A stretch of DNA of 64,000 nucleotides from Cloeon dipterum (lineage: Eukaryota > Arthropoda > Insecta > Ephemeroptera > Baetidae): NCBI RefSeq assembly GCF_949628265.1, contig NC_088789.1, forward strand, positions 32,729,883 to 32,793,882, in the 5' to 3' direction. The stretch's first letter is position 1. Each line of letters begins with the position of its first letter. The notes below the pieces were generated by a model. The model saw only the letters and a program-made list of their open reading frames with translations. It had not been told where the DNA came from and searched no databases. Shown in pieces: positions 1 through 64,000 of this stretch. A program made the position numbers and the translations under genes.

Positions 1-500
1 AGAACTGCGTGATTTCACCTGGGAAAATGGGTAAATTTACATTTAAAAATTTAATCACTTTTACTGAAAAACTACTCGATAGTGGGAATAGCTCTGTTGT
101 CATGCTGCTGTCAAGCCTCTTGTCTTCGCCCAAACTGGAGAAAATAAAGCTGGAAGGAAAGTTTGAAGTGGAGGACTTGAGGGGCGTAGCCACCGTGATC
201 GAGCAGAAGAAGATCTTAAGGCAGTTGCAGTCCTTTCACTTGCGCCTGGCATACACCTACACCAGGGATTCAAACTTCAATATGGCCCACTTCAGGGCTG
301 CCGCAGGCCTGGCCAAGACTGCCTCTGCGTTCCTTCCTTTGCTGATTGACCTCCATCTTTCCATGATTGACAATAGCTTCTTTATTAACTTCTTCAACCA
401 AGTTTCTGGCCAGGTTGTGAACGAGAAATATGAAGATGAGGCTTTGAACAAGATGATCAAGGAGCACGAGAAATTCGGAGGTGCTGGTTTCAAACCATGA
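1..500 (+). CDS. F-box-like/LRR protein, 3' end only (LRR copy 1)
   Basis: This is the tail of a leucine-rich-repeat gene that begins beyond the left edge. Exon pieces are 2-30 (reading LRDFTWENG) and 83-500, ending with the conserved GFKP and stop. They are separated by a 52-base GT-AG intron (31-82). An open frame runs through the intron, but the exon upstream is in another frame, so splicing is needed. The protein part matches the last two exons of the complete minus-strand copy at 51925-53723 almost residue for residue, so the two are a recent inverted pair. Function of the family is unknown to me; the repeat region probably binds a protein partner. I see no lesion in the part visible, but whether the whole gene is intact cannot be judged. 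Confidence 0.8.
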   Translation, partial: NCVISPGKMGKFTFKNLITFTEKLLDSGNSSVVMLLSSLLSSPKLEKIKLEGKFEVEDLRGVATVIEQKKILRQLQSFHLRLAYTYTRDSNFNMAHFRAAAGLAKTASAFLPLLIDLHLSMIDNSFFINFFNQVSGQVVNEKYEDEALNKMIKEHEKFGGAGFKP

Positions 501-1330
501 ATCTGCTTTATTTTGATAATATTAAGTCTGTGAATTGATTTAACTTTGTGATGTGGAATTGAATTTTTTGGCAGGAATAAAAACAACAATAACAAAAAAG
601 TAATTAAATGGATCAATCTTTAAAATAATGATTTCTGCTATCGTTATAAAGAAAATTCACTAATCCGCACCCCATGATGCATATCCAATAGAGTGGCACA
701 AGTAACAGAGGCCTTGGGAATTGCACAAATTATCTCTTCAATATCAAATGAGGGTGGAAGAACTGTTCCTCAATAAATTATCTGAAAGAAATAATTTATT
801 ACTTTTTGTTAAAAACTGATGATTCCACATACAACTTTGAACTAACCAAGTAATTTTCAGTGATAAAATGGAGGATATTATGAAATTAAAGTCCTTTGCA
901 ACTGCTAGAAACACATCAAATTTATTTTGAATTTAAAAGAGAAACTGCGCATGTGAGCCTTAAATTTTATTGTTGAAAATCAGCTAGACGAAAGAAAGAC
1001 CCGATAAACCTTCATTTATTTCCTTCCTTCGAAAGCGAATTTTTCTCGGTTCGAGCAGTTAGGAAATTCTAAACGCGCGAACTGTTTCTCGCAGTGGATC
1101 AGTGGAGACGGCGCATAACTCGTCTTAATACAGGAAAGGAAATTTTGTTTTAAAATTATAATGCTGGTCTCCTCTGCAGCATATTAATTATGATATGTTT
1201 TTCACCCGACATATATCTAGAGCAGAGACATGAAATTCAAATTAGACAATATAAGCATAATTCGGAGAATCAAAAATGTCACTGAAAGGCGAAATTTTAC
1301 TTTTTGCTCACATGCGGAATTTAAATTTTT
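501..1330. repeat. Inverted copy of LRR 3' flank
   Basis: No gene is visible. Bases 501 to about 1110 are the reverse complement of about 51320-51900, and about 1110-1330 match about 50080-50260 in reverse. The roughly 1 kb between those two partner segments (about 50260-51320) is missing here. It therefore looks like part of one inverted segmental duplication that later lost or gained sequence. Confidence 0.7.
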
Positions 1331-1339
1331 CAATTTACG

Positions 1340-1976
1340 GCAGGAAAGAAATTGACAAATAATTTTAATTGATGAGATTTATAATTTTTTCTTATACACA
1401 TCGTTTCTCTGGGGTTTGAATTTTTATCTTCGTGGAGCTGCTCAGATCGTCTCATTGTCTTGCAGAAATATAAAAAATCTTTTAATTCATTATCAACAAT
1501 TTTTCCAAAATGTAATAATCTTGACACTGACGACGAGTGTTTGTCGATGCGCTGGCATGGTTTTGAGTTGTCGGCGCCGGCGATGAGCACGTGTCCGGCT
1601 GCTTGCCGACGGCCACGTCCTGCGCCTGTATAAACGGGCGCCGAGCGCGATGGCACTCGTGTTCAGCCACGGAAAACGCGCCTTCAGATGCTCAGCATCA
1701 CGTTCTTCACGCCCAGGTCCTTGCCGAAACAATCGGCAAATAAATTTGTATTACCACAGAAAACAAAACAGTTACAGCTGGAAGTCGTTGTTGGCAGTGA
1801 GCTGCTTCGGCAGCTGCTAGAAACTCTGACATCTGCAGATCGTCACGTTCTCCGCCAGTAAAAACTGGTGCCGCACGATAACGTTGTCGCCGCCCTATAT
1901 GCTCTTGTACCATAAATATTTTATTTTTTAAAGAAACGACAAAGGCACAGGCCACAGCTCGCTTTTGGCTCATCAT
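1340..1976 (-). pseudogene. Coding-like relic, inverted partner of 49560-50068
   Basis: Read on the minus strand, this stretch contains a GC-rich coding-like segment including FRQGPGREERDAEHLKARF and FPWLNTSAIALGARLY. The reverse-complement partner at 49560-50068 keeps the same peptide with few changes. Reading frames change several times and no credible start or full-length frame exists, so I call it a relic. The protein family was not recognised. It belongs to the same inverted duplication as the left-edge LRR copy. Confidence 0.4.
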
Positions 1977-1999
1977 TTTTAATTGCTGCTGTGAGCCGC

Positions 2000-3540
2000 A
2001 CGAAAATTGAAGTTAAAGCAGTTATTAATGCACAATTTTTGTGGCGATCAGTCCAAATCAAACAAGATCACCGGCTCAATTTGAAGACAATATACGTTAC
2101 AAGTATATAAATTTATCTCATCAGAATTATCTTAATCAACAACTATATAGTGAAATCTAATCAAAGTCAAAATTAATATTCCCTCAATCATTTTGAATTT
2201 ATTAGACCTAAAAAATTGTATTACATTTGAATAACTTTATAAATTAGTGTAGTTCGATTTTTACCGAAACCTCATTATGTCATTATTCATCACGCTAAAT
2301 TTGATTTTTTGCTAGGCTGATTTTTCTGATTAGATTTTTCGTGATTTTAAGTTACGTCCGCGAGCAATTAATTGATAGTACAAAATTCAATTCGTGCCGA
2401 TCAAAAAATATATAAATTAACGTAAGAAGTGTGTTCACTACATATTGCGAACAGAATTAATTTCCCGAATTATTTTGGCGCCATCCGCTCTATGTTGACG
2501 CAAACTTACCTGGCTACGGCTAAACTTGCTTCTGCGACACGCGAGCTTGATTTAGGTTTCGGGAATAATTATTGTTTGCTCCTCTTGTGGTGACAGAGAT
2601 TGTCTCTTCGGTCTGACGGCGTAATAAAAGAAGGGCGGTGGCGGTCAAGAAGTTGAAGAAGGCCCTTCACGATATGGCTCGTCGCCAGGTGGAGCAGCTG
2701 AGCTGAGCTGGAGGCTGCCCTCCGGAGGTGGGCCTCCTGCTGGCCGCCTTCCTGGCCGCACCTCCAGTTACCTCGACGCCGCCGCCCCCGACGACTCGCT
2801 TCTCCTTGACGCGCAAGAACGCATTCGGGAGGTAAGATTTTAATATCGTATTATATTGAAACCGCTTCAAAATGTGTTCAAACTTTAATTTTCACATCGT
2901 CTTTAAATAGTGCAAGTAAGTCAAGCCTGTGAATTTATGCAATCGCGTGAAAATGACTGCTTGGGAGTGTTTTTTTTATCGCGATTGCATCGCTGCGGCA
3001 TCGGAATAGGCCGAGAGTCGAGGCGAAATTAACGCGCGGTCGGATTCTTATCTGACTATCACGAACATGCTTAAAGCCAGTTCCAATCTTTTTCTGCCTC
3101 GCATTATTATATAGATTAAAACTCATCCGCTGGAGTGGCTGAAGTATTTTTAAGGTTTAAAATAAAAAATTTAATAACAAGAAAAATCTAATTTCTTTGA
3201 ACTCTATTAAGAAAAACCAAAATACAATTAGGTTAAAAAAGCAACAAATTGGCTCTGTGCTGTGCCGCGCGCCTTGAGCAACGATCTGCGACACGGTTAT
3301 CTACAGTTTTAGAGTCTTCAAGCCGTCACTGCTTATCACTTAAATGTAGGAAATTTATTCAGAAATTAGTTTCCAATTTCACCTTGAGTCGTGGTAAATC
3401 GCCTTCTCGAAAATCCCAGCTGCGTTTTCCACCATCACGACTCTTATCTTAAAAGGAGGTAGAAAAGCGCCAAAACAAAGCTCTTTAAAAATTATTATTT
3501 GCTTTAAATGCCCATTACTGAGTGTGCAATCTGGCCTCAA
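2000..3540. other. Intergenic, with a GC-rich coding-like patch
   Basis: Mostly AT-rich and featureless. Bases 2638-2831 stand out as GC-rich and coding-like on the plus strand: the peptide KKLKKALHDMARRQVEQL is open, is followed by a small repeat (gagctgagctgg) that changes frame, and the patch ends in a good donor (gaggtaaga, donor GT at 2832). It may be a decayed exon, but no partner exons were found. Confidence 0.3.
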
Positions 3541-4147
3541 GTTGATTTCTACTGTTTAGATGAATTTCAAAAAGTCGCAAAAAGCTGTGCTCCTGCTCCA
3601 TTGATTGTTTGCTCACTAGAGATAACAACGATATTCGCAGTTGAGGAATTTTTTTATTTATCTTGTGCTGCTGACTAATATTGAATGGAGTGGATGGAGC
3701 CATCAATCAAATCAACAAAAAACTGTCATGTATAAGATAAGCACGACACGGCATCTGATAAGACGGAAATTACGCGTTACAGGGAGATGTGATTAAATTC
3801 TTTGATGATGCCATCCATCTTCCAAGGTCAGCAGCAAATAAGCGATGATAAGATAAGATTGGTTTGAAGTCGATCTATATCGGATTATTTATTTTTATTA
3901 GCTAATATTTATTTAAATTTAAATTTTGAGATTTAACAAAGTGAGCATTGTTCTTCTCAAAATTGCATTTTAACTAATAATTAAAGAATTTGCTGATAAT
4001 TTTGGTGATATTGACAAGATAAAAATGCAAGAAGGTGCCTAACAGAGATAACACGTGTCCTAATTCGTACAAATTAATATTTATTGTAAATTGGGAACAA
4101 AGTTTTTAAAAATATACCCTTTCTGCTTTTCGATCTCAACCAACTTA
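3540..4147. repeat. Shared downstream flank of RCC1-BTB copies
   Basis: No gene. The stretch resembles 16190-16779, the same position downstream of RCC1-BTB copy 3, including the recognisable agataagcacgac and gataagacg motifs. This shows that the duplication unit included about 600 bases past the stop codon. Confidence 0.6.
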
Positions 4148-7100
4148 TTATCTTTTAAACACTCCTTGCTGCGCAGCACGAAGAAAGAACTCTCTCATGA
4201 CATCATCCTTCAATAGCTTGAAGCCATCACTGTTCACAACGGCATCCATGTGCTCCATGCAGAAATTAAAAACGAACTCCCTAAGTTCCTAAAGAGAAAA
4301 GAGAGAGTCCCGTTAAGAAAATTTATTATGAAAAGTATAACAACCTCGGCAGCAAGTTGAATTGCTTTATCGTAAATCGACGCTGCTTTTTCTACGGTTA
4401 CGCCTCTTTTGATAACTTTCAAGCACTCCTTTTGAAGATCAGTCATATGATAGAAGTGGGCCAGGACGAAAAGCTCTTAATTTTCAGTTAATCATTCAAA
4501 AACAGAAACCAGTGCAATTCAAGTTCTTTACCTAGAGCCAAATCTGGCTGTGGATCAACCTCGTTCGTGTAGAAGTATCTCAAAAAGGTGTAAAACGAGT
4601 CGTAGCTGTGATGCTAGATGATTTGCTCACTTAAGTAAAGTTGAGTTTTGGTTCAGTCAAAGATAAAATAATTACCTTTGGTTGCTCTCTTTCCAATTAC
4701 CCTGGAACATTGTCCTGAAGACTACGCATCGCATTATCAGAATCGCTTTGTGCGCGTGGATTTTCTTTCCCTCGACAACGAAAACAACGTCAGCAGTATC
4801 CTAATCCACGACGATTAAAAGAAGGGTTTTACATTTTTAAATCATAAGTGTAATATTCCTTACGGCGTCATCAAAGGATTTCTTGAGCCATTCATAACTT
4901 TCGTTTGCTGTGTTCATTTCTTCTATCGGTTTTGGATGCAATGGTCGGAATGTCAATGCCGGAATTGGCAGTTTCGCAAAAACTTCATCCAGCGAAATGA
5001 ATGAGGTTTCTATCGGTCTCAAAATGATATGGCCTAAAAATTGAATTCATGATTGGAATTGTTCAAATGTTTTTAAAGATTCAAACTCCTACCATTGAAG
5101 CTACCCCATACGTAAATTTCATCTGCTTCTGTGACTACGGCACTTAGATGTAACGTGATATGAGCAGCTACGTCTCTTATCCTATCAACAAACAAAATAA
5201 TTGTTTATTTGTAAAAAAAAAATCTAGTAAATGTTTCATTCACTCAGCACTTATTAATATAACTGTCCTTTAAATTTCAAATGACCTGCCAATAATTCCA
5301 GACATCAAAGTTGGCCGGTGTGAATTTTCTTTGGTTTCATTTCCAAGTTGGCCATATTCGTTCCATCCCCAGGAATAGACTTTTCCATCGCTAGACAGAG
5401 CCAGGACATGATTTGCGCCACAAACGATTCTTGTAATGGTGATGCCTTCCAAGCCGGGCACTTTGCGAGGAATGTTTTGCTCCTCCACGTTGGCACTTTG
5501 GCCCAAAATGCCATGTACATTGATCCCCCAAGCAAATACCTTTAGAGTGAATGATCCAATAATTAGAATAATTAACGAGAGGTAATAGAGAATTAATATT
5601 TTCATCTTAAACCTGTAGAATAAGCAGCTTATTTGAAAATATTTCCTTATAGCTTTTATATGTCACGTTTTATGTTGATCTAATTGTAAGAATAATCGAA
5701 AGGTTAATATCCAAACTATTTTCCCGAGAGTGACCCATGGTTCATTCAAGAGGCAGAAGCAAGAGGAAAATGATTCTTCTCCAAGGATTATTTCTCAGTT
5801 ATTTTAGAAATATTTTTCAGATTAATCAAGATTAATCAAAAGTTTATCATTGGACAAGAAAAAGCGTGACATTTGTTAGCCAGAGGATAGTAAAAAATCA
5901 TTTTTTATTTATCAGCGGGGTCTGATTCGTGCGACGCGCAAGATATGACGTCCGGTATGGCGCAAAAAAAAAACGGTCGCACGTAAAAATGCGCGAAAAG
6001 AACCGAGTCTCGATCAGTATTGTGACGCATAATTTGCATTACTCTTAACTAATTGTGTCTTTTGGATCGTAAACACAAACTATTTCTTGACACTCGTACG
6101 GCAATCGAAAGAGAGCTTTTCTGCTTCCCACATTCAGACGCTATCCTGGATATGCGCAGTGGCAACCAATTTTATCGCACATCTGGAACCCCCCGCTGTG
6201 ATTTTTAATCTTTGGCGAAGTTAGTTTTACCCGAGTTATTTTTGGACTGTATATTTTTTGCGGGATACTGTTTAAAAACAAAGACTCGTTAAAATATATA
6301 AGATTCACCTCGCCTGAGTCGAGGAGTGCTACAGATGAGAAAAAGAGACAAGCGATGGCAATCACAACTCCCTCAGCCGATGGAAAGTCCAATTTTACCG
6401 GAAGAGTTTGGTCTTCATTGTGTCCAAGGCCCAACTGCCTGTACTGGTTACGACCAAAGGAGAAGACCTTTAGAGTGGGGTATTGGAAAATGTGAATCAC
6501 TTTTAATTGCATTTATTTTATTTAAACCTCTCTATCCGATGTTAAAACCAGAGTATGGTTAGAGCTGCAGGCTACTTGCACGACCCTTTTTGTTTCCAAA
6601 ATTCCTCCTATTTTGGTTGGAATCCAGGTGTATTTTTTCGTACCCAGTCCAAGCTGGCCATAGTCATTTTTTCCCCAGGCGAAAACGGAGCCGGAAGCAG
6701 AAATCGCAAAAAACGTATATTTTGACGTATGCAATACTGAAGATAAACATCGCGTATTATTTCTGAGTTGCATCAATAATTAAAAAAAAAAACGAATTTC
6801 TTTAAGCTTTACCTTGAATATTTTGTCCGCACAATTGTTCAATCTTTGTTTGCTCTGTGCGTGGTTTCCTGTCGCCAGTACCAAGAAATCCTTCATTGTT
6901 GCCAAAGCCAAAAACTTCATCATTTTCCGTCACGTAAATTGCGCTATCATCTACGAATTTTCAATAGCACTAATGGAAGGATTTCCATTGAAACTGAGGA
7001 ATTACACTCAAAGCTCTTAATTCAATTGCAAGAATCGAATGGAAACTAAATACTATAGCTTACAGCATCAGTATTACACAACATATATAATACTACCAAT

Positions 7101-7244
7101 TTTTCTTACTTGATTTAGCCATTGAGAGTTATTGTTAAACAACAGAATTAAAAGCTTACTAAATACGACCGAAAGTCTGATAGTCCTCTTCAGTTCATCA
7201 CTCAGTCCTTGAAATATTTTCCACTTATCCAAGCTGTCAGACAT
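4148..7244 (-). pseudogene. RCC1-repeat and BTB protein, copy 1 (nonsense in BTB region)
   Basis: Eleven exons on the minus strand: 7160-7244, 6813-6950, 6528-6736, 6309-6467, 5286-5539, 5093-5181, 4864-5033, 4676-4800, 4532-4629, 4345-4475, 4148-4288. The start MSDSLDKWKIF matches all paralogues. Exons 2-6 give RCC1 beta-propeller blades (VFGFGNNEGFLGTGD, VFAWGKNDYGQLGLG, VFSFGRNQYRQLGLG, VYSWGWNEYGQLGN). Exon 8 starts the BTB domain. All exon phases agree with the intact copy 2. In exon 9 the codon that is GAG in the others (ATC ATC GAG) is TAG at 4614-4616, about codon 415 of 533, so the product would lose most of the BTB and the C-terminal part. Intron 4 is swollen by a transposon at 5913-6198. 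It could still make a truncated propeller protein, or the stop could be a sequencing error. Confidence 0.85.
5913..6198. mobile_element. hAT-like MITE, copy A
   Basis: A 286-base non-coding element with inverted ends starting CAGCGGGG and ending CCCCGCTG; inner end sequence also matches (TCTGATTCG against a reversed CCAGATGCG type). A second copy lies at 26101-26376 in reverse orientation. Short ends of the form CAG...CTG and 8-base flanks (ttatttat / tgattttt, imperfect) suit hAT elements. It sits in the fourth intron of RCC1-BTB copy 1; copy 2 lacks it and has only a roughly 120-base intron there. Confidence 0.65.
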
Positions 7245-9360
7245 CGCGGCAGGCTCCGCACAAAATCAAGTTCTCTTCTGCACTGCTCGCAAGAAATGAA
7301 ACATTCGATTTTAGTTTTTTATCTCCCTTGGCAACGACGCAGGCTTATCTCAATGAGCCGGTTGGCGTCTGTCTGCGCCTAGTAACTGTCACAATCTAAT
7401 TTTAATCTTATCATCATAAAAAACGTCACCTTTGGAAAGCGCAGTAGGAAAAACAAGTCTTCATGTTGAAGGAAAAGTGAGTTGGTGGCCGGAGAAAAAG
7501 TGCTTTGGAATTTATAAATTTTATAAGAGCTCTGTCTATGATTTAAAATCTATTTTCTTTGTTCATTCCAATTTTGGAAAATTGACACGGCGCTTTAGCC
7601 GCCACGAACAATCTGATTTACGTTTGTTGATCTTTTATCTCTGTCATTTCGTATATGCAGAACGTGGACAAAGAAAATAATTTCTGAGCATATCATATGT
7701 ATTTGACCTAAAATTATGTTAGCTTCAAAAACTGTTAATAAATTAAAATATTGAAACCTCGTTCATCCCGTTAGTTTTGATTATTTTCACTTGGCATAGT
7801 TTTTCAGATTAAATTGGGAAAAATTTGAAAATATTCGCATGTAGTGCCGCATACATATAACAAACTGCGCATTAAAAGTGAGAATTAGAGCAACCAACCC
7901 ACCACCGGCGCCGCTCTTTGATGTGCGCGTGAGAGAAGCCTGACGAGCGGAGCACAAAATTATCGAGTTGATAACATCCGTTCACAAAGGCACTGCCATT
8001 TATTTAGAGCCCTCCATATCAGTATTTTTGTGACTCCGTAGGCATTAACAACTTCAGTGTATTATCCAAATAAATTCAACTGAAGCATTTTGAAAATTTC
8101 ACTATTTTTATATTCAGGCAGGCATCGTTTTTTGTGCGAAGAGACAAACTGAGCGAAAAAAACTCTGCTGCCACCTATAATCCGACCTTCAATCAGCGAG
8201 ACGGAAATTATGTGTCAATTCAATTATTAATGGACACACGTCATTGTTCAAAGAAAACGCAGAGGCGATGGTAAGATTTGGAAAGAGGCGTGAAATGTGT
8301 GTAAATAAGAATTATTTGTGGTAGGAAAAATTAATTGAACAAATTAAGCTATAATTCGTCGCATAATTTAACAATTTTAAAATAAAAGATCGGGTGTTAA
8401 TTTTTGTGATATTGAAATTCTGCAGTGTTTCTCGCGGAGGCGCAGTCAAGATAAGAACAAGGTTAGAGCAAGAAGCCGCCTCGCAGTGATAACACATACG
8501 TCCCAATTAATAGAACTGTGCACAAGTTGTAAAAGGTGGGCAGAGAGTGCCAAAACTGTTGGCAGGCACAGCCACTGCAGGCTGTTTTTATAATTGAAAT
8601 TGTGCATTTTTTTAAACCTACTCACCTCAGACTTCAGAAATCAGTGATGCATACAAAATGATATTTATATTCAACTTCAAAAATTGAAAGAAATATCATT
8701 TTTCGATTTTTTTTAGGTTCTTTGCGCCTCCAAGTCTCGGGTTCTAATCATCAGAATTGCAAAAGTTATCCACCATCTCCTCGAAGCAGCTAAATGGTTT
8801 ATTGGGTGCATGCAACCATCCCCTTTAACCCCAAACGCTAAAATTTTTATAGTAAAAAAGCGACTGTCGTTCCTGGTGCCGCTCACTTAAAGAAAACACC
8901 CCTAAACCCTTCAGTTACTCAGAACAGGTGGAGATGCGTCCAACGGTGGCTAGTTTTTGCAACTCTGATGATTTCAATCGATCATTTGGAGGTGCGCAAA
9001 GATAACCTAAAATCTGGAGAAAATAGGAAAATATCAAATTCCGCTATTTTTGCAAATGCGAATCTCGAGTTCTAATAATCGGAATTGAAAAAATTAACCA
9101 CTTGTTGGACGATGATCTACTCATCTCCTTAGAATTAACCATCAGCAAATGGGCGTGGCCGAGCGTCACGTTCTCATTGGCTGGCTCCGGGGAAATGAGG
9201 CGCGAAATTGCTCCATCGCAAATCGCGTCAGGATCGAGTTTTCGCACATGTTATTCATTGCGAGGTGCATGAAGAATGTATAATAATTTTGTTATGAAAC
9301 TTATCGCATCCGACGACAGACTGTGACAATGTGAAGTGGATGAAAGTTTTATTAAATAAA
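7245..9360. other. Intergenic, RCC1-BTB upstream flank remnants
   Basis: No convincing gene. Bases about 7800-8060 resemble about 19970-20230 upstream of RCC1-BTB copy 3, sharing gccgctctttgatgtgcgcg. Bases 8380-8510 resemble 12985-13050, which lies downstream of RCC1-BTB copy 2. So the space is patched together from flanks of the duplicated genes. Several open frames here show no recognisable domain. Confidence 0.5.
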
Positions 9361-9439
9361 AGAGTCTGAATAGGATCATTTTCAATTTTGCAAATTTATT
9401 ATTTTAAAAATCCATTACGGACCTTCAGTCCGAGCAGGT

Positions 9440-9620
9440 CAGAGCCTCAGCGTCCAGGGTCAGCCCCTAGATAGGCTTAGCAGCCACCGACACATGTCCA
9501 CGTCAGCGCGTACTCCGCGGCCAGGTGCAGGACGTACTCTCCATCTTGCCCGAGTTCTCTTTCTCTTATCAGATTCACATTGTTTTTCGAGTGAACGAGC
9601 ATGAGATGAAAAGCGCGCGT
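9440..9620 (-). pseudogene. Ankyrin relic upstream of ANK1 copy 1
   Basis: Read on the minus strand, divergent from ANK1, this stretch keeps LAAEYA followed by a shifted remainder. The equivalent places upstream of ANK1 copies 2 and 3 retain the longer ankyrin-like LAAEYADLDICRWLLSQG. Here the short following exon seen in the other copies (MDFAASQEVKDL) is lost except for its start. It looks like a dead, divergently oriented ankyrin gene fragment that was duplicated along with ANK1. Confidence 0.45.
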
Positions 9621-9700
9621 TTTTTTATTTCTATTTCCCGCCCTATTGCTTCCGCCAATGGTATTGCTCTCAAAGTCTCAAAATCAGCTGAGAGCCACCT

Positions 9701-9782
9701 GATATAAGAAGGCAGGCGAGTGAGCAGTGAGTCAGCAGTCACCTGAGCGAGCCCTGAGCAACCGCGTGCAGCAGCGCAGCAG
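9701..9782 (+). promoter_or_regulatory. Core promoter and first non-coding exon of ANK1 copy 1
   Basis: A TATA box (TATAAG at 9703-9708) is followed 31 bases later by an arthropod-type initiator TCAGCAGT with the expected start A at 9734. A good donor (gcagcag/gtaaac) ends the presumed first exon at 9782. The same TATA-initiator arrangement is kept upstream of ANK1 copies 2 and 3. Confidence 0.65.
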
Positions 9783-10411
9783 GTAAACACTATCTTGATC
9801 GTCGGAACTAACAATTTTGTGATAAATCTCATCAGATTGCAATCCTTTTAGATCTTGATAACGCCGCAATTTCGCTTAATCATAATTTAATCTCACGCAG
9901 GGGTGAATTTTAGGGTGGAATCGGTCCCTCAAGGCGCTTTTTAGAGCCTGATATAAGGACTGTAAAGAGCTGAAAAGAAACCATTGAGAATTTTATTTTC
10001 GCTGATTTTAGTTTAGAAGGTTTTATTTCTCACTACTATTCAGTCATTTTATTGTGATTAAGAAGGGTGAAAATCTTCCTATATTTTTTATTGCTGAAGA
10101 AAGCTTTTGCTAAATATTCACGAGTTGGGAAATTTAAATAGTTCTAATCTGCCAACTGATGGCGCCGCTGTTATTTTTATAATTTTCTGGAATTGGAAAC
10201 GCAATTTCGAGTAAATTCTCGATTAAAAATAAAATTATTTTGACGGTTTGGAAATTCAAATTATACAATATAGCAACAAATCGCGGTCAAATAGTTTTTT
10301 TTAGCTTTTGTCTTGAACATTTTCTCGAAAAGGAATGCAATCCTCCATATAGTCAAATGTCAACCCTCTACTACTAGATTTTTACCAAATTTTTTATCTT
10401 TTATGTTCCAG

Positions 10412-10494
10412 AATTTTTTGAATTCTGTCAACGCTACACCCTCATAAAAGGAAAAGGATCAATTGACGGGACTCGCCAGACCAAAAGGAGAGCA
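10412..10494 (+). other. Probable second 5' UTR exon of ANK1 copy 1
   Basis: It is bounded by an acceptor (ttttatgttccag) and a GTGAGT donor, conserved in the other copies. The frame that would join to the coding exon at 10558 contains a stop and no later ATG, so this exon should be untranslated. Confidence 0.5.
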
Positions 10495-10595
10495 GTGAGT
10501 TTTTAAATTCCTTTCATTAAAACATTTTTTCTAACATTCCAATTCCTTACATTATAGATAAACGACTTCTAGAAAACAAAAATATTATTCTCCAA

Positions 10596-12002
10596 ATGGA
10601 ATTCTCCGCGATGAAATCTTTGGAAGAAAAAATAAATTTCGTCATGAAAAACAGAGGTGAAACTCCGATGTTGCTTTTCGCCTCCAAAGTGGGTGATTTG
10701 GAAATTTGCCGCTATTTCGTGGGAATAGGGGCCCACGTCGTCGGCACCGTGGACAAAAGAGGCTCCAACGTCTTCCACTACGCCGCCAGGAACGCCGCGC
10801 ACGGCTTGCAACTGCTCGAATTCTTTGCGAGCCGCGGAGCAGACGTTAATAGAAAAAATGAGAATGGTGAGGGAGCGGAAATCGTTGCCGTCAAAGAGGG
10901 AAACTTCGACTTCGCCATCGCACTGTTCAACAAAAGATCATATTTTATGAGGGATATCAGCTTCTTGGAATACTGCACCGCCTATGAGGTCAAACTGGAC
11001 TTATTGAAGTCTTTGTACGAGAAAAACGCGTCCGTGGGAAACGTGGACAACAAAATCGACTTGTACTGTCTGATTCCCGCAGCGGCACGGTACAGAGACT
11101 TGGACACCATGAAGTGGGTCGTCGAGATCTGCAGTCGCAGCTCGGAATATAGCACTCATCATGTGAGAAAAGGAATTCTCCTTCTGGCTCTAAAGGCATG
11201 CGGAGACAACATGAAGCACAGCGAGCAAATCGTTAGGTTTTTAATGGAAGAGTGCAGTCTGGAACTTTTGCCGACGGATTTGGAGTGTCTTCTGAAATCC
11301 GCATTTTTGAAAGGAAACATTCCAATGGCAGATTATCTGATGAAGAAGCATGGCGCTGATATATTGGATAAAAAATCGTTTCTTGAAGATCTCATCAGCG
11401 ATGAAAACGTGAAGGCCGAGAGCATTGGAGAATTCCTCAATCTGGTCGGGAAGAAGATGGATGAGCTCCTCTCTTATCCCCTCCACTTTGCTTCTCAGCA
11501 TTCGAGACCTGATGTGTGCGAATGGATGGTCCGTCAGGGCTTTGACGTGACTGCTGTCGACAGAGCCACGTTTTGCACGGTTCTCCACTTTTCTCTTTTG
11601 AATGAATCGCACGGATTGGCGAACATTCGATTCTTTGCCCCGAAAATGCCCGTGAAAGACATGAATCGAAAGGATTTTCTAGGCCGAACGGCGCTTCACG
11701 TAGCCCTCGCCCAAGAAAGACATGATGTTGCTGACGAACTGATCAAATATGGCGCCGATTTAGACGTCGATTTTAAAGGATGCAATCTGCTGCTGTATTG
11801 CGTGGGAAGAAATACTCTGTCCAGCGCCAAGTTTGTGTACGCAAAAAAGAAGAGCTTGGTCGATGGACTAGGACCAGAAGGAAAGATCGCTTTGCACATC
11901 GCCAGCGAGTTAAAAAACAAGCACATGCTCCAGTGGCTGAGGAAAATCACCACCCTGACCTTGACGCTGAGGGAAATGCTCGAGAATATTTTATCACGTT
12001 AG
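10596..12002 (+). CDS. Ankyrin-repeat protein ANK1, copy 1 (468 aa)
   Basis: A single long coding exon (exon begins near 10558 after a cattatag acceptor) starting MEFSAMKSLEEK. No signal peptide or membrane segment is visible, so it is probably cytosolic or nuclear. The ankyrin-type helices are degenerate but clear: ETPMLLFASKVGDLEICRYF, NVFHYAARNAAHGLQLLEFF, YPLHFASQHSRPDVCEWMV, GRTALHVALAQERHDVADEL, GKIALHIASELKNKHMLQWL. Ankyrin stacks bind other proteins; no enzyme domain is present. It is in the opposite orientation to the two other copies and is the most divergent of the three, which differ in length by only 2-3 residues. A polyadenylation signal AATAAA lies at about 12047. The 5' UTR introns argue against a retrocopy. 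A later in-frame ATG could be used, but MEFSAM is conserved in all copies. Confidence 0.9.
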   Translation: MEFSAMKSLEEKINFVMKNRGETPMLLFASKVGDLEICRYFVGIGAHVVGTVDKRGSNVFHYAARNAAHGLQLLEFFASRGADVNRKNENGEGAEIVAVKEGNFDFAIALFNKRSYFMRDISFLEYCTAYEVKLDLLKSLYEKNASVGNVDNKIDLYCLIPAAARYRDLDTMKWVVEICSRSSEYSTHHVRKGILLLALKACGDNMKHSEQIVRFLMEECSLELLPTDLECLLKSAFLKGNIPMADYLMKKHGADILDKKSFLEDLISDENVKAESIGEFLNLVGKKMDELLSYPLHFASQHSRPDVCEWMVRQGFDVTAVDRATFCTVLHFSLLNESHGLANIRFFAPKMPVKDMNRKDFLGRTALHVALAQERHDVADELIKYGADLDVDFKGCNLLLYCVGRNTLSSAKFVYAKKKSLVDGLGPEGKIALHIASELKNKHMLQWLRKITTLTLTLREMLENILSR

Positions 12003-12039
12003 ACCAACATCAAAATTTACTGTGATTTTTACAATCAAA

Positions 12040-13249
12040 TTTTTTCAATAAACAATCCTGTGAATTTTTTCAGGGATTCATGTGTGATATATGTCTTTAA
12101 TTTCAGTTCATTTTGAAAAACTGGGAGCTTTTAGAACCACGCAATAGCTATATTTGCCTTAAATGGTTTGCAATCCGCGCATATATCAAGAGCGTACACA
12201 CGGCGGCAGTTTCCGCACTCTTGTGCCAGGCATTTTTCTCACAATGTTGTTTGTTGGAAACGTTAAAAATTAATAATAACCATAGTTGGAAAAGTAGAAT
12301 TTACAATTAACACCGCAACAAAGGAGCTGTTGGAAATGCTCTTGTTGCAGGTTCTGCGGCGTCAGATTTTGGGAGAAAAACATTTGCAATTATTGCGGCC
12401 AGCTCCTTTTGGTTTCCAGCGAGGAAAGTTGGCTACTTTTCCTATTTTTAGGATCATTAAGGTGTCACTAAAAATATAGGGTCGCAAAAGATATACGCTT
12501 AACCATTGGGAAAAGCAACAACGGCGTTTTCAGGGTTTATGAAGGCATCGACCTATCCTTTTGAAAACTGCATGGTAAAAGAGGGAATTAGAATGTGTTG
12601 CCGATTTAAAAAAAAAAAATCTCTTTTCACAAGCCTAACCCTGGCGAGTTGGACCGTTTGTTGCAATTCTTGGGCGTCGGCCTTCATGCTGGGAACATCG
12701 ACGACGGTTTTGCTTTATTCTGCTGCGGCCGCTGGGACGGTGTGCACCTCGTCCTGCCTTTTAAAAATATTAAAAAAATGTTATTTGCTTCGAAATTTTC
12801 GTTTACCAATTGAAGGATCTGGTGGCAAGTCGATTTTGTCTGTCTATAAGTCCTTCGATAAAAGGGGTAAAAGGGGCGTAGCTCTGCCTCTCGATTGAAA
12901 TCTTGCTAAAGATATATTTACGATAAGCGTGTGCTGGTTGAAGAGAATTTTTTATTTATCTGGTTTGTAGCGCTCTTTCCAAGAAGAACAAAAGAATTAG
13001 AGCAAAAGACCGCCTCGCAGAGATAACACACGTCATTGTTCGTTGAAATTAATATGAATTTCATGTTTATTCTCACTTATAGAAATACACAATTATATAC
13101 ATATATTATGACCTTTCAAGGGTAATAATAAAGTGACACCTCATAAACACAAAACATTTTAGGACGTTATATACACTCGTTAGGAAAGTAATGCGGATAA
13201 GGAAGACAGTAAATATTCCGCTTCTCTAAAAGAGGCAGTCGCCCGCCAA
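12040..13249. other. ANK1 3' flank and RCC1-BTB flank, no clear gene
   Basis: Bases about 12050-12400 are the reverse complement of 31250-31580 and 56165-56520, the shared ANK1 downstream flank. From about 12990 the sequence resembles the RCC1-BTB downstream flank (agataacacacgtc). In between, 12506-12898 is open on the plus strand, but the peptide has homopolymer runs and no recognisable domain, so I do not call a gene. Confidence 0.5.
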
Positions 13250-15719
13250 TCATTTTTGAAACGCATCTTGCTGCGCAGCGCGAAGAACGAAATCTCTCAC
13301 GACATTATCCTTCAAGAGCTTGAAGCCATCACTCTTCACAACAGCATTCATGTGCTTCTTGCAGAAGTTCAAAACGAACTGCTTGACTTCCTAAAAGAAA
13401 ATGAGTTTACCAACCAGAACTTTAAGTTATATACATTTTAAATAGGAACCTCAACATCCAGTTGAATTGCTTGATCGTAAATCCACGCTGCATTTTCCAC
13501 GGTCACGCCTCTTTTGAAAATTTTCAAGCAGTCCTTTTGCAGATCAGTCATGACATAAAAGTGGGCCAAGTCAAATAGCTCTTTATAAAAAATAACAATT
13601 AAAAATAGAATCCATGCATAATACTGCAATTGAAGTTCTTTACCGAGAGCCAAATCTGGCTGCAAATCAACCTCGTTGGTGTAGAAATATCTCAAGAAGG
13701 CGTAAAATACATCGTAGCTGTGATCCTCGATGATTTGCTCCCTTTTAAAATTAAATTTTATTTTATTCGCAAATGAAATAAATTATACCTTTCGTGGCTC
13801 TCCTCCCAATCGCCCAGGAACATCGTCTCGAAAACAGCGCATTGCATTATCAGAATTGTTTTGTGCGCGTGGATTTTCTTTCCCTCGACAACGAAAACAA
13901 CGTCAGCTGTTTCCTATTAATCGGTGTTATACATTTTTGAAACATATGATATGTATAAATTATTCCTTACGGCTCGATTAAAAGACTTCTTGAGCCATTC
14001 ATAACTTTTGTTTGTAGTTTTCTTGTCTTCGATAGGCTCATCAAGTTTAGGACGCAACGGTCGGAATGTTAATGCCCCATTTGGAATTTTCGCATAAACC
14101 TCGTCCAGAGATGTGATTGAGGTTTCTGCTGGGCTCATAATGTTTCGGCCTTAAAAATGAATTCGTGATTGCTATTTTTTCATTATTTGTAATGATACTC
14201 GCACCATGTAAGTAACCCCAAATGTATACATCATCTGCTTCTGTTACCACAGCACTAACATCACTTTCGAAATGAGCAGCCACGTCTCTAATCCTGTCCA
14301 AAAAAACAAAATATATAAAACTGAAAATAAGTGTTCATTTTTGTAAGATTAAAATTTCACTAAATCAAAACTGGTATTGAGATACTTTTTATTTTCATCT
14401 GACCTGCCAATATTTCCAAATAGCAAAGTTGGTTGGTATGAATTTTCCCTGGTTCCATTTCCAAGCAGTCCATATTTGTTCCATCCCCAAGAATAGACTT
14501 TTCCATCGTTGGACAAAGCAAGGACATGATTTTGGCCACTAACAATTCTTGTAATTTTTATGCCGTCATCCAAGCCGGGCACTTTGCGAGGAATGTTTTG
14601 CTTCTCGACCTGGTTTTCACTTTGTCCCAAAATGCCAAATGCATTACTCCCCCACGCAAACACCTTTAATGATCCAATAATTATTTATAGTCATAAGAAA
14701 ATGAATATTTCAATCCTAAATATCTACAAAATACTGCTGTTACTGATATCGAACAAGACACGTAACATAATTATATGAAATTACCTCTCCTGAGTCTAGG
14801 AGTGCTACAGATGATAAATAGAGACAAGCGACGGATGTCACAACTCTCCCAGCCGCAGGCAAGTCCAATTTTATTGGGAGAGTTTGGCAATAATTGTGTC
14901 CCAGTCCCAACTGCCCGAAATCGTTATGACCAAAGGAGAAGACCTTTAGAGTTTGAGATCTATTTAGAAATTGTGGATTTATTTGAATTTGATTAATTTT
15001 TTACCTCTCTATCAGAAGTTAGAGCCAAAGTATGGAGAGAGCTGCAGGCCACTTGCTGGACCCTTTTTATTCCCAACATTCCTTCTTCTATTTTGGTTGG
15101 AATCAAGGTTTCTTGTGTCGTACCCAGTCCAAGCTGGCCAAAATCATTATTTCCCCAGGAGAAAACAGAGCCGGAAGCAGAAATCGCGAAAAACGTACAG
15201 TTTGAGAATTGCAACCCTGCGAAGAAAAATAAAATTACATATTATATTTGGGAGTCGCATATAGTTATCAATAATAAATACAACAAAAGTGTCACCTTGG
15301 ATGTTTTGACCGCACAATTGTTTAATTTTTGTATGCTCTGTGCGTGGTGTCCTGTCGCCAGTACCAAGAAATCCTTCTTCGTTTTGGCCAAATCCGAAAA
15401 CTTCGTCATCTTTCGTCACGTAAATTGCGCTGCCTCCTTTAAATGAATAATTGCGCAGATGAGAAGGATGTACGTTGGACACTGAAGAGTTATTCTCAAA
15501 TCTCAAATTATATATATGAAAGCAATGAATTTGGCAGTGGGCAAGGGAAACTAAATAATTGTAAAATTCACCACCGCAATTCAATATGTAATTATTAATT
15601 TTTCACAATAGACAAAATGAAATTTAAAGTTTACGCAATACGACTGCAAGCCTGATGTTGCGCTTCAGCTCATCGCTCAGATCCTGAAATATTTCCCACT
15701 TATCCATGCTGTCCGACAT
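13250..15719 (-). CDS. RCC1-repeat and BTB domain protein, copy 2 (intact, 539 aa)
   Basis: Eleven exons on the minus strand: 15635-15719, 15296-15436, 15005-15216, 14785-14943, 14404-14663, 14205-14293, 13971-14149, 13789-13913, 13644-13741, 13450-13580, 13250-13390. All junctions are GT-AG and in phase, giving 540 codons. After a short N-terminal helix (MSDSMDKWEIF) come RCC1 blades with the family's G-W/F-G-x-N-x-x-G-Q-L-G pattern (VFSWGNNDFGQLGLG, VFAWGSNAFGILGQS, VYSWGWNKYGLLGNG). From about residue 376 a BTB domain begins (DVVFVVEGKKIHAHK), then a C-terminal region ending near AAQQDAFQK. Order and length match vertebrate RCBTB1/RCBTB2 (about 530-550 residues), which are linked to CUL3 ubiquitin ligases; that role is carried over from the family. 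Because its paralogues here carry lesions, this is the best candidate for the working gene in the window. Confidence 0.9.
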
Positions 15720-16779
15720 CGTGGCAGCAGCAGAGAGACTTCTCTTCAGCGATGCACACGCATGAAAAGCAGGTGCCCGAATGGGCAATCGATTATTATT
15801 ATTTTGATCGAAAAACACGCCACTTTGAAAAACAGGAAGAATAAAAACAAGTTTTTAATTTTGTCGAAGGGAAAAATATATTTATCAAGGCTATAGTCAT
15901 TGGAGTAATAATATGTACTCGATTGATGCTTTATTGCATAATTTATTTATGCTTTTTAGAACGTCATTTACTAGAGCTCCATCAAATATTTACAATCTTT
16001 TTAACCAAGTTTGGAAATTCGACTTGGATTGCATTGCTGCTCCACCCATTATTAGAAGCGACCATGAATACCCGCGTGTCTCATTATCAGCACATCTCAT
16101 TACTTTTATTCAGGCAGACAGCGTTCGGTGCGGCGGCCTGAGCAATAAAAGCAACAAAAAACAGATTCATTATTTAACCGTTTAACATCTCGGATAATTC
16201 GCAGTTCTCACAAGCGTCTCCTTTTATATGACAGGCAGCTTTTTTGTACAAGGCCTACACCATGTCACTAATTTTGAATGGAGAGGAGACAGCCATCAAT
16301 AAAATTGTCAGACAAAATCGCCAAGTCAGATAAGCACGACGGCACCCGATAAGACGGGAATTATACGCGTGGCAGAGTGCGTTATATTTTGTCAATTCTT
16401 ATACGCTGATCTCATCATCCAAAGTCAAGACAGAATTAAAAGGTTTGAAATTAGTGTAAATCGAAATGGATATGTTAGGAAGATTTATTTAAAATTGATT
16501 TCTGATATTTAACAAAAAGTGAGAAATTTTTCTTCTCAAAATTACACAATTTTAACTGACGTGCGAACACAGCTAAAAATTAAAGACAATAATTTATTGC
16601 TGTTTATTTTTGTGAAATTATAACTTCGCGGATGCGAAGAAAAAGATAGGTACAAGATTTGGAGCAAGTAAGTGCATAAAATAGATAACAAACTTCCTAA
16701 TTCGTACAAATTAATGTTTACTGGATATAAGGAACAAATTTAAAAAAAAAATACCCGTTCTGCTTCTCTCAAAACCTAC
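15720..16779. other. Intergenic between RCC1-BTB copies 2 and 3
   Basis: No gene seen. The right half is the shared RCC1-BTB downstream flank, resembling 3540-4147. A roughly 300-base piece at 15840-16140 is unlike the upstream flanks of the other copies, so copy 2's upstream region has been replaced. Confidence 0.5.
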
Positions 16780-19637
16780 TTATAATTTTTTAAACACTCC
16801 TTGCTGCGCCGCACGAAGAATGAAATCTCTTATGACATCATCCTTCAAGAGCTTGAAGCCATCACTGTTCACAACAGCATGCATGTGCTTCTTACAGAAG
16901 TTAATAACGAACTCCTTCAGTTCCTAAAAAGAATTAAGTTTACCAACCAGAACTTTAAGTTATACAAATTAAATAGGAACCTCAACATCAAGTTGAATTG
17001 CTTGATCGTAAATCCACGCTGCATTTTCCACTGTCACGACTCTTTGGACAGTTTTCAAGCACTCCTTTTGCAGATCAGTCATGCGATATAAGTCGGCCAA
17101 GGCGAAAAGCTCTATTTATACATAATTATTCAAAACAGAAACCGCAGTGCAATTCAAGTGTTTTACCGAAAGCCAAATCTAGCAGCAAATCAACCTCGTT
17201 GGTGTAGAAGTATCTCAAAAAGGCGTAAAATACATCGTAGCTGTGATGCTCGATGATTTGCTCCCTAATTTAGAGTTGAGTTTTGGTTAATTCACAAGTT
17301 AAAATAATTACGTTTGGTTGCTCTCCTTCCAATCGCCCTGGAACATCGTCCTGAAGACAGCGCATCTCATTATCAAAATTGCTTTGTGCACATGAATTTT
17401 CTTTCCCTCGACCACAAAAACAACGTCAGCAGTATCCTATCCACGTGACGTTTAATCAATGTTATAAATTTTCTGAAATGTGCATTTTTCCTTACGTTGT
17501 CATCAAAAGATTTCTTGAGCCATTCCGGATTTTCGTTTGCAGCGTTCTTTTCTTCTATCGGGTTAGGACGCAATGGTCGGAATGTAAGGGCCCCATTTGG
17601 AACATTCGCAAAAACTTCATCAAGCGAAGTGAGTGGGGATTTTGTCGGGTTCAAAACTTCTGGGTCTTAAATTCGTGACGGTTATTTTTTAATTCTTTTA
17701 AAGATTCAAACTCCTACCAATGTTGCTGCTACCTAAAGCACTCCAAACGTAAACTTCATCTGTTTCTGTGACTGCAGCACCAAAATTGTGCGTGGTATGA
17801 GCAGCTACGTCTCTTATCCTATCAAAAAACAAGATAATTCACAATTTTTTCATATAAATATTTCATTCATTCAGCACTGATTAATATAAAAATAGTCCCT
17901 TAAATTTCCACTGACCTGCCAAAATCTCCAGTTATCAAAGTTGTTGGTTGGTGAGAATTTTCTTTGGTTCCATTCCCTATAGCTGGCCAACGCAATTCCA
18001 TCCCCAAGAATAGACATTTCCATCGTTGGACAAAGCTAGAGCATTATTCATTCCACACACTATTCTTGTAATGGTGATGCCTTCCAAGCCGGGCACTTTG
18101 CGAGGAATGTTCTGCTCCTTCACGTCATAGCTATGGCCCAAAATGCCATATACATTGTTCCCCCAAGCCATTACCTTGAAAGTGAATTTGACGAGAATTA
18201 TTGTTTCCATCTTTTACCAGTTTTACCGATTTGAATAAAATGTATGTTACTCTGCTCAAAACAAAAGACTATCGTCAAAAGATATGATTTTCACCTCTCC
18301 TGAGTTTAGGAGTGCTACAGATGATAAAGCTAGACAAGCAATGGATGACACAACTCTCCCAGCCGCAGGGAAGTCCAATTTTATTGGAAGAGTTTGGCTA
18401 CCTTTGTGTCCAAGTCCCAACTGCCCATAATCGTTGCGACCAAAGGAGAAGACCTTATGATTGGAGTAATTGGAAATTTTTAATTAATTCGCCATATGCA
18501 TAAGCATGCATTAGTGTTCGTAGCCGCTACAGATGGCGTTAAATTTAATGTTAATATATAGGCACTTCCTCTGATTTCAGACTCAGTTCTGATACTGAGC
18601 ATTTTTCACTTTAAATACTTTCTTTTGACATGCTGGAAACCAAAATCAGTCCAGCCATTCGCTGTAGAAACGCTGGAAAAGATTTTATATTTCAAAAAAA
18701 TATTTTTTTTCACGATTCTACGGCGTTCGGCTTAACCGATTTTGGTCTTCAGAACGTCAAAGGAAAGTAAATTAAGTGAAGAATGTACAGTATCAGAATT
18801 GAGTCTGAAATCAGAGGAATTAGTGCCTAAAAATTATTATATTATTAGGCACTTAAATTTATTACCAAAGTATACAGTGACGCCACCTGTTGGCAGCTTC
18901 GAACACTAAGGGATTATAGAACTGGTGTATTAGAAATATATTTATTTAAAACCTCTCTATCTGAAGTTAAAGCCAGCGTATGTTCATCGCTGCAGGCCAT
19001 TTGCACAACTCTTTTTGTTTCCAAAATTCCTTCGATTTTGGTTGGAATCAAAGTTTCTTCTTTCGTACCCAGTCCAAGCTGGCCGTGATTATTTATTCCC
19101 CAGGCGAAAACTGAGCCGGAAGCAGAAATCGCAAAAAACGTAATCCTTGAGAACTGCAACCCTAAATCAATACATGCCGTATTTATTTGGGAGTCACGTC
19201 AATAATTAATCCTTAAACTTCACCTTGAATGTTTTGTCCGCACAATTGTTCAATTTTTGTGTGCTCTGTGCGCGGTTCCTCGTCGCCAGTACCAAGAAAT
19301 CCTGTTTTGTTTTCCCCAAAGCCGAATACTTCATCATCTTTCGTCACGTAAATTGCGCTTCCTTCTTTAAATGTTAAATAGCAAAGATCAGAGCAGGATG
19401 CACATATTGAAATCAATGAATTTGGCAGCGGGAAGTGGAAATTAAATAATAGTAAAAAATGCACCACCCAATTCAATATATAATTATTAATTCTTTTACA
19501 TTAGACAAGGCCATTTAAAGCTATGCAAAACAAAATAAAACTAATAGCTTACCAAAAACGACTGCAAGCCTGATATTCCGCTTCAGTTCGTCGCTAAGAA
19601 CCCGAAATATTTTCCACTTATTCAAGCTGTCCGACAT
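16780..19637 (-). pseudogene. RCC1-repeat and BTB protein, copy 3 (frameshift in exon 5)
   Basis: Exons on the minus strand: 19553-19637, 19224-19364, 18953-19161, 18295-18453, 17916-18174, 17718-17818, 17496-17665, 17312-17436, 17167-17264, 16981-17111, 16780-16923. Without the lesion the spliced frame would be 540 codons, the same as copy 2. RCC1 blades include VFGFGENKTGFLGTGD and VFAWGINNHGQLGLG; the BTB part has DVVFVVEGKKIHVHKAI. In exon 5, after WGWNCVGQL, an extra TA dinucleotide (CTATAGGG where the paralogues imply CT-GG) shifts the frame and creates a stop near 17992. This is the copy next to the intact Yellow gene and the evident source of copies 4 and 5. A transposon at 18514-18906 fills intron 3. 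If the TA were a base-calling error the gene would be intact. Confidence 0.85.
18514..18906. mobile_element. TA-flanked palindromic MITE, copy A
   Basis: About 393 bases, foldback in structure. Ends are GTGTTCG...CGAACAC directly bordered by TA on both sides, and the inner arms pair over long runs (ggcacttcctctgatttcag against its reverse near 18830). There is no coding capacity. TA flanks suggest mobilisation by a Tc1/mariner-type transposase. It lies in intron 3 of RCC1-BTB copy 3, and copy 4 carries the same insertion at the same place. Confidence 0.7.
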
Positions 19638-20475
19638 CGCGGCAGCTAGCAGCAAATTCTCTTCACCACTGCGCTGCTTGCAAGAAACGCAGGAAAGAAA
19701 TGACAATAAATAAGCATTCGATTTTGTTGTTTTATCTCTTAGCGACGACGCAGGATTAGGATTATCTACGAGCCGGTCGGAGTCTGTCTGCCTGGCTGCA
19801 GCCATAAAATTGTAATCATGCAATAAAAATACACGTCGCGTCTTGATAAGCACGAGAAAAACAATAATTATATTTAATTCTTTTGGAGAACGTAATAGAA
19901 TTATCATTATCATAAGGCCTGGTGACTAAAAGTGCTTCGGAATCTTTATTAAAAAATGCCTTTTTATGATTTTTCAAAAGGAAACAATTGAAAAAATTCG
20001 CATTTGGTGCCGTTTGTGATAGCGGACGTCGCAACAAAAGACAATATTGGAGCAACCACCAACCGTCGGCGCCGCTCTTTGATGTGCGCGACAGAGAAGC
20101 GTGATGAGCGGAGCAATAAAAATTACCGAGTTGATATCATCCGTTCACAAAACACAGCAATTTTATCAGTATTTTTTTAACTCGGCAGACATTAACAACT
20201 TCAGTATTATCCAATTAAATTTCATTAGAGTATTTTGAAGTTTTTATTAAAAAATATATAGCTCTGTGGGAACCGATTCATTGATTTTACTTTTCCCTCT
20301 GTAATCAAAACAAAAAATCGTTTTTTTATATTTTTTGTGTGTTCTGGATGTGGATGTAAGGGGTAAAGTTGCCCTGCTGACTCGCAATAAAATCATTTTG
20401 AATCTAAGTCTGTTTCCTGAGAGATTTTATTATAGGCTCAATAAGAAACAAAATGAATTAAAAGTTTTCCGCGCA

Positions 20476-23174
20476 CTAATGCGGAATTTCGCCAATGCTA
20501 GGTATTAGCTCAAGATTGTCCTTCGAATTCTGCCTAAAGGAGGTTTGCATTCTTCTCATCCTCAGGGTGAGCCACGCAATCAAAGTTCCGCACAAGACCA
20601 AGCAACACACGAGCAACCAAATCAGAACTGTGATCAAAGACTGCTGACTTTTGCAGTGATCTTCCGCAAGATCAGCAACACCACCGTTTGATTCTAGAGC
20701 CGGTCGGGGAGTTCCGTACTTGCTTGTCGGCATTTGTGTGCTTTTCACGACATCCCAAGTCCCTTCATTCACGTAAGGCGTAGTCAATGCTGCAAAAAGA
20801 ACAGGAACGAGAAATTTATCAGACCCTGACTGAGACCGGGTTATTTGTCTTGGTATGTCTGAATATAAGAGAATTCATTCAATTGACCAGTTGTAGAAAC
20901 CATTAATTGGTGTTCGAAGCCAACGTATACTTTCATTATCAATTTTTTTAAGGCACTTCCGCTGCGATCTCACTCAGGCTCAATCCTGCCACTGTGCGTT
21001 CTTTACTTTATATGCTTTCTTTTGACGTGCTGAAACTAAAATCGGTTGAGCCAATCACCGTAGCTAGAGTCGCAAAAAACTATCCGATGATATTTCTGCG
21101 GTGAATGGCTGGACTGATTTTGGTTTTCAGGACGTCAAATGAGAGCATATTAAGGATTGAGCCTGAGATGGCAGTGGAAGTGCCTTAAAATTACAATGAA
21201 AGTAGTATACCGTGGCGCTGTCTGTTGGCGGCTTCGAGCACTAGGGTTTACACAATTGGTGAATTCAATAAAAATAGTAGCAAATCGATAAAAAAGACGC
21301 GGGTATGATTTTTTTTCAGATAAATATGTGGTAAAACAGCACAAAATTTTGTCGTTTATTTTTTTTTCTCGCAACGCGCGGAAAAAGGGAATTGGTTTTT
21401 TTTACCTGCGGACGTGCTGAATATATACGATCGTGCGCCGACTGCAGCCTTGAGTATTTTATACTTAGTGTCGTTTTTAACCCCAGGTTTATTTGCCGCC
21501 GTCACCCAAAAATTGCCGTTCGTGTCCAAGGCAAAAGTAAATGGCAGTCCAGAATCCAGTCCTCTGACCTAAAAGAGTACAATGACTTGTTTGATATTGT
21601 CAACCTTTCGCACACTCAAACATATATTCAGGTTTAAAGCGAGCGGATGTAATAATTTAGTTTTGTAATTATTTTATATCATACATAATAAAAGACGATA
21701 TTTTAAACTTTTCCAAAAGCTAAACCTATTTCTTATATTTTTAGACCTTGCAAAATTAACAGAAATTTGAAATTTTTGGGCAGTACAAAAAGCTTTCGAT
21801 TTTTACAGAAAATTTTTACCTCATAAAACCGCTGCTCACGAAAGGGCTCCGAAATATTCCATATGGAGAGGTAATTTTGACGGTAAAACGCGGCATACAA
21901 GATATTGGCGCTGTCGATCAACATTCTGGTGGGTTTTTCAGTCCATTCGCCGATGAATTTTACTGTAGCGTTTCCACCTTCATTTCTCAGCTCAGAAACA
22001 GAAGCTGAATACAATTCATTGGAAAAATCTCTTGCAAGGTACAACTGTCTCGCTTCGCTGTTGGGAGAGAGGGCCAAGGAAGTCAATTTTCTGCCAGGTG
22101 TTTTAACTGACCAGGATTTGTCCATTTTTCGGCTGTAAACGATGATGTGCTCAGCAAAATAGTCCGTGATGTAGGCAAGGTAATCGTCTGGCGTTTTGTC
22201 GAGCACTATATCACGCAGCCACCTGTTTTTGTATGAGTGAGTGACGACTGTGTCCGGGAAGTGGTGAACGCGCTCGGTTTTGTCGTTGTTGAGCAGCTCG
22301 AATATCCAAAGTTTGCTCGAACAATTGCTGCTGCCTTGATCAAGAACCCACAACCGACCATCAGTGTCCGTTTCCATACCTCTTGCAAACTGAATCGTTT
22401 CGCAGTTGTGTTTTTCCTAGCAATAGAAATAAAACAGTTACCATACTATTCATATTATAAAATATGTTGTATTTTGCACATAATTATTTTTGATTTTATC
22501 TTGTTTAGTACGTGACTACCAAAAGATAAAAGAAAAATTCATTTTCTTAGCTTTCCAAATGTAATTTAACGTGGAACATCTTTGAAAAAAGGCAAATTTT
22601 AGGAATTACTAGATTTGTTGTTTTAGTTTAGTATATACTGTTCCATTTTTATTGAATCTCTCAGAGGAACAGTCCGAGCTATATTGTTCAGAAATATTGC
22701 GTTTCGTCAAAATGAAATTCAAAATCCAGCAATTTGGAAAATTGTCCAATATGTTAGACTTTAGACATCACATAGCTTAAATACATTTGCGTACTTTAGT
22801 TCATTTCACGTCAAATTGAATTAATTTATACTAATAGAGGCTCAAAACAGATTATTCATTCAGAGACTTACATGGAATTCCCAGGAATGGAAAGGAGTGA
22901 ACTTTGGATGTGTGGTACACGTGACGTTCGTTGGCAGCCACACCAGTGAGGCAGGAATTCCGCCATGTTCATTTTCATGGCTCAGAAACAACCTGTCTCC
23001 AAAAACAGCCACATATCGAAGATCAATATATGATGTATAATGATGTGTTCCAGACTTTCCATCACTGGCCGTTATGAAATTATATAGCTGATCCCGCTCG
23101 TAGACGGTTGTGAAGTTAATGGCGTTGGCCAGACAAATGCCATGCAATAAGATGGCAGCAAGGAACGCAGACAT
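20476..23174 (-). CDS. Yellow/MRJP-family protein with C-terminal membrane anchor (458 aa)
   Basis: Four coding exons on the minus strand: 22872-23174, 21820-22416, 21406-21568, 20476-20789; all GT-AG and in phase, 459 codons. MSAFLAAILLHGICLANA is a typical signal peptide. The body has the family's beta-propeller features: METDTDGRLWVLDQGS, LRDIVLDKTPDDYLAYITDY, and ALDTNGNFWVTAANKPG near its end. Possible N-glycosylation sites include NFTT, NVTC, NCSS, NATV, NISE and NDTK. The last exon adds a stretch not expected of secreted Yellow proteins: residues about 406-428 form a hydrophobic membrane segment (LIWLLVCCLVLCGTLIAWL) followed by a basic LRMRRM and a 25-residue cytosolic tail. So it should be a type I membrane protein at the cell surface. 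Yellow proteins act in pigmentation, cuticle and development; which branch this is I cannot tell. The start is placed after a likely 5' UTR acceptor just upstream. Confidence 0.9.
20910..21241. mobile_element. Palindromic MITE, copy C, in last Yellow intron
   Basis: Related to the elements at 18514 and 29227: ends GTGTTCGAAGCC and GGCTTCGAGCAC, inner paired motifs aaggcacttcc / ggaagtgcctt and ttttgacg. TA follows the right end (21242-21243), but the left end lacks the TA and part of the terminal repeat. It enlarges the intron between exons 3 and 4 of the Yellow gene. More diverged than the other two, so an older or separate insertion. Confidence 0.6.
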
Positions 23175-23466
23175 TGTGTTCGAGCTGAAAGCATACAAAT
23201 TGTATGATTAAAAAAAGTTTATTAAATCGCTTTAGTACAGATATTTATGGCTGGCAGTTATCAGAGAAATGTTTAATGCTGAAAATATTCGCTTAAATCC
23301 TTTATATTTACTAGCAGAGTCTCGGAGAATTAAAATCAAACAATTAACCTACTCTCAACTGTTTTTATTTTATACAAATTTTTGGGAAAGGTTGAGGTTT
23401 GAAACAAAACAAAATAGCCTTTAATGCTTTTGTTTATTATTGTTTTTCAATACACAAACCAATAAT

Positions 23467-24906
23467 TAGGGTTGTGCAAAATTGATTATCGATTATTATT
23501 TTCTGTTGCCTTTATGATGGGGCGGATCACGGCACCGTTTTTAAGCTCGACCTTGAAACACTGTACAATGCTTGCCTTATGCCCAGCGTTGCCATTTTCT
23601 CTCAAGGTTGCGTTGCCGTGATCCGCCCCGATGTCGGGACTATCAAATGAGTACGAATCATCAATTTTTAAGCATTTTGGCAGATTTTAGAAATCGATTA
23701 TTTTCGATTATTTCGTCCAAACCGACTATTTTTCGATTATCTCCCATAAAAAAGCGATTATTGTCTGATTTCTTTAAAAGGGGTTATTTTCCACTATATT
23801 TTGTCGAAAACCACGCAACCCGCGAACGTGCAACAGTGTTTTAAGCATCAGAGAGGCTGCCAAAGCAAATTTTTTACAGGAATCTTACAAAATAGATTAT
23901 TTTAAAACAATGAATCATTTAAATATACAGTAGATATTGTTTTAATAGCTCAAATTTTAATATTGATAATTTTTATATCTTTTAACAGTAATGTACGTGA
24001 GCAATGATTGATTTCCAATGTAACAATTTGTAAGGATCGCATGAGGTAACCAGTCGCAGAAAGTTGTTGTTACTTAAAGTATAGCTTTACAGCAAACAGA
24101 ATATTTTTAAATTTACCCGAAATTAGAGAAAAGCTTAAATTTTTTCCAAATTTGCGAGAAAATCGGCTATTAAGCTTGCATGTTAGTCATACTCCCAGTC
24201 TAATCAATATATTGATTTGAAATCATATAGTTTATTTCACTAGAAGAGAAATTTAGATCATAAATCACATACGATTAATTGGACAGATCGAGACGGAAGG
24301 AATCAAAATCAAGCAAAAAACTCTTTGACAAACTCTATAATTTGTCAACCAGTTAGGCAATATCTGTACTTAAATTGTTTGACAGACCTGATTTCATTAT
24401 TGCTCATTCTAGAAGTTGCCTAATTCCAAAAACAATTAACAAAATGAACAACTTGCTAAAGCCAACAATGCAAAATATTTTTAATCTTTAGCGGACTTTT
24501 AATTGTAAGTTAAATTTTAACTTTTTCACTCTAACAATTTTTTTTTAGTATTTTGACCTATCACTGCGACTTTAATTAAATTTTAACTGTCTAAAAATAC
24601 TTCAACACGATTAAAACATTCCACAAGAGCTAATAGTGATATAAAAATTTAAAATTGTTTTCGGCAAAATGTTATACATTTTAATATCCTAAACGAACTT
24701 CTTTTGCTTTTCCAATAAAAAATGTATCATAGAAAAATATATAATTTATCGCCTATACAGGAACAGGAATTAACCACATATGAAACCGATTATTTGATAG
24801 ATTATTTGACTAGAAACCGATTATAAAACTGATTATTTGCCTCTGAATTTCCGACTATAATAATCGATTATTTCTTCGCCAAATCGACTATTTCTGCACA
24901 TCCCTA
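23467..24906. mobile_element. Non-autonomous hAT-type element, 1.44 kb
   Basis: Ends are inverted and alike: TAGGGTTGTGCA at the left and, reversed, TAGGGATGTGCA at the right. Both sub-terminal regions are crowded with cgattatt motifs, typical of hAT transposase binding regions. Flanks ccaataat and ccataatt are close to an 8-base target duplication with one slip. No transposase frame is visible. It lies in the presumed 5' UTR intron of the Yellow gene and itself contains a smaller MITE at 23519-23629. Confidence 0.6.
23519..23629. mobile_element. 111-bp palindromic MITE (GGGGCGGAT type), copy A
   Basis: A near-perfect foldback: ggggcggatcacggcaccg at the left and its reverse complement cgttgccgtgatccgcccc at the right, with a second inner pair (ccttgaaa / ctcaagg). 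It is nested within the hAT-type element 23467-24906, so it is younger. A second copy in opposite orientation is at 42972-43083. Confidence 0.65.
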
Positions 24907-25060
24907 CCATAATTAAAAAAATCGATGAAATGCTTGAAAAAGCAAAAATGCTTGTATTTCACACTAATTTAAACGAAATCTCGAGCATGCGAATTGATAT
25001 TTCAAATAATGTAAGTTACCGCAGATAATACCCAAATATTACAAGAGAGCGAACTCACCC

Positions 25061-25190
25061 CGGGCGTGCCTCTCGCGCGGTTACTCTTCTCGTTGTGTGC
25101 TGTGCTGATAATGTACGTGGTTTTCCTCCGCCTCGCGAATCGAGACACGTGACGCGACGCAAAACAGACAATCCGCGTCGTGGCTCAGCA
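25061..25190 (-). promoter_or_regulatory. Possible 5' UTR exon/promoter of the Yellow gene
   Basis: A GC-rich island in AT-rich surroundings with a strong minus-strand donor (cccgggGTGAGT, donor GT at 25059-25060). An acceptor just upstream of the Yellow start (tttgtatgctttcag, ending about 23186) could join it across about 1.9 kb. No start codon in it is needed. The link is inferred from splice signals alone. Confidence 0.35.
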
Positions 25191-25199
25191 TTATTTGGC

Positions 25200-26092
25200 C
25201 CCACAAATTTCGCTTTTCACTCTAATCTCATTAGAAAAAGGTCATAGTGCACGTTTCTCTTGATTTTGAGTTGGCATAATTGAAGCTATAACTATTACTT
25301 CGATTGCCAATAGAGATAGAATTTATATTATCAAACAAACTTTGAAATGCTTTTTAATTTGCGAAGCTATCTCTCCAATGTATCAGACATTTATGTTTTC
25401 AGGTGCTATATATGGTTTAGCTCAGTTATTTTTTTAATTGCTAAAAAGTGGCCTATAAGTGTTAATAAAAAAGGATTAAGGACTGGGTTGCAACTGCGTA
25501 TTGTTCACACGTTTTCTGTTGTGTAATAAGCCCGGTCGAGTAGCCGCAACTGATTGTGAGTGCGCGCCAGCGGAGTGGAGATAAAGAGGTCAAACGGCGG
25601 CGATCGCTCGCGCTCTTTCATGAGCCTTGAAAAGATCTGCGTGCGCCAAATAATTATTCTGTTAAAGAAACACGCACTTGATTGTTGCGAGCGGTTGGGC
25701 GGCCCGTGAATTAATTCGCAAAACGAGTACTGTCGAGAGCAAAAGACGAGCACCGCCATCCTCTCTCTTGGCCCGCTCCATCCGCTACTCGAGCCAACTG
25801 AAAAAATTATTTTAATTCGTAAAGTAAAAGAGACTGATTGTGGTCATATCCAAAAAGGAAAGAGGATTCGATATAAAAGTAGAAAAACAGATTTCATGAG
25901 TGCTTTTCACATTCCGAGCGCCTGCTTTCGGGCCTAAAGAGTGAGTGGCGAAAAGCTTTTTAATTATTTTTAACCTTTAATGTAGTCCAGAAAAAAATGT
26001 TTTCGGGTAAAAATACCAGAGTTTTAGATTCAATCTATACGATTTTATTTTTTTACTAGAGTTTAATGGAATTTCTTTTCATTAAAGCGAGT
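25200..26092. other. Intergenic, one possible orphan plus-strand promoter
   Basis: No protein gene supported. A TATA box (gatataaaag, 25870-25879) is followed about 60 bases on by a consensus donor (aaagaGTGAGT, 25936-25946), which could be an orphan first exon whose gene body is missing. The open frame at 25505-25759 (minus) has no recognisable content. Confidence 0.3.
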
Positions 26093-26100
26093 ATCAAAAT

Positions 26101-26376
26101 CAGCGGGGGCCAGATGCGCGATAAAATTGGTTCGCACTGCGCAGATCAGAGATGGCGTGTGAGCGTGGGAAACAAAAGCTCTCTGCCGATTGCCGTACGA
26201 GTGTCAAGAGTTTGTCTTTACGATCCAAAAGACACAATTAGCACAAGTAAAGCAAATTAGCAGTCACAATATTGACCAAAACTTGCTTCTTTTCGCGCAT
26301 TTTCACGCGACCGTTTTTCCGCGCCATGCTCCACCGGACGCCATATCTGTGCGTCGCACGAATCTGGTCCCCGCTG
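26101..26376. mobile_element. hAT-like MITE, copy B
   Basis: A 276-base partner of 5913-6198 in reverse orientation. Ends are cagcgggggccagatgcg and, reversed, cagcggggaccagattcg. Flanking octamers atcaaaat and atcataat differ at one base, supporting an 8-base target duplication and hence the hAT group. Non-coding. Confidence 0.7.
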
Positions 26377-26589
26377 ATCATAATAATATTTCTATCGTCT
26401 CCCGAGTCCCTTCATTTTATTTTGTGTTAAGAATGGCCGAGAACGGCATCCTCTGCTCTATTTTAATTTAATTCCTCAAGAGGCGCTGCCGGCATTTCAT
26501 TGATTCTCCTCGAAGCCATTTAAAGTCGAGTGCCTGCTCTCATTGGTCTTTCACCAAGATTCTTTCACGATTTGTAGCATGTTGGAAGA

Positions 26590-26829
26590 ATTCTTTAAAT
26601 AAATACTACATATGTACAGCTTCATGATTGAGTCATAATTCGCTACGTATTATTATAATTTTATAATCAATCCATCATTATATTTAATGGCAGTTAAACT
26701 ATTATTTGGAAAGTGCAGAAATAAACAAAAAGTACATATATTATTATCTAATACGCAGTCTTTTCATCTCAAAACCAGCATTTTGATCGGTTATTATAAC
26801 TAAAACTACACACGATTCCTGAAAACATT
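26590..26829. repeat. ANK2 downstream flank, displaced copy
   Basis: This stretch matches about 37090-37310 and 63010-63270, the sequence between the LRR and ANK2 genes (atgattgagtcataattcgc, gtgcagaaataaac, ctacacacgattcctga). Here it is joined directly to exon 10 of RCC1-BTB copy 4, marking a recombination joint near 26830. Confidence 0.7.
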
Positions 26830-27197
26830 TTCCAATGTCACGACTCTTTGGACAGTTTTCAAGCACTCCTTTTGCAAATCAGTCGTGCAATATAAGTCGG
26901 CCAAGGCGAAAAGCTCTTATTTATGCATAATTATTCAAAACAGAAACCGCAGTGCAATTCAAGTGTTTTACCGAAAGCCAAATCTAGCAGCAAATCAACC
27001 TTGTTTGTGTAGAAGTATCTCAAAAAGGCGTAAAATACATATCGTAGCTGTGATGCTCGATGATTTGCTCCCTAATTTAGAGTTGAGTTTTGGTTAATTC
27101 AAAAGTTAAAATTAATTACCTTTGGTTGCTCTCCTTCCAATCGCCCTGGAACATCGTCCTGAAGACAGCGCATCTCATTATCAAAATTGCTTTGTGC

Positions 27198-28126
27198 CAT
27201 AGGCGATCGGTGCATGTAAGTGGGTCAAGGGTCACTTGAGGTGTCCAAAGGAGGCAGGAAGGAAAAATTCCTAAATTACAATTTTCCTGGCCAAATTTTC
27301 CTTTAGTCGCTATATATTTCAGTCTGCAGGCTACCCGCCTGCTCGCTCTAGAGCGCAAGCACACGAGCGCATGCGTACTAGCGACCCGTGTGCTAGGCTA
27401 GTGCCACACGAATCCACGGGTTAAATCAAATGGGAAATTGGGACCAATCAGCGACCTCCAAATTTAACACGTAAAATCCCATAAGCAGCAAGTGGTAGCC
27501 AAAGTCACTTAAAAGTGGTGGGAGAGCACGTGAATGTGACAGCGACTTCAATTTTTTACTTGTTTTGGTTCAATTATTGATTGCAAAAGCTGATTGCTGA
27601 TTGAGAATTACAAAACAAGCCCGTCTGTCAAAATGCTGAATTAAATATTATAAAAATATGGAACACGAAGAAAATTTGGTTAGGGAAATTGTCGTGGCTG
27701 TCGAGTTTAAAATGCGCTCGACAAACACCTAAATTTTTGCTCTTCAATTGATTAAAATTAATTGTGACAGCAAGGAAATTTGAATTTGTTTGTTGAGCAA
27801 TTATTTTATAAAAGTGAGTGAGTTACAAAGTGAATATTTTACTATTTTAGTCAAAAAGTAGATCTTCTCCAATAATGAAATTTGTGCGCTCTTATTACTA
27901 TCTATAGTTTTGGATCTTGAATAAAGAAATCACTTTTACCTTTTAAATATAAACAAAACTAAAATAATTTAATTGTTATATACTATGAACTTTTTCTTTA
28001 CAATTTCATCGGGAGGTTGTTGTATATAGCATTTATTTACGGTTTATATATGTGGTTTTTTCCGGTTTTTTCCACGATATTGGCCACTGCCACTTGAGGT
28101 GTATCCAAATCCACCGATCGCCTATG
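27198..28126. mobile_element. Non-autonomous hAT element, 929 bp, with perfect TIRs and TSD
   Basis: Exactly inverted 15-base ends, CATAGGCGATCGGTG and CACCGATCGCCTATG, flanked by a perfect 8-base duplication CTTTGTGC (27190-27197 and 28127-28134). The empty site exists in RCC1-BTB copy 3 as a single ctttgtgc at about 17384-17391. Near both ends a cacttgaggtgt motif occurs (27233-27244, 28091-28102). No transposase frame was found, so movement would need an enzyme from elsewhere. It interrupts the BTB-coding exon 8 of copy 4. Perfect ends and flanks indicate a young insertion. Confidence 0.9.
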
Positions 28127-29226
28127 CTTTGTGCACATGAATTTTCTTTCCCTCGACCACAAAAACAACGTCAGCAGTATCCTATCCACGTGACGTTTCA
28201 TCAATGTTATAAATTTTCCGAAATGTGCATTTTTCCTTACGTTATCATCAAAAGATTTCTTGAGCCATTCCGGACTTTCGTTTGCAGGGTTCTTTTCTTC
28301 TATCGGGTTAGGACGCAATGGTCGGAATGTTGGAACATTCGCAAAAACTTCATCAAGCGATGTGAGTGGGGATTTGGTCGGGTTCAAAACTTCTGGGTCT
28401 TAAATTCGTGACGGTTATTTTGTAATTCTTTAAAAGATTCAAACTCGTACCAATGTTGCTGCTACCTAAAGCACTCCAAACGTAAACTTCATCTGTTTCT
28501 GTGACTGCAGCACCAAAATTGTGCGTGATATGGGCAGCTACGTCTCTTATCCTATCAAAAAACAAGATAATTCACAATTTTTTCATATAAATATTTCATT
28601 CTTTCAGCACTGATTAATATAAAAATAGTCCATTAAATTTCCACTGAGACCTGACAAAATCTCCAGTTATCAAAGTTGTTGGTTGGTGAGAATTTTCTGT
28701 GGTTTCAGGTCCAAGCAGGCCAACGCAATTCCATCCCCAAGAATAGACATTTCCATCGTTGGACAAAGCTAGTGCATTATTCATTCCACACACTATTCTT
28801 GTAATGGTGATGCCTTCCAAGCCGGGCACTTTGCGAGGAATGTTTTGCTCCTTCACGTCATAGCTATGGCCCAAAATGCCATATACATTGTTCCCCCAAG
28901 CCATTAACTTGAAAGTGAATTTGACGAGAATTAATGTTTCCATCTTTTACCAGTTTTACCGATTTGAATAAAATGTTACTTCTGCTCAAAACAAAGACTA
29001 TCGTCAAAAGATATAATTTTCACCTCTCCTGAGTCTAGGAGTGCTACAGATGATAAAGCTAGACAAGCAATGGATGTCGCAACTCTCCCAGCCGAAGGAA
29101 AGTCCAATTTTTGTGGAAGAGTTTGGCAAACGCTATGTCCAAGTCCCATAATCGTTGGGAGAAGACCTTATGATTGTAGTAATTTGACATTTTGAATTAA
29201 TTTGCCATATGCATAAGCATGCATTA

Positions 29227-29613
29227 GCGTTCGTAGCCGCTACAGATGGCGTTAAGTTTAATGTTAGTAAGCACTTCCTCTGATTTCAGACTCAGTTCTT
29301 TTGATACTGAGCATTTTTCACTTTAAATACTTTCTTTTGACGAGCCGGAAACCAAAATCAGTCCAGCCATTCGCTGTAGAAACGCTGGAAAAGATTGCAT
29401 ATTTCAAAAAAATATTTTTTCACGATTCTACGGCGTTTGGCTTAATTGATTTTGGTTTTTAGAACGGCAAAGGAAAGTAAATTAAGTGAAGAATGTGCAG
29501 TATCAGAATTGAGTCTGAAATCAGAGGAATAGTGCCTAAAAATTATAATTATTAGGCACTTAAATTTATTACCAAAGTATACAGTGACGCCACCTGTTGG
29601 CAGCTTCGAACAC
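29227..29613. mobile_element. TA-flanked palindromic MITE, copy B
   Basis: It is the counterpart of 18514-18906 at the same place in intron 3, with TA on each side (29225-29226, 29614-29615). It came with the gene duplication rather than by a new insertion. Confidence 0.7.
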
Positions 29614-31075
29614 TAAGGGATTATAGAACTGGTGTATTAGAAATATATTTATTTAAAACCTCTCTATCTGAAGTTAAAGCCAGCGTATGTTCATCGCTGC
29701 AGGCCATTTGCACAACTCTTTTTGTTCCCAAAATTCCTTTTATTTTGGTTGGAATCAAGGTTTCTCGTTTTGTACCCAGTCCAAGCTGGCCGTGATTATT
29801 TCTTCCCCAGGCGAAAACTGAGCCGGAAGCAGAAATCGCAAAAAACGTAATATTTGAGAACTGCAACCCTAAATCAATACATATGCCGTATTTATTTGGG
29901 AGTCACGTCAATAATTAATCCTTAAACTTCACCTTGAATGTTTTGTCCGCACAATTGTTCAATTTTTGTGTGCTCTGTGCGTGGTTCCTCGTCGCCAGTA
30001 CCAAGAAATCCTGTTTTGTTTTCCCCGAAGCCGAAAACTTCATCATCTTTCGTCGCGTAAATTGCGCTTCCTTCTTTAAATGTTAAATAGCAAAGATCAG
30101 AGGATGCACATATTGAAATCAATGAATTTGGCAGCGGGCAGTGGAAATTAAATAGTAAAATGCACCACCCATTTATTCAATTTATAATTATTAATTTTTT
30201 TACATTAGACAAGACCATTTAAAGCTATGCAAAAAAAAAAATAAAACTAATAGCTTACCAAATACGACTGCAAGCCTGATATTCCGCTTCAGTTCGTCGC
30301 TAAGAACCTGAAATATTTTCCACTTATTCAAGCTGTCCGACATCGCGGCAGCTAGCAGCAAATTCTCTTCACGACTGCGCTGCTTGCAAGAAACGCAGGA
30401 AAGAAATGACAATAAAGCATTCGATTTGGCTGTTTTATCTCTTAGCGACGACGCAGGATTAGGATTATCTACGAGCCGGTCGGCGTCTGTCTGCCTGGCT
30501 GCCGCAATAAAATTGTAATCATGCAATAAAAATACACACGTCGCACGTCGGAAATTGATAAGCATGAGAAAAACAATTATTGGTCTTTAATTATTTTGGA
30601 GAACGTAAGAGAATTATATAATTATCAGGCCTGGTGACTATAAAAGTGCTTTAGAAACTTTAAAAAAAAAATGAATTTTTATGATTTTTCAAAAGGAAAC
30701 AATTGAAAAAATTCGCATTTGGTGCCGTTTGTGATAGCGGACGTCGCAATAAAAGAGAGAATTGGAGCAACCACCCACCGCCGGCGCTGCTCTTTGATGT
30801 GCGCGACAGAGAAGCGCGACGAGCGGAGCAATAAAAATTACCGAGTTGATGTCATTCGTTCACAAAACACAGCAATTTTATCAGTATTTTTGTAACTCGG
30901 CAGACATTAACAACTTCAGTATTATCCAATTAAATTTCATTAGAGTATTTTGAAGTTTTTATTAAAAATATATTTAGCTCCGTCTCTGGAACCGATTCAC
31001 TGATTTTACTTTTCCCTCTGTAATCAAATCGAAAAATCGCGTTTTTTATATTTTTTTTGTGTTCTGGATGTGGAT

Positions 31076-31241
31076 GTAAGGGGCACAGTTGCCCTGCTGA
31101 CTCGCAATAAAATCATTTTGAATCTAAGTCTGTTTCATGAGAAATTTTACTATAGGCTCAATAAGAAACAAAATGAATTAAAAGTTGTCCGCGAACTAAT
31201 GCGGAATTTCGCCAATGCTTGGTATGTATTAGTTCAAGATT
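31076..31241 (-). pseudogene. Copied 3' end of the Yellow gene (fragment 1)
   Basis: Matches 20360-20517, the Yellow 3' flank and final codons, including gcggaatttcgccaatgct. The match stops at caagatt, where the Yellow frame continues in the original but ANK1 downstream flank begins here. It is too short to code and marks the edge of the duplicated segment. Confidence 0.8.
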
Positions 31242-31625
31242 ATAATTGCAAATGTTTTTCTCCCAAAATCTGACGCCAGAACCTGCAACAAGAGCATTTC
31301 CAACAGCTCCTTTGTTGCGGTGTTAATGGTAAATTCTACTGTTCCAACTATGATTATTATTAATTTTTTGCGTTTCCAACAAACAACATTGCGAGAAAAA
31401 TGCCTGGCACAAGAGTGGAAACTGCCGCCGTGTGTACGCTCTTGATGCGCGGATTGCATACCATTCAAGGCAAATAAAACTATTGCGTGGTTCTATATTG
31501 CTCCCAGTTTTTCAAAATGAACTGAAATTAAAGATATATATCACACATGAATCCCTGAAAAAATTCACAGGATTATTTATTCAAGAAATTTTACTGTACA
31601 AATCACAGTAAATTTCGATGTTGGT

Positions 31626-33023
31626 CTAACGTGATGCAATATTGTCGAGTATTTCCTTCAGCGTCAAGGTCGGGGTGGTGATTTCCCTCAGCCACTGGAG
31701 CATGTGCTTGTTTTTTAACTCGCTGGCGATGTGCAAAGCGATCTTTCCTTCTGGTCCTAGTCCATTGACCATGCTCTTCTTTTTTGCGTACACAAACTTG
31801 GCGCTGAGCAGCCTGTTTCTTCCCACGCAATAAAGCAGCAGATTGCATCCTTTAAAATCGACGTCTAAATCAGCGCCACATTTGATCAGTTCCTCGGCCA
31901 TGTCCAGTCTTGATTTGCAGAGGGCAACATGAAGCGCCGTTTTGCCTAGAACATCCTTTCGGTTCATGTCTTTCACGGGCATTTTCGGGGCAAAGAATCG
32001 AATGTTCGCCAATCCGTGCGATTTATTCAAAACAGAATAGTGGAGAACCGTGCCCAACGTGGTCCTATCGACAGCAGTCACGTCCAAGCCCTGACGAACC
32101 ATCCATTCGCACACATCAGGCCTCGAATGCTGAGAAGCTAAGTGGAGAGGATAGATGAGGAACTCATCCATCTTCTTTCCGGCCAGGTTGAGGAATTCTC
32201 CAATGCTCTCGACCTTCACGTTTTCATCGCTGATGAGTTCTTCAAGAAACGATGATTTTCTATCCAATATAGAAGCGCCATGCTTCTTCATCAGATAATC
32301 TGCCATTGGAATGTTTCCTTTCAAAAATGCGGATTTCAAAAGAAACTCCAAATCCCTCGGCAAAAGTTCCAGACTGCACTCTTCCATTAAAAACCTAACG
32401 ATTTGCTCGCTGTGCTTCATGTTGTCTCCGCATGCCTTTAGAGACGAAAGGAGAATTCCTTTTCTCACATGACTGCTATATTCCAAGCTGCTTCTGCAGA
32501 TCTCGAGTACCCACTTCATGATGTCCAAGTCTCTGAACCCTGCCGCTACGGGAATCAGATATTTCAAGTCGATGTTGTTGTCCACGTTTCCCACGGACGC
32601 GTTTTTCTCGTACAAAGACTTCAATAAGTCCAGTTTAACCTGATAGGCGATGCAGTGTGCCAAGAAGCTGATATCATCTGATCTTTTGTTGAACAGTGCA
32701 ATGGCGAAGTCGAAGTTTCCCTCTTTGACGGCAACCATTTCCGCTCCCTCACCAACGTCATTTTTTCTTTTGACGTCTGCTCCGAGGCTCGCAAAGTATT
32801 CGAGCAGTTGCAAGCCATGCGCGGCGTTCCTGGCGGCGTAGTGGAAGACGTTGGAGCCTATTTTGTCCACGGTGCCGACGACGTTGGCCCCTATTCCCAC
32901 GAAATAGCCGCAAATTTCCAAATCACCCACTTTGGAAGCGAAAAGCAGCATCGGAGTTTCACCTCTGTTTTTCATGACGAATTCTATTTTTTCTTCCAAA
33001 GATTCCATCGCGGAGAATTCCAT
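31626..33023 (-). CDS. Ankyrin-repeat protein ANK1, copy 2 (465 aa)
   Basis: One coding exon on the minus strand, starting MEFSAMESLEEKIEFV, no breaks. Repeat signatures are as in copy 1 (ETPMLLFASKVGDLEICGYF, NVFHYAARNAAHGLQLLEYF, GKTALHVALCKSRLDMAEEL). It is much closer to copy 3 than to copy 1. Upstream at 33071-33073 there is a better acceptor (cttacattgcag) for the coding exon. The TATA-initiator promoter lies around 33871-33912 and a polyadenylation signal (AATAAA reversed) at about 31576. No signal peptide. Probably an intracellular protein-binding scaffold; the exact role is unknown. Confidence 0.9.
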   Translation of the reverse strand: MEFSAMESLEEKIEFVMKNRGETPMLLFASKVGDLEICGYFVGIGANVVGTVDKIGSNVFHYAARNAAHGLQLLEYFASLGADVKRKNDVGEGAEMVAVKEGNFDFAIALFNKRSDDISFLAHCIAYQVKLDLLKSLYEKNASVGNVDNNIDLKYLIPVAAGFRDLDIMKWVLEICRSSLEYSSHVRKGILLSSLKACGDNMKHSEQIVRFLMEECSLELLPRDLEFLLKSAFLKGNIPMADYLMKKHGASILDRKSSFLEELISDENVKVESIGEFLNLAGKKMDEFLIYPLHLASQHSRPDVCEWMVRQGLDVTAVDRTTLGTVLHYSVLNKSHGLANIRFFAPKMPVKDMNRKDVLGKTALHVALCKSRLDMAEELIKCGADLDVDFKGCNLLLYCVGRNRLLSAKFVYAKKKSMVNGLGPEGKIALHIASELKNKHMLQWLREITTPTLTLKEILDNIASR

Positions 33024-33859
33024 TTGAAGAAAAATATTTTTGTTTTCTAGAAGTCGTTTTTCTGCAATGTAAGGAATTGGAATGTTAGAAAAAATGCGTC
33101 AATGAAAGGAATTTAAAAAACCCACTGCTCTCTTTTTGGCCTGGCGAGTCCGTCCAATTGACCTTTTTCCTTTTATAAGGGTAGCGTTGAGAGAATTCAA
33201 AAAATTCTGAAACATAAAAGATAAAAATTTGGTAAAAATCTAGTAGTAGAGGGTTGACATTTGACCAAATGGAGGATTGCATTCCTTTTCGAGAAAATGT
33301 ACAAGGCAAAAGCTAAAAAAAACTATTTGACCGCGATTTGTTGCTATAGTATAATTTTAAATTCCAAACCGTCAAATTAATTTTATTTTTAATCGAGAAT
33401 TTACTCGAAATTGCGTTTCCAATTCCAGAAAATTATGAAAATAACAAGCGGCGCCATCAGTTGGCAGATAAGAACTTATTTAAATTTCTTAACTCGTGAA
33501 TATTTAGCAAAAGTGTTCTTCTGCAATTCAAAATTTATAAGATTTTCACCCTTCTAATCACAATTAAATGACTGAATTAATAGTAGTGAGAAATAAAACC
33601 TTCTAAGCTAAAATCAGCGGAAATAAAATTCTCTAGGGTTCCTTTTCAGCTCTTTACAGTCCTTATATCAGGCTCTAAAGCGCCTTGAGGGACCGATTCC
33701 ACCCTAAAATTCACCCCTGCGTGAGATTAAATTATGATTAAGCGAAATTGCGGCGTTATCAAGATCTAAGGATTGCAATCTGATGAAGTTTATCACAAAA
33801 TTGTTAGTTCCGACGATCAAGATAGTGTTTACCTGCTGCGCTGCTGCACGCGGTTGCTC

Positions 33860-33915
33860 AGGGCTCGCTCAGGTGACTGCTGACTTCACTGCTCACTCGC
33901 CTGCCTTCTTATATC
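33860..33915 (-). promoter_or_regulatory. Core promoter of ANK1 copy 2
   Basis: On the minus strand gatataagaaggcaggcgag provides the TATA box and gtcagcagtc the initiator, in the same order as in the other two copies, with one base inserted between them here (agtgaagtcagc). Confidence 0.55.
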
Positions 33916-34020
33916 AGGTGGCTCTCAGCTGATTTTGAGAGCAATACCATTGGCGGAAGCAAGGGCGGGAAATACAAATAAAAAACGCGCGCTTTTCATC
34001 TCTAGCTCGTTCACTCGAAA

Positions 34021-34236
34021 AACAATGTGAATCTGATAAAAGAAAGAGAACTCGGGCAAGATGGAAATTACGTCCTGTACCTGGCCGCAGAGTACGCTGA
34101 CCTGGACATTTGTCGGTGGCTGCTAAGCCAAGGAGCTGACCCTGGACGCTGAGGCCTCCGACTGAAGGTCCGTAATGGATTTTGCGGCCAGCCAAGAAGT
34201 CAAAGATTTATTTCTTTCCGCACGAATGTCAAAAGA
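34021..34236 (+). pseudogene. Divergent ankyrin relic beside ANK1 copy 2
   Basis: Plus-strand frame with an ankyrin half-repeat (VLYLAAEYADLDICRWLLSQ, then GADPG and a stop). A second short frame follows from an ATG at 34175 (MDFAASQEVKDLFLSARMSK) up to a perfect donor GTAAGT at 34237. Nothing downstream continues it. The same arrangement is present at 58980-59152 beside ANK1 copy 3. I read it as the remains of a divergently transcribed ankyrin gene. Confidence 0.45.
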
Positions 34237-34721
34237 GTAAGTTTAAAACGCATCCAAGAAACATTATTGATGTTTAATTGGTCCTTGTGATTTTGAGATG
34301 CATGAAATGAATAAATTTGCAAAATTGAAAATGATCCCATTTTTAGACTCTTTTATTTAATAAAACTTTCATTCACTTCACAACGTCACAGTCTGTCGTC
34401 GGATGCGATAAGTTTCATAACAATAAATTACGAAAGCATCTGCATGGGCATGGGCGCCTAAGATTTTTATTTATTTATTTTTTTGGGAAAATTCTTTCAC
34501 GATTTTTAGCAGGTTTCTAAGTATTCTCTGATTGTTATAAATGTAAAGCAGCATCAGTGAGTCAGAATTCGCTTTAAGAAAGTTTAAGGAGATCCTTTAA
34601 TGAGAGATTCTCAACGATAGCTAGTTCTCAACGAAGGTCATTAACAGAAACAAATAATGCAATTATATGGGAAAAAATATTTACTTTGTTCTTGATAAAG
34701 ATAAATAAATATCTTTCTTGA

Positions 34722-36367
34722 TTATATCCATTGTATTGTAAATAGCCTGTTAAAATTTGCGGCAGCCCTGAAGTGGGCCATATTGAAGTTTGAATTCCTG
34801 GTGTAGGTGTATAGCTTGCGCAAGTGCAAGGACTGCAACTGCCTCAGGACCTTCTTCTGCTCGATCAGGGTGGCTAAGCTCCTCAAGTCCTCCACTTTGT
34901 ACTTTCCTTGCAGCGTAATGTTCTCAAGTTTGGACGAAGACAGGATGCTCGACAGAGGCATGACGCAATCCACATCCTTACTGTGGAGAAATTATAAATA
35001 AGAGTGATTACATTTTTAAAATAAAAATTTACCTATTAACCCAGGAGAAATCTCGCAGTTCTGGGAAGGCATCTGCGTCTGGAATGATGACGTCGCTCAA
35101 GCCAAGTTCTTCCAGTTGCAGACAGCATTCAGAAATGCGTCCGAACGTAAGTCCTTCCAGTGGAGTGTCGGGATCGGCAAAGATGTGGAGCCTGCGCAGT
35201 TTCTGTCCGTAAACTCTCATCAAATTGTCCACGTCGGTCAAATCACAGCTTTTCAAAACCAAAGTTTTCAAGTTTTGAAATTTATCCAAACTATCCACTC
35301 CATATTCATTGATGAAGGAACCGCTCACCTACAATAGAAAACTCATATTTAAACAAAATTACGTGCATAATATAATAAATTACCTCCAAGTGAATTATGA
35401 ATGGGTACTTGACGTGGAGTTCCTCCTTGCCATCAATAGACTCACCACCAAGGCCCAAATATAAGAATTTCCTTCGCTGATTTGGCGTTTTGTCCTCCTC
35501 CTCCTCGTGCAGACGGACAGTTGTGACCTCGTCCCGCTGCCGCAGGTGCAAATGCAGTCCAGCTGAGGGGCAACCCTTGAAAAAACCGACAGGAGAAATG
35601 GGCACCAATTATCCTTTTCAAGCACTCTCAGGTGCTGCAGGGCTCTTGAAAGGTCGTTTCCACAGCCAGAATATTCAATGTCGTAATAAAGACATCCGAC
35701 GCTCAACACTCTAAGACTTGGCAAAGCTTTGCACAGCTCAAGTAATCCGTCACGGTCAAATTCGCAACATCCGAGCCGCAGAACCTGCAGCTTCTGCATT
35801 TTTGTCAGCGGCTGCAGCAGGTCCTGAATGATGAGCTTGGGATATTCACTCGCCAATTCTTCGATGTTTGGCGCGGCTTGAGCCAACAACTCTCACACCT
35901 TTAACAGAGCCAGTTTAAATATTTTACTACTAAAAGATGAAATTTATGAAATCTGCACACCTGGATAAACGAGAACTTCATTTTTTCACTTGGGCAAAAG
36001 GTGAACATGCTCGTAAAGTCGACCGAGACAGTCCTCTCGCCGACCAGGTGTGGCAGCAACTTCATCATCTTCTCAAACTGCTCCAAATTTCCATTTCGGG
36101 CAAAACACCTCCACTGCAAAATCCTCTGCAATAGTTTCTCGCGAATTTGAGAGGCTGTGACATAGACGCAAAATATTAAAAGCCAAAACTAAAAAAAATA
36201 AAAATAAAAAGCTTACGCAGGTTGAAATCTTCATTAAGTTGGAAATTTGCGGCAACGAACTGCAGCGCCAGATCCTCCAGCCTCTGCTTCCTCGCCAGAT
36301 TCTGGAGCCTGACTTTGGTCAACTCCATTAACTGAACATCGCTTTTCTGTTGTTGCTCGGCGCTCAT
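34722..36367 (-). pseudogene. F-box-like/LRR protein, copy 2 (broken)
   Basis: Minus-strand exons matching the intact copy at 60516-62328: 36217-36367, 35961-36154, 35384-35898, 35033-35328, and a truncated last exon from 34980. Three lesions: the second codon of exon 3 is TGA where the others have TGC (V-stop-ELL); two extra bases in exon 3 (cgctgccgcagg for cgctgccagg) shift the frame; and about 1.05 kb, including the last roughly 70 codons, is deleted, the joint lying near 34753 (ttaaaatt/tgcggc). The start MSAEQQQKSD follows an AG acceptor by one base. Confidence 0.85.
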
Positions 36368-37485
36368 GCTGCCGAAAATGTGCATAATTAATAGTCAATC
36401 TATATATCTACTACGATTTTCATGGACATCCATAGCCACGCACCAGAATTATTTCGTGATTTTAATCAGAAACAAATCCTCGAATGCAAAATCATCACAG
36501 AATTAGAAATATAAACAAACGAGGATCGCAGCTAATAAGTCTTTGGGCTATTTACCTGAACTGAGACGTGAGATACTGCTCAAATTCCTGAGAGAGTTTT
36601 CAGCAAAAATTGAATCTATCAAGCTATCAAGCACAAAAAACAATAAGCAAAATAAATATGGCCGAACGACGCTCAAAACCAGCTCAAAACACAGGTGCCG
36701 CTGGACTAAAAAAGGGGATTTGAACGAGGAGTTAGGGTAAAGTCTGCAAGAAGCTCAAATTCCATCAAATTTTGACTGAAATTGCCACAATTTCAATTTA
36801 AATAATAAAATTCTCGTTCTTTAGAAATTAATTTACATTCATTAATCATTCTTGTAGCTCACATACAAAGGTACTATACATTTCTCCGCAACTCACACCC
36901 TATCGCCACGCGCCTAGTTGCCACGAGTGCCGCGCCGAAGCGCTCGTGTGGCGATTGGCGATGCTTGTGCTATTAAATTTGTATGGACCAATGAGATTGC
37001 TCAATTTATTTTTCTCATTGTTAGTAGGCGCGAAAGGAACCATGGTTAAAGGGCGCCTAAGAATTTTAGTTCTTTGAAGATTTTTTCATGATTTGTAGCA
37101 TGTTGGAAGAATGTTTTGTTCGCCAATAGGCCGCGCACGACGGCGACGCCCTATAATTCTCGCAGTGCAGTGAGTCAATCTATAATTATATTTAATGGCA
37201 ATTAAAGCATTCAGGAAGTGCAGAAATAAATAAAAAGTACATATTATCTAATACGCAATCTCAAAAACAGCATTTTGATCGGTTATTAACTAAAACTACA
37301 CACGATTCCTGAAAAAATTTATTTCTAAAATGCCCAAAAAGGTACCAATGTAAAACTGAAAAAAAAATGATTACCGCTGTAATCTTGGCATTACTACTGG
37401 TCAAGCTACTGTCAAAATTCTTTCCACATGCTCCAAGAATTGAGGCTTAAAATTATTTGCATTGTATGAAGCTAAATGTTATTGG

Positions 37486-38940
37486 TTATTGATTTTGAAA
37501 ACCAATCTTCTTAAAACATAGTGAAAATATAGCTTCGTCAGCAGATTCGGTATCAGTCGGCTTCAAATCGTGTAGTTCGCACACAAGCCACTGAAACATT
37601 TCCTCGTTGCCATTGTCCCGGGCGATGAGCATTGCAGTCTTCCCGTTCTCTCCACTTGCCATGCTCTTGTCCAATCCGAAAACGAATTTAGCACTCTCCA
37701 GCTGATTGGCCGACACGCAGAAAAGAAGCAAATTGTGTCCTCCACATTTTTCGTGAATGAGGGATTCGTTGTGTTCGAGCAGAACCTTCGCAATGTCAAG
37801 CTTTCCGAACTTGAGGGCAAGATGAAGAGCATTTTCTTCGTCGACGTCGTCTTTATAATCGGCTTCTCCTCGGTTAAGTTGCCCGATGAAGTGCCGAATA
37901 ATTTCCAATCCGTGAGCTTCGTTGAGCACAGCACGGCGTAAAAATAAAGCCTTTGTCATTTCGGTTGCAGTTTCGAAATTCAGCTTGGTCATCAGCCATT
38001 GGCACATTTCGACGTTTGCAAACTCTGCCGCGAGGGGTAAAATGGTCGCGCCGTCTGCAAGCTGCGGATTTTCACCGCAAATCCGCATCAAGAACATAGC
38101 ACCCGCCAGCAAATTTTTCTCCACGCAGTATTGGAGGAGACCACGCCCTCTCCACTTCACGTCCAATCTTGCACCAAAACTACTCGTTATTAAAACCTCA
38201 GCAGCATCGATGTTTTCATACTTTAAAGCAATATGAAGGGGAGTTTCTCCATCCCGGTAGCACCTTTTCACGTGTGGTTTGAATAGTTTACTGAACTCTA
38301 GGAGGATCTTGCTTCCGTGTTGTTTGTTCTTCAAGGTGGCTAGCAGCCAATTGGGATGAGTGTAGAGCTGCTGATTAACATGAGCGTTTTCTATAATCCA
38401 TTGACACATTTCGATGCTCGCAAACTCAAAAGCGAGAAGCAGCAACGACTCGTCGAACTGGACCTTCGGTTGTCCCAATCCTTTCACGAATTTGGCAAGC
38501 AGAAGTGAATCTTCCCTCACGCAAAGCTGCATGTACGCTTGCTTTTCTTCTTCGTTTGCAACCAAGGCGACACCCTGCTTCATGAGTTTCAACGCAACGT
38601 TGCAGTTTCCGGTTTTAAGAGCTCTGGCCAGAAAGGTTCGGCACTCCCAGATTAGCAAGATGGAAATTAAGAAGTTGGCAATCTCGTCGCCGTGAGTCGC
38701 GTTCTTGTCAGAATGCAGGAGGATATTGTACAATACATCATGATCATTCACTCCGCCTATTTGGACCAACCACTGCAGCATCGGCAAGTCTGCGTGAGAC
38801 GCTGCCTTGTACAGGAGGTTTACATCGAACTGTCCGACTAATCCCTTGGCAGTAAGTGCTTCAAAAACTAATTTTGCCGAGTCAACTCCTCGCGTGCAAA
38901 TGCAATGCTCCAAAAGACTTAGAACACTTGGAAAATTCAT
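37486..38940 (-). CDS. Ankyrin-repeat protein ANK2 (484 aa)
   Basis: A single uninterrupted exon on the minus strand, starting MNFPSVLSLLEHCICTRGVD. No signal peptide or membrane segment. Degenerate ankyrin units run through the whole length: LLYKAASHADLPMLQWLVQI, ETPLHIALKYENIDAAEVLI, ILPLAAEFANVEMCQWLM, NALHLALKFGKLDIAKVLLE, KTAMLIARDNGNEEMFQWLV. The plan and the phrases LLxFCV/LLYCV...SAKFV are shared with ANK1, so the two are distant paralogues. A second copy starts at the right edge and has a shifted frame. The role is unknown; presumably protein binding inside the cell. Whether a 5' UTR exon exists upstream is not clear. Confidence 0.88.
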   Translation of the reverse strand: MNFPSVLSLLEHCICTRGVDSAKLVFEALTAKGLVGQFDVNLLYKAASHADLPMLQWLVQIGGVNDHDVLYNILLHSDKNATHGDEIANFLISILLIWECRTFLARALKTGNCNVALKLMKQGVALVANEEEKQAYMQLCVREDSLLLAKFVKGLGQPKVQFDESLLLLAFEFASIEMCQWIIENAHVNQQLYTHPNWLLATLKNKQHGSKILLEFSKLFKPHVKRCYRDGETPLHIALKYENIDAAEVLITSSFGARLDVKWRGRGLLQYCVEKNLLAGAMFLMRICGENPQLADGATILPLAAEFANVEMCQWLMTKLNFETATEMTKALFLRRAVLNEAHGLEIIRHFIGQLNRGEADYKDDVDEENALHLALKFGKLDIAKVLLEHNESLIHEKCGGHNLLLFCVSANQLESAKFVFGLDKSMASGENGKTAMLIARDNGNEEMFQWLVCELHDLKPTDTESADEAIFSLCFKKIGFQNQ

Positions 38941-39149
38941 ATATTAAAGGAAAAGCAGCTGGCAACCCTTAAGCACCTTGCTCGCCAGCGCCACCAAGTC
39001 GTAACTCTAAAGCGCACTATCATGTTGCAAGACGCATGCGCTTTGTCACTGTCATGCGGCTATAAACCCGTTGTGTTTTGTAAAAAGACTCTATTTTCAC
39101 GGTAAAATGCGAATGCACGGACAATAGGCTAAATTAACCCCCGCGCCAC

Positions 39150-39605
39150 TTGGCCTCTTTTGGACCCCTACGCCGAAATGTTGTTTTTGAGCTTGCAAGT
39201 AAACTGCGCATGCGTCAAGTCGTGCGGCACGGCGACCAATCAGATGCGCCAGCTCTCTATGCCCCCTAGCGTCCATCACTCTAAAGAGAGGCGCTCTTTG
39301 CCCGCGACGACCGTTCTGACAATGCAGTGCAAGGTAAGGAGTTAGGAGAGTAGATACTAGGAGGTAGGACGCGACAATGGAATTAGAGCTGATACTCTAC
39401 TACTCCTTAACATACACTGCAGTGCCAGGGTAGTCGTCGCGGGCAAATAGCACTCTTTCGAGTGATGGCCGCTAGAGAGCCGGCGAATCTGATTGGTCGC
39501 CGTGCTGCACGACTTGACGCATGCGCAGTTTACTGCTAAAACGCTCAAAATCAACATTTCGGCAGGGGCTCTTTTTATGGTCCCAAACGGGAAGGGTATT
39601 TGAAG
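39150..39605. repeat. Large inverted repeat (foldback), about 180-base arms
   Basis: Left arm about 39165-39345 and right arm about 39400-39590 pair with few mismatches: gtaaactgcgcatgcgtcaa against ttgacgcatgcgcagtttac, cgaccaatcaga against gattggtcg, tttgcccgcgacgac against gtcgtcgcgggcaaa. A roughly 55-base loop separates them. Open frames seen on both strands are the two arms read in mirror image and are not genes. It could be a foldback transposon or a young local inversion-duplication. It carries paired CCAAT boxes and sits between ANK2 and the ADAMTS-like promoter. Confidence 0.7.
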
Positions 39606-39977
39606 GATCTGCTACCTGAATAAAATAAGGAGAACCCGCGGTGAGAAGATTTTACGAGAACCAGATTTCCACCAGTTTAGAATTCTTTGGGTTTTGAGTG
39701 ACAGGAATTTTTGGACAGTGATATGAAGATAAAGAAAATGCAAGTCTCACTCTCTGCACTGGTTGGGGATAAAGCAGCTTAAAATTCCGCCGGGTGCGTC
39801 GAATTTCACACTCAATACAGCCGGCAGAATTTGCATTATTTCGCCTAGCGCACAAGAGAGGGGGTGCTCGCTCGCGGGAGAGGGAAGGGGCCGCAGCGTC
39901 CTCTCGGGATCTCTGCTCCGGCTTGTCTCGTCTCGAGCGGTGGCGAGCCAGCATCACCAGACGAGATTGCGTCCGCC

Positions 39978-42900
39978 ATGGACCTTCACCGGCCTCTCAG
40001 GTAAGCCCCCTCTTTTCTTCTCTCTCTCACCACTCTATAATATGGAAATTGGATCTTTTTTTGCTGTGGAGCTTTCAGGAAAAATTGACTGCTTCATCTG
40101 CGTAAATGAGATTTGATTTCAATGGTATGTTGTTTATCATTCTTGGTAATTTTTACCTCATTACACCCAGTTCTGCATTTATATGTGGTAAACTTTTTCA
40201 ATCGCATTAAAAATAAATCAGTTTAAAATCTAGAAATAAATTTATTGCTCAGCTTAGCGGTTTAACTGAACCAATCTTTTCCTCCCACTTCAATTAAAAC
40301 TTTTAAAAGAAAAGTAAAATACGCAATGCCAAGAACAGAAGTGGTGATGTTTCCGTCTTCTGGAAGCTGCGAATGAAACCAATAAGCACACAGTTCCATC
40401 CGACACCCGATGGCACTGCTTAATTTCCGGCACATCCTAATTAAATTGACACATCAGTCATTCTTGTCGTCGCATGAATGCGTTCGTCAGAATGCGCGGG
40501 GCGGGTTTAATTGCAGGCAAATTTTCCTGCTGCCGCACGACCTTCCAAAAAGAAATAATTTAAATTTCAGTCAGCAGCTCGTGTTTGTGAGGATGAGAGA
40601 GAGGAAAAGCGGCCTTTCGGAGATTCGTGTATATTCCAGCCGGACAAATTTGCCCGAATTGTCGCGTAATAATGCACAGTATTTTAAGAGGAAGTGATTC
40701 GTCTTTGTGCTATCCGCGCCGGCTGAGATTTGACGGCGGAAGTTGACACCCACTAAAACAAACTGGAAAATGAGTCACGCTCTTCTCTCACGCTATCGCT
40801 GTGTAGCAACAATAGAAATTTAGAATTCTTTCCAATCCAAAACCAACTCCTATATTCAAATAAATAAAATTTTGATAAAAAATAATTTTTCTTCATATTG
40901 AATTATGAGAAAAGCACTGGCTATAATTCTCATTTCCATACTTTCCGAAATTTTAAGAAGAATTTTTGTAGTGAATTTTTTATTGAAAACTCTATTCACG
41001 GCGTGATCCGTTTCATAATTTGAATTTTCGTGCTAAACCCACGTCTGTTTATGTTTAATACAGGCAATTGCTAAACTAAAATATTATTCCATTTTTAGAG
41101 GGTCCGCGCATATGAACGAGTTGCGCCGATGAACATAAAAACACGTGCTTGTAATCCATTTCCTGCATCTGATTACGCGAATAATGGCTCAGATATTAGG
41201 TCAGCACGCGTGATGAAAGAATACGCCCACCTCTCTGTGATAATAAAGCCGCACGTCCGTCAGCGGATTCCAATCAAAGAGGAGCCTAAAAAGATTAACC
41301 CTTTCCATTTGTGGTGTAGACGAGATGAGCTATTCGTATTGCCATCGCACTTCTGATTTGGGAAGGAAAACAAATTTCAAATTTCGAGGGCGTTATATTT
41401 AATTTATTTTTTACCGTCGATGATCGGAGCGATAAAAATAGCCAATATACCGATTAGAAATAAAATATTTTTTAAGACAATTACAGATGTTAATGTAAGA
41501 AGCAGGGATGAACGATGCCGTTGGTTCTTCGTTAGTTAGTAAAATGCATTAAATATCTTTGATTAAATCTAAAGAATCTAGTTTATTCAGTGACACTTTG
41601 ATAGCGCTGCAATTATTTGTTGAAATATTTGGCAAGATAAAACAATAAAAAAGTTGTTCTTAATGCAAAAAGCCTAAACGTATTGGAGGTTGCGTAATAT
41701 ATTCGATATTGTTTCAAGGCGAATAAAAATATTTTATTCTTTGCGTGTAATTTAAGAGTTTCTTAATGAACTATTCATTTGAAGATGTTAAAAGGTGGTT
41801 TTAGCTCGAAGGACCTACTTCAATTTGCGCGGCATTTGTCTGGATAATTAAAGTGCAGTCGAGTGCCTCATTTTGGCTTGGTTGGAATGCGCCCTGAAAT
41901 GTTGCCCTGCCAATTACCCTGGCAAATGGCACGAGACATTTATTACACTTCGGGCAATTGCAACTGCGTTCATCCATTGGGAGACACACAAAACGCGATC
42001 GCAGTCTAATCTTTTCGCGCACACACACGCATTCATATCAACAAGTTGCAGAATTTATCAATGAAGCAGGCGGCGACTTCCTGCGAGCCGAGATGATAAT
42101 AATAATCGGACTGTGAATTTTAAACGGGTTTTCCGGGATAATTGTCGACTATATTTTGATGGATTTTCAGATAAAATTTGACGATTTTGAATATTTATAT
42201 TTTCCACTGCAAATACTAAATATTACCGTGTTAAAATTTCAATAGAAGAAGACCATTTTCTATTATTTATTAGCCTGTTGCCACATTAAGAAAAATAGGA
42301 ATTTTTCAAATTAGATTGTAGCGGTTCCCGCTCACACTCGCGTTAACTCAGTTTGTAACCTATAGATGTCGCTTTTCTTTGTGATAAGCTTTTCTCATTT
42401 ACCCTGTATAATTTACCTTCACTGACCGCTCACCTACGCACGCATACGGTCATGTCGCATTTACCTCTCCGGCCGGGAGTATAATGTCGTGCGCATATAT
42501 GACGCTTGTAATAACTTATAGACCCGAAGATAATACCGGGGTAAGCATTGTATTTAACTGTGATATTGATTGTTATGTTCTCGACTCGCATGTTGATGCG
42601 TTAATTAATTGTTTATATATTGACTTTCCTTTGAGATTTTATTGTGAATATTTATTATGTAAAACTTTACAGTCTTAATTATGGATTAAATACTACGACT
42701 TCAAAGGAACTAGATGCATTTCCTTTTGGCTCGAACCCAGTATCCCACAAGATAAAAAGTTTGAGGTGATCCATTAATATGAAGAGCATTATATTGAAGT
42801 GATCTGAAATAAAATTACCGCAGCAGTAAAAACGTTATTGGCAGCTTATTAAAACCTGTGGGATACAAACGAAAGTGCGCGCCCTTCCCGGTCTTCAGAC

Positions 42901-45900
42901 AGGGATAAAAAAAATGGACATAAAACATCAAATTTTGTCCTCTCGTGACTCTCCATTTCACTCTTCTTCCTGGGGGCGGATAACGGCACCGCAACCTTGA
43001 AAGAAAATGGGGGCGTAAGGCTTGCATTAATTGTGTACAGTGTTTCAAGGCCGAGCTAAAAAACGGTGCCGTAATCCGCCCCCTATACTCAAACACGGCA
43101 CGATATCGATGTATCGCAAAGTATCAACCGATATTTTTTTAAATGCGTTGCCCCCAAACCCCAAACCGTTTCCCCAGCGCACATGCCAACGGCTGCTGCG
43201 TTGCCTTTTCTGAAGCACTATATATCCTTTGACAAAAGCCGCATTCGCTTTTAATTCTACGAGCAGCAATCTCTGTTCTTTAAGCAGGTTATTATTCGTT
43301 ATTGACTAAATTTTAATGCACGTTCTGCTCCACAGGTCACTGGCGCTTTTGATCTTCGTGCTGGCCACACATTTCACTACGTCTCAGGCTAGACAAGTGA
43401 GTCGTTTTTTATTAACTGGAAAATTTTTACGTAGAGAGGAATAAAAGTTTTCTCTTCAAACTTGCGTGTTTCAATTGTGATCGACGGCGAACCTAAATTC
43501 AAACGTGTGTGTATCATACAGTCTGAACAATCAATTATTTAGTTCACGTATGGAAAAGTGCCTTTTATTACCCTTCTCTCGTTTGAAACACTTGGAAAAA
43601 TAAATTACGTGTGCCTTTGTCTGTTTGTAGCACCAAATAAGGCACGCTCGACAAAAGAAAATGGTCAACAACACCGAATTCGTTTCAGAAAATTATGTGG
43701 TGCTGGACGAGCGACCCGACTTGGGGCCGTGGAGCGACTGGTCATTACCCAGCTCGTGTTCTCGCTCGTGCGGAGGCGGAGTCGCCTTCCAGAGCAGAAA
43801 GTGCCGGTAGGTGCATTTATTTCTTACCTCTGCTGCTCCTAATAATTCTCGAGAGAAAGAAAAAATGATGTGCTGGTTATCTGATCCTATTTCTCTCTCG
43901 TGAGATCACGCGGAAGAAATATATTCACCATTTCCAGTTTTATTTAATTACAAGTTCGCATATTATTTTCTCAGGCCAGGATCTGCGTGTCAAGGGCCGG
44001 AAAAACGCTACTTCTCCTGCAACACAATGGTACCGTACGACTCGAGTATTTAAAATGAGTCTTGTGTGCTCGTCGGTGGTCCATGGCGACCGTAAAAAAC
44101 AACTTTAGCATTGGCCACCCGTGCCGAACAATTAATAACCCCGAGAATGAACACAACCATCCACTGAACTTAATATGTTCAAAATATTTTTTGTGTCTTA
44201 TCGCGTGCTTTCAGCTTTGTCCACCGGGCTCGAAGGACTTCAGGTCGGAGCAGTGCTCCAAGTTCGACACCCAGAACTTTGAAGGCGATTTATATGAGTA
44301 TGCGAGCATTTTCTGTTATTTAAATGATTCAAATGGGAGGTTTTGTGAATACACAAAAACTGAAAAGTTTGTAATAAATATTAATGCTCAATTTCTATTT
44401 ATTAAATTAGCATCCAAATTGATTGGTCCGGGAATATAGGGGCTGGATGCGTTGATAACATTAGAAAAAGCAACGAGACAGTAATTAATGCAATAGTTTT
44501 CCCCTCGCTCCATCTTCAATGCCGCGCTGATTTCTTCAAAAATGGATGATGTCTTTCTGCTATCCATTAACACCTACCTATTTGCATTAATGTTTGAGCA
44601 TTTAACTCTAATGTCAGCCAGATTAAGCATAATTCCACTTAAAAATGCGTGTGCTCACAGGTGGATTCCATACACCGAAGGGGCGAATAATTGCGAGGTC
44701 AACTGCAAGCCCAGGGGAGAGCGCTTTCATAACGGATTTGCGAAAAAAGCCGTCGACGGCACGAGGTGCAATGATGAGACGCTCGACGTGTGTGTTGAAG
44801 GCAAATGCATGGTAAATTTTCAGCATTATTTGTTAAAGCTGAGCTAGCAACCGCCACCACCACCGCAAATACAAATTTCAGCCCGTCGGCTGCGACTTGT
44901 TTCTTGGATCTTCTTTGCGTGAGGACAAGTGCAGAGACTGCGGCGGCGACAACTCGGGCTGCATCACCATCAGCGAGATCATTTCCTTTGAAACCGACTT
45001 GAGTGATGTTGAACGTGGTGTGTGATATTCTTTCTTGCCTTGTTGTAAATGGATAAATTTGAATTTAACATACTTTTTTTAACTCTGTGTATATCTTGAT
45101 GGTTATTAAGCGTGTTACGAGTAAGATTTAAGTTGATAGTAATTGTCTTATTAGCTCCTGAGTGTGCCCACGGCTCGCTGCGAATTTACTTTTCAATGCG
45201 ATACTTTTAATCCATTTTAACAGGTCATTCAATATAGTATTTAAAAAAGACAAAAAGAGATAAAAACGTTTCATTTTTTTTCAATTTTTTTGGAAAGTGA
45301 ACATTACAAGACAAACACGTCAATTAAACTTAATTAAAAGGATCATATCACCTAATTTTTTCCAATTTTGCTCGCATATAGCCGCTATTGCGCTTAATAG
45401 AAAAATCATGATTGAATATTTTTCCAATAGGTTACAACGACCTTCTTCTAATACCCGCTGGGGCAACAAATATCTTTGTTAGGGAGCTAAATCCAACCAA
45501 CAATTTACTTGGTAAAGAGTAGCCAATTTTATTTTCTTTAATTTGTAATCATTTTTTCATTATACAGCAATTAGGAATGAAAACAATACTTACTACCTGA
45601 ATGGATGCTACCTTATTAACTACCCCGACCGTTACCATTTTGCTGGAACTGTTTTCCATTATGAGCGCCAACGGAAGAACGTCTGGCTTGAGTCTGAAGT
45701 TATTCGAGCATTAGGACCAACAAACGAGTCACTTTATATCGCAGTAAGTACAATTCTTATATGTATTATGCAAAAAACATATTTTTACTAATAAAAATTA
45801 AAAGCGCAGATAATGATAATTAAATTTAACTATTGGAATTTTAAAATATTAAGTCCTTTCTCTTAAAATTAGCTACTGTACCAAGAAAAGGGAGAAGGCA

Positions 45901-48086
45901 TTGAATACGAGTATAGTTTCTCCAAGGATGAGCAGTCAGGCGATTCGGAAAACTACTATTGGGTCACGCACGATTTCTCGGAGTGTAGCTCCCCGTGCGG
46001 AGGAGGTTTGCGCGTTTCTCATGAGCTCAAGCACTAATAGCCAAACGTTTTAATGCTGCAGGTAGTCAAAACCGCACGCTGGGTTGTGCCAAGAAGAGCG
46101 ACAACTCGACCGTGAGCCAGCGACTGTGCAACCCGGTCAAACGACCCGCTACAACACAAGGGTGCAACGAGGAGACCTGCGATCCCAAGTGGTTCATCAG
46201 CCCCTGGAGCAACTGCAAGGGAGGAAACCAATTCAGGCAGGTTTACTGCCTCAAGAAAATTAGTAACACCAGGCTGACGGTTATCGAGGATGATGAGTGC
46301 ATCAAGAAGCACGGCGAGAAACCCATCGCTACTCAGCCGTGCAATGAAGAGGTAATTTCCCTTGATGGACGACGGTAACAAATGTATCACACTGATTGAG
46401 CCACAAAATGTATGCTTGTAATTAATTTTTGTATAACGACCGGAGAGCTTAATTCTTTCACTTTTTTTATTTCACTATCAACACTGCGTTAAATTAAAAA
46501 ATTGAGATGGCTGCAATAATAAGAAAAATCTTTTTCTTGGAATTTGAAAAAGTATATCGTGTACATGTTCAAACTAACAGTAAATCATTTAAAGATTTGA
46601 TGGGAAATATTTATTTAGGTTCATTTTTAATCTGACAATCGCACAGATGTTAATATTTCTTTCGGGAAATTCATTTAACGACTACTGATTGCATTATTGC
46701 ATTCCATTCAATCCTTTCAACTTTCAGTGCAACAAAGGCAAGCAATGCAAATCCTTCTCGGAAGACCATGATACCACCGTGAAGACGACTGAATCTACAA
46801 CAATCAGCAGTGAAGCTTCGACAGCAAAGAGTGAACCAACATCTTTCCAAATGGTTCACCCCATAACAACCCCAGGTAAACGGTTACTGCAAATAAAAAG
46901 TTCTTTCATCTTTAATCTTGTTCTGTCTTACAAGAGAAATATATTTCCTAAAAATATTCCAAGAATAAAATCCGACTTTACCAAAGAGTGTTCCGTGGAT
47001 AATTTTTTCTAAATATATTATCGACTCTTCTGACAAATTCTTATGTAGGATAGGATGCGTATACATAACATATTCTTGGACCGTTAAATATCATTAAAAT
47101 ATTTTTACAAAATCCTTAATAATAACATCATGATCACTGAAATTATGTAATTCTATGATAATTTTTCCAGTCGAGAAGCCTGGAGTGTGTCCCACGGTAG
47201 AGGAGGAAGCAGGCAATTGCACACATACCTGCAGAGAGGACGCAGACTGCGGTGGCAAAGACAAGTGTTGTTACAACGGCTGCGCCTACCAGTGCAGCCT
47301 CAACCCGTACGCTGTTGACGTAACACCACCGCCCGTGACGACAACGCAAGCGCCTGAACCTGAACCTGAGCAACCAACTACTCCAGGTAAAACATCGTTT
47401 GAAGAGGCCAAATAAAATTATTAAAGAATTTGCGTGTGTGCCATGCACTTTTGCTAACAATTATAAACTAACAATCTCCAGTGTACCCTCTAGACATATT
47501 ATGAGGCCATAATATTATACAAGAGTGCCACGTGCCACTGCAGTTTGAGTCCACTATGGAGTTAATTTAAACATATACTTATTATATTTTCTCAGTTACC
47601 CCTATCCAAAAAAATTAATGTGGTGGTATTAGAGCGCAGTAAGATTCTGCCAGAAAATTTCCTCGTGTAAGATCTTATTCGTTTCTGATTCAGTCTTATA
47701 TGTTTACGAAAAATCAAGTTCGTCCTGGGGATTTTCGGATTACACCTTTACGAATCAATTAATGAATATTTTTAACCTTCGTATTTTATAACTAAGAAAA
47801 GGAGAATCCATTTGAGCTGAAGATCTGACCAAAAATTCTTTTAGTGGTTTCTACTCTAATATAAATAAACAATTTTACTTTGCTAATCATTGTAGCATAT
47901 GTTCCAGAGCTACAAATTCACCCGGACTGCAAAGACAGTCTGTTTTACGCACAGTGCAAGGTTATCGTCAAGGGCAAATGCTGCACGCACATGCTTTACT
48001 CTTCCTTGTGCTGCCGCTCGTGTACCGATGCTGGTCAACTGCCACTCGACGGTGCTCACCTGTACGGCGGCTCCTCCCGAAAATAA
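39978..48086 (+). CDS. ADAMTS-like secreted matrix protein (TSP1, spacer, WAP, PLAC; 639 aa)
   Basis: Fourteen exons: 39978-40000, 43336-43396, 43631-43806, 43975-44029, 44215-44297, 44661-44811, 44882-45017, 45431-45511, 45568-45743, 45873-46005, 46062-46351, 46728-46875, 47171-47386, 47896-48086; all GT-AG and in phase, 640 codons. The signal peptide is split by a 3.3 kb intron (MDLHRPL / [19 protein letters not shown]). Then come a first TSP1 repeat ([19 protein letters not shown]), the ADAMTS Cys-rich module ([26 protein letters not shown]), the spacer ([17 protein letters not shown]), two more TSP1 units ([21 protein letters not shown]), a Thr/Ser-rich linker, an eight-cysteine WAP domain ([19 protein letters not shown]) and a C-terminal PLAC domain ([10 protein letters not shown]...LCCRSC). 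No protease domain, as usual for ADAMTS-like proteins, which organise extracellular matrix. Closest in type to papilin or Drosophila lonely heart; orthology unresolved. A polyadenylation signal lies at about 48474. Confidence 0.93.
42317..42749. mobile_element. Solo LTR, about 433 bp
   Basis: It starts TGTAGCGGTTCCCGCTCACA and ends CCAGTATCCCACA (TG...CA boundaries), flanked by a 4-base repeat AGAT (42313-42316 and 42750-42753). A 4-base duplication fits the Ty3/gypsy group; BEL/Pao is an alternative. There is no internal region, so the element was probably reduced to one LTR by recombination. No age can be set from a single LTR. Confidence 0.6.
42972..43083. mobile_element. 112-bp palindromic MITE (GGGGCGGAT type), copy B
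   Basis: Foldback with ends gggggcggataacggcaccg and cggtgccgtaatccgccccc, in opposite orientation to the copy at 23519-23629. Inner matches ccttgaaa and ttgtgtacagtg show common descent. Lies in the first intron of the ADAMTS-like gene. Confidence 0.65.
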
Positions 48087-48499
48087 TTATTGCACATTGC
48101 ACTAGTCTTTGCACTATACAGACAACCTGAATATTTGTCGATTCGCAACGTACACACTGAGACAGAGAAATTAAATTAGCACTCCAATGCTGTTCGAACG
48201 CAGAATTTAACTATTATTGGAAAGGTAGCTCTGACGAAAGTCTTTGCGCCGATGCCGATGCGATCAGAGCAGAAAATGTGTTCAACCTATGCCGATTAGC
48301 AGAAAACATCTTTTCTGGCTGCTACTGGTGTCGATGATCATTTATTTCTCAGCGTAAAATCAATCAATATTTATGTTTCTCTCCCGCACCCGGGAAAAGC
48401 TATAGTTTTATCTCTTTTGTTAAATTTACGAAATTTACCTTCGCCCTAAGACATTTTTGATGAAAAGTGAATGAATAAATGCTTTTAATTGTGCCTTGA

Positions 48500-49560
48500 T
48501 TGGATATGTTTTATTTTTTGCATCAAAATATTCCTAACAAATAAAAATAATTTTGAATTATTTCAAATTTTGTTTTTCTTTTCGTTTAAGACTTTACAAA
48601 AACTTTTAGATTCAGTTAGAGCTTTATACATTCCAACAATTGAGCATTGTTGACTTTTTAGCATATGTAATCCTAATAATACGGCTGTCCGAGACACTGC
48701 TCACCGCTTTTTATTTATTTTTGACGCAACCCAACACATTGAATCCCATTAATTGATCCTTTTGTGCAGGATATCGGTCTAGAGCATATCATCTTCGTTG
48801 CCTTTTTCTTTACGTTGAGAACTGTCGGACAAAAGAAATCTATAAAGCAGAAGAAGAATCTAAAATATTTAAATGGTCACTCATATAAATTGGTCACTTT
48901 TATGCAATCATCAAGAAAATCTATTTGAATGCTTGCGCCAAGGAAACTTCTCGTAATATTCCGCGCGTCGCACAGCAGGCAACCAGCACGACAGGAAAGC
49001 TTTGCGGGTTACATCTTTCCCCTGAATACGTGCAACTTCTGCTTTGCAGCACAATCCAATCAGTCAATCAAGGCTGCGACGGGAGAACGGCTGGAAAACT
49101 GCGCGGCGGTCCTCAGCAGCAGTTTTTGGCACAACTTCCGGCTGATGAAATTCCAGGGGACTGGAAACAGCAGCTGTGACGCCGATTAACAGAGTCCGAA
49201 AGAAGAATTGCAAAGAATACACTTGAAAAATATAGCATTGTTTTTAAGTTTTTAATAATTTATGAAATGGAATTCTATACTCTCGTGGCAGTCACACTGC
49301 GACGTCTTCATCGTCGGCGACTGTTCAATCGCATTTTTTCTGCTCGAGAACTACCCGGCACCATGAACACCACCTTTTATCCTCGAAAAGGACCCCACGG
49401 TACGCGCTGCTTGCATTCAACTCCATGCAATAATTAAATTGTTTATCTTGTTTGTCTAGCTACGAAAACATGAAGAAATTGACCTACAATTTGGTTTTCT
49501 TTTGTTCAGAATTTAAAAAAGAGCAATTCAAAATGATGAGCTAAAAGCGAGCTGTGGCCT
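48500..49560 (+). pseudogene. Unidentified coding-like relics
   Basis: Two plus-strand patches look like decayed coding sequence. One is at about 48990-49180 (FAGYIFPLNTCNFCFAAQ, ERLENCAAVLSSSFWHNFRL). The other is at about 49275-49375 (CDVFIVGDCSIAFFLLENYP, then a stop). No start, no complete frame and no family recognised. They precede the relic at 49560-50068 and might be earlier exons of the same dead gene. Confidence 0.3.
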
Positions 49561-50068
49561 GTGTGCCTCTTATTCTGTCATTCCTTTAAAAAATTTATTA
49601 AATATTTATGGTACAAGAGCATAGGGCGGCGACGACGTTGTTGAGCGGCACCAGTTTTGGCTGGCGGAGAACGTGCAGATCTGCGCAGATGTCTCGGTTC
49701 GGTGCAGAGTTTCTACAGCAGCTCGCTGCCAACCACGACCTCCAGCTGTAACTGTTTTTTTCTGTGGTAATAAAAATTTATTTTGCCGATTGTTTCGGCA
49801 GGGACCTGGGCGTGAAGAACGTGATGCTGAGCAGCTGAAGGCGCGTTTTCCGTGGCTGAACACGAGTGCCATCGCGCTCGGCGCCCGTTTATGTACAAGC
49901 GCAGGACGTGGCCGTCGGCGCGAGCAGCCGGACACGTGCTCACCGCCGGCGCTGACGACAACTCAAAACCATGCCACTGCAAATTCAAATCGCAGAAAAA
50001 CGATGACTATAAGAAAAAGTTATAAATCTCTTCAATTATTTGTCAATTTCTTTCCTGCCGTAAATTAA
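49560..50068 (+). pseudogene. Coding-like relic, inverted partner of 1340-1976
   Basis: Contains GDDVVERHQFWLAENVQICA, then after a frame change LQQLAANHDLQL, and in another frame RQGPGREERDAEQLKARF. The reverse complement is present at 1340-1976. Frames are interrupted; I do not recognise the family. Confidence 0.4.
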
Positions 50069-50079
50069 AAAATTCAAAT

Positions 50080-50900
50080 TCCGCATGTGAGCTAAAAGTA
50101 CAATCTTGACTTTTTTGACACTCCGTATTATGCTAATTGTCTAATTTTAATTTCAAGTCTCCGCTTTAATCTATGTCGGGTGAAAAACATCATAATTAAT
50201 ATGCTGCAGAGGAGACCAGCATTATAATTTTAAAACAAAATTTCCTTTCCTGTAAGACGAGTTATGCGCGGTCGATTAGCGATCTAATTTCGCGCGGCGG
50301 AGTTCCGTGGAAGATCCGATTGGACAGCGGTGGCAAAACTATGTCATTTCTGGCCAATCAGAGCGTTCTTGATTCTTCACGGGAAAATTCGTTTCGACTT
50401 TCTATCTATTCAACCGTTAAAAATTCGCGCTGGAAGGAAATTAAATATGTTGTTTCTCTGGTTTAATTGATTATGAACACGAAAATTTAAGGCAGATGAT
50501 GAAATGCAGATATTTTAAAATCCAAATTAAATTTGTAGCCGTTGCAAAAGTATTTTATCTCATATTCTCAACATGTTACCACTGAAAATTACGGAATTCA
50601 TATTGCAAATCCGTTCAAGTTGTATCCTTTCATCTAATTTTTACAAATAGTAATTAATAATTTATTTATTTAGATACTTTATTCTTCTTCTGATATTGAT
50701 AATTGCGATTCTTTGAGCCTCTGAAACTTGCCTCAATTTATTTGTACCTGTTTCTGGATGTTGCTTGGCGTGGATCAAGGAGCATTATCAAAAAAACAAG
50801 AGCATAATTTATATTTTAAAGATCAAATCAATTTTTAATACATTCGTGAAAATTTAATTCCACATCACAAAATTAAACCAATTCGCAGACTAAATATAAA
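50080..50900. repeat. Repeated LRR 3'-flank segment
   Basis: No gene. The motif cluster gcgcggtcga...gcggcgga...gatccgattggaca (about 50265-50345) recurs at about 51220-51290 and 59915-59990, each time downstream of an LRR copy. This indicates three copies of one flank. Confidence 0.5.
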
Positions 50901-50916
50901 AATAAACCAAATTCAT

Positions 50917-51080
50917 GGTTTGAAACCAACACTTCTGAATTCCTGGTACTCCTCGATCATCTTCTTCATAGCCTCGTTTTCAATGATCTCGCTCACAAGC
51001 TGGTCAGGGGGATTCATGGAAAGATGGACGTCAATCAGGAGAGGAAGGAACGCAGAGATATAGTCTTGGCCAGGCCTGCG
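50917..51080 (-). pseudogene. F-box-like/LRR protein, copy 5 (C-terminal relic)
   Basis: Minus-strand remnant of the last LRR exon: FLPLLIDVHLSMNPPDQLVS followed by EAMKKMIEEYQEF and GFKP-stop. Only about the last 55 codons remain. It is more diverged from the other copies than they are from each other, so it is an older loss. Confidence 0.75.
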
Positions 51081-51924
51081 AAAGCTCTCTGCTTTAATGT
51101 CAGTTGAAAGATATCATAATTAAAATATGCTGCATACTGCAAAGAGGCTTCATCATTTATTATAATATTAGACTGGATGATTTTTTTAAAACAATTTCTT
51201 TTCCTGCATGACGAGTTATAATCATGCACGGTCGAATTTCGTGCGGCAGAGGATCGGATCGTGGATGATGTGATTGGACACGGAGGTGGCATTATGTCAT
51301 TTTTGACCAATTGTCAGAACGTAAATGGTCCTCCACTGATCCACTGCGAGGAAATAGTTCGCGTTTAGAATTTCCTAACTGCTCGAACCGCGAAAAATTC
51401 GCTTTCGAAGGAAGGAAATAAATGAAGGTTTTTCGGGTCTTTCTTTCGTCTAGCTGATTTTCAACAATAAAATTTAAGATTCACGTGCGCAGTTTCTCTT
51501 TTAAATTCAACCTAAATTTAATGTGTTTCTAGCAGTTGCAAAGGACTTTAATTTCATAAGATCCTCCATTTTATCACTGAAAATTTCTTAGTTCAAAGTT
51601 GTGTGTGGAATCATCAGTTTTTAACAAAAAGTAAAAATTATTTCTTTCGGATATTTTATTGAGGAACAGTTCTTCCACCCTCATTTGATATTGAAGAGAT
51701 AATTTTTGCAATTCCCAAGGCCTCTGCTACTTGTGCCACTCTATTGGATGCATCATGGTGCGGATTAGTGAATTTCTTTATAACGATAGCAGAAATCATT
51801 ATTTTAAAGATTGATAAATTTCATTATTTTCTTGTTATTGTTGTTCATTCCTGCCAAAAAATTCAGTTCCACATCACAAAGTTAAATCGGTTCACAGACT
51901 TAATATAATCAAAATAAAGCAGAT

Positions 51925-53723
51925 TCATGGTTTGAAACCAGCACCTCCGAATTTCTCGTGCTCCTTGATCATCTTGTTCAAAGCCTCATCTTCATATTTC
52001 TCGTTCACAACCTGGCCAGAAAGTTCGTTGAAGAAGTTAATAAAGAAGCTATTGTCAATCATGGAAAGATGGAGGTCAATCAGCAAAGGAAGGAACGCAG
52101 AGGCAGTCTTGGCCAGGCCTGCGGCAGCCCTGAAGTGGGCCATATTGAAGAGTGAATCCCCGGTGTAGGTGTATGCCAGGCGCAAGTGAAAGGACTGCAA
52201 CTGCCTTAAGATCTTCTTCTGCTCGATCAGGGTGGCTACGCCCCTCAAGTCCTCCACTTCAAACTTTCCTTCCAGCTTTATTTTCTCCAGTTTGGGCGAA
52301 GACAAGAGGCTCGACAGCAGCATGACAACAGAGCTATTCCCACTATCGAGTAGTTTTTCAGTAAAAGTGATTAAATTTTTAAATGTAAATTTACCCATTT
52401 TCCCAGGTGAAATCACGCAGTTGTGGGAAGGCATTCGCGCCTTCATCTGAAATGATGACGTTCTTCAAGCGAAGTTTTTCCAGTCGCGAACAGCATTCCA
52501 AAATGCATCCGAACGTTAATCCTTCCAGTGACCTCATGGAATTGTCCATGATGTGGAGCGTGTGCAGGTTCTGTCCGTAAACTCTCATCAAACTATCCAA
52601 GTCAGTCAGTTTGCAACTTTTCAGAACCAAGGTCTTCAAGTTTGAAAATTTATCGAGAGTTTCCACTCCAAAATTTATGAGGTAGCCGTCCACCTACAAA
52701 ACAAGATTGATATTCATGCGAAATTGAGACTTAATAAAAATTACCAGCAAGCGAGTGATGAATGGGTGCTTGAGGTGGAGCTCCTCCTTGCCATCAACGA
52801 ACTGTCCATCATAATACAAACATAGGAATTTTCTTCGCTGATTCGGCGTTTTGTCTTCCTCCTCTTGCAGACGAACAGTTGTGTCCTCATCCCGCTGTGA
52901 GGCGTAAATGTATTCCAGATGAGGGACAACCCTTGCAAAAAACGACAGGAGACGAATATACCCATTTTCGTCTTCAAGCACTCTCAGGTGCTGCAGGGCT
53001 CTTGAAAGGTCGTTTCCACAGCCAGAATCTTCCATGTCGATATCGAGGGTTTTGACGCCTAAAACCCGAAGGTTCGGCAAAGCCATGCACAGCTCAATTA
53101 ATCCGTCAAGGTCAATGTGGCAACATCCAAGCCGCAATATCTTCAGCTTCTGCATTTTTGTCAGAGGCTGCAGCAGGTCCTGAATGTTGAGCATGGGGGA
53201 ACTCTTCATCGACAGCTCTTCGATGTTTGGCGCGACTCGAGCCAACAACTCGCAGACCTTTAACAGAGGTGATTTCAAATTTAGAATATATTAACAAAGA
53301 AATTTGAAATTTGCACACCTGGATAAACGAGCTCTGGATTTCGTAAAACGGGCAAAAGGTGAACATGTTCGTAAAGTCAACAGAGACAGTCCACTGGCCG
53401 ACCAGGTGTGCCAGCGCCAGCATCATCTTCTCAAACTGCTCCAAATTTCCATTTCGGGCAAAACACCTCCACTGCAAAATCCTTTGCAATATTTTCTCGC
53501 GAATTGGGGAAGCTACGAAACAGACGAAAAAATTTTAAACTGTCGACACATGAAACTTGGTAATTAACTTACGTAGGTTGAAAGCATTATAAAGTTGGAA
53601 ATTTGCGGCAACGAACTGCAGCGCCAGATCCTCCAGCCTCTGCTTCCTCGCCAGATTCTGGAGCCTGACTTTGGTCAACTCCACTAACTGAACATCGCTT
53701 CTCTGTTGTTGCTCGGCGCTCAT
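51925..53723 (-). CDS. F-box-like/LRR protein, copy 3 (intact, 524 aa)
   Basis: Five coding exons on the minus strand: 53573-53723, 53319-53512, 52745-53257, 52395-52693, 51925-52342; GT-AG, in phase, 525 codons. The start MSAEQQQRSDVQLVELTKV lies one base after a tttctgcag acceptor, implying an upstream 5' UTR exon. Residues about 50-65 (NLPSPIREKILQRILQW) resemble an F-box (LPxxIxxxIL). Leucine-rich units follow (LKILRLGCCHIDLDGLIEL, LKTLVLKSCKLTDLDSLMRV, LEKLRLKNVIISDEGANAF). No signal peptide, so intracellular. F-box/LRR proteins recruit substrates to SCF ubiquitin ligases; the F-box call here is weak and rests on pattern only. It is the near-identical partner of the left-edge copy. Confidence 0.85.
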
Positions 53724-53759
53724 GCTGCAGAAAATGTACATCATTAATAGTCAATCTAT

Positions 53760-54500
53760 ATCTACTACGATTTTCATGGACATCCATTGCCACGCACCAG
53801 AATTATTTCGTGATTTTAATCCGAAACAAATCCTCGAAATCATCACAGAATTAGAAAAATAAACTCGCGAGGATCGCAGCTAATAAGTCTTTGGGCTATT
53901 TACCTGAACAGACGTGAGATACTGCTCAAATTCCTGAGAGTTTTCAGCAAAAATTGAATCGATCAAACACAAAAAACAATAAGTAAATATGGCCGACGAC
54001 GCTCAAAGCACAGGCGCCGCTGGACTAAAAAAGGGGATTTGAACGAGGAGTTAGGGTAAAAGCTGCAAGAAGCTCAAATTCCATCAAATTTTGACTGAAA
54101 TTGCCGCAAGTTTAATTAAAATAATAAAATTCTCGTTCTTTAAAAATTAATTTACATTCATTAATCATTCTTGTAGCTCACGTACAAAGGTGCTATACAT
54201 TTCTCCGCAACGCACACCCCATCGCCACGCGCCTAGTTGGCACGAGTGCCGCGCCGAAACGCCCGTGTGGCGATTGGCGATCATTGTGCTATTTGTAAGG
54301 ACCAATGAGATTGCTCAATTTATTTTTCTCATTGTTAGCAGGCGCGAAAGGAACCATGGTTAAAGGGCGCCTAAGAATTTTAGTTCTTTGAAGATTCTTT
54401 CACGATTTTTTGTATGTAGCATTTGTTGGAAGAATTCCTTAAATAAATGCTACATATGTACAGCTTCATTATTGAGTCAAAATTCGCTACATACAGTATA
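53760..54500. repeat. LRR upstream flank (shared by three copies)
   Basis: Aligns with 36400-37130 and 62350-63060: a 5' UTR donor (tcaggtaaat reversed), a conserved ATGGCCGAC start on the plus strand at about 53989, an inverted CCAAT region (ggaccaatgagattgctca) and caaaggtgctatacatttctc. It is the likely promoter region of the LRR gene. Confidence 0.55.
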
Positions 54501-54539
54501 TTACTATAATTTTAAACAATAATCAATAATCGGAACTGA

Positions 54540-54778
54540 ATTTCCAAAATTTATGTAGTTTACGGATATGACGCCGCAGAAAAATCATCCGATTTCTTTT
54601 AAAATTAGACAAGAAAAATCTAATAGAAATGTTTTAAATTTCCTTCCCCTTGGTCAAACTCTGATGCGCCCTGTGTCCTGTGTGATACCACTGCTTGCGC
54701 GCTCCGGATTTGATATCTCTCTATTTTCTACATCAATTGCGAGCAATTTTCCTCAGGCAAACAGCTTTTAATTTAAAG
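54540..54778. other. Unique insert between two duplicated blocks
   Basis: This piece is not shared with the parallel block near 29.6 kb or with the LRR flanks. No domain recognised in its open frame at 54568-54771. It sits exactly at the joint between the LRR flank and a truncated RCC1-BTB copy. Confidence 0.4.
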
Positions 54779-55261
54779 AACTGCAACCCTAAATCAAAAC
54801 ATGCCGTATTTATTTGGGAGTCACGTCAATAATTAATCCTTAAACTTCACCTTGAATGTTTTGTCCGCACAATTGTTCAATTTTGGTGTGCTCTGTGCGT
54901 GGTTCCTCGTCGCCAGTACCAAGAAATCCTGTTTTGTTTTCCCCAAAGCCGAAAACTTCATCATCTTTCGTCACGTAAATTGCGCTTCCTTCTTTAAATG
55001 TTAAATAGCAAAGATCAGAGGATGCACATATTGAAATCAATGAATTTGGCAGCGGGAAGTGGAAATTAAATAATAGTAAAATGCACCACCCAATTCAATA
55101 TATATAAATTATTAATTTTTTACATTATACAAGGCTATTTAAAGCTATGCAAAACAAAATAAAACTAATAGCTTACCAAATACGACCGCAAGCCTGATAT
55201 TCCGCTTCAGTTGGTCGCTAAGAACCTGAAATATTTTCCACTTATTCAAGCTGTCCGACAT
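54779..55261 (-). pseudogene. RCC1-repeat and BTB protein, copy 5 (exons 1-2 only)
   Basis: Exon 1 is 55177-55261 and exon 2 is 54851-54991, with good splice sites and an open frame (EGSAIYVTKDDEVFGFGENK). The first few bases of exon 3 (ggttgcagttc reversed) are reached before the copy ends at about 54779. A truncated fragment, cut at the edge of the large duplication. Confidence 0.9.
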
Positions 55262-55992
55262 CGCGGCAGCTATAGCAGCAAATTCTCATCACGACTGCGC
55301 TGCTTGCAAGAAACGCAGGAAAGAAATGACAATAAAGCATTCGATTTGGCTGTTTTATCTCTTAGCGACGACGCAGGATTAGGATTATCTATACGAGCCG
55401 GTCAGCGTCTGTCTGCCTGGCTGCAGCCATAAAATTGTAATCATGCAATAAAAATATACACACGTCGCGTCTTGATAAGCATGAGAAAAACAATTATTGG
55501 TCTTTAATTCTTTTGGAGAACGTACGTAAGAGAAATATCATTATCAGGCCTGGTGACTATAAAAGTGCTTTGGAATCTTTATTAGAAAAAATGCCTTTTT
55601 ATGATTTTTCAAAAGGAAACAATGGAAAAAATTCGCATTTGGTGCCGTTTGAGATAGCGGACGTCGCAATAAAATAAAGAGAGAATTGGAGCAACCACCC
55701 ACCGCCGGCGCCGCTCTTTGATGTGCGCGACAGAGAAGCGCGTCGAGCGGAGCAATAAAAATTACCGAGTTGATGTCATCCGTTCTCAAAACACAGAACA
55801 ATTTTATCAGTATTTTTGTAACTCGGCAGACATTAACAACTTCAGTATTATCCAATTAAATTTCATTAGAGTATTTTGAAGTTTTTATTAAAAAAATATA
55901 TAGCTCCGTCTCTGGAACCGATTCACTGATTTTACTTTTCCCTCTGTAATCAAAACAAAAAATCGCTTTTTTATATTTTTTGTGTGTTCTGG

Positions 55993-56165
55993 ATGTGGAT
56001 GTAAGGGGCACAGTTGCCCTGCTGACCGCAATAAAATCATTTTGAATCTAAGTCTGTTTCCTGAGAGATTTTATTATAGGCTCAATAAGAAACAAAATGA
56101 ATTAAAAGTTGTCCGCGAACTAATGCGGAATTTCGCCAATGCTTGGTATGTATTAGTTCAAGATT
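55993..56165 (-). pseudogene. Copied 3' end of the Yellow gene (fragment 2)
   Basis: Same segment as 31076-31241 and 20360-20517, again ending at the word caagatt and again followed by ANK1 downstream flank. This shows it was part of the block before the block itself was doubled. Confidence 0.8.
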
Positions 56166-56550
56166 ATCATTGCAAATGTTTTTCTCCCAAAATCTGACGC
56201 CAGAACCTGCAACAAGAGCATTTCCAACAGCTCCTTTGTTGCGGTGTTAATTGTAAATTCTACTTTTCCAACTATTATTATTATTAATTTTTTGCGTTTC
56301 CAACAATTAACATTGCGAGAAAAATGCCTGGCACAAGAGTGGAAACTGCCGCCGTGTGTACGCTCTTGATGCGCGGTTTGCATATATCATTCAAAGCAAA
56401 TATAACTATTGCGTGGTTCTAAAAGCTCCCAGTTTTTCAAAATGAACTGAAATTAAAGATATATATCGCACATGAATCCCTGAAAAAATTCACAGGATTA
56501 TTTATTCAAGAAATTTTACTGTACAAATCACAGTAAATTTTGATGTTGGT

Positions 56551-57951
56551 CTAACGTGATGCAATATTGTCGAGTATTTCCTTCAGCGTCAAGGTCGGGG
56601 TGGTGATTTCCCTCAGCCACTGGAGCATGTGCTTGTTTTTTAACTCGCTGGCGATGTGCAAAGCGATCTTTCCTTCTGGTCCTAGTCCATTGACCATGCT
56701 CTTCTTTTTTGCGTACACAAACTTGGCGCTGAGCAGCCTGTTTCTTCCCACGCAATAAAGCAGCAGATTGCATCCTTTAAAATCGACGTCTAAATCAGCG
56801 CCATATTTGATCAGTGCCTCGGCCATGTCCAGTCTTGTTTTGCAGAGGGCAACGTGAAGCGCCGTTTTGCCTAGAACATCCTTTCGGTTCATGTCTTTCA
56901 GGGGCATTTTCGGGGCAAAGAATCGAATGTTCGCCAATCCGTGCGATTTATTCAAAACAGAATAGTGGAGAACCGTGCCCAACGTGGTACTATCGACAGC
57001 AGTCACGTCAAAGCCCTGACGGACCATCCATTCGCACACATCAGGCCTCGAATGCTGAGAAGCTAAGTGGAGAGGATAGATGAGGAACTCATCCATCTCC
57101 TTTCCGGCCAGGTTGAGGAATTCTCCAATGCTCTCGACCTTGACGTTTTCATCGCTGATGAGTTCTTCAAGAAACGATGATTTTCTATCCAATATATGAG
57201 CGCCATGCTTCTTCATCAGATAATCTACCATTGGAATGTTTCCTTTCAAAAATGCGGATTTCAGAAGAAACTCCAAATCCGTCGGCAAAAGTTTCAGACT
57301 GAACTCTTCCATTAAAAACCTAACGATTTGCTCGCCGTGCTTCATGTTGTCACCGCTTGCCTTTAGAGCTGAAAGGAGAATTCCTTTTCTCACATGATGA
57401 GTGCTATATTCCAAGCTGCTTCTGCAGATCTCGACGACCCACTTCATGATGTCCAAGTCTCTGAACCCTGCCGCTGTGGGAATCAGATATTTCAAGTCGA
57501 TGTTGTTGTCCACGTTTCCCACGGACGCGTTTTTCTCGTACAAGGACTTCAATATGTCCAGTTTAACCTGATAGGCGATGCAGTGTGCCAAGAAGCTCAT
57601 ATCCTCTGATCTTTTGTTGAACAATGCAATGGCGAAGTCGTAGTTTCCCTCTTTGACGGCAACCATTTCCGCTCCCTCACCAACGTCATTTTTTCTTTTG
57701 ACGTCTGCTCTGAGGCTCGCAAAGTATTCGAGCAGTTGCAAGCCGTGCGCGGCGTTCCTGGCGGCGTAGTGGAAGACGTTGGAGCCTCTTTTGTCCACGG
57801 TGCCGACGACGTTGGCCCCTTTTTCCACGAAATAGCCGCAAATTTCCACATCGCCAACTTTGGAAGCGAAAAGCAGCATCGGAGTTTCACCTCTGTTTTT
57901 CATGACGAAATTTATTTTTGCTTCCAAAGATTTCATCGCGGAGAATTCCAT
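56551..57951 (-). CDS. Ankyrin-repeat protein ANK1, copy 3 (466 aa)
   Basis: One uninterrupted minus-strand coding exon. The open frame extends 26 codons further upstream to 58029, but that part is mostly the 5' UTR intron, so I start at MEFSAMKSLEAK, as in the sister copies. Ankyrin signatures: ETPMLLFASKVGDVEICGYF, NVFHYAARNAAHGLQLLEYF, GKTALHVALCKTRLDMAEAL. Differences from copy 2 are mainly scattered substitutions with no frame damage, which suggests that the protein sequence is under constraint. A TATA-initiator promoter lies at about 58800-58835. Confidence 0.9.
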   Translation of the reverse strand: MEFSAMKSLEAKINFVMKNRGETPMLLFASKVGDVEICGYFVEKGANVVGTVDKRGSNVFHYAARNAAHGLQLLEYFASLRADVKRKNDVGEGAEMVAVKEGNYDFAIALFNKRSEDMSFLAHCIAYQVKLDILKSLYEKNASVGNVDNNIDLKYLIPTAAGFRDLDIMKWVVEICRSSLEYSTHHVRKGILLSALKASGDNMKHGEQIVRFLMEEFSLKLLPTDLEFLLKSAFLKGNIPMVDYLMKKHGAHILDRKSSFLEELISDENVKVESIGEFLNLAGKEMDEFLIYPLHLASQHSRPDVCEWMVRQGFDVTAVDSTTLGTVLHYSVLNKSHGLANIRFFAPKMPLKDMNRKDVLGKTALHVALCKTRLDMAEALIKYGADLDVDFKGCNLLLYCVGRNRLLSAKFVYAKKKSMVNGLGPEGKIALHIASELKNKHMLQWLREITTPTLTLKEILDNIASR

Positions 57952-58792
57952 TTGAAGAATACTATTTTTGTTTTCTAGAAGTCGTTTTTCTAAAATGTAA
58001 GGAATCGGAATGTTAGAAAAATGCGTCAATGAAAGGAATTTAAAAACTCACTGCTCTCCTTTCGGTCTGGCGAGTCCGTCAATTGATCTTTTTCCTTTTA
58101 TGAGGGTAGCGTTGAGAGAATTCAAAAAATTCTGGAACATATAAAAGATAAAAATTTGGTAAGAATCTATAGTAGTATATTGGGTTGACATTTGACAATG
58201 GAGGATTGCATTCCTTTTCGAGAAAATGTACAAGACAAAGGCTAAAAAAGAACTATTTGACCGCGATTTGTTGCTATATAGCATAATTTTAAATTCCAAA
58301 CCGTCAAATTAATTTTATTTTTAATCGATAAATTACTCGAAATTGCGTTTCCAATTCCAGAAAATTATGAAAATAACAAGCGGCGCCATCAGTTGGCAGA
58401 TTAGAACTATTTAAATCTCCCAACTCGTGAATATTTAGCAAAAGTATTCTTCTGCAATTCAAAATTTAGAAGATTTTCACCCTTCTAATCACAATAAAAT
58501 GACTGAATTAATAGTAGTGAGAAATAAAACCTTCTAAGCTAAAATCAGCGAAAGTAAAATTCTCTAGGGTTCCTTTTCAGCTCTTTACAGTCCTTATATG
58601 AGGCTCTAAAGCGCCTTGAGGGACCGATTCTACCCTAAAATTCACCCCTGCGTGAGATTAAAATATGATTAAGCGAAATTGCGGCGTTATCAAGATCTAA
58701 GGATTGCAATCTGATAAGATTTATCACAAAATTGTTAGTTCCGACGATCAAGATAGTGTTTACCTGCTGCGCTGCTGCACGCGGTTGCTCAG

Positions 58793-58840
58793 GTGACTGC
58801 TGACTCACTGCTCACTCGCCTGCCTTCTTATATCAGGTGG
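58793..58840 (-). promoter_or_regulatory. Core promoter of ANK1 copy 3
   Basis: The minus strand reads gatataagaaggcaggcgag and then gtgagtcagcagtc: TATA box and TCAG initiator with the same 31-base spacing as copy 1. Confidence 0.6.
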
Positions 58841-58979
58841 CAATCAGCTGATTTTGAGAGCAATTGGCGGAAGCAAGGGCGGGAAATACAAATAAAAAAC
58901 GCGCGCTTTTCATCTCAAGCTCGTTCACTCGAAAAACAATGTGAATCTGATAAAAGAAAGAGAACTCGGGCAAGATGGA

Positions 58980-59152
58980 AAGTACGTCCTGTACCTCTGG
59001 CCGCAGAGTACGCTGACCTGGACATGTGTCGGTGGCTGCTAAGCCAAGGGGCTGACCCTGGACACTGAGGCCTCCGACTGAAGGTCCGTAATGGATTTTG
59101 CGGCCAGCCAAGAAGTCAAAGATTTACTGCACTCCGCACGAAAGTCAAAAGA
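58980..59152 (+). pseudogene. Divergent ankyrin relic beside ANK1 copy 3
   Basis: The plus-strand frame gives PLAAEYADLDMCRWLLSQG then a stop at 59066-59068, followed by the short frame MDFAASQEVKDLLHSARKSK from 59091 ending at a GTAAGT donor (59153). It is the equivalent of 34021-34236. Confidence 0.45.
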
Positions 59153-59159
59153 GTAAGTT

Positions 59160-60515
59160 TAAAACGCATCCAAGAAACATTGATGTTTAATTGGTCCGTG
59201 TGATTTTGAGATGCATGAAATGAATAAATTTGCAAAATTGAAAATGATCCCATTTTTAGACTCTTTTAATTAATAAAACTTTCATTCACTTCACAACGTC
59301 ATGCACAGTCTGTCGTCGGATGCGATAAGTTTCATAACAAAATTACGAAAGCATCCGCATGGGCATGGGCGCCTAAGATTTTTATTTTTTTGGAAAATTC
59401 TTTCACGTTTCTTAGCAGGTTTCTAAGTATTCTCTGATTGTTAAAAACGTAAAGCATTTGTGAGTCAGAATTCGCTAAGAATAAAGTTTAAGGAGATACT
59501 TTAATGAGAGATTCTCGACGATAGCTAGTAGCTCTCAACGAAGGTCATTAACAGAAACAAATAATGCAATTATATGGGAAAAAATATTTACTTTGTTCCT
59601 GATAAAGATAGATAAATATCTTTCTTGATTATATCCATTGTATTGTAAATAGCCTGTTAAAATTGAATTAAAAAAAAATTTAATTGTCATTTGAAGTCGC
59701 GGCGTTACGTGGATAAATAATAAATTGGAATCCCTGAAAGTGAATGATAATTTTCCTTCCACACAAGAACCCTTTATCAAAAATATCTTTCTGGTAGGTC
59801 GCGTAACATTCTTCTGATGCACAAAATAATGCCAAATGTTTGGTCTTTGCAGTCCAGATCGATCAATTTATAATAGCAGGAACAAAATAAATGAAAGTTA
59901 AAAACAAGACGAGTTAAGCGCGGTCGAGCAGTTAACTATATTATGTATTTTCGAGCGGCGGAGGATCGTGGATGATCTGATTCGACGGCGGTGGAATAAA
60001 TATTTCATATCTGGCCAAAGAACTTTCATGCTAGTGTTTTACCGCCAGATATAAATCGACTTGCTCACTGTTCAACTATGTAAAATTCACCTTTGAAGGA
60101 AATAGTTGTTTTTCAGCGGTCCAATTATTTAATTTAAAATTTATGGTTCAATTATCTTTTCTATAATCAACTTATGTACGTAGTAGATTTGTTTTAAAGG
60201 AATTTATTCTCTAAAACCTTGATTTAATCACAGAAAATTGTTTTCATAGTTTATGATGTGTATATAGAATCTTCAATCCTCATTTTAAATAAAATAGTAC
60301 ATTTTAAATTGTTTATTGCATGTAGTTCTACCTTTATTGGAGGTTGAAGGGATAACTTTTACGATACACTAAGGCGCATTATCAAAATAAAGTGATCCGA
60401 ATTTAATTTATTATCTAGAGAGCAAATCAATCTTCACTACTTTCTTTAAATTCATTTCCATATGCTGCAGCACAAAAATAAATACGCAGACTAAATATCA
60501 AAATAAACGAAAAAT
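59160..60515. other. Spacer between ANK1 copy 3 and LRR copy 4
   Basis: No gene. The left part parallels 34240-34750. The section about 59662-60515 is absent from the sister block because of the deletion that truncated LRR copy 2. Contains another copy of the LRR 3'-flank motif cluster near 59915. Confidence 0.5.
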
Positions 60516-62328
60516 TCATGGTTTGAAACCTAAACTTCCAAATTTCTCGCACTCCTTGAAAATCTTGATCATAGCCTTATCAATATGCTCCTTAACCAAC
60601 TTCATCTTAATCATTTGGTTGCAGCTGGCAAAAAAGAAGCCGTTGTAAAGAGAAAGAGAGACGTGAATCAGTAAAGGAAGGAACGCAGATGCAGTCTTGG
60701 CCAGGCGTGCGGCAGCCCTGAAGTGGGCCATGTTGAAGTTTGAATTCCAGGCGTAGGTGTATACCTTGCGCAAGTGCAAGGACTGCAACTGCCTCAGGAC
60801 CTTCTTCTGCTCGATCAGGGTGGCTAAGCTCCTCAAGTCCTCCACTTTGTACTTTCCTTGCAGCGTAATGTTCTCAAGTTTAGGCGAAGACAGGATGCTC
60901 GACAGAGGCATGACGCAATCGACATCCTTACTGTGGAGAAATTATAAATAAGTGATTACATTTTTAAAATAAAAATTTACCTATTAACCCAGGAGAAATC
61001 TCGCAGTTCTGGGAAGGCATCTGCGTCTGGAATGATGACGTCGCTCAAGTCAAGTTCTTCCAGTTGCAGACCGCATTCAGAAATGCGTCCGAACGTCAGT
61101 CCTTCCAGTGGAGTGTCGGGATCGGCAAAGATGTGGAGCCTGCGCAGTTTCTGTCCGTAAACTCTCATCAAATTGTCCACGTCGGTCAAATCACAGCTTT
61201 TCAAAACCAAAGTTTTCAAGTTTTGAAATTTATCCAAACTATCCACTCCATATTCGTTGATGAAAGAACCGCTCACCTACAAAAGAAAACTCATATTTAA
61301 ACAAAATTACGTGCATTATATAATAAATTACCTCCAAGTGAGTGATGAATGGGTAATTGACGTGGAGTTCCTCCTTGCCATCAATAGACTCACCACCAAG
61401 GCCCAAATATAAGACTCTCCTTCGCTGATTTGGCGTTTTGTCCTCCTCCTCCTCGTGCAGACGGACAGTTGTGACCTCGTCCCGCTGCCAGGTGCAAATG
61501 CAGTCCAGCTGAGGGGCAACCCTTGAAAAAACCGACAGGAGAAATGGGCACCAATCATCCTTTTCAAGCACTCTCAGGTGCTGCAGGGCTCTTGAAAGGT
61601 CGTTTCCACAGCCAGAATATTCAATGTCGTAATAGAGACATCCGACGCTCAACACTCTAAGACTTGGCAAAGCTTTGCACAGCTCAAGTAATCCGTCACG
61701 GTCAAATTCGCAACATCCGAGCCGCAGAACCTGCAGCTTCTGCATTTTTGTCAGCGGCTGCAGCAGGTCCTGAATGATGAGCTTGGGATATTCACTCGCC
61801 ATCGACAATTCTTCGATGTTTGGCGCGGCTTGAACCAACAACTCGCACACCTTTAACAGAGCCGCAGCGCGGTTACAAATTTATAATAATTCAACTTAAA
61901 AGATGAAATTTGCAGACCTTGATAAACGAGCTCTTGATTTTTTCACTCGGGCAAAACGTGAATATGTTCGTAAAGTCGACCGAGACAGTCCGCTCGCCGA
62001 CCAGGTGTGGCAGCGCCTGCATCATCTTGTCAAACTGCTCCAAATTTCCACCATAATATGGGACAAAAAATCTCCACTGCAAAATCCTCTGCAATAGTTT
62101 CTCGCGAATTTGAGAGCCTGTGAAACAGACGGGTAATTTTATAACTGTCATCGCATAAAAACTAATAAATAACTTACGTAGGTTGAAATCTTTATACAGT
62201 TGGAAATTTGCGGCAACGAACTGCAGCGCCAGATCCTCCAGCCTCTGCTTCCTCGCCAGATTCTGGAGTCTGACTTTGGTCAACTCCACTAACTGAACAT
62301 CGCTTTTCTGTTGTTGCTCGGCGCTCAT
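60516..62328 (-). CDS. F-box-like/LRR protein, copy 4 (intact, 526 aa)
   Basis: Five coding exons on the minus strand: 62178-62328, 61918-62117, 61332-61850, 60981-61276, 60516-60930; in phase, 527 codons. Exon 2 ends at a less usual donor (atcaag/GTCTGC), where the sister copies have cag/GTGTGC. The start MSAEQQQKSDVQLVELTKV follows a tttctgcag acceptor. The F-box-like part is NLRSQIREKLLQRILQW. LRR units include LQVLRLGCCEFDRDGLLEL and LKTLVLKSCDLTDVDNLMRV. Two extra codons occur around FVPYYGGNLEQF in exon 2. No signal peptide. It is the intact counterpart of broken copy 2. Confidence 0.83.
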
Positions 62329-62601
62329 GCTGCAGAAAATGTACATAATTAATAGTCAATCTATATCTACTACGATTTTCATGGACATCCATAGCCACGC
62401 ACCAGAATTATTTCGTGATTTTAATCAGAAACAAATCCTCGAATACATAATCATCACAGAATTAGAAATATAAACAAACGAGGATCGCAGCTAATAAGTC
62501 TTTGGGCTATTTACCTGAACTGACGTGAGATACTGCTCAAATTCCTGAGAGAGTTTTCAGCAAAAATTGAATCGATCAAACACAAAAAACAAAAAGCAAA
62601 T

Positions 62602-62706
62602 ATGGCCGACGCCGCTCAAAGCACAGGCGCCGCTGGACTAAAAAAGGGATTTGAACGAGGAGTTAAAGTAAAGTCTGCAAGAAGCTCAAATTCCATCAAA
62701 TTTTGA
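62602..62706 (+). other. Small divergent ORF upstream of LRR copy 4
   Basis: A 34-codon frame, MADAAQSTGAAGLKKGFERG and onward to a stop, starting about 90 bases from the LRR 5' UTR exon and pointing away from it. The copies at 53989 and 36658 keep the ATGGCCGA start but shift frame within it. It may be the first exon of a lost divergent gene, or simply an open stretch at a two-way promoter. Confidence 0.3.
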
Positions 62707-63436
62707 CTGAAATTGCCACAATTTCAATTTAAATAATAAAATTCTCGTTCTTTAGAAATTCATTTACATTCATTAATCATTCTTGTAGCTCACGTACAAA
62801 GGTAATATACATTTCTCCGCAACTCACACCCTATCGCCACGCGCCTAGTTGCCACGAGTGCCGCACCGAAACGCCCGTGTGGCGATTGGCGATCATTGTG
62901 CTATTTGTAAGGACCAATGAGATTGCTCAATTTATTTTTCTCACTGTCAGTATAGGCGCAAAAGGAACCATGGTTAAAAGGCGCCTAAGAATTTTAGTTC
63001 TTTGAAGATTCTTTCACGATTTGTAGCATTATTTGTTGGATGAATTCTTTAAATAAATGCTACATATGTACAGCTTCATGATTGAGTCATAATTCGCTAC
63101 GTATTATTATAATTTTATAATAAATCTATCATTACATTTAATGGCAGCTAAACTATTATTTGGAAAGTGCAGAAATAAACAAAATTACATATTATCTAAT
63201 ACGCAGTCTTTTCATCTCAAAACCAGCATTTTAAACGGTTGTTTACTAAAACTCCATACGATTCCTGAAAAAAATTTATTACTAAAATGGCCAAGAACAT
63301 GTGTATCATTGTAAAGCATTTAAAAAAAATGATTACCGCTGTAATCTTGGCATTACTACTGGTCTACTATCAAAATTCTTTTCACACGCTCCAAGAATTG
63401 AGGCTTAAAACTATTTGCATTGTATGAAGCTAAATG

Positions 63437-64000
63437 TTATTGGTTATCGATGTTCAAACCGCAAATCTCAAAATATAGTGAAATAGCTTCGTCAGCAGAT
63501 TCGGTATCATTCGGCTTCAAATCGTGTAATTCGCACACAAGCCACTGACGCATTTCCTCATTGCCATTGTTCCGGGCGATGAGCATTGCAGTCTTCCCAT
63601 TCTCTCCACTTGCCATGCTCTTGTCCAATCCGAAAACGAATTTAGCACTCTCCAGCTGATTGGCCGACACGCAGAAAAGAAGCAAATTGTGTCCTCCACA
63701 TTTTTCGTGAATGAGGGATTTGTTGTGTTCGAGCAGAACCTTCGCAAAATGTCAAGCTTTCCGAACTTGAGGGCAAGATGAAGAGCATTTTCTTCGTCGA
63801 CGTCGTCTTTGTAATAGGCTTCTCCTTGGTCAAGTTGCCCGATGAAGCACTGAATTATTTCCAATCCGTGAGCTTCGTTGAGCACAGCACGGCGTAAAAA
63901 TGAAACCTTTGTCATTTCGGTTGCAGTTTCAAAATTCAGCTTGGTCATCAGCCATTGGCACATTTCGACGTTTGCAAACTCTGCCGCGAGGGGTAAAATG
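63437..64000 (-). pseudogene. Ankyrin protein ANK2, copy 2 (3' part, frameshifted, runs off the window)
   Basis: Minus-strand equivalent of 37486-38050. Two extra A bases near 63747 (ttcgcaaaatgtcaagc, where copy 1 has ttcgcaatgtcaagc) split the frame into two overlapping pieces. Upstream of the shift the sequence reads MCQWLMTKLNFETATEMTK; downstream LLFCVSANQLESAKFVFGLD. The C-terminal end also differs from copy 1 (ICGLNIDNQ). The 5' two-thirds lies beyond the right edge, so the overall state is unknown. Confidence 0.8.

Follow-up and report, generated by a model that had tools for sequence, protein, structure and literature searches.

How does a stretch of DNA come to hold several unrelated gene families side by side, and do these families travel as a set? 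This question is raised by the 64,000-nucleotide stretch of Cloeon dipterum analysed here (hereafter the window). A sequence-only reading had described it as a mosaic of four interleaved duplicated families (RCC1-BTB, ANK1, ANK2 and LRR), in which dead copies stand next to whole ones. It inferred joint amplification of the genes, in the form of a module, suggested a fast-evolving immune or self/non-self cluster, and named a self-alignment and dN/dS among the copies as checks. We found that the four families were assembled by rearrangement and do not move as a fixed set; the module reading holds only locally. The window is probably a hotspot of duplication, located distally on an insect chromosome arm, and the meeting place of several already expanded repeat-domain protein families.

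Gene content of the window

Gene models were built by spliced alignment with a purpose-written aligner, and "no lesion" means without a stop or frameshift relative to the query. These models and the window self-comparison confirmed the interleaved mosaic. The features are as follows (negative numbers lie in the left flank):

1..497, plus strand: 3' end of the edge LRR gene (exon 4 ends at 30, exon 5 at 83-497; start at -1303 in the left flank), no lesion
4151..7244, minus strand: RCC1-BTB copy A, 11 exons, single in-frame stop in BTB
10596..11999, plus strand: ANK1 copy, no lesion, one open frame; orientation opposite to that of the other two ANK1 copies
13253..15719, minus strand: RCC1-BTB copy B, no lesion in its 11 exons; RCC1 repeats and BTB, BACK below cut-off
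16786..19637, minus strand: RCC1-BTB copy C, one frameshift
20479..22416, minus strand: exons of a yellow (MRJP) gene, a passenger; last exon crosses 20517/20518
26830..30343, minus strand: RCC1-BTB copy D, broken by a transposon (27198-28124), two frameshifts and one stop in the spliced alignment
27198..28124: transposon inside copy D, 927 bp, terminal inverted repeats, 10-bp target duplication
31629..33023, minus strand: ANK1 copy, no lesion
34758..36367, minus strand: LRR w1, stop, frameshift and 3' deletion at 34757/34758
37489..38919, minus strand: ANK2 copy, open frame, first 128 residues missing
44497..47412, plus strand: exons of a papilin-/ADAMTS-like gene (spacer, TSP1, WAP), a passenger
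50916..51088, minus strand: LRR exon-5 fragment
51928..53723, minus strand: LRR w2, 5 exons, no lesion
54852..55261, minus strand: RCC1-BTB copy E, only the first two exons
56554..57951, minus strand: ANK1 copy, no lesion
60519..62328, minus strand: LRR w3, 5 exons, 526 aa, no lesion
63458..64000, minus strand: ANK2 copy, frameshift, cut at 64191 just beyond the window

The copy numbers given earlier (5 RCC1-BTB, 3 ANK1, 5 LRR and 2 ANK2) agreed with these models, the five LRR copies being four genes and one exon-5 fragment, and the lesion census bore out that dead copies lie next to whole ones. All three ANK1 copies were open, three of the four LRR genes had no lesions, and one of the five RCC1-BTB copies (copy B) was free of them. 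In copy D, the transposon interrupts the BTB exon, and the 3' end was not found within the stretch searched. In LRR w1, the closest relatives of exons 1-2 differ from those of exons 3-5. Both ANK2 copies in the window were truncated; all whole copies (n = 4) lay in the flanks and were open across about 600 codons. In addition, the yellow gene and the papilin-/ADAMTS-like gene had both been overlooked by the sequence-only reading.

In the domain scan, the copy B protein matched RCC1 (183.1 bits in five stretches) and BTB (78.6 bits at 368-471) above cut-off, and BACK with 16.8 bits against a cut-off of 20.9. Thus, RCC1 repeats are followed by BTB in one protein, which is the domain make-up of RCBTB proteins. 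ANK1 and ANK2 carry ankyrin repeats (Ank_2, 1.8e-25 and 2.9e-24 in the domain search), and the best Foldseek matches of the predicted ANK2 model were ankyrin-repeat chains. For the LRR family, LRR_4 reached 27.0 bits in w3, which is at the cut-off, and model u2 had no such match. A PDB profile search with the LRR protein gave weak matches to ANP32A and to the LRR portions of FBXL2 and FBXL5. An F-box was sought for this family and not found: the Pfam scan of two spliced LRR proteins (w3 and u2) gave no F-box family at E ≤ 1.

Segmental duplications

The window self-comparison (at least 150 bases, E ≤ 1e-10) gave 41 repeat pairs, and the comparison of 164 kb (window plus flanks; at least 250 bases, E ≤ 1e-15) gave 162. 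The self-alignment proposed earlier, run on the window and flanks, revealed both tandem and inverted blocks. The recent blocks were 83-97% identical, and RCC1-BTB copies of older age showed about 69-80% identity in the self-comparison. For instance:

29857-34757 and 54777-59664: 94.6% identity
34758-38236 and 60708-64192: 90.7% identity
9407-12393 and 34183-31242, inverted: 91.6% identity
17380-20517 and 28125-31241: 93.0% identity
-2379..1107 and 54778..51331, inverted: 95.1% identity

A tandem-repeat search returned 0 rows, and the telomere pattern had 0 matches in a search that skips simple repeats. Furthermore, the segment 38919-49191, which holds the papilin-like gene, recurs inverted at -22.3 to -11.7 kb (blocks 91-97% identical). 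The papilin-like gene is thus duplicated as well, which argues that segments get copied rather than a functional set. Segments of about 1-10 kb thus exist as tandem and inverted copies, carrying any genes inside (RCC1-BTB, ANK1, ANK2, LRR, papilin-like), and the copies decay through stops, frameshifts, truncation and transposon insertion.

Selection on the copies

The duplication process could also be neutral birth-and-death in a duplication-prone arm, with co-amplification and divergence without selection past relaxed constraint. The many dead copies, the duplicated passengers and the great expansion of yellow, an unrelated family, fit this explanation. So do the gene-wide omega values of 0.76 for ANK1, 0.82 for LRR and 0.54 for RCC1-BTB, and that of the four whole ANK2 copies, which was not significantly above 1 (M0 1.34, p = 0.11; by counting, mean 1.12, bootstrap 0.80-1.70). 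However, the site models are against it. The codon-model code was purpose-written, and simulated omega values of 0.3, 1.0 and 1.6 were recovered as 0.24-0.36, 0.85-1.42 and 1.38-2.52 (8 runs each). For ANK2, the comparison of M1a with M2a gave 2dL = 84.6 for six copies and 51.8 for the four whole ones, which all lie in the flanks; all four whole-copy triplets had p ≤ 0.001. The nearly neutral model was rejected well past the tree and recombination nulls, the recombinant null, which was built for ANK2 alone, reaching at most 18.3 in 28 simulations. ANK1 likewise rejected it by likelihood (2dL = 59.2), and M2a was preferred in all four triplets tested (35 possible). The open frame kept by all four whole ANK2 copies along their length also speaks against the purely neutral account, which we regard as unlikely.

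M2a beat M1a in all four families. The LRR value (2dL = 16.4) is inside the range of the ANK2 recombinant null and thus within reach of recombination, and its set includes one chimeric copy. Evidence for site-specific positive selection is therefore strong for ANK2, where it exceeds the recombination null, and for ANK1, and weaker for RCC1-BTB and LRR. The rapid evolution proposed earlier is supported by the site models to this extent. In 20 of 21 RCC1-BTB pairs, a count that takes in broken copies, dN/dS was lower in BTB than in the RCC1 repeats, and the contrast by likelihood was small (0.57 for RCC1 and 0.49 for BTB). Selected ANK2 sites were not enriched in loops of the predicted model (residues 9-460): 30 of 98 lay there, and 104 of 354 other residues did (p = 0.45).

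The RCC1|ANK1 joint and the distribution of the families

A functional four-gene module with an immune or self/non-self role, selected to remain linked and amplified as a unit, is a rival explanation. In its favour, ANK2, LRR, ANK1 and RCC1 lie in the same order on a single strand in the middle and right units, the ANK2-LRR adjacency was found four times (spliced models, 164-kb comparison), and M2a was preferred in every family, with the reservation for LRR given above. However, the link between RCC1 and ANK1 is a derived joint. As the earlier reading had seen, the same joint is common to several copies:

31202..31282: RCC1|ANK1 joint of the middle unit, 31241|31242; the left side is a yellow-tail remnant
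56126..56206: RCC1|ANK1 joint of the right unit, 56165|56166; second copy, also with a yellow-tail remnant

The joint is blunt and unites an ANK1 segment with an RCC1-BTB segment broken within the last yellow exon. It is identical in the middle and right units, so the fused block was copied; the two copies of the joint differ by a base beside it. L035, a relative on C2, matches the yellow frame that spans 20517/20518 and extends past the joint point; the second of the two C2 relatives checked (L036) had no alignment in the tail region. Since the frame is native there, this side is older, and the joint shared by the middle and right units is the derived one. A single inversion of 12394-20517 had been proposed because both ends fit the joint to the base, and was ruled out because yellow reads natively through 20517/20518, as in the C2 relative. 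The order of events would thus be formation of the joint first and duplication of the fused block second. Apart from this, the yellow family has at least 150 matches in the genome.

Along the chromosomes, locus lists were assembled by hand from the matches listed, with extra matches of the same gene omitted, and the counts are lower bounds: about 120 ANK, 92 LRR and 92 RCC1 loci, the last including C2:35459697, which is outside the stretches used in the neighbour shuffles. Among these matches, 12 of the 92 RCC1 loci lay no more than 10 kb from an ANK locus, and 6 lay that close to an LRR locus. The families were segregated along the arm, 41 of 162 neighbours in C4 28-36.4 Mb belonging to another family against 85.2 in shuffles. 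Again among the matches listed, just two places had RCC1, ANK and LRR together within 64 kb, namely the surroundings of the window and C4:30.67 Mb, and the strand order of the latter cluster is unlike that of the window. RCC1 lies mainly on another chromosome, C2, where yellow and RCC1 alternate in an array at 3.585-3.659 Mb. Across C2, 12 of 28 RCC1 loci were within 10 kb of yellow (rotation mean 7.5, p = 0.16), so we restrict the claim to the alternating array itself. On protein identity as the sole basis, the RCC1-BTB and yellow segment of the window may share its origin with these C2 arrays.

Thus, amplification as a module stands locally, where a fused block was copied and ANK2-LRR recurs, and fails arm-wide, given the separated families, the derived joint and the copied passengers. 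In addition, the window holds no whole ANK2 and a single whole RCC1-BTB copy. We consider a selected module very unlikely. An assembly artefact, through repeats joined wrongly or haplotypes left uncollapsed, which the high local identity and the many inverted copies might suggest, is hardly credible: the 304 kb joined from the window and surrounding sequence contain no N, the recent blocks differ by 3-17% with distinct lesions and neighbours and are often inverted, and the two occurrences of the joint differ by a base next to it.

The reading as a duplication hotspot gives a legible example of how a mixed gene cluster forms, with an order of events, and its passenger genes serve as a control against the functional-module reading. 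It also points to large uncharacterised ANK, LRR and RCC1 families, and ANK2 and ANK1 are candidates for adaptive conflict in a non-nematode animal, with testable codons. A literature search gave no report of such a mixed array in an insect, which is weak evidence of absence.

Likely function and known systems

The RCC1-BTB and LRR proteins are likely substrate receptors of cullin ubiquitin ligases, a prediction based on domains for RCC1-BTB and on motifs only for LRR. The ANK proteins are putative receptors, and no ligase motif was identified in them. Such cytosolic receptors of cullin-RING ligases would engage CUL3 through BTB in the case of RCC1-BTB; LRR would possibly reach the ligase through a BC-box/Cul2-box-like N-terminus, and ANK would be a binding scaffold. 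Surviving copies would diversify their binding surfaces in conflict with fast-changing targets, and an immune or self/non-self role of the cluster is possible. An insect intracellular recognition system, whose three receptor families present proteins of foreign or selfish origin to cullin ligases as they diversify next to one another within a single rearranging arm, is a speculation that we consider quite unlikely.

RCBTB1 and RCBTB2 share with copy B the RCC1 repeats followed by BTB; the BACK match of copy B after the BTB is below threshold. RCBTB1 co-precipitates with CUL3, and both are described as CUL3 adaptors in PMC10216830. They differ from the present family, which has about 92 loci among the matches listed, many of which carry stops within the exon that matched.

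The LRR proteins can be compared with the VHL-box LRR receptors of CUL2 (LRR-1, ZYG11 and PRAME; PMC4878042 and PMC5216831), whose BC-box and Cul2-box patterns are partially matched in the N-terminal part. We searched for the BC box as (S,T,P)LXXX(C,S,A)XXXphi, the form given in the former source, and downstream of it for the Cul2 box as phiPXXphiXXXphi. The BC-box pattern was present in one of seven local LRR models (u2), upstream of the Cul2-box pattern, and in all four distant relatives with the N-terminus covered (L029, L030, L031 and L034; L028, L032 and L033 are uncovered). The window copies deviate from it at the first position. The Cul2-box pattern was found near residue 50 in five of the seven local models (u1, u2, edge, w1 and w2; absent in u3 and w3); three of seven distant relatives (L029, L031 and L032) had it at the corresponding position. 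When a single N-terminus was shuffled 20000 times, both motifs in relaxed form arose in 3.35% of the shuffles. However, none of the three receptors matched the LRR protein in the PDB profile search.

The yellow/MRJP multigene family of insects is represented by the gene that marks the joint; here it is a passenger, and the family is expanded on C2.

The proposed parallel of the putative recognition system, which would be an animal counterpart, is found in nematodes. The F-box and MATH-BTB ubiquitin-ligase adaptors of Caenorhabditis form large families with birth-and-death evolution (Thomas 2006, via PMC4334554 and PMC12062965), and positive selection is reported for their substrate-binding, not cullin-binding, domains. 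The lower dN/dS of BTB in the RCC1-BTB copies (20/21 pairs) is similar, although the likelihood contrast between RCC1 and BTB is small and the proteins scanned had no F-box or MATH domain. Here other families (RCC1-BTB, LRR and ANK), with a putative ligase role, are mixed through segmental duplication. The process is of a known kind, and the instance is new.

Gene content of the region

The assembly comprises 190.1 Mb in 10 contigs (C1-C4 are 43.2, 37.5, 37.1 and 36.4 Mb), and the window (C4:32,729,883-32,793,882) was analysed together with its flanking sequence, 200 kb on the left and 40 kb on the right, a total of 304 kb with no N. Coordinates are those of the window, with negative values in the left flank and values above 64000 in the right. 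A copy was taken as without lesions when its alignment held neither a stop nor a frameshift against the query, as judged from the sequence alone. Self-comparisons and spliced models bore out the copy inventory of the sequence-only reading for its four families. In the spliced models, only copy B of the five RCC1-BTB copies in the window was without lesions, and all three ANK1 copies were open. In addition, there were four LRR genes and one fragment (three genes without lesions, one of them running into the left flank), and both ANK2 copies in the window were truncated. Two gene types beyond that inventory were also found, of which the yellow gene suggests that the DNA is from an insect:

21.7-22.4 kb, yellow (MRJP) gene (exons within 20479-22416), Pfam match 2.9e-20
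44497-47412, papilin-/ADAMTS-like gene, spacer 2.0e-9, TSP1 4.7e-13, WAP 2.4e-11

Shared blocks, joints and lesions

Two runs of the four families lie on the same strand, and the right one repeats the order of the middle one at 91-95% DNA identity:

Middle unit, minus strand: ANK2 37.5-38.9, LRR 34.8-36.4, ANK1 31.6-33.0, RCC1 26.8-30.3 kb
Right unit, minus strand: ANK2 63.5-64.2, LRR 60.5-62.3, ANK1 56.6-58.0, RCC1 54.9-55.3 kb

Both units have one RCC1|ANK1 joint in common (31241|31242 and 56165|56166), with the final piece of a yellow gene on its left side, and the ANK1 block at 9407-12393 is an inverted relative of its other side. Next to RCC1 copy C, the joint-side sequence runs on into the yellow gene, and L035, a yellow relative on C2, also continues past the joint point. 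A second C2 relative, L036, gave no alignment there. The continuation at copy C and in L035 indicates that RCC1 first had yellow as its neighbour and that its place next to ANK1 is derived. The RCC1-BTB plus yellow segment probably has a common origin with the yellow/RCC1 array of C2.

Furthermore, the blocks carry distinct lesions. The window LRR gene w1 has a 3' deletion at 34757|34758, ANK2 is truncated at 38919, and an exon of RCC1-BTB copy D holds a 927-bp TIR transposon (27198-28124) with a 10-bp target duplication; 27 of the 46 genome matches of this transposon (itself counted) had E=0, at 87-100% identity. Gene w1 is chimeric, since its exons 1-2 have dS 0.06 to the local model u3 versus 0.12 to the window gene w3, and w3 is closest elsewhere (dS 0.03).

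A dispersed repeat of about 400 bases, aligning in both orientations, has many copies within the 304-kb region:

Window: 18475-18941, 20946-21276, 29177-29648
Right flank: 93.7-94.1, 101.9-102.4 kb
L025: 376-770

At -34.6 to -20.1 kb, the stretch that precedes the LRR start is retained in two ANK2 units, which beyond it change to the papilin segment. Their homology to the LRR unit stops at -29982 and -22445, corresponding to -1378, so a putative LRR promoter region may adjoin another gene there.

Passenger genes and genomic distribution

Besides its window copy, the papilin-like gene (spacer, TSP1, WAP) occurs at -18.7 kb, C4:30.72 Mb and C1:23.71 Mb, these three copies having 83-87% protein identity, and one copy was duplicated in inverted orientation along with adaptor blocks. 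A two-gene tandem array occupies C2:3.585-3.659 Mb, with six yellow (+) matches in strict alternation with five RCC1 (-) matches; across the whole of C2, proximity of RCC1 and yellow was not significant (p 0.16). The yellow family of an insect typically numbers one to two dozen genes. Here, scoring of 150 among 373 candidates gave at least 150 yellow/MRJP matches, some with stops; at least 131 were on C2, where the expansion was noted at C2:0.58-5.3 Mb.

Merged matches gave lower bounds of at least 120 ANK loci (at least 110 on C4), at least 92 LRR loci (at least 42 on C4 and 30 on C2) and at least 92 RCC1 loci (at least 64 on C2 and 18 on C4). Distant LRR relatives (about 25-30% identity) form more arrays near chromosome ends at C4:34.9-35.2 Mb and C2:0.49-0.70 Mb; the sequence of one member, L030, was read.

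Among the matches listed, ANK lay within 10 kb at 12 of 92 RCC1 loci and LRR at 6 of 92. Over C4 28-36.4 Mb, 41 of 162 listed neighbour pairs joined different families versus 85.2 in shuffles (0 of 10,000 as low). At 32.66-32.80 Mb, the mixed pairs among those listed (14 of 20) equalled the shuffle mean of 13.3, and thus family mixing is local. All three families occurred together in 64 kb only near the window and at C4:30.67-30.69 Mb among these matches. At the latter place the LRR is broken (4 stops and 8 frameshifts), no BTB accompanies RCC1 in the 6 kb searched, and ANK1 (71%) is without lesion on the opposite strand. The C2 alternation, together with the neighbours in the window and on C4, indicates that RCC1 was amplified alongside different partners at different places. 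The sequence-only reading had proposed that the genes amplify as a module, perhaps with immune roles. The repeated unit order agrees with a module, but the derived RCC1-ANK1 joint and the separation of families over C4 28-36.4 Mb do not, and this reading is partly supported at best.

Domain architecture

Copy B has RCC1 in five stretches and one BTB, each over the Pfam cut-off, and a BACK match under it, which points to the RCBTB architecture. CUL3 co-precipitates with RCBTB1 (PMC10216830). The label "F-box-like" for the LRR family is unsupported because the two spliced LRR proteins scanned had no F-box at E<=1; FBXL2 and FBXL5 gave weak profile matches through their LRR parts, with the N-terminus outside the aligned region. 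With consensus motifs taken from PMC4878042, five of seven local models have a Cul2-box pattern in the LRR N-terminus, and one of the seven has the complete BC-box there. For the seven distant relatives, the BC-box pattern was present in all four whose alignment reaches that place, and the Cul2-box pattern at the corresponding place in three. A relaxed form of both motifs appeared in 3.35% of shuffles. A VHL-box-type CUL2 receptor is thus a lead for the LRR protein. The ANK proteins consist of ankyrin repeats, and no ligase motif was identified in them. Proteins of these families may bind cullins and probably act in the cytosol.

Selection among copies

Pairwise NG86 ratios, with broken copies included, were 0.78-2.05 for ANK2 and 0.64-0.88 for ANK1, and the RCC1 repeats exceeded BTB in 20 of 21 pairs. 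In codon models, the four whole ANK2 copies, all in the flanks, had omega 1.34 (p 0.11 against 1), and the M1a/M2a comparison gave 2dL 51.8 and placed 30% of sites at omega 5.3. Inclusion of two damaged copies brought omega to 1.61 (p 0.003) and 2dL to 84.6. Omega and 2dL were 0.76 and 59.2 for seven ANK1 copies (8% of sites at 5.9), 0.54 and 25.1 for RCC1-BTB copies B, C, F and G, of which C is frameshifted (repeats 0.57, BTB 0.49), and 0.82 and 16.4 for LRR (the edge gene, w1, w2 and w3, a set containing the chimera w1).

Conversion among copies can mimic such a signal, and therefore triplets, each with a single topology, and ANK2 null simulations were used. All four triplets from whole ANK2 copies gave p<=0.001, and four ANK1 triplets from four chosen copies (35 possible) gave p<=0.012. 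The null maximum was 1.7 in 12 simulations on one tree and 18.3 in 28 with four recombinant segments, and the ANK2 site signal is far over both. With regard to the fast evolution suspected in the sequence-only reading, M2a was strong for ANK2 and ANK1, but the LRR value lies inside the recombinant-null range of ANK2, the one family of the four simulated, and omega of the whole ANK2 copies stands at p 0.11.

By counting, the whole ANK2 copies had a mean omega of 1.12 (0.80-1.70), with a peak in residues 291-420 (1.61). The selected ANK2 sites were not concentrated in loops of the AlphaFold model (mean pLDDT 73.5). The papilin passenger (raw ratio 0.55) is a weak control because it shows few changes, the ends of its exons are uncertain and its copies differ by one frameshift in the spacer exon.

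Proposed mechanism

With the observed map, joints, lesions, domain architecture and site-model results, the best reading is a duplication hotspot on the distal arm that brings together gene families whose products are probably substrate receptors of ubiquitin ligases. Segments would be copied whatever their content, broken copies would pile up, and the binding repeats of surviving ANK copies, perhaps also those of RCC1 and LRR, would change adaptively, possibly through conflict. The region is a well-founded example of an already known process, in families seldom named for it. Thomas (2006) reportedly dealt with the nematode F-box and MATH-BTB families. According to two reports (PMC4334554, PMC12062965), those nematode families behave similarly to what is proposed here.
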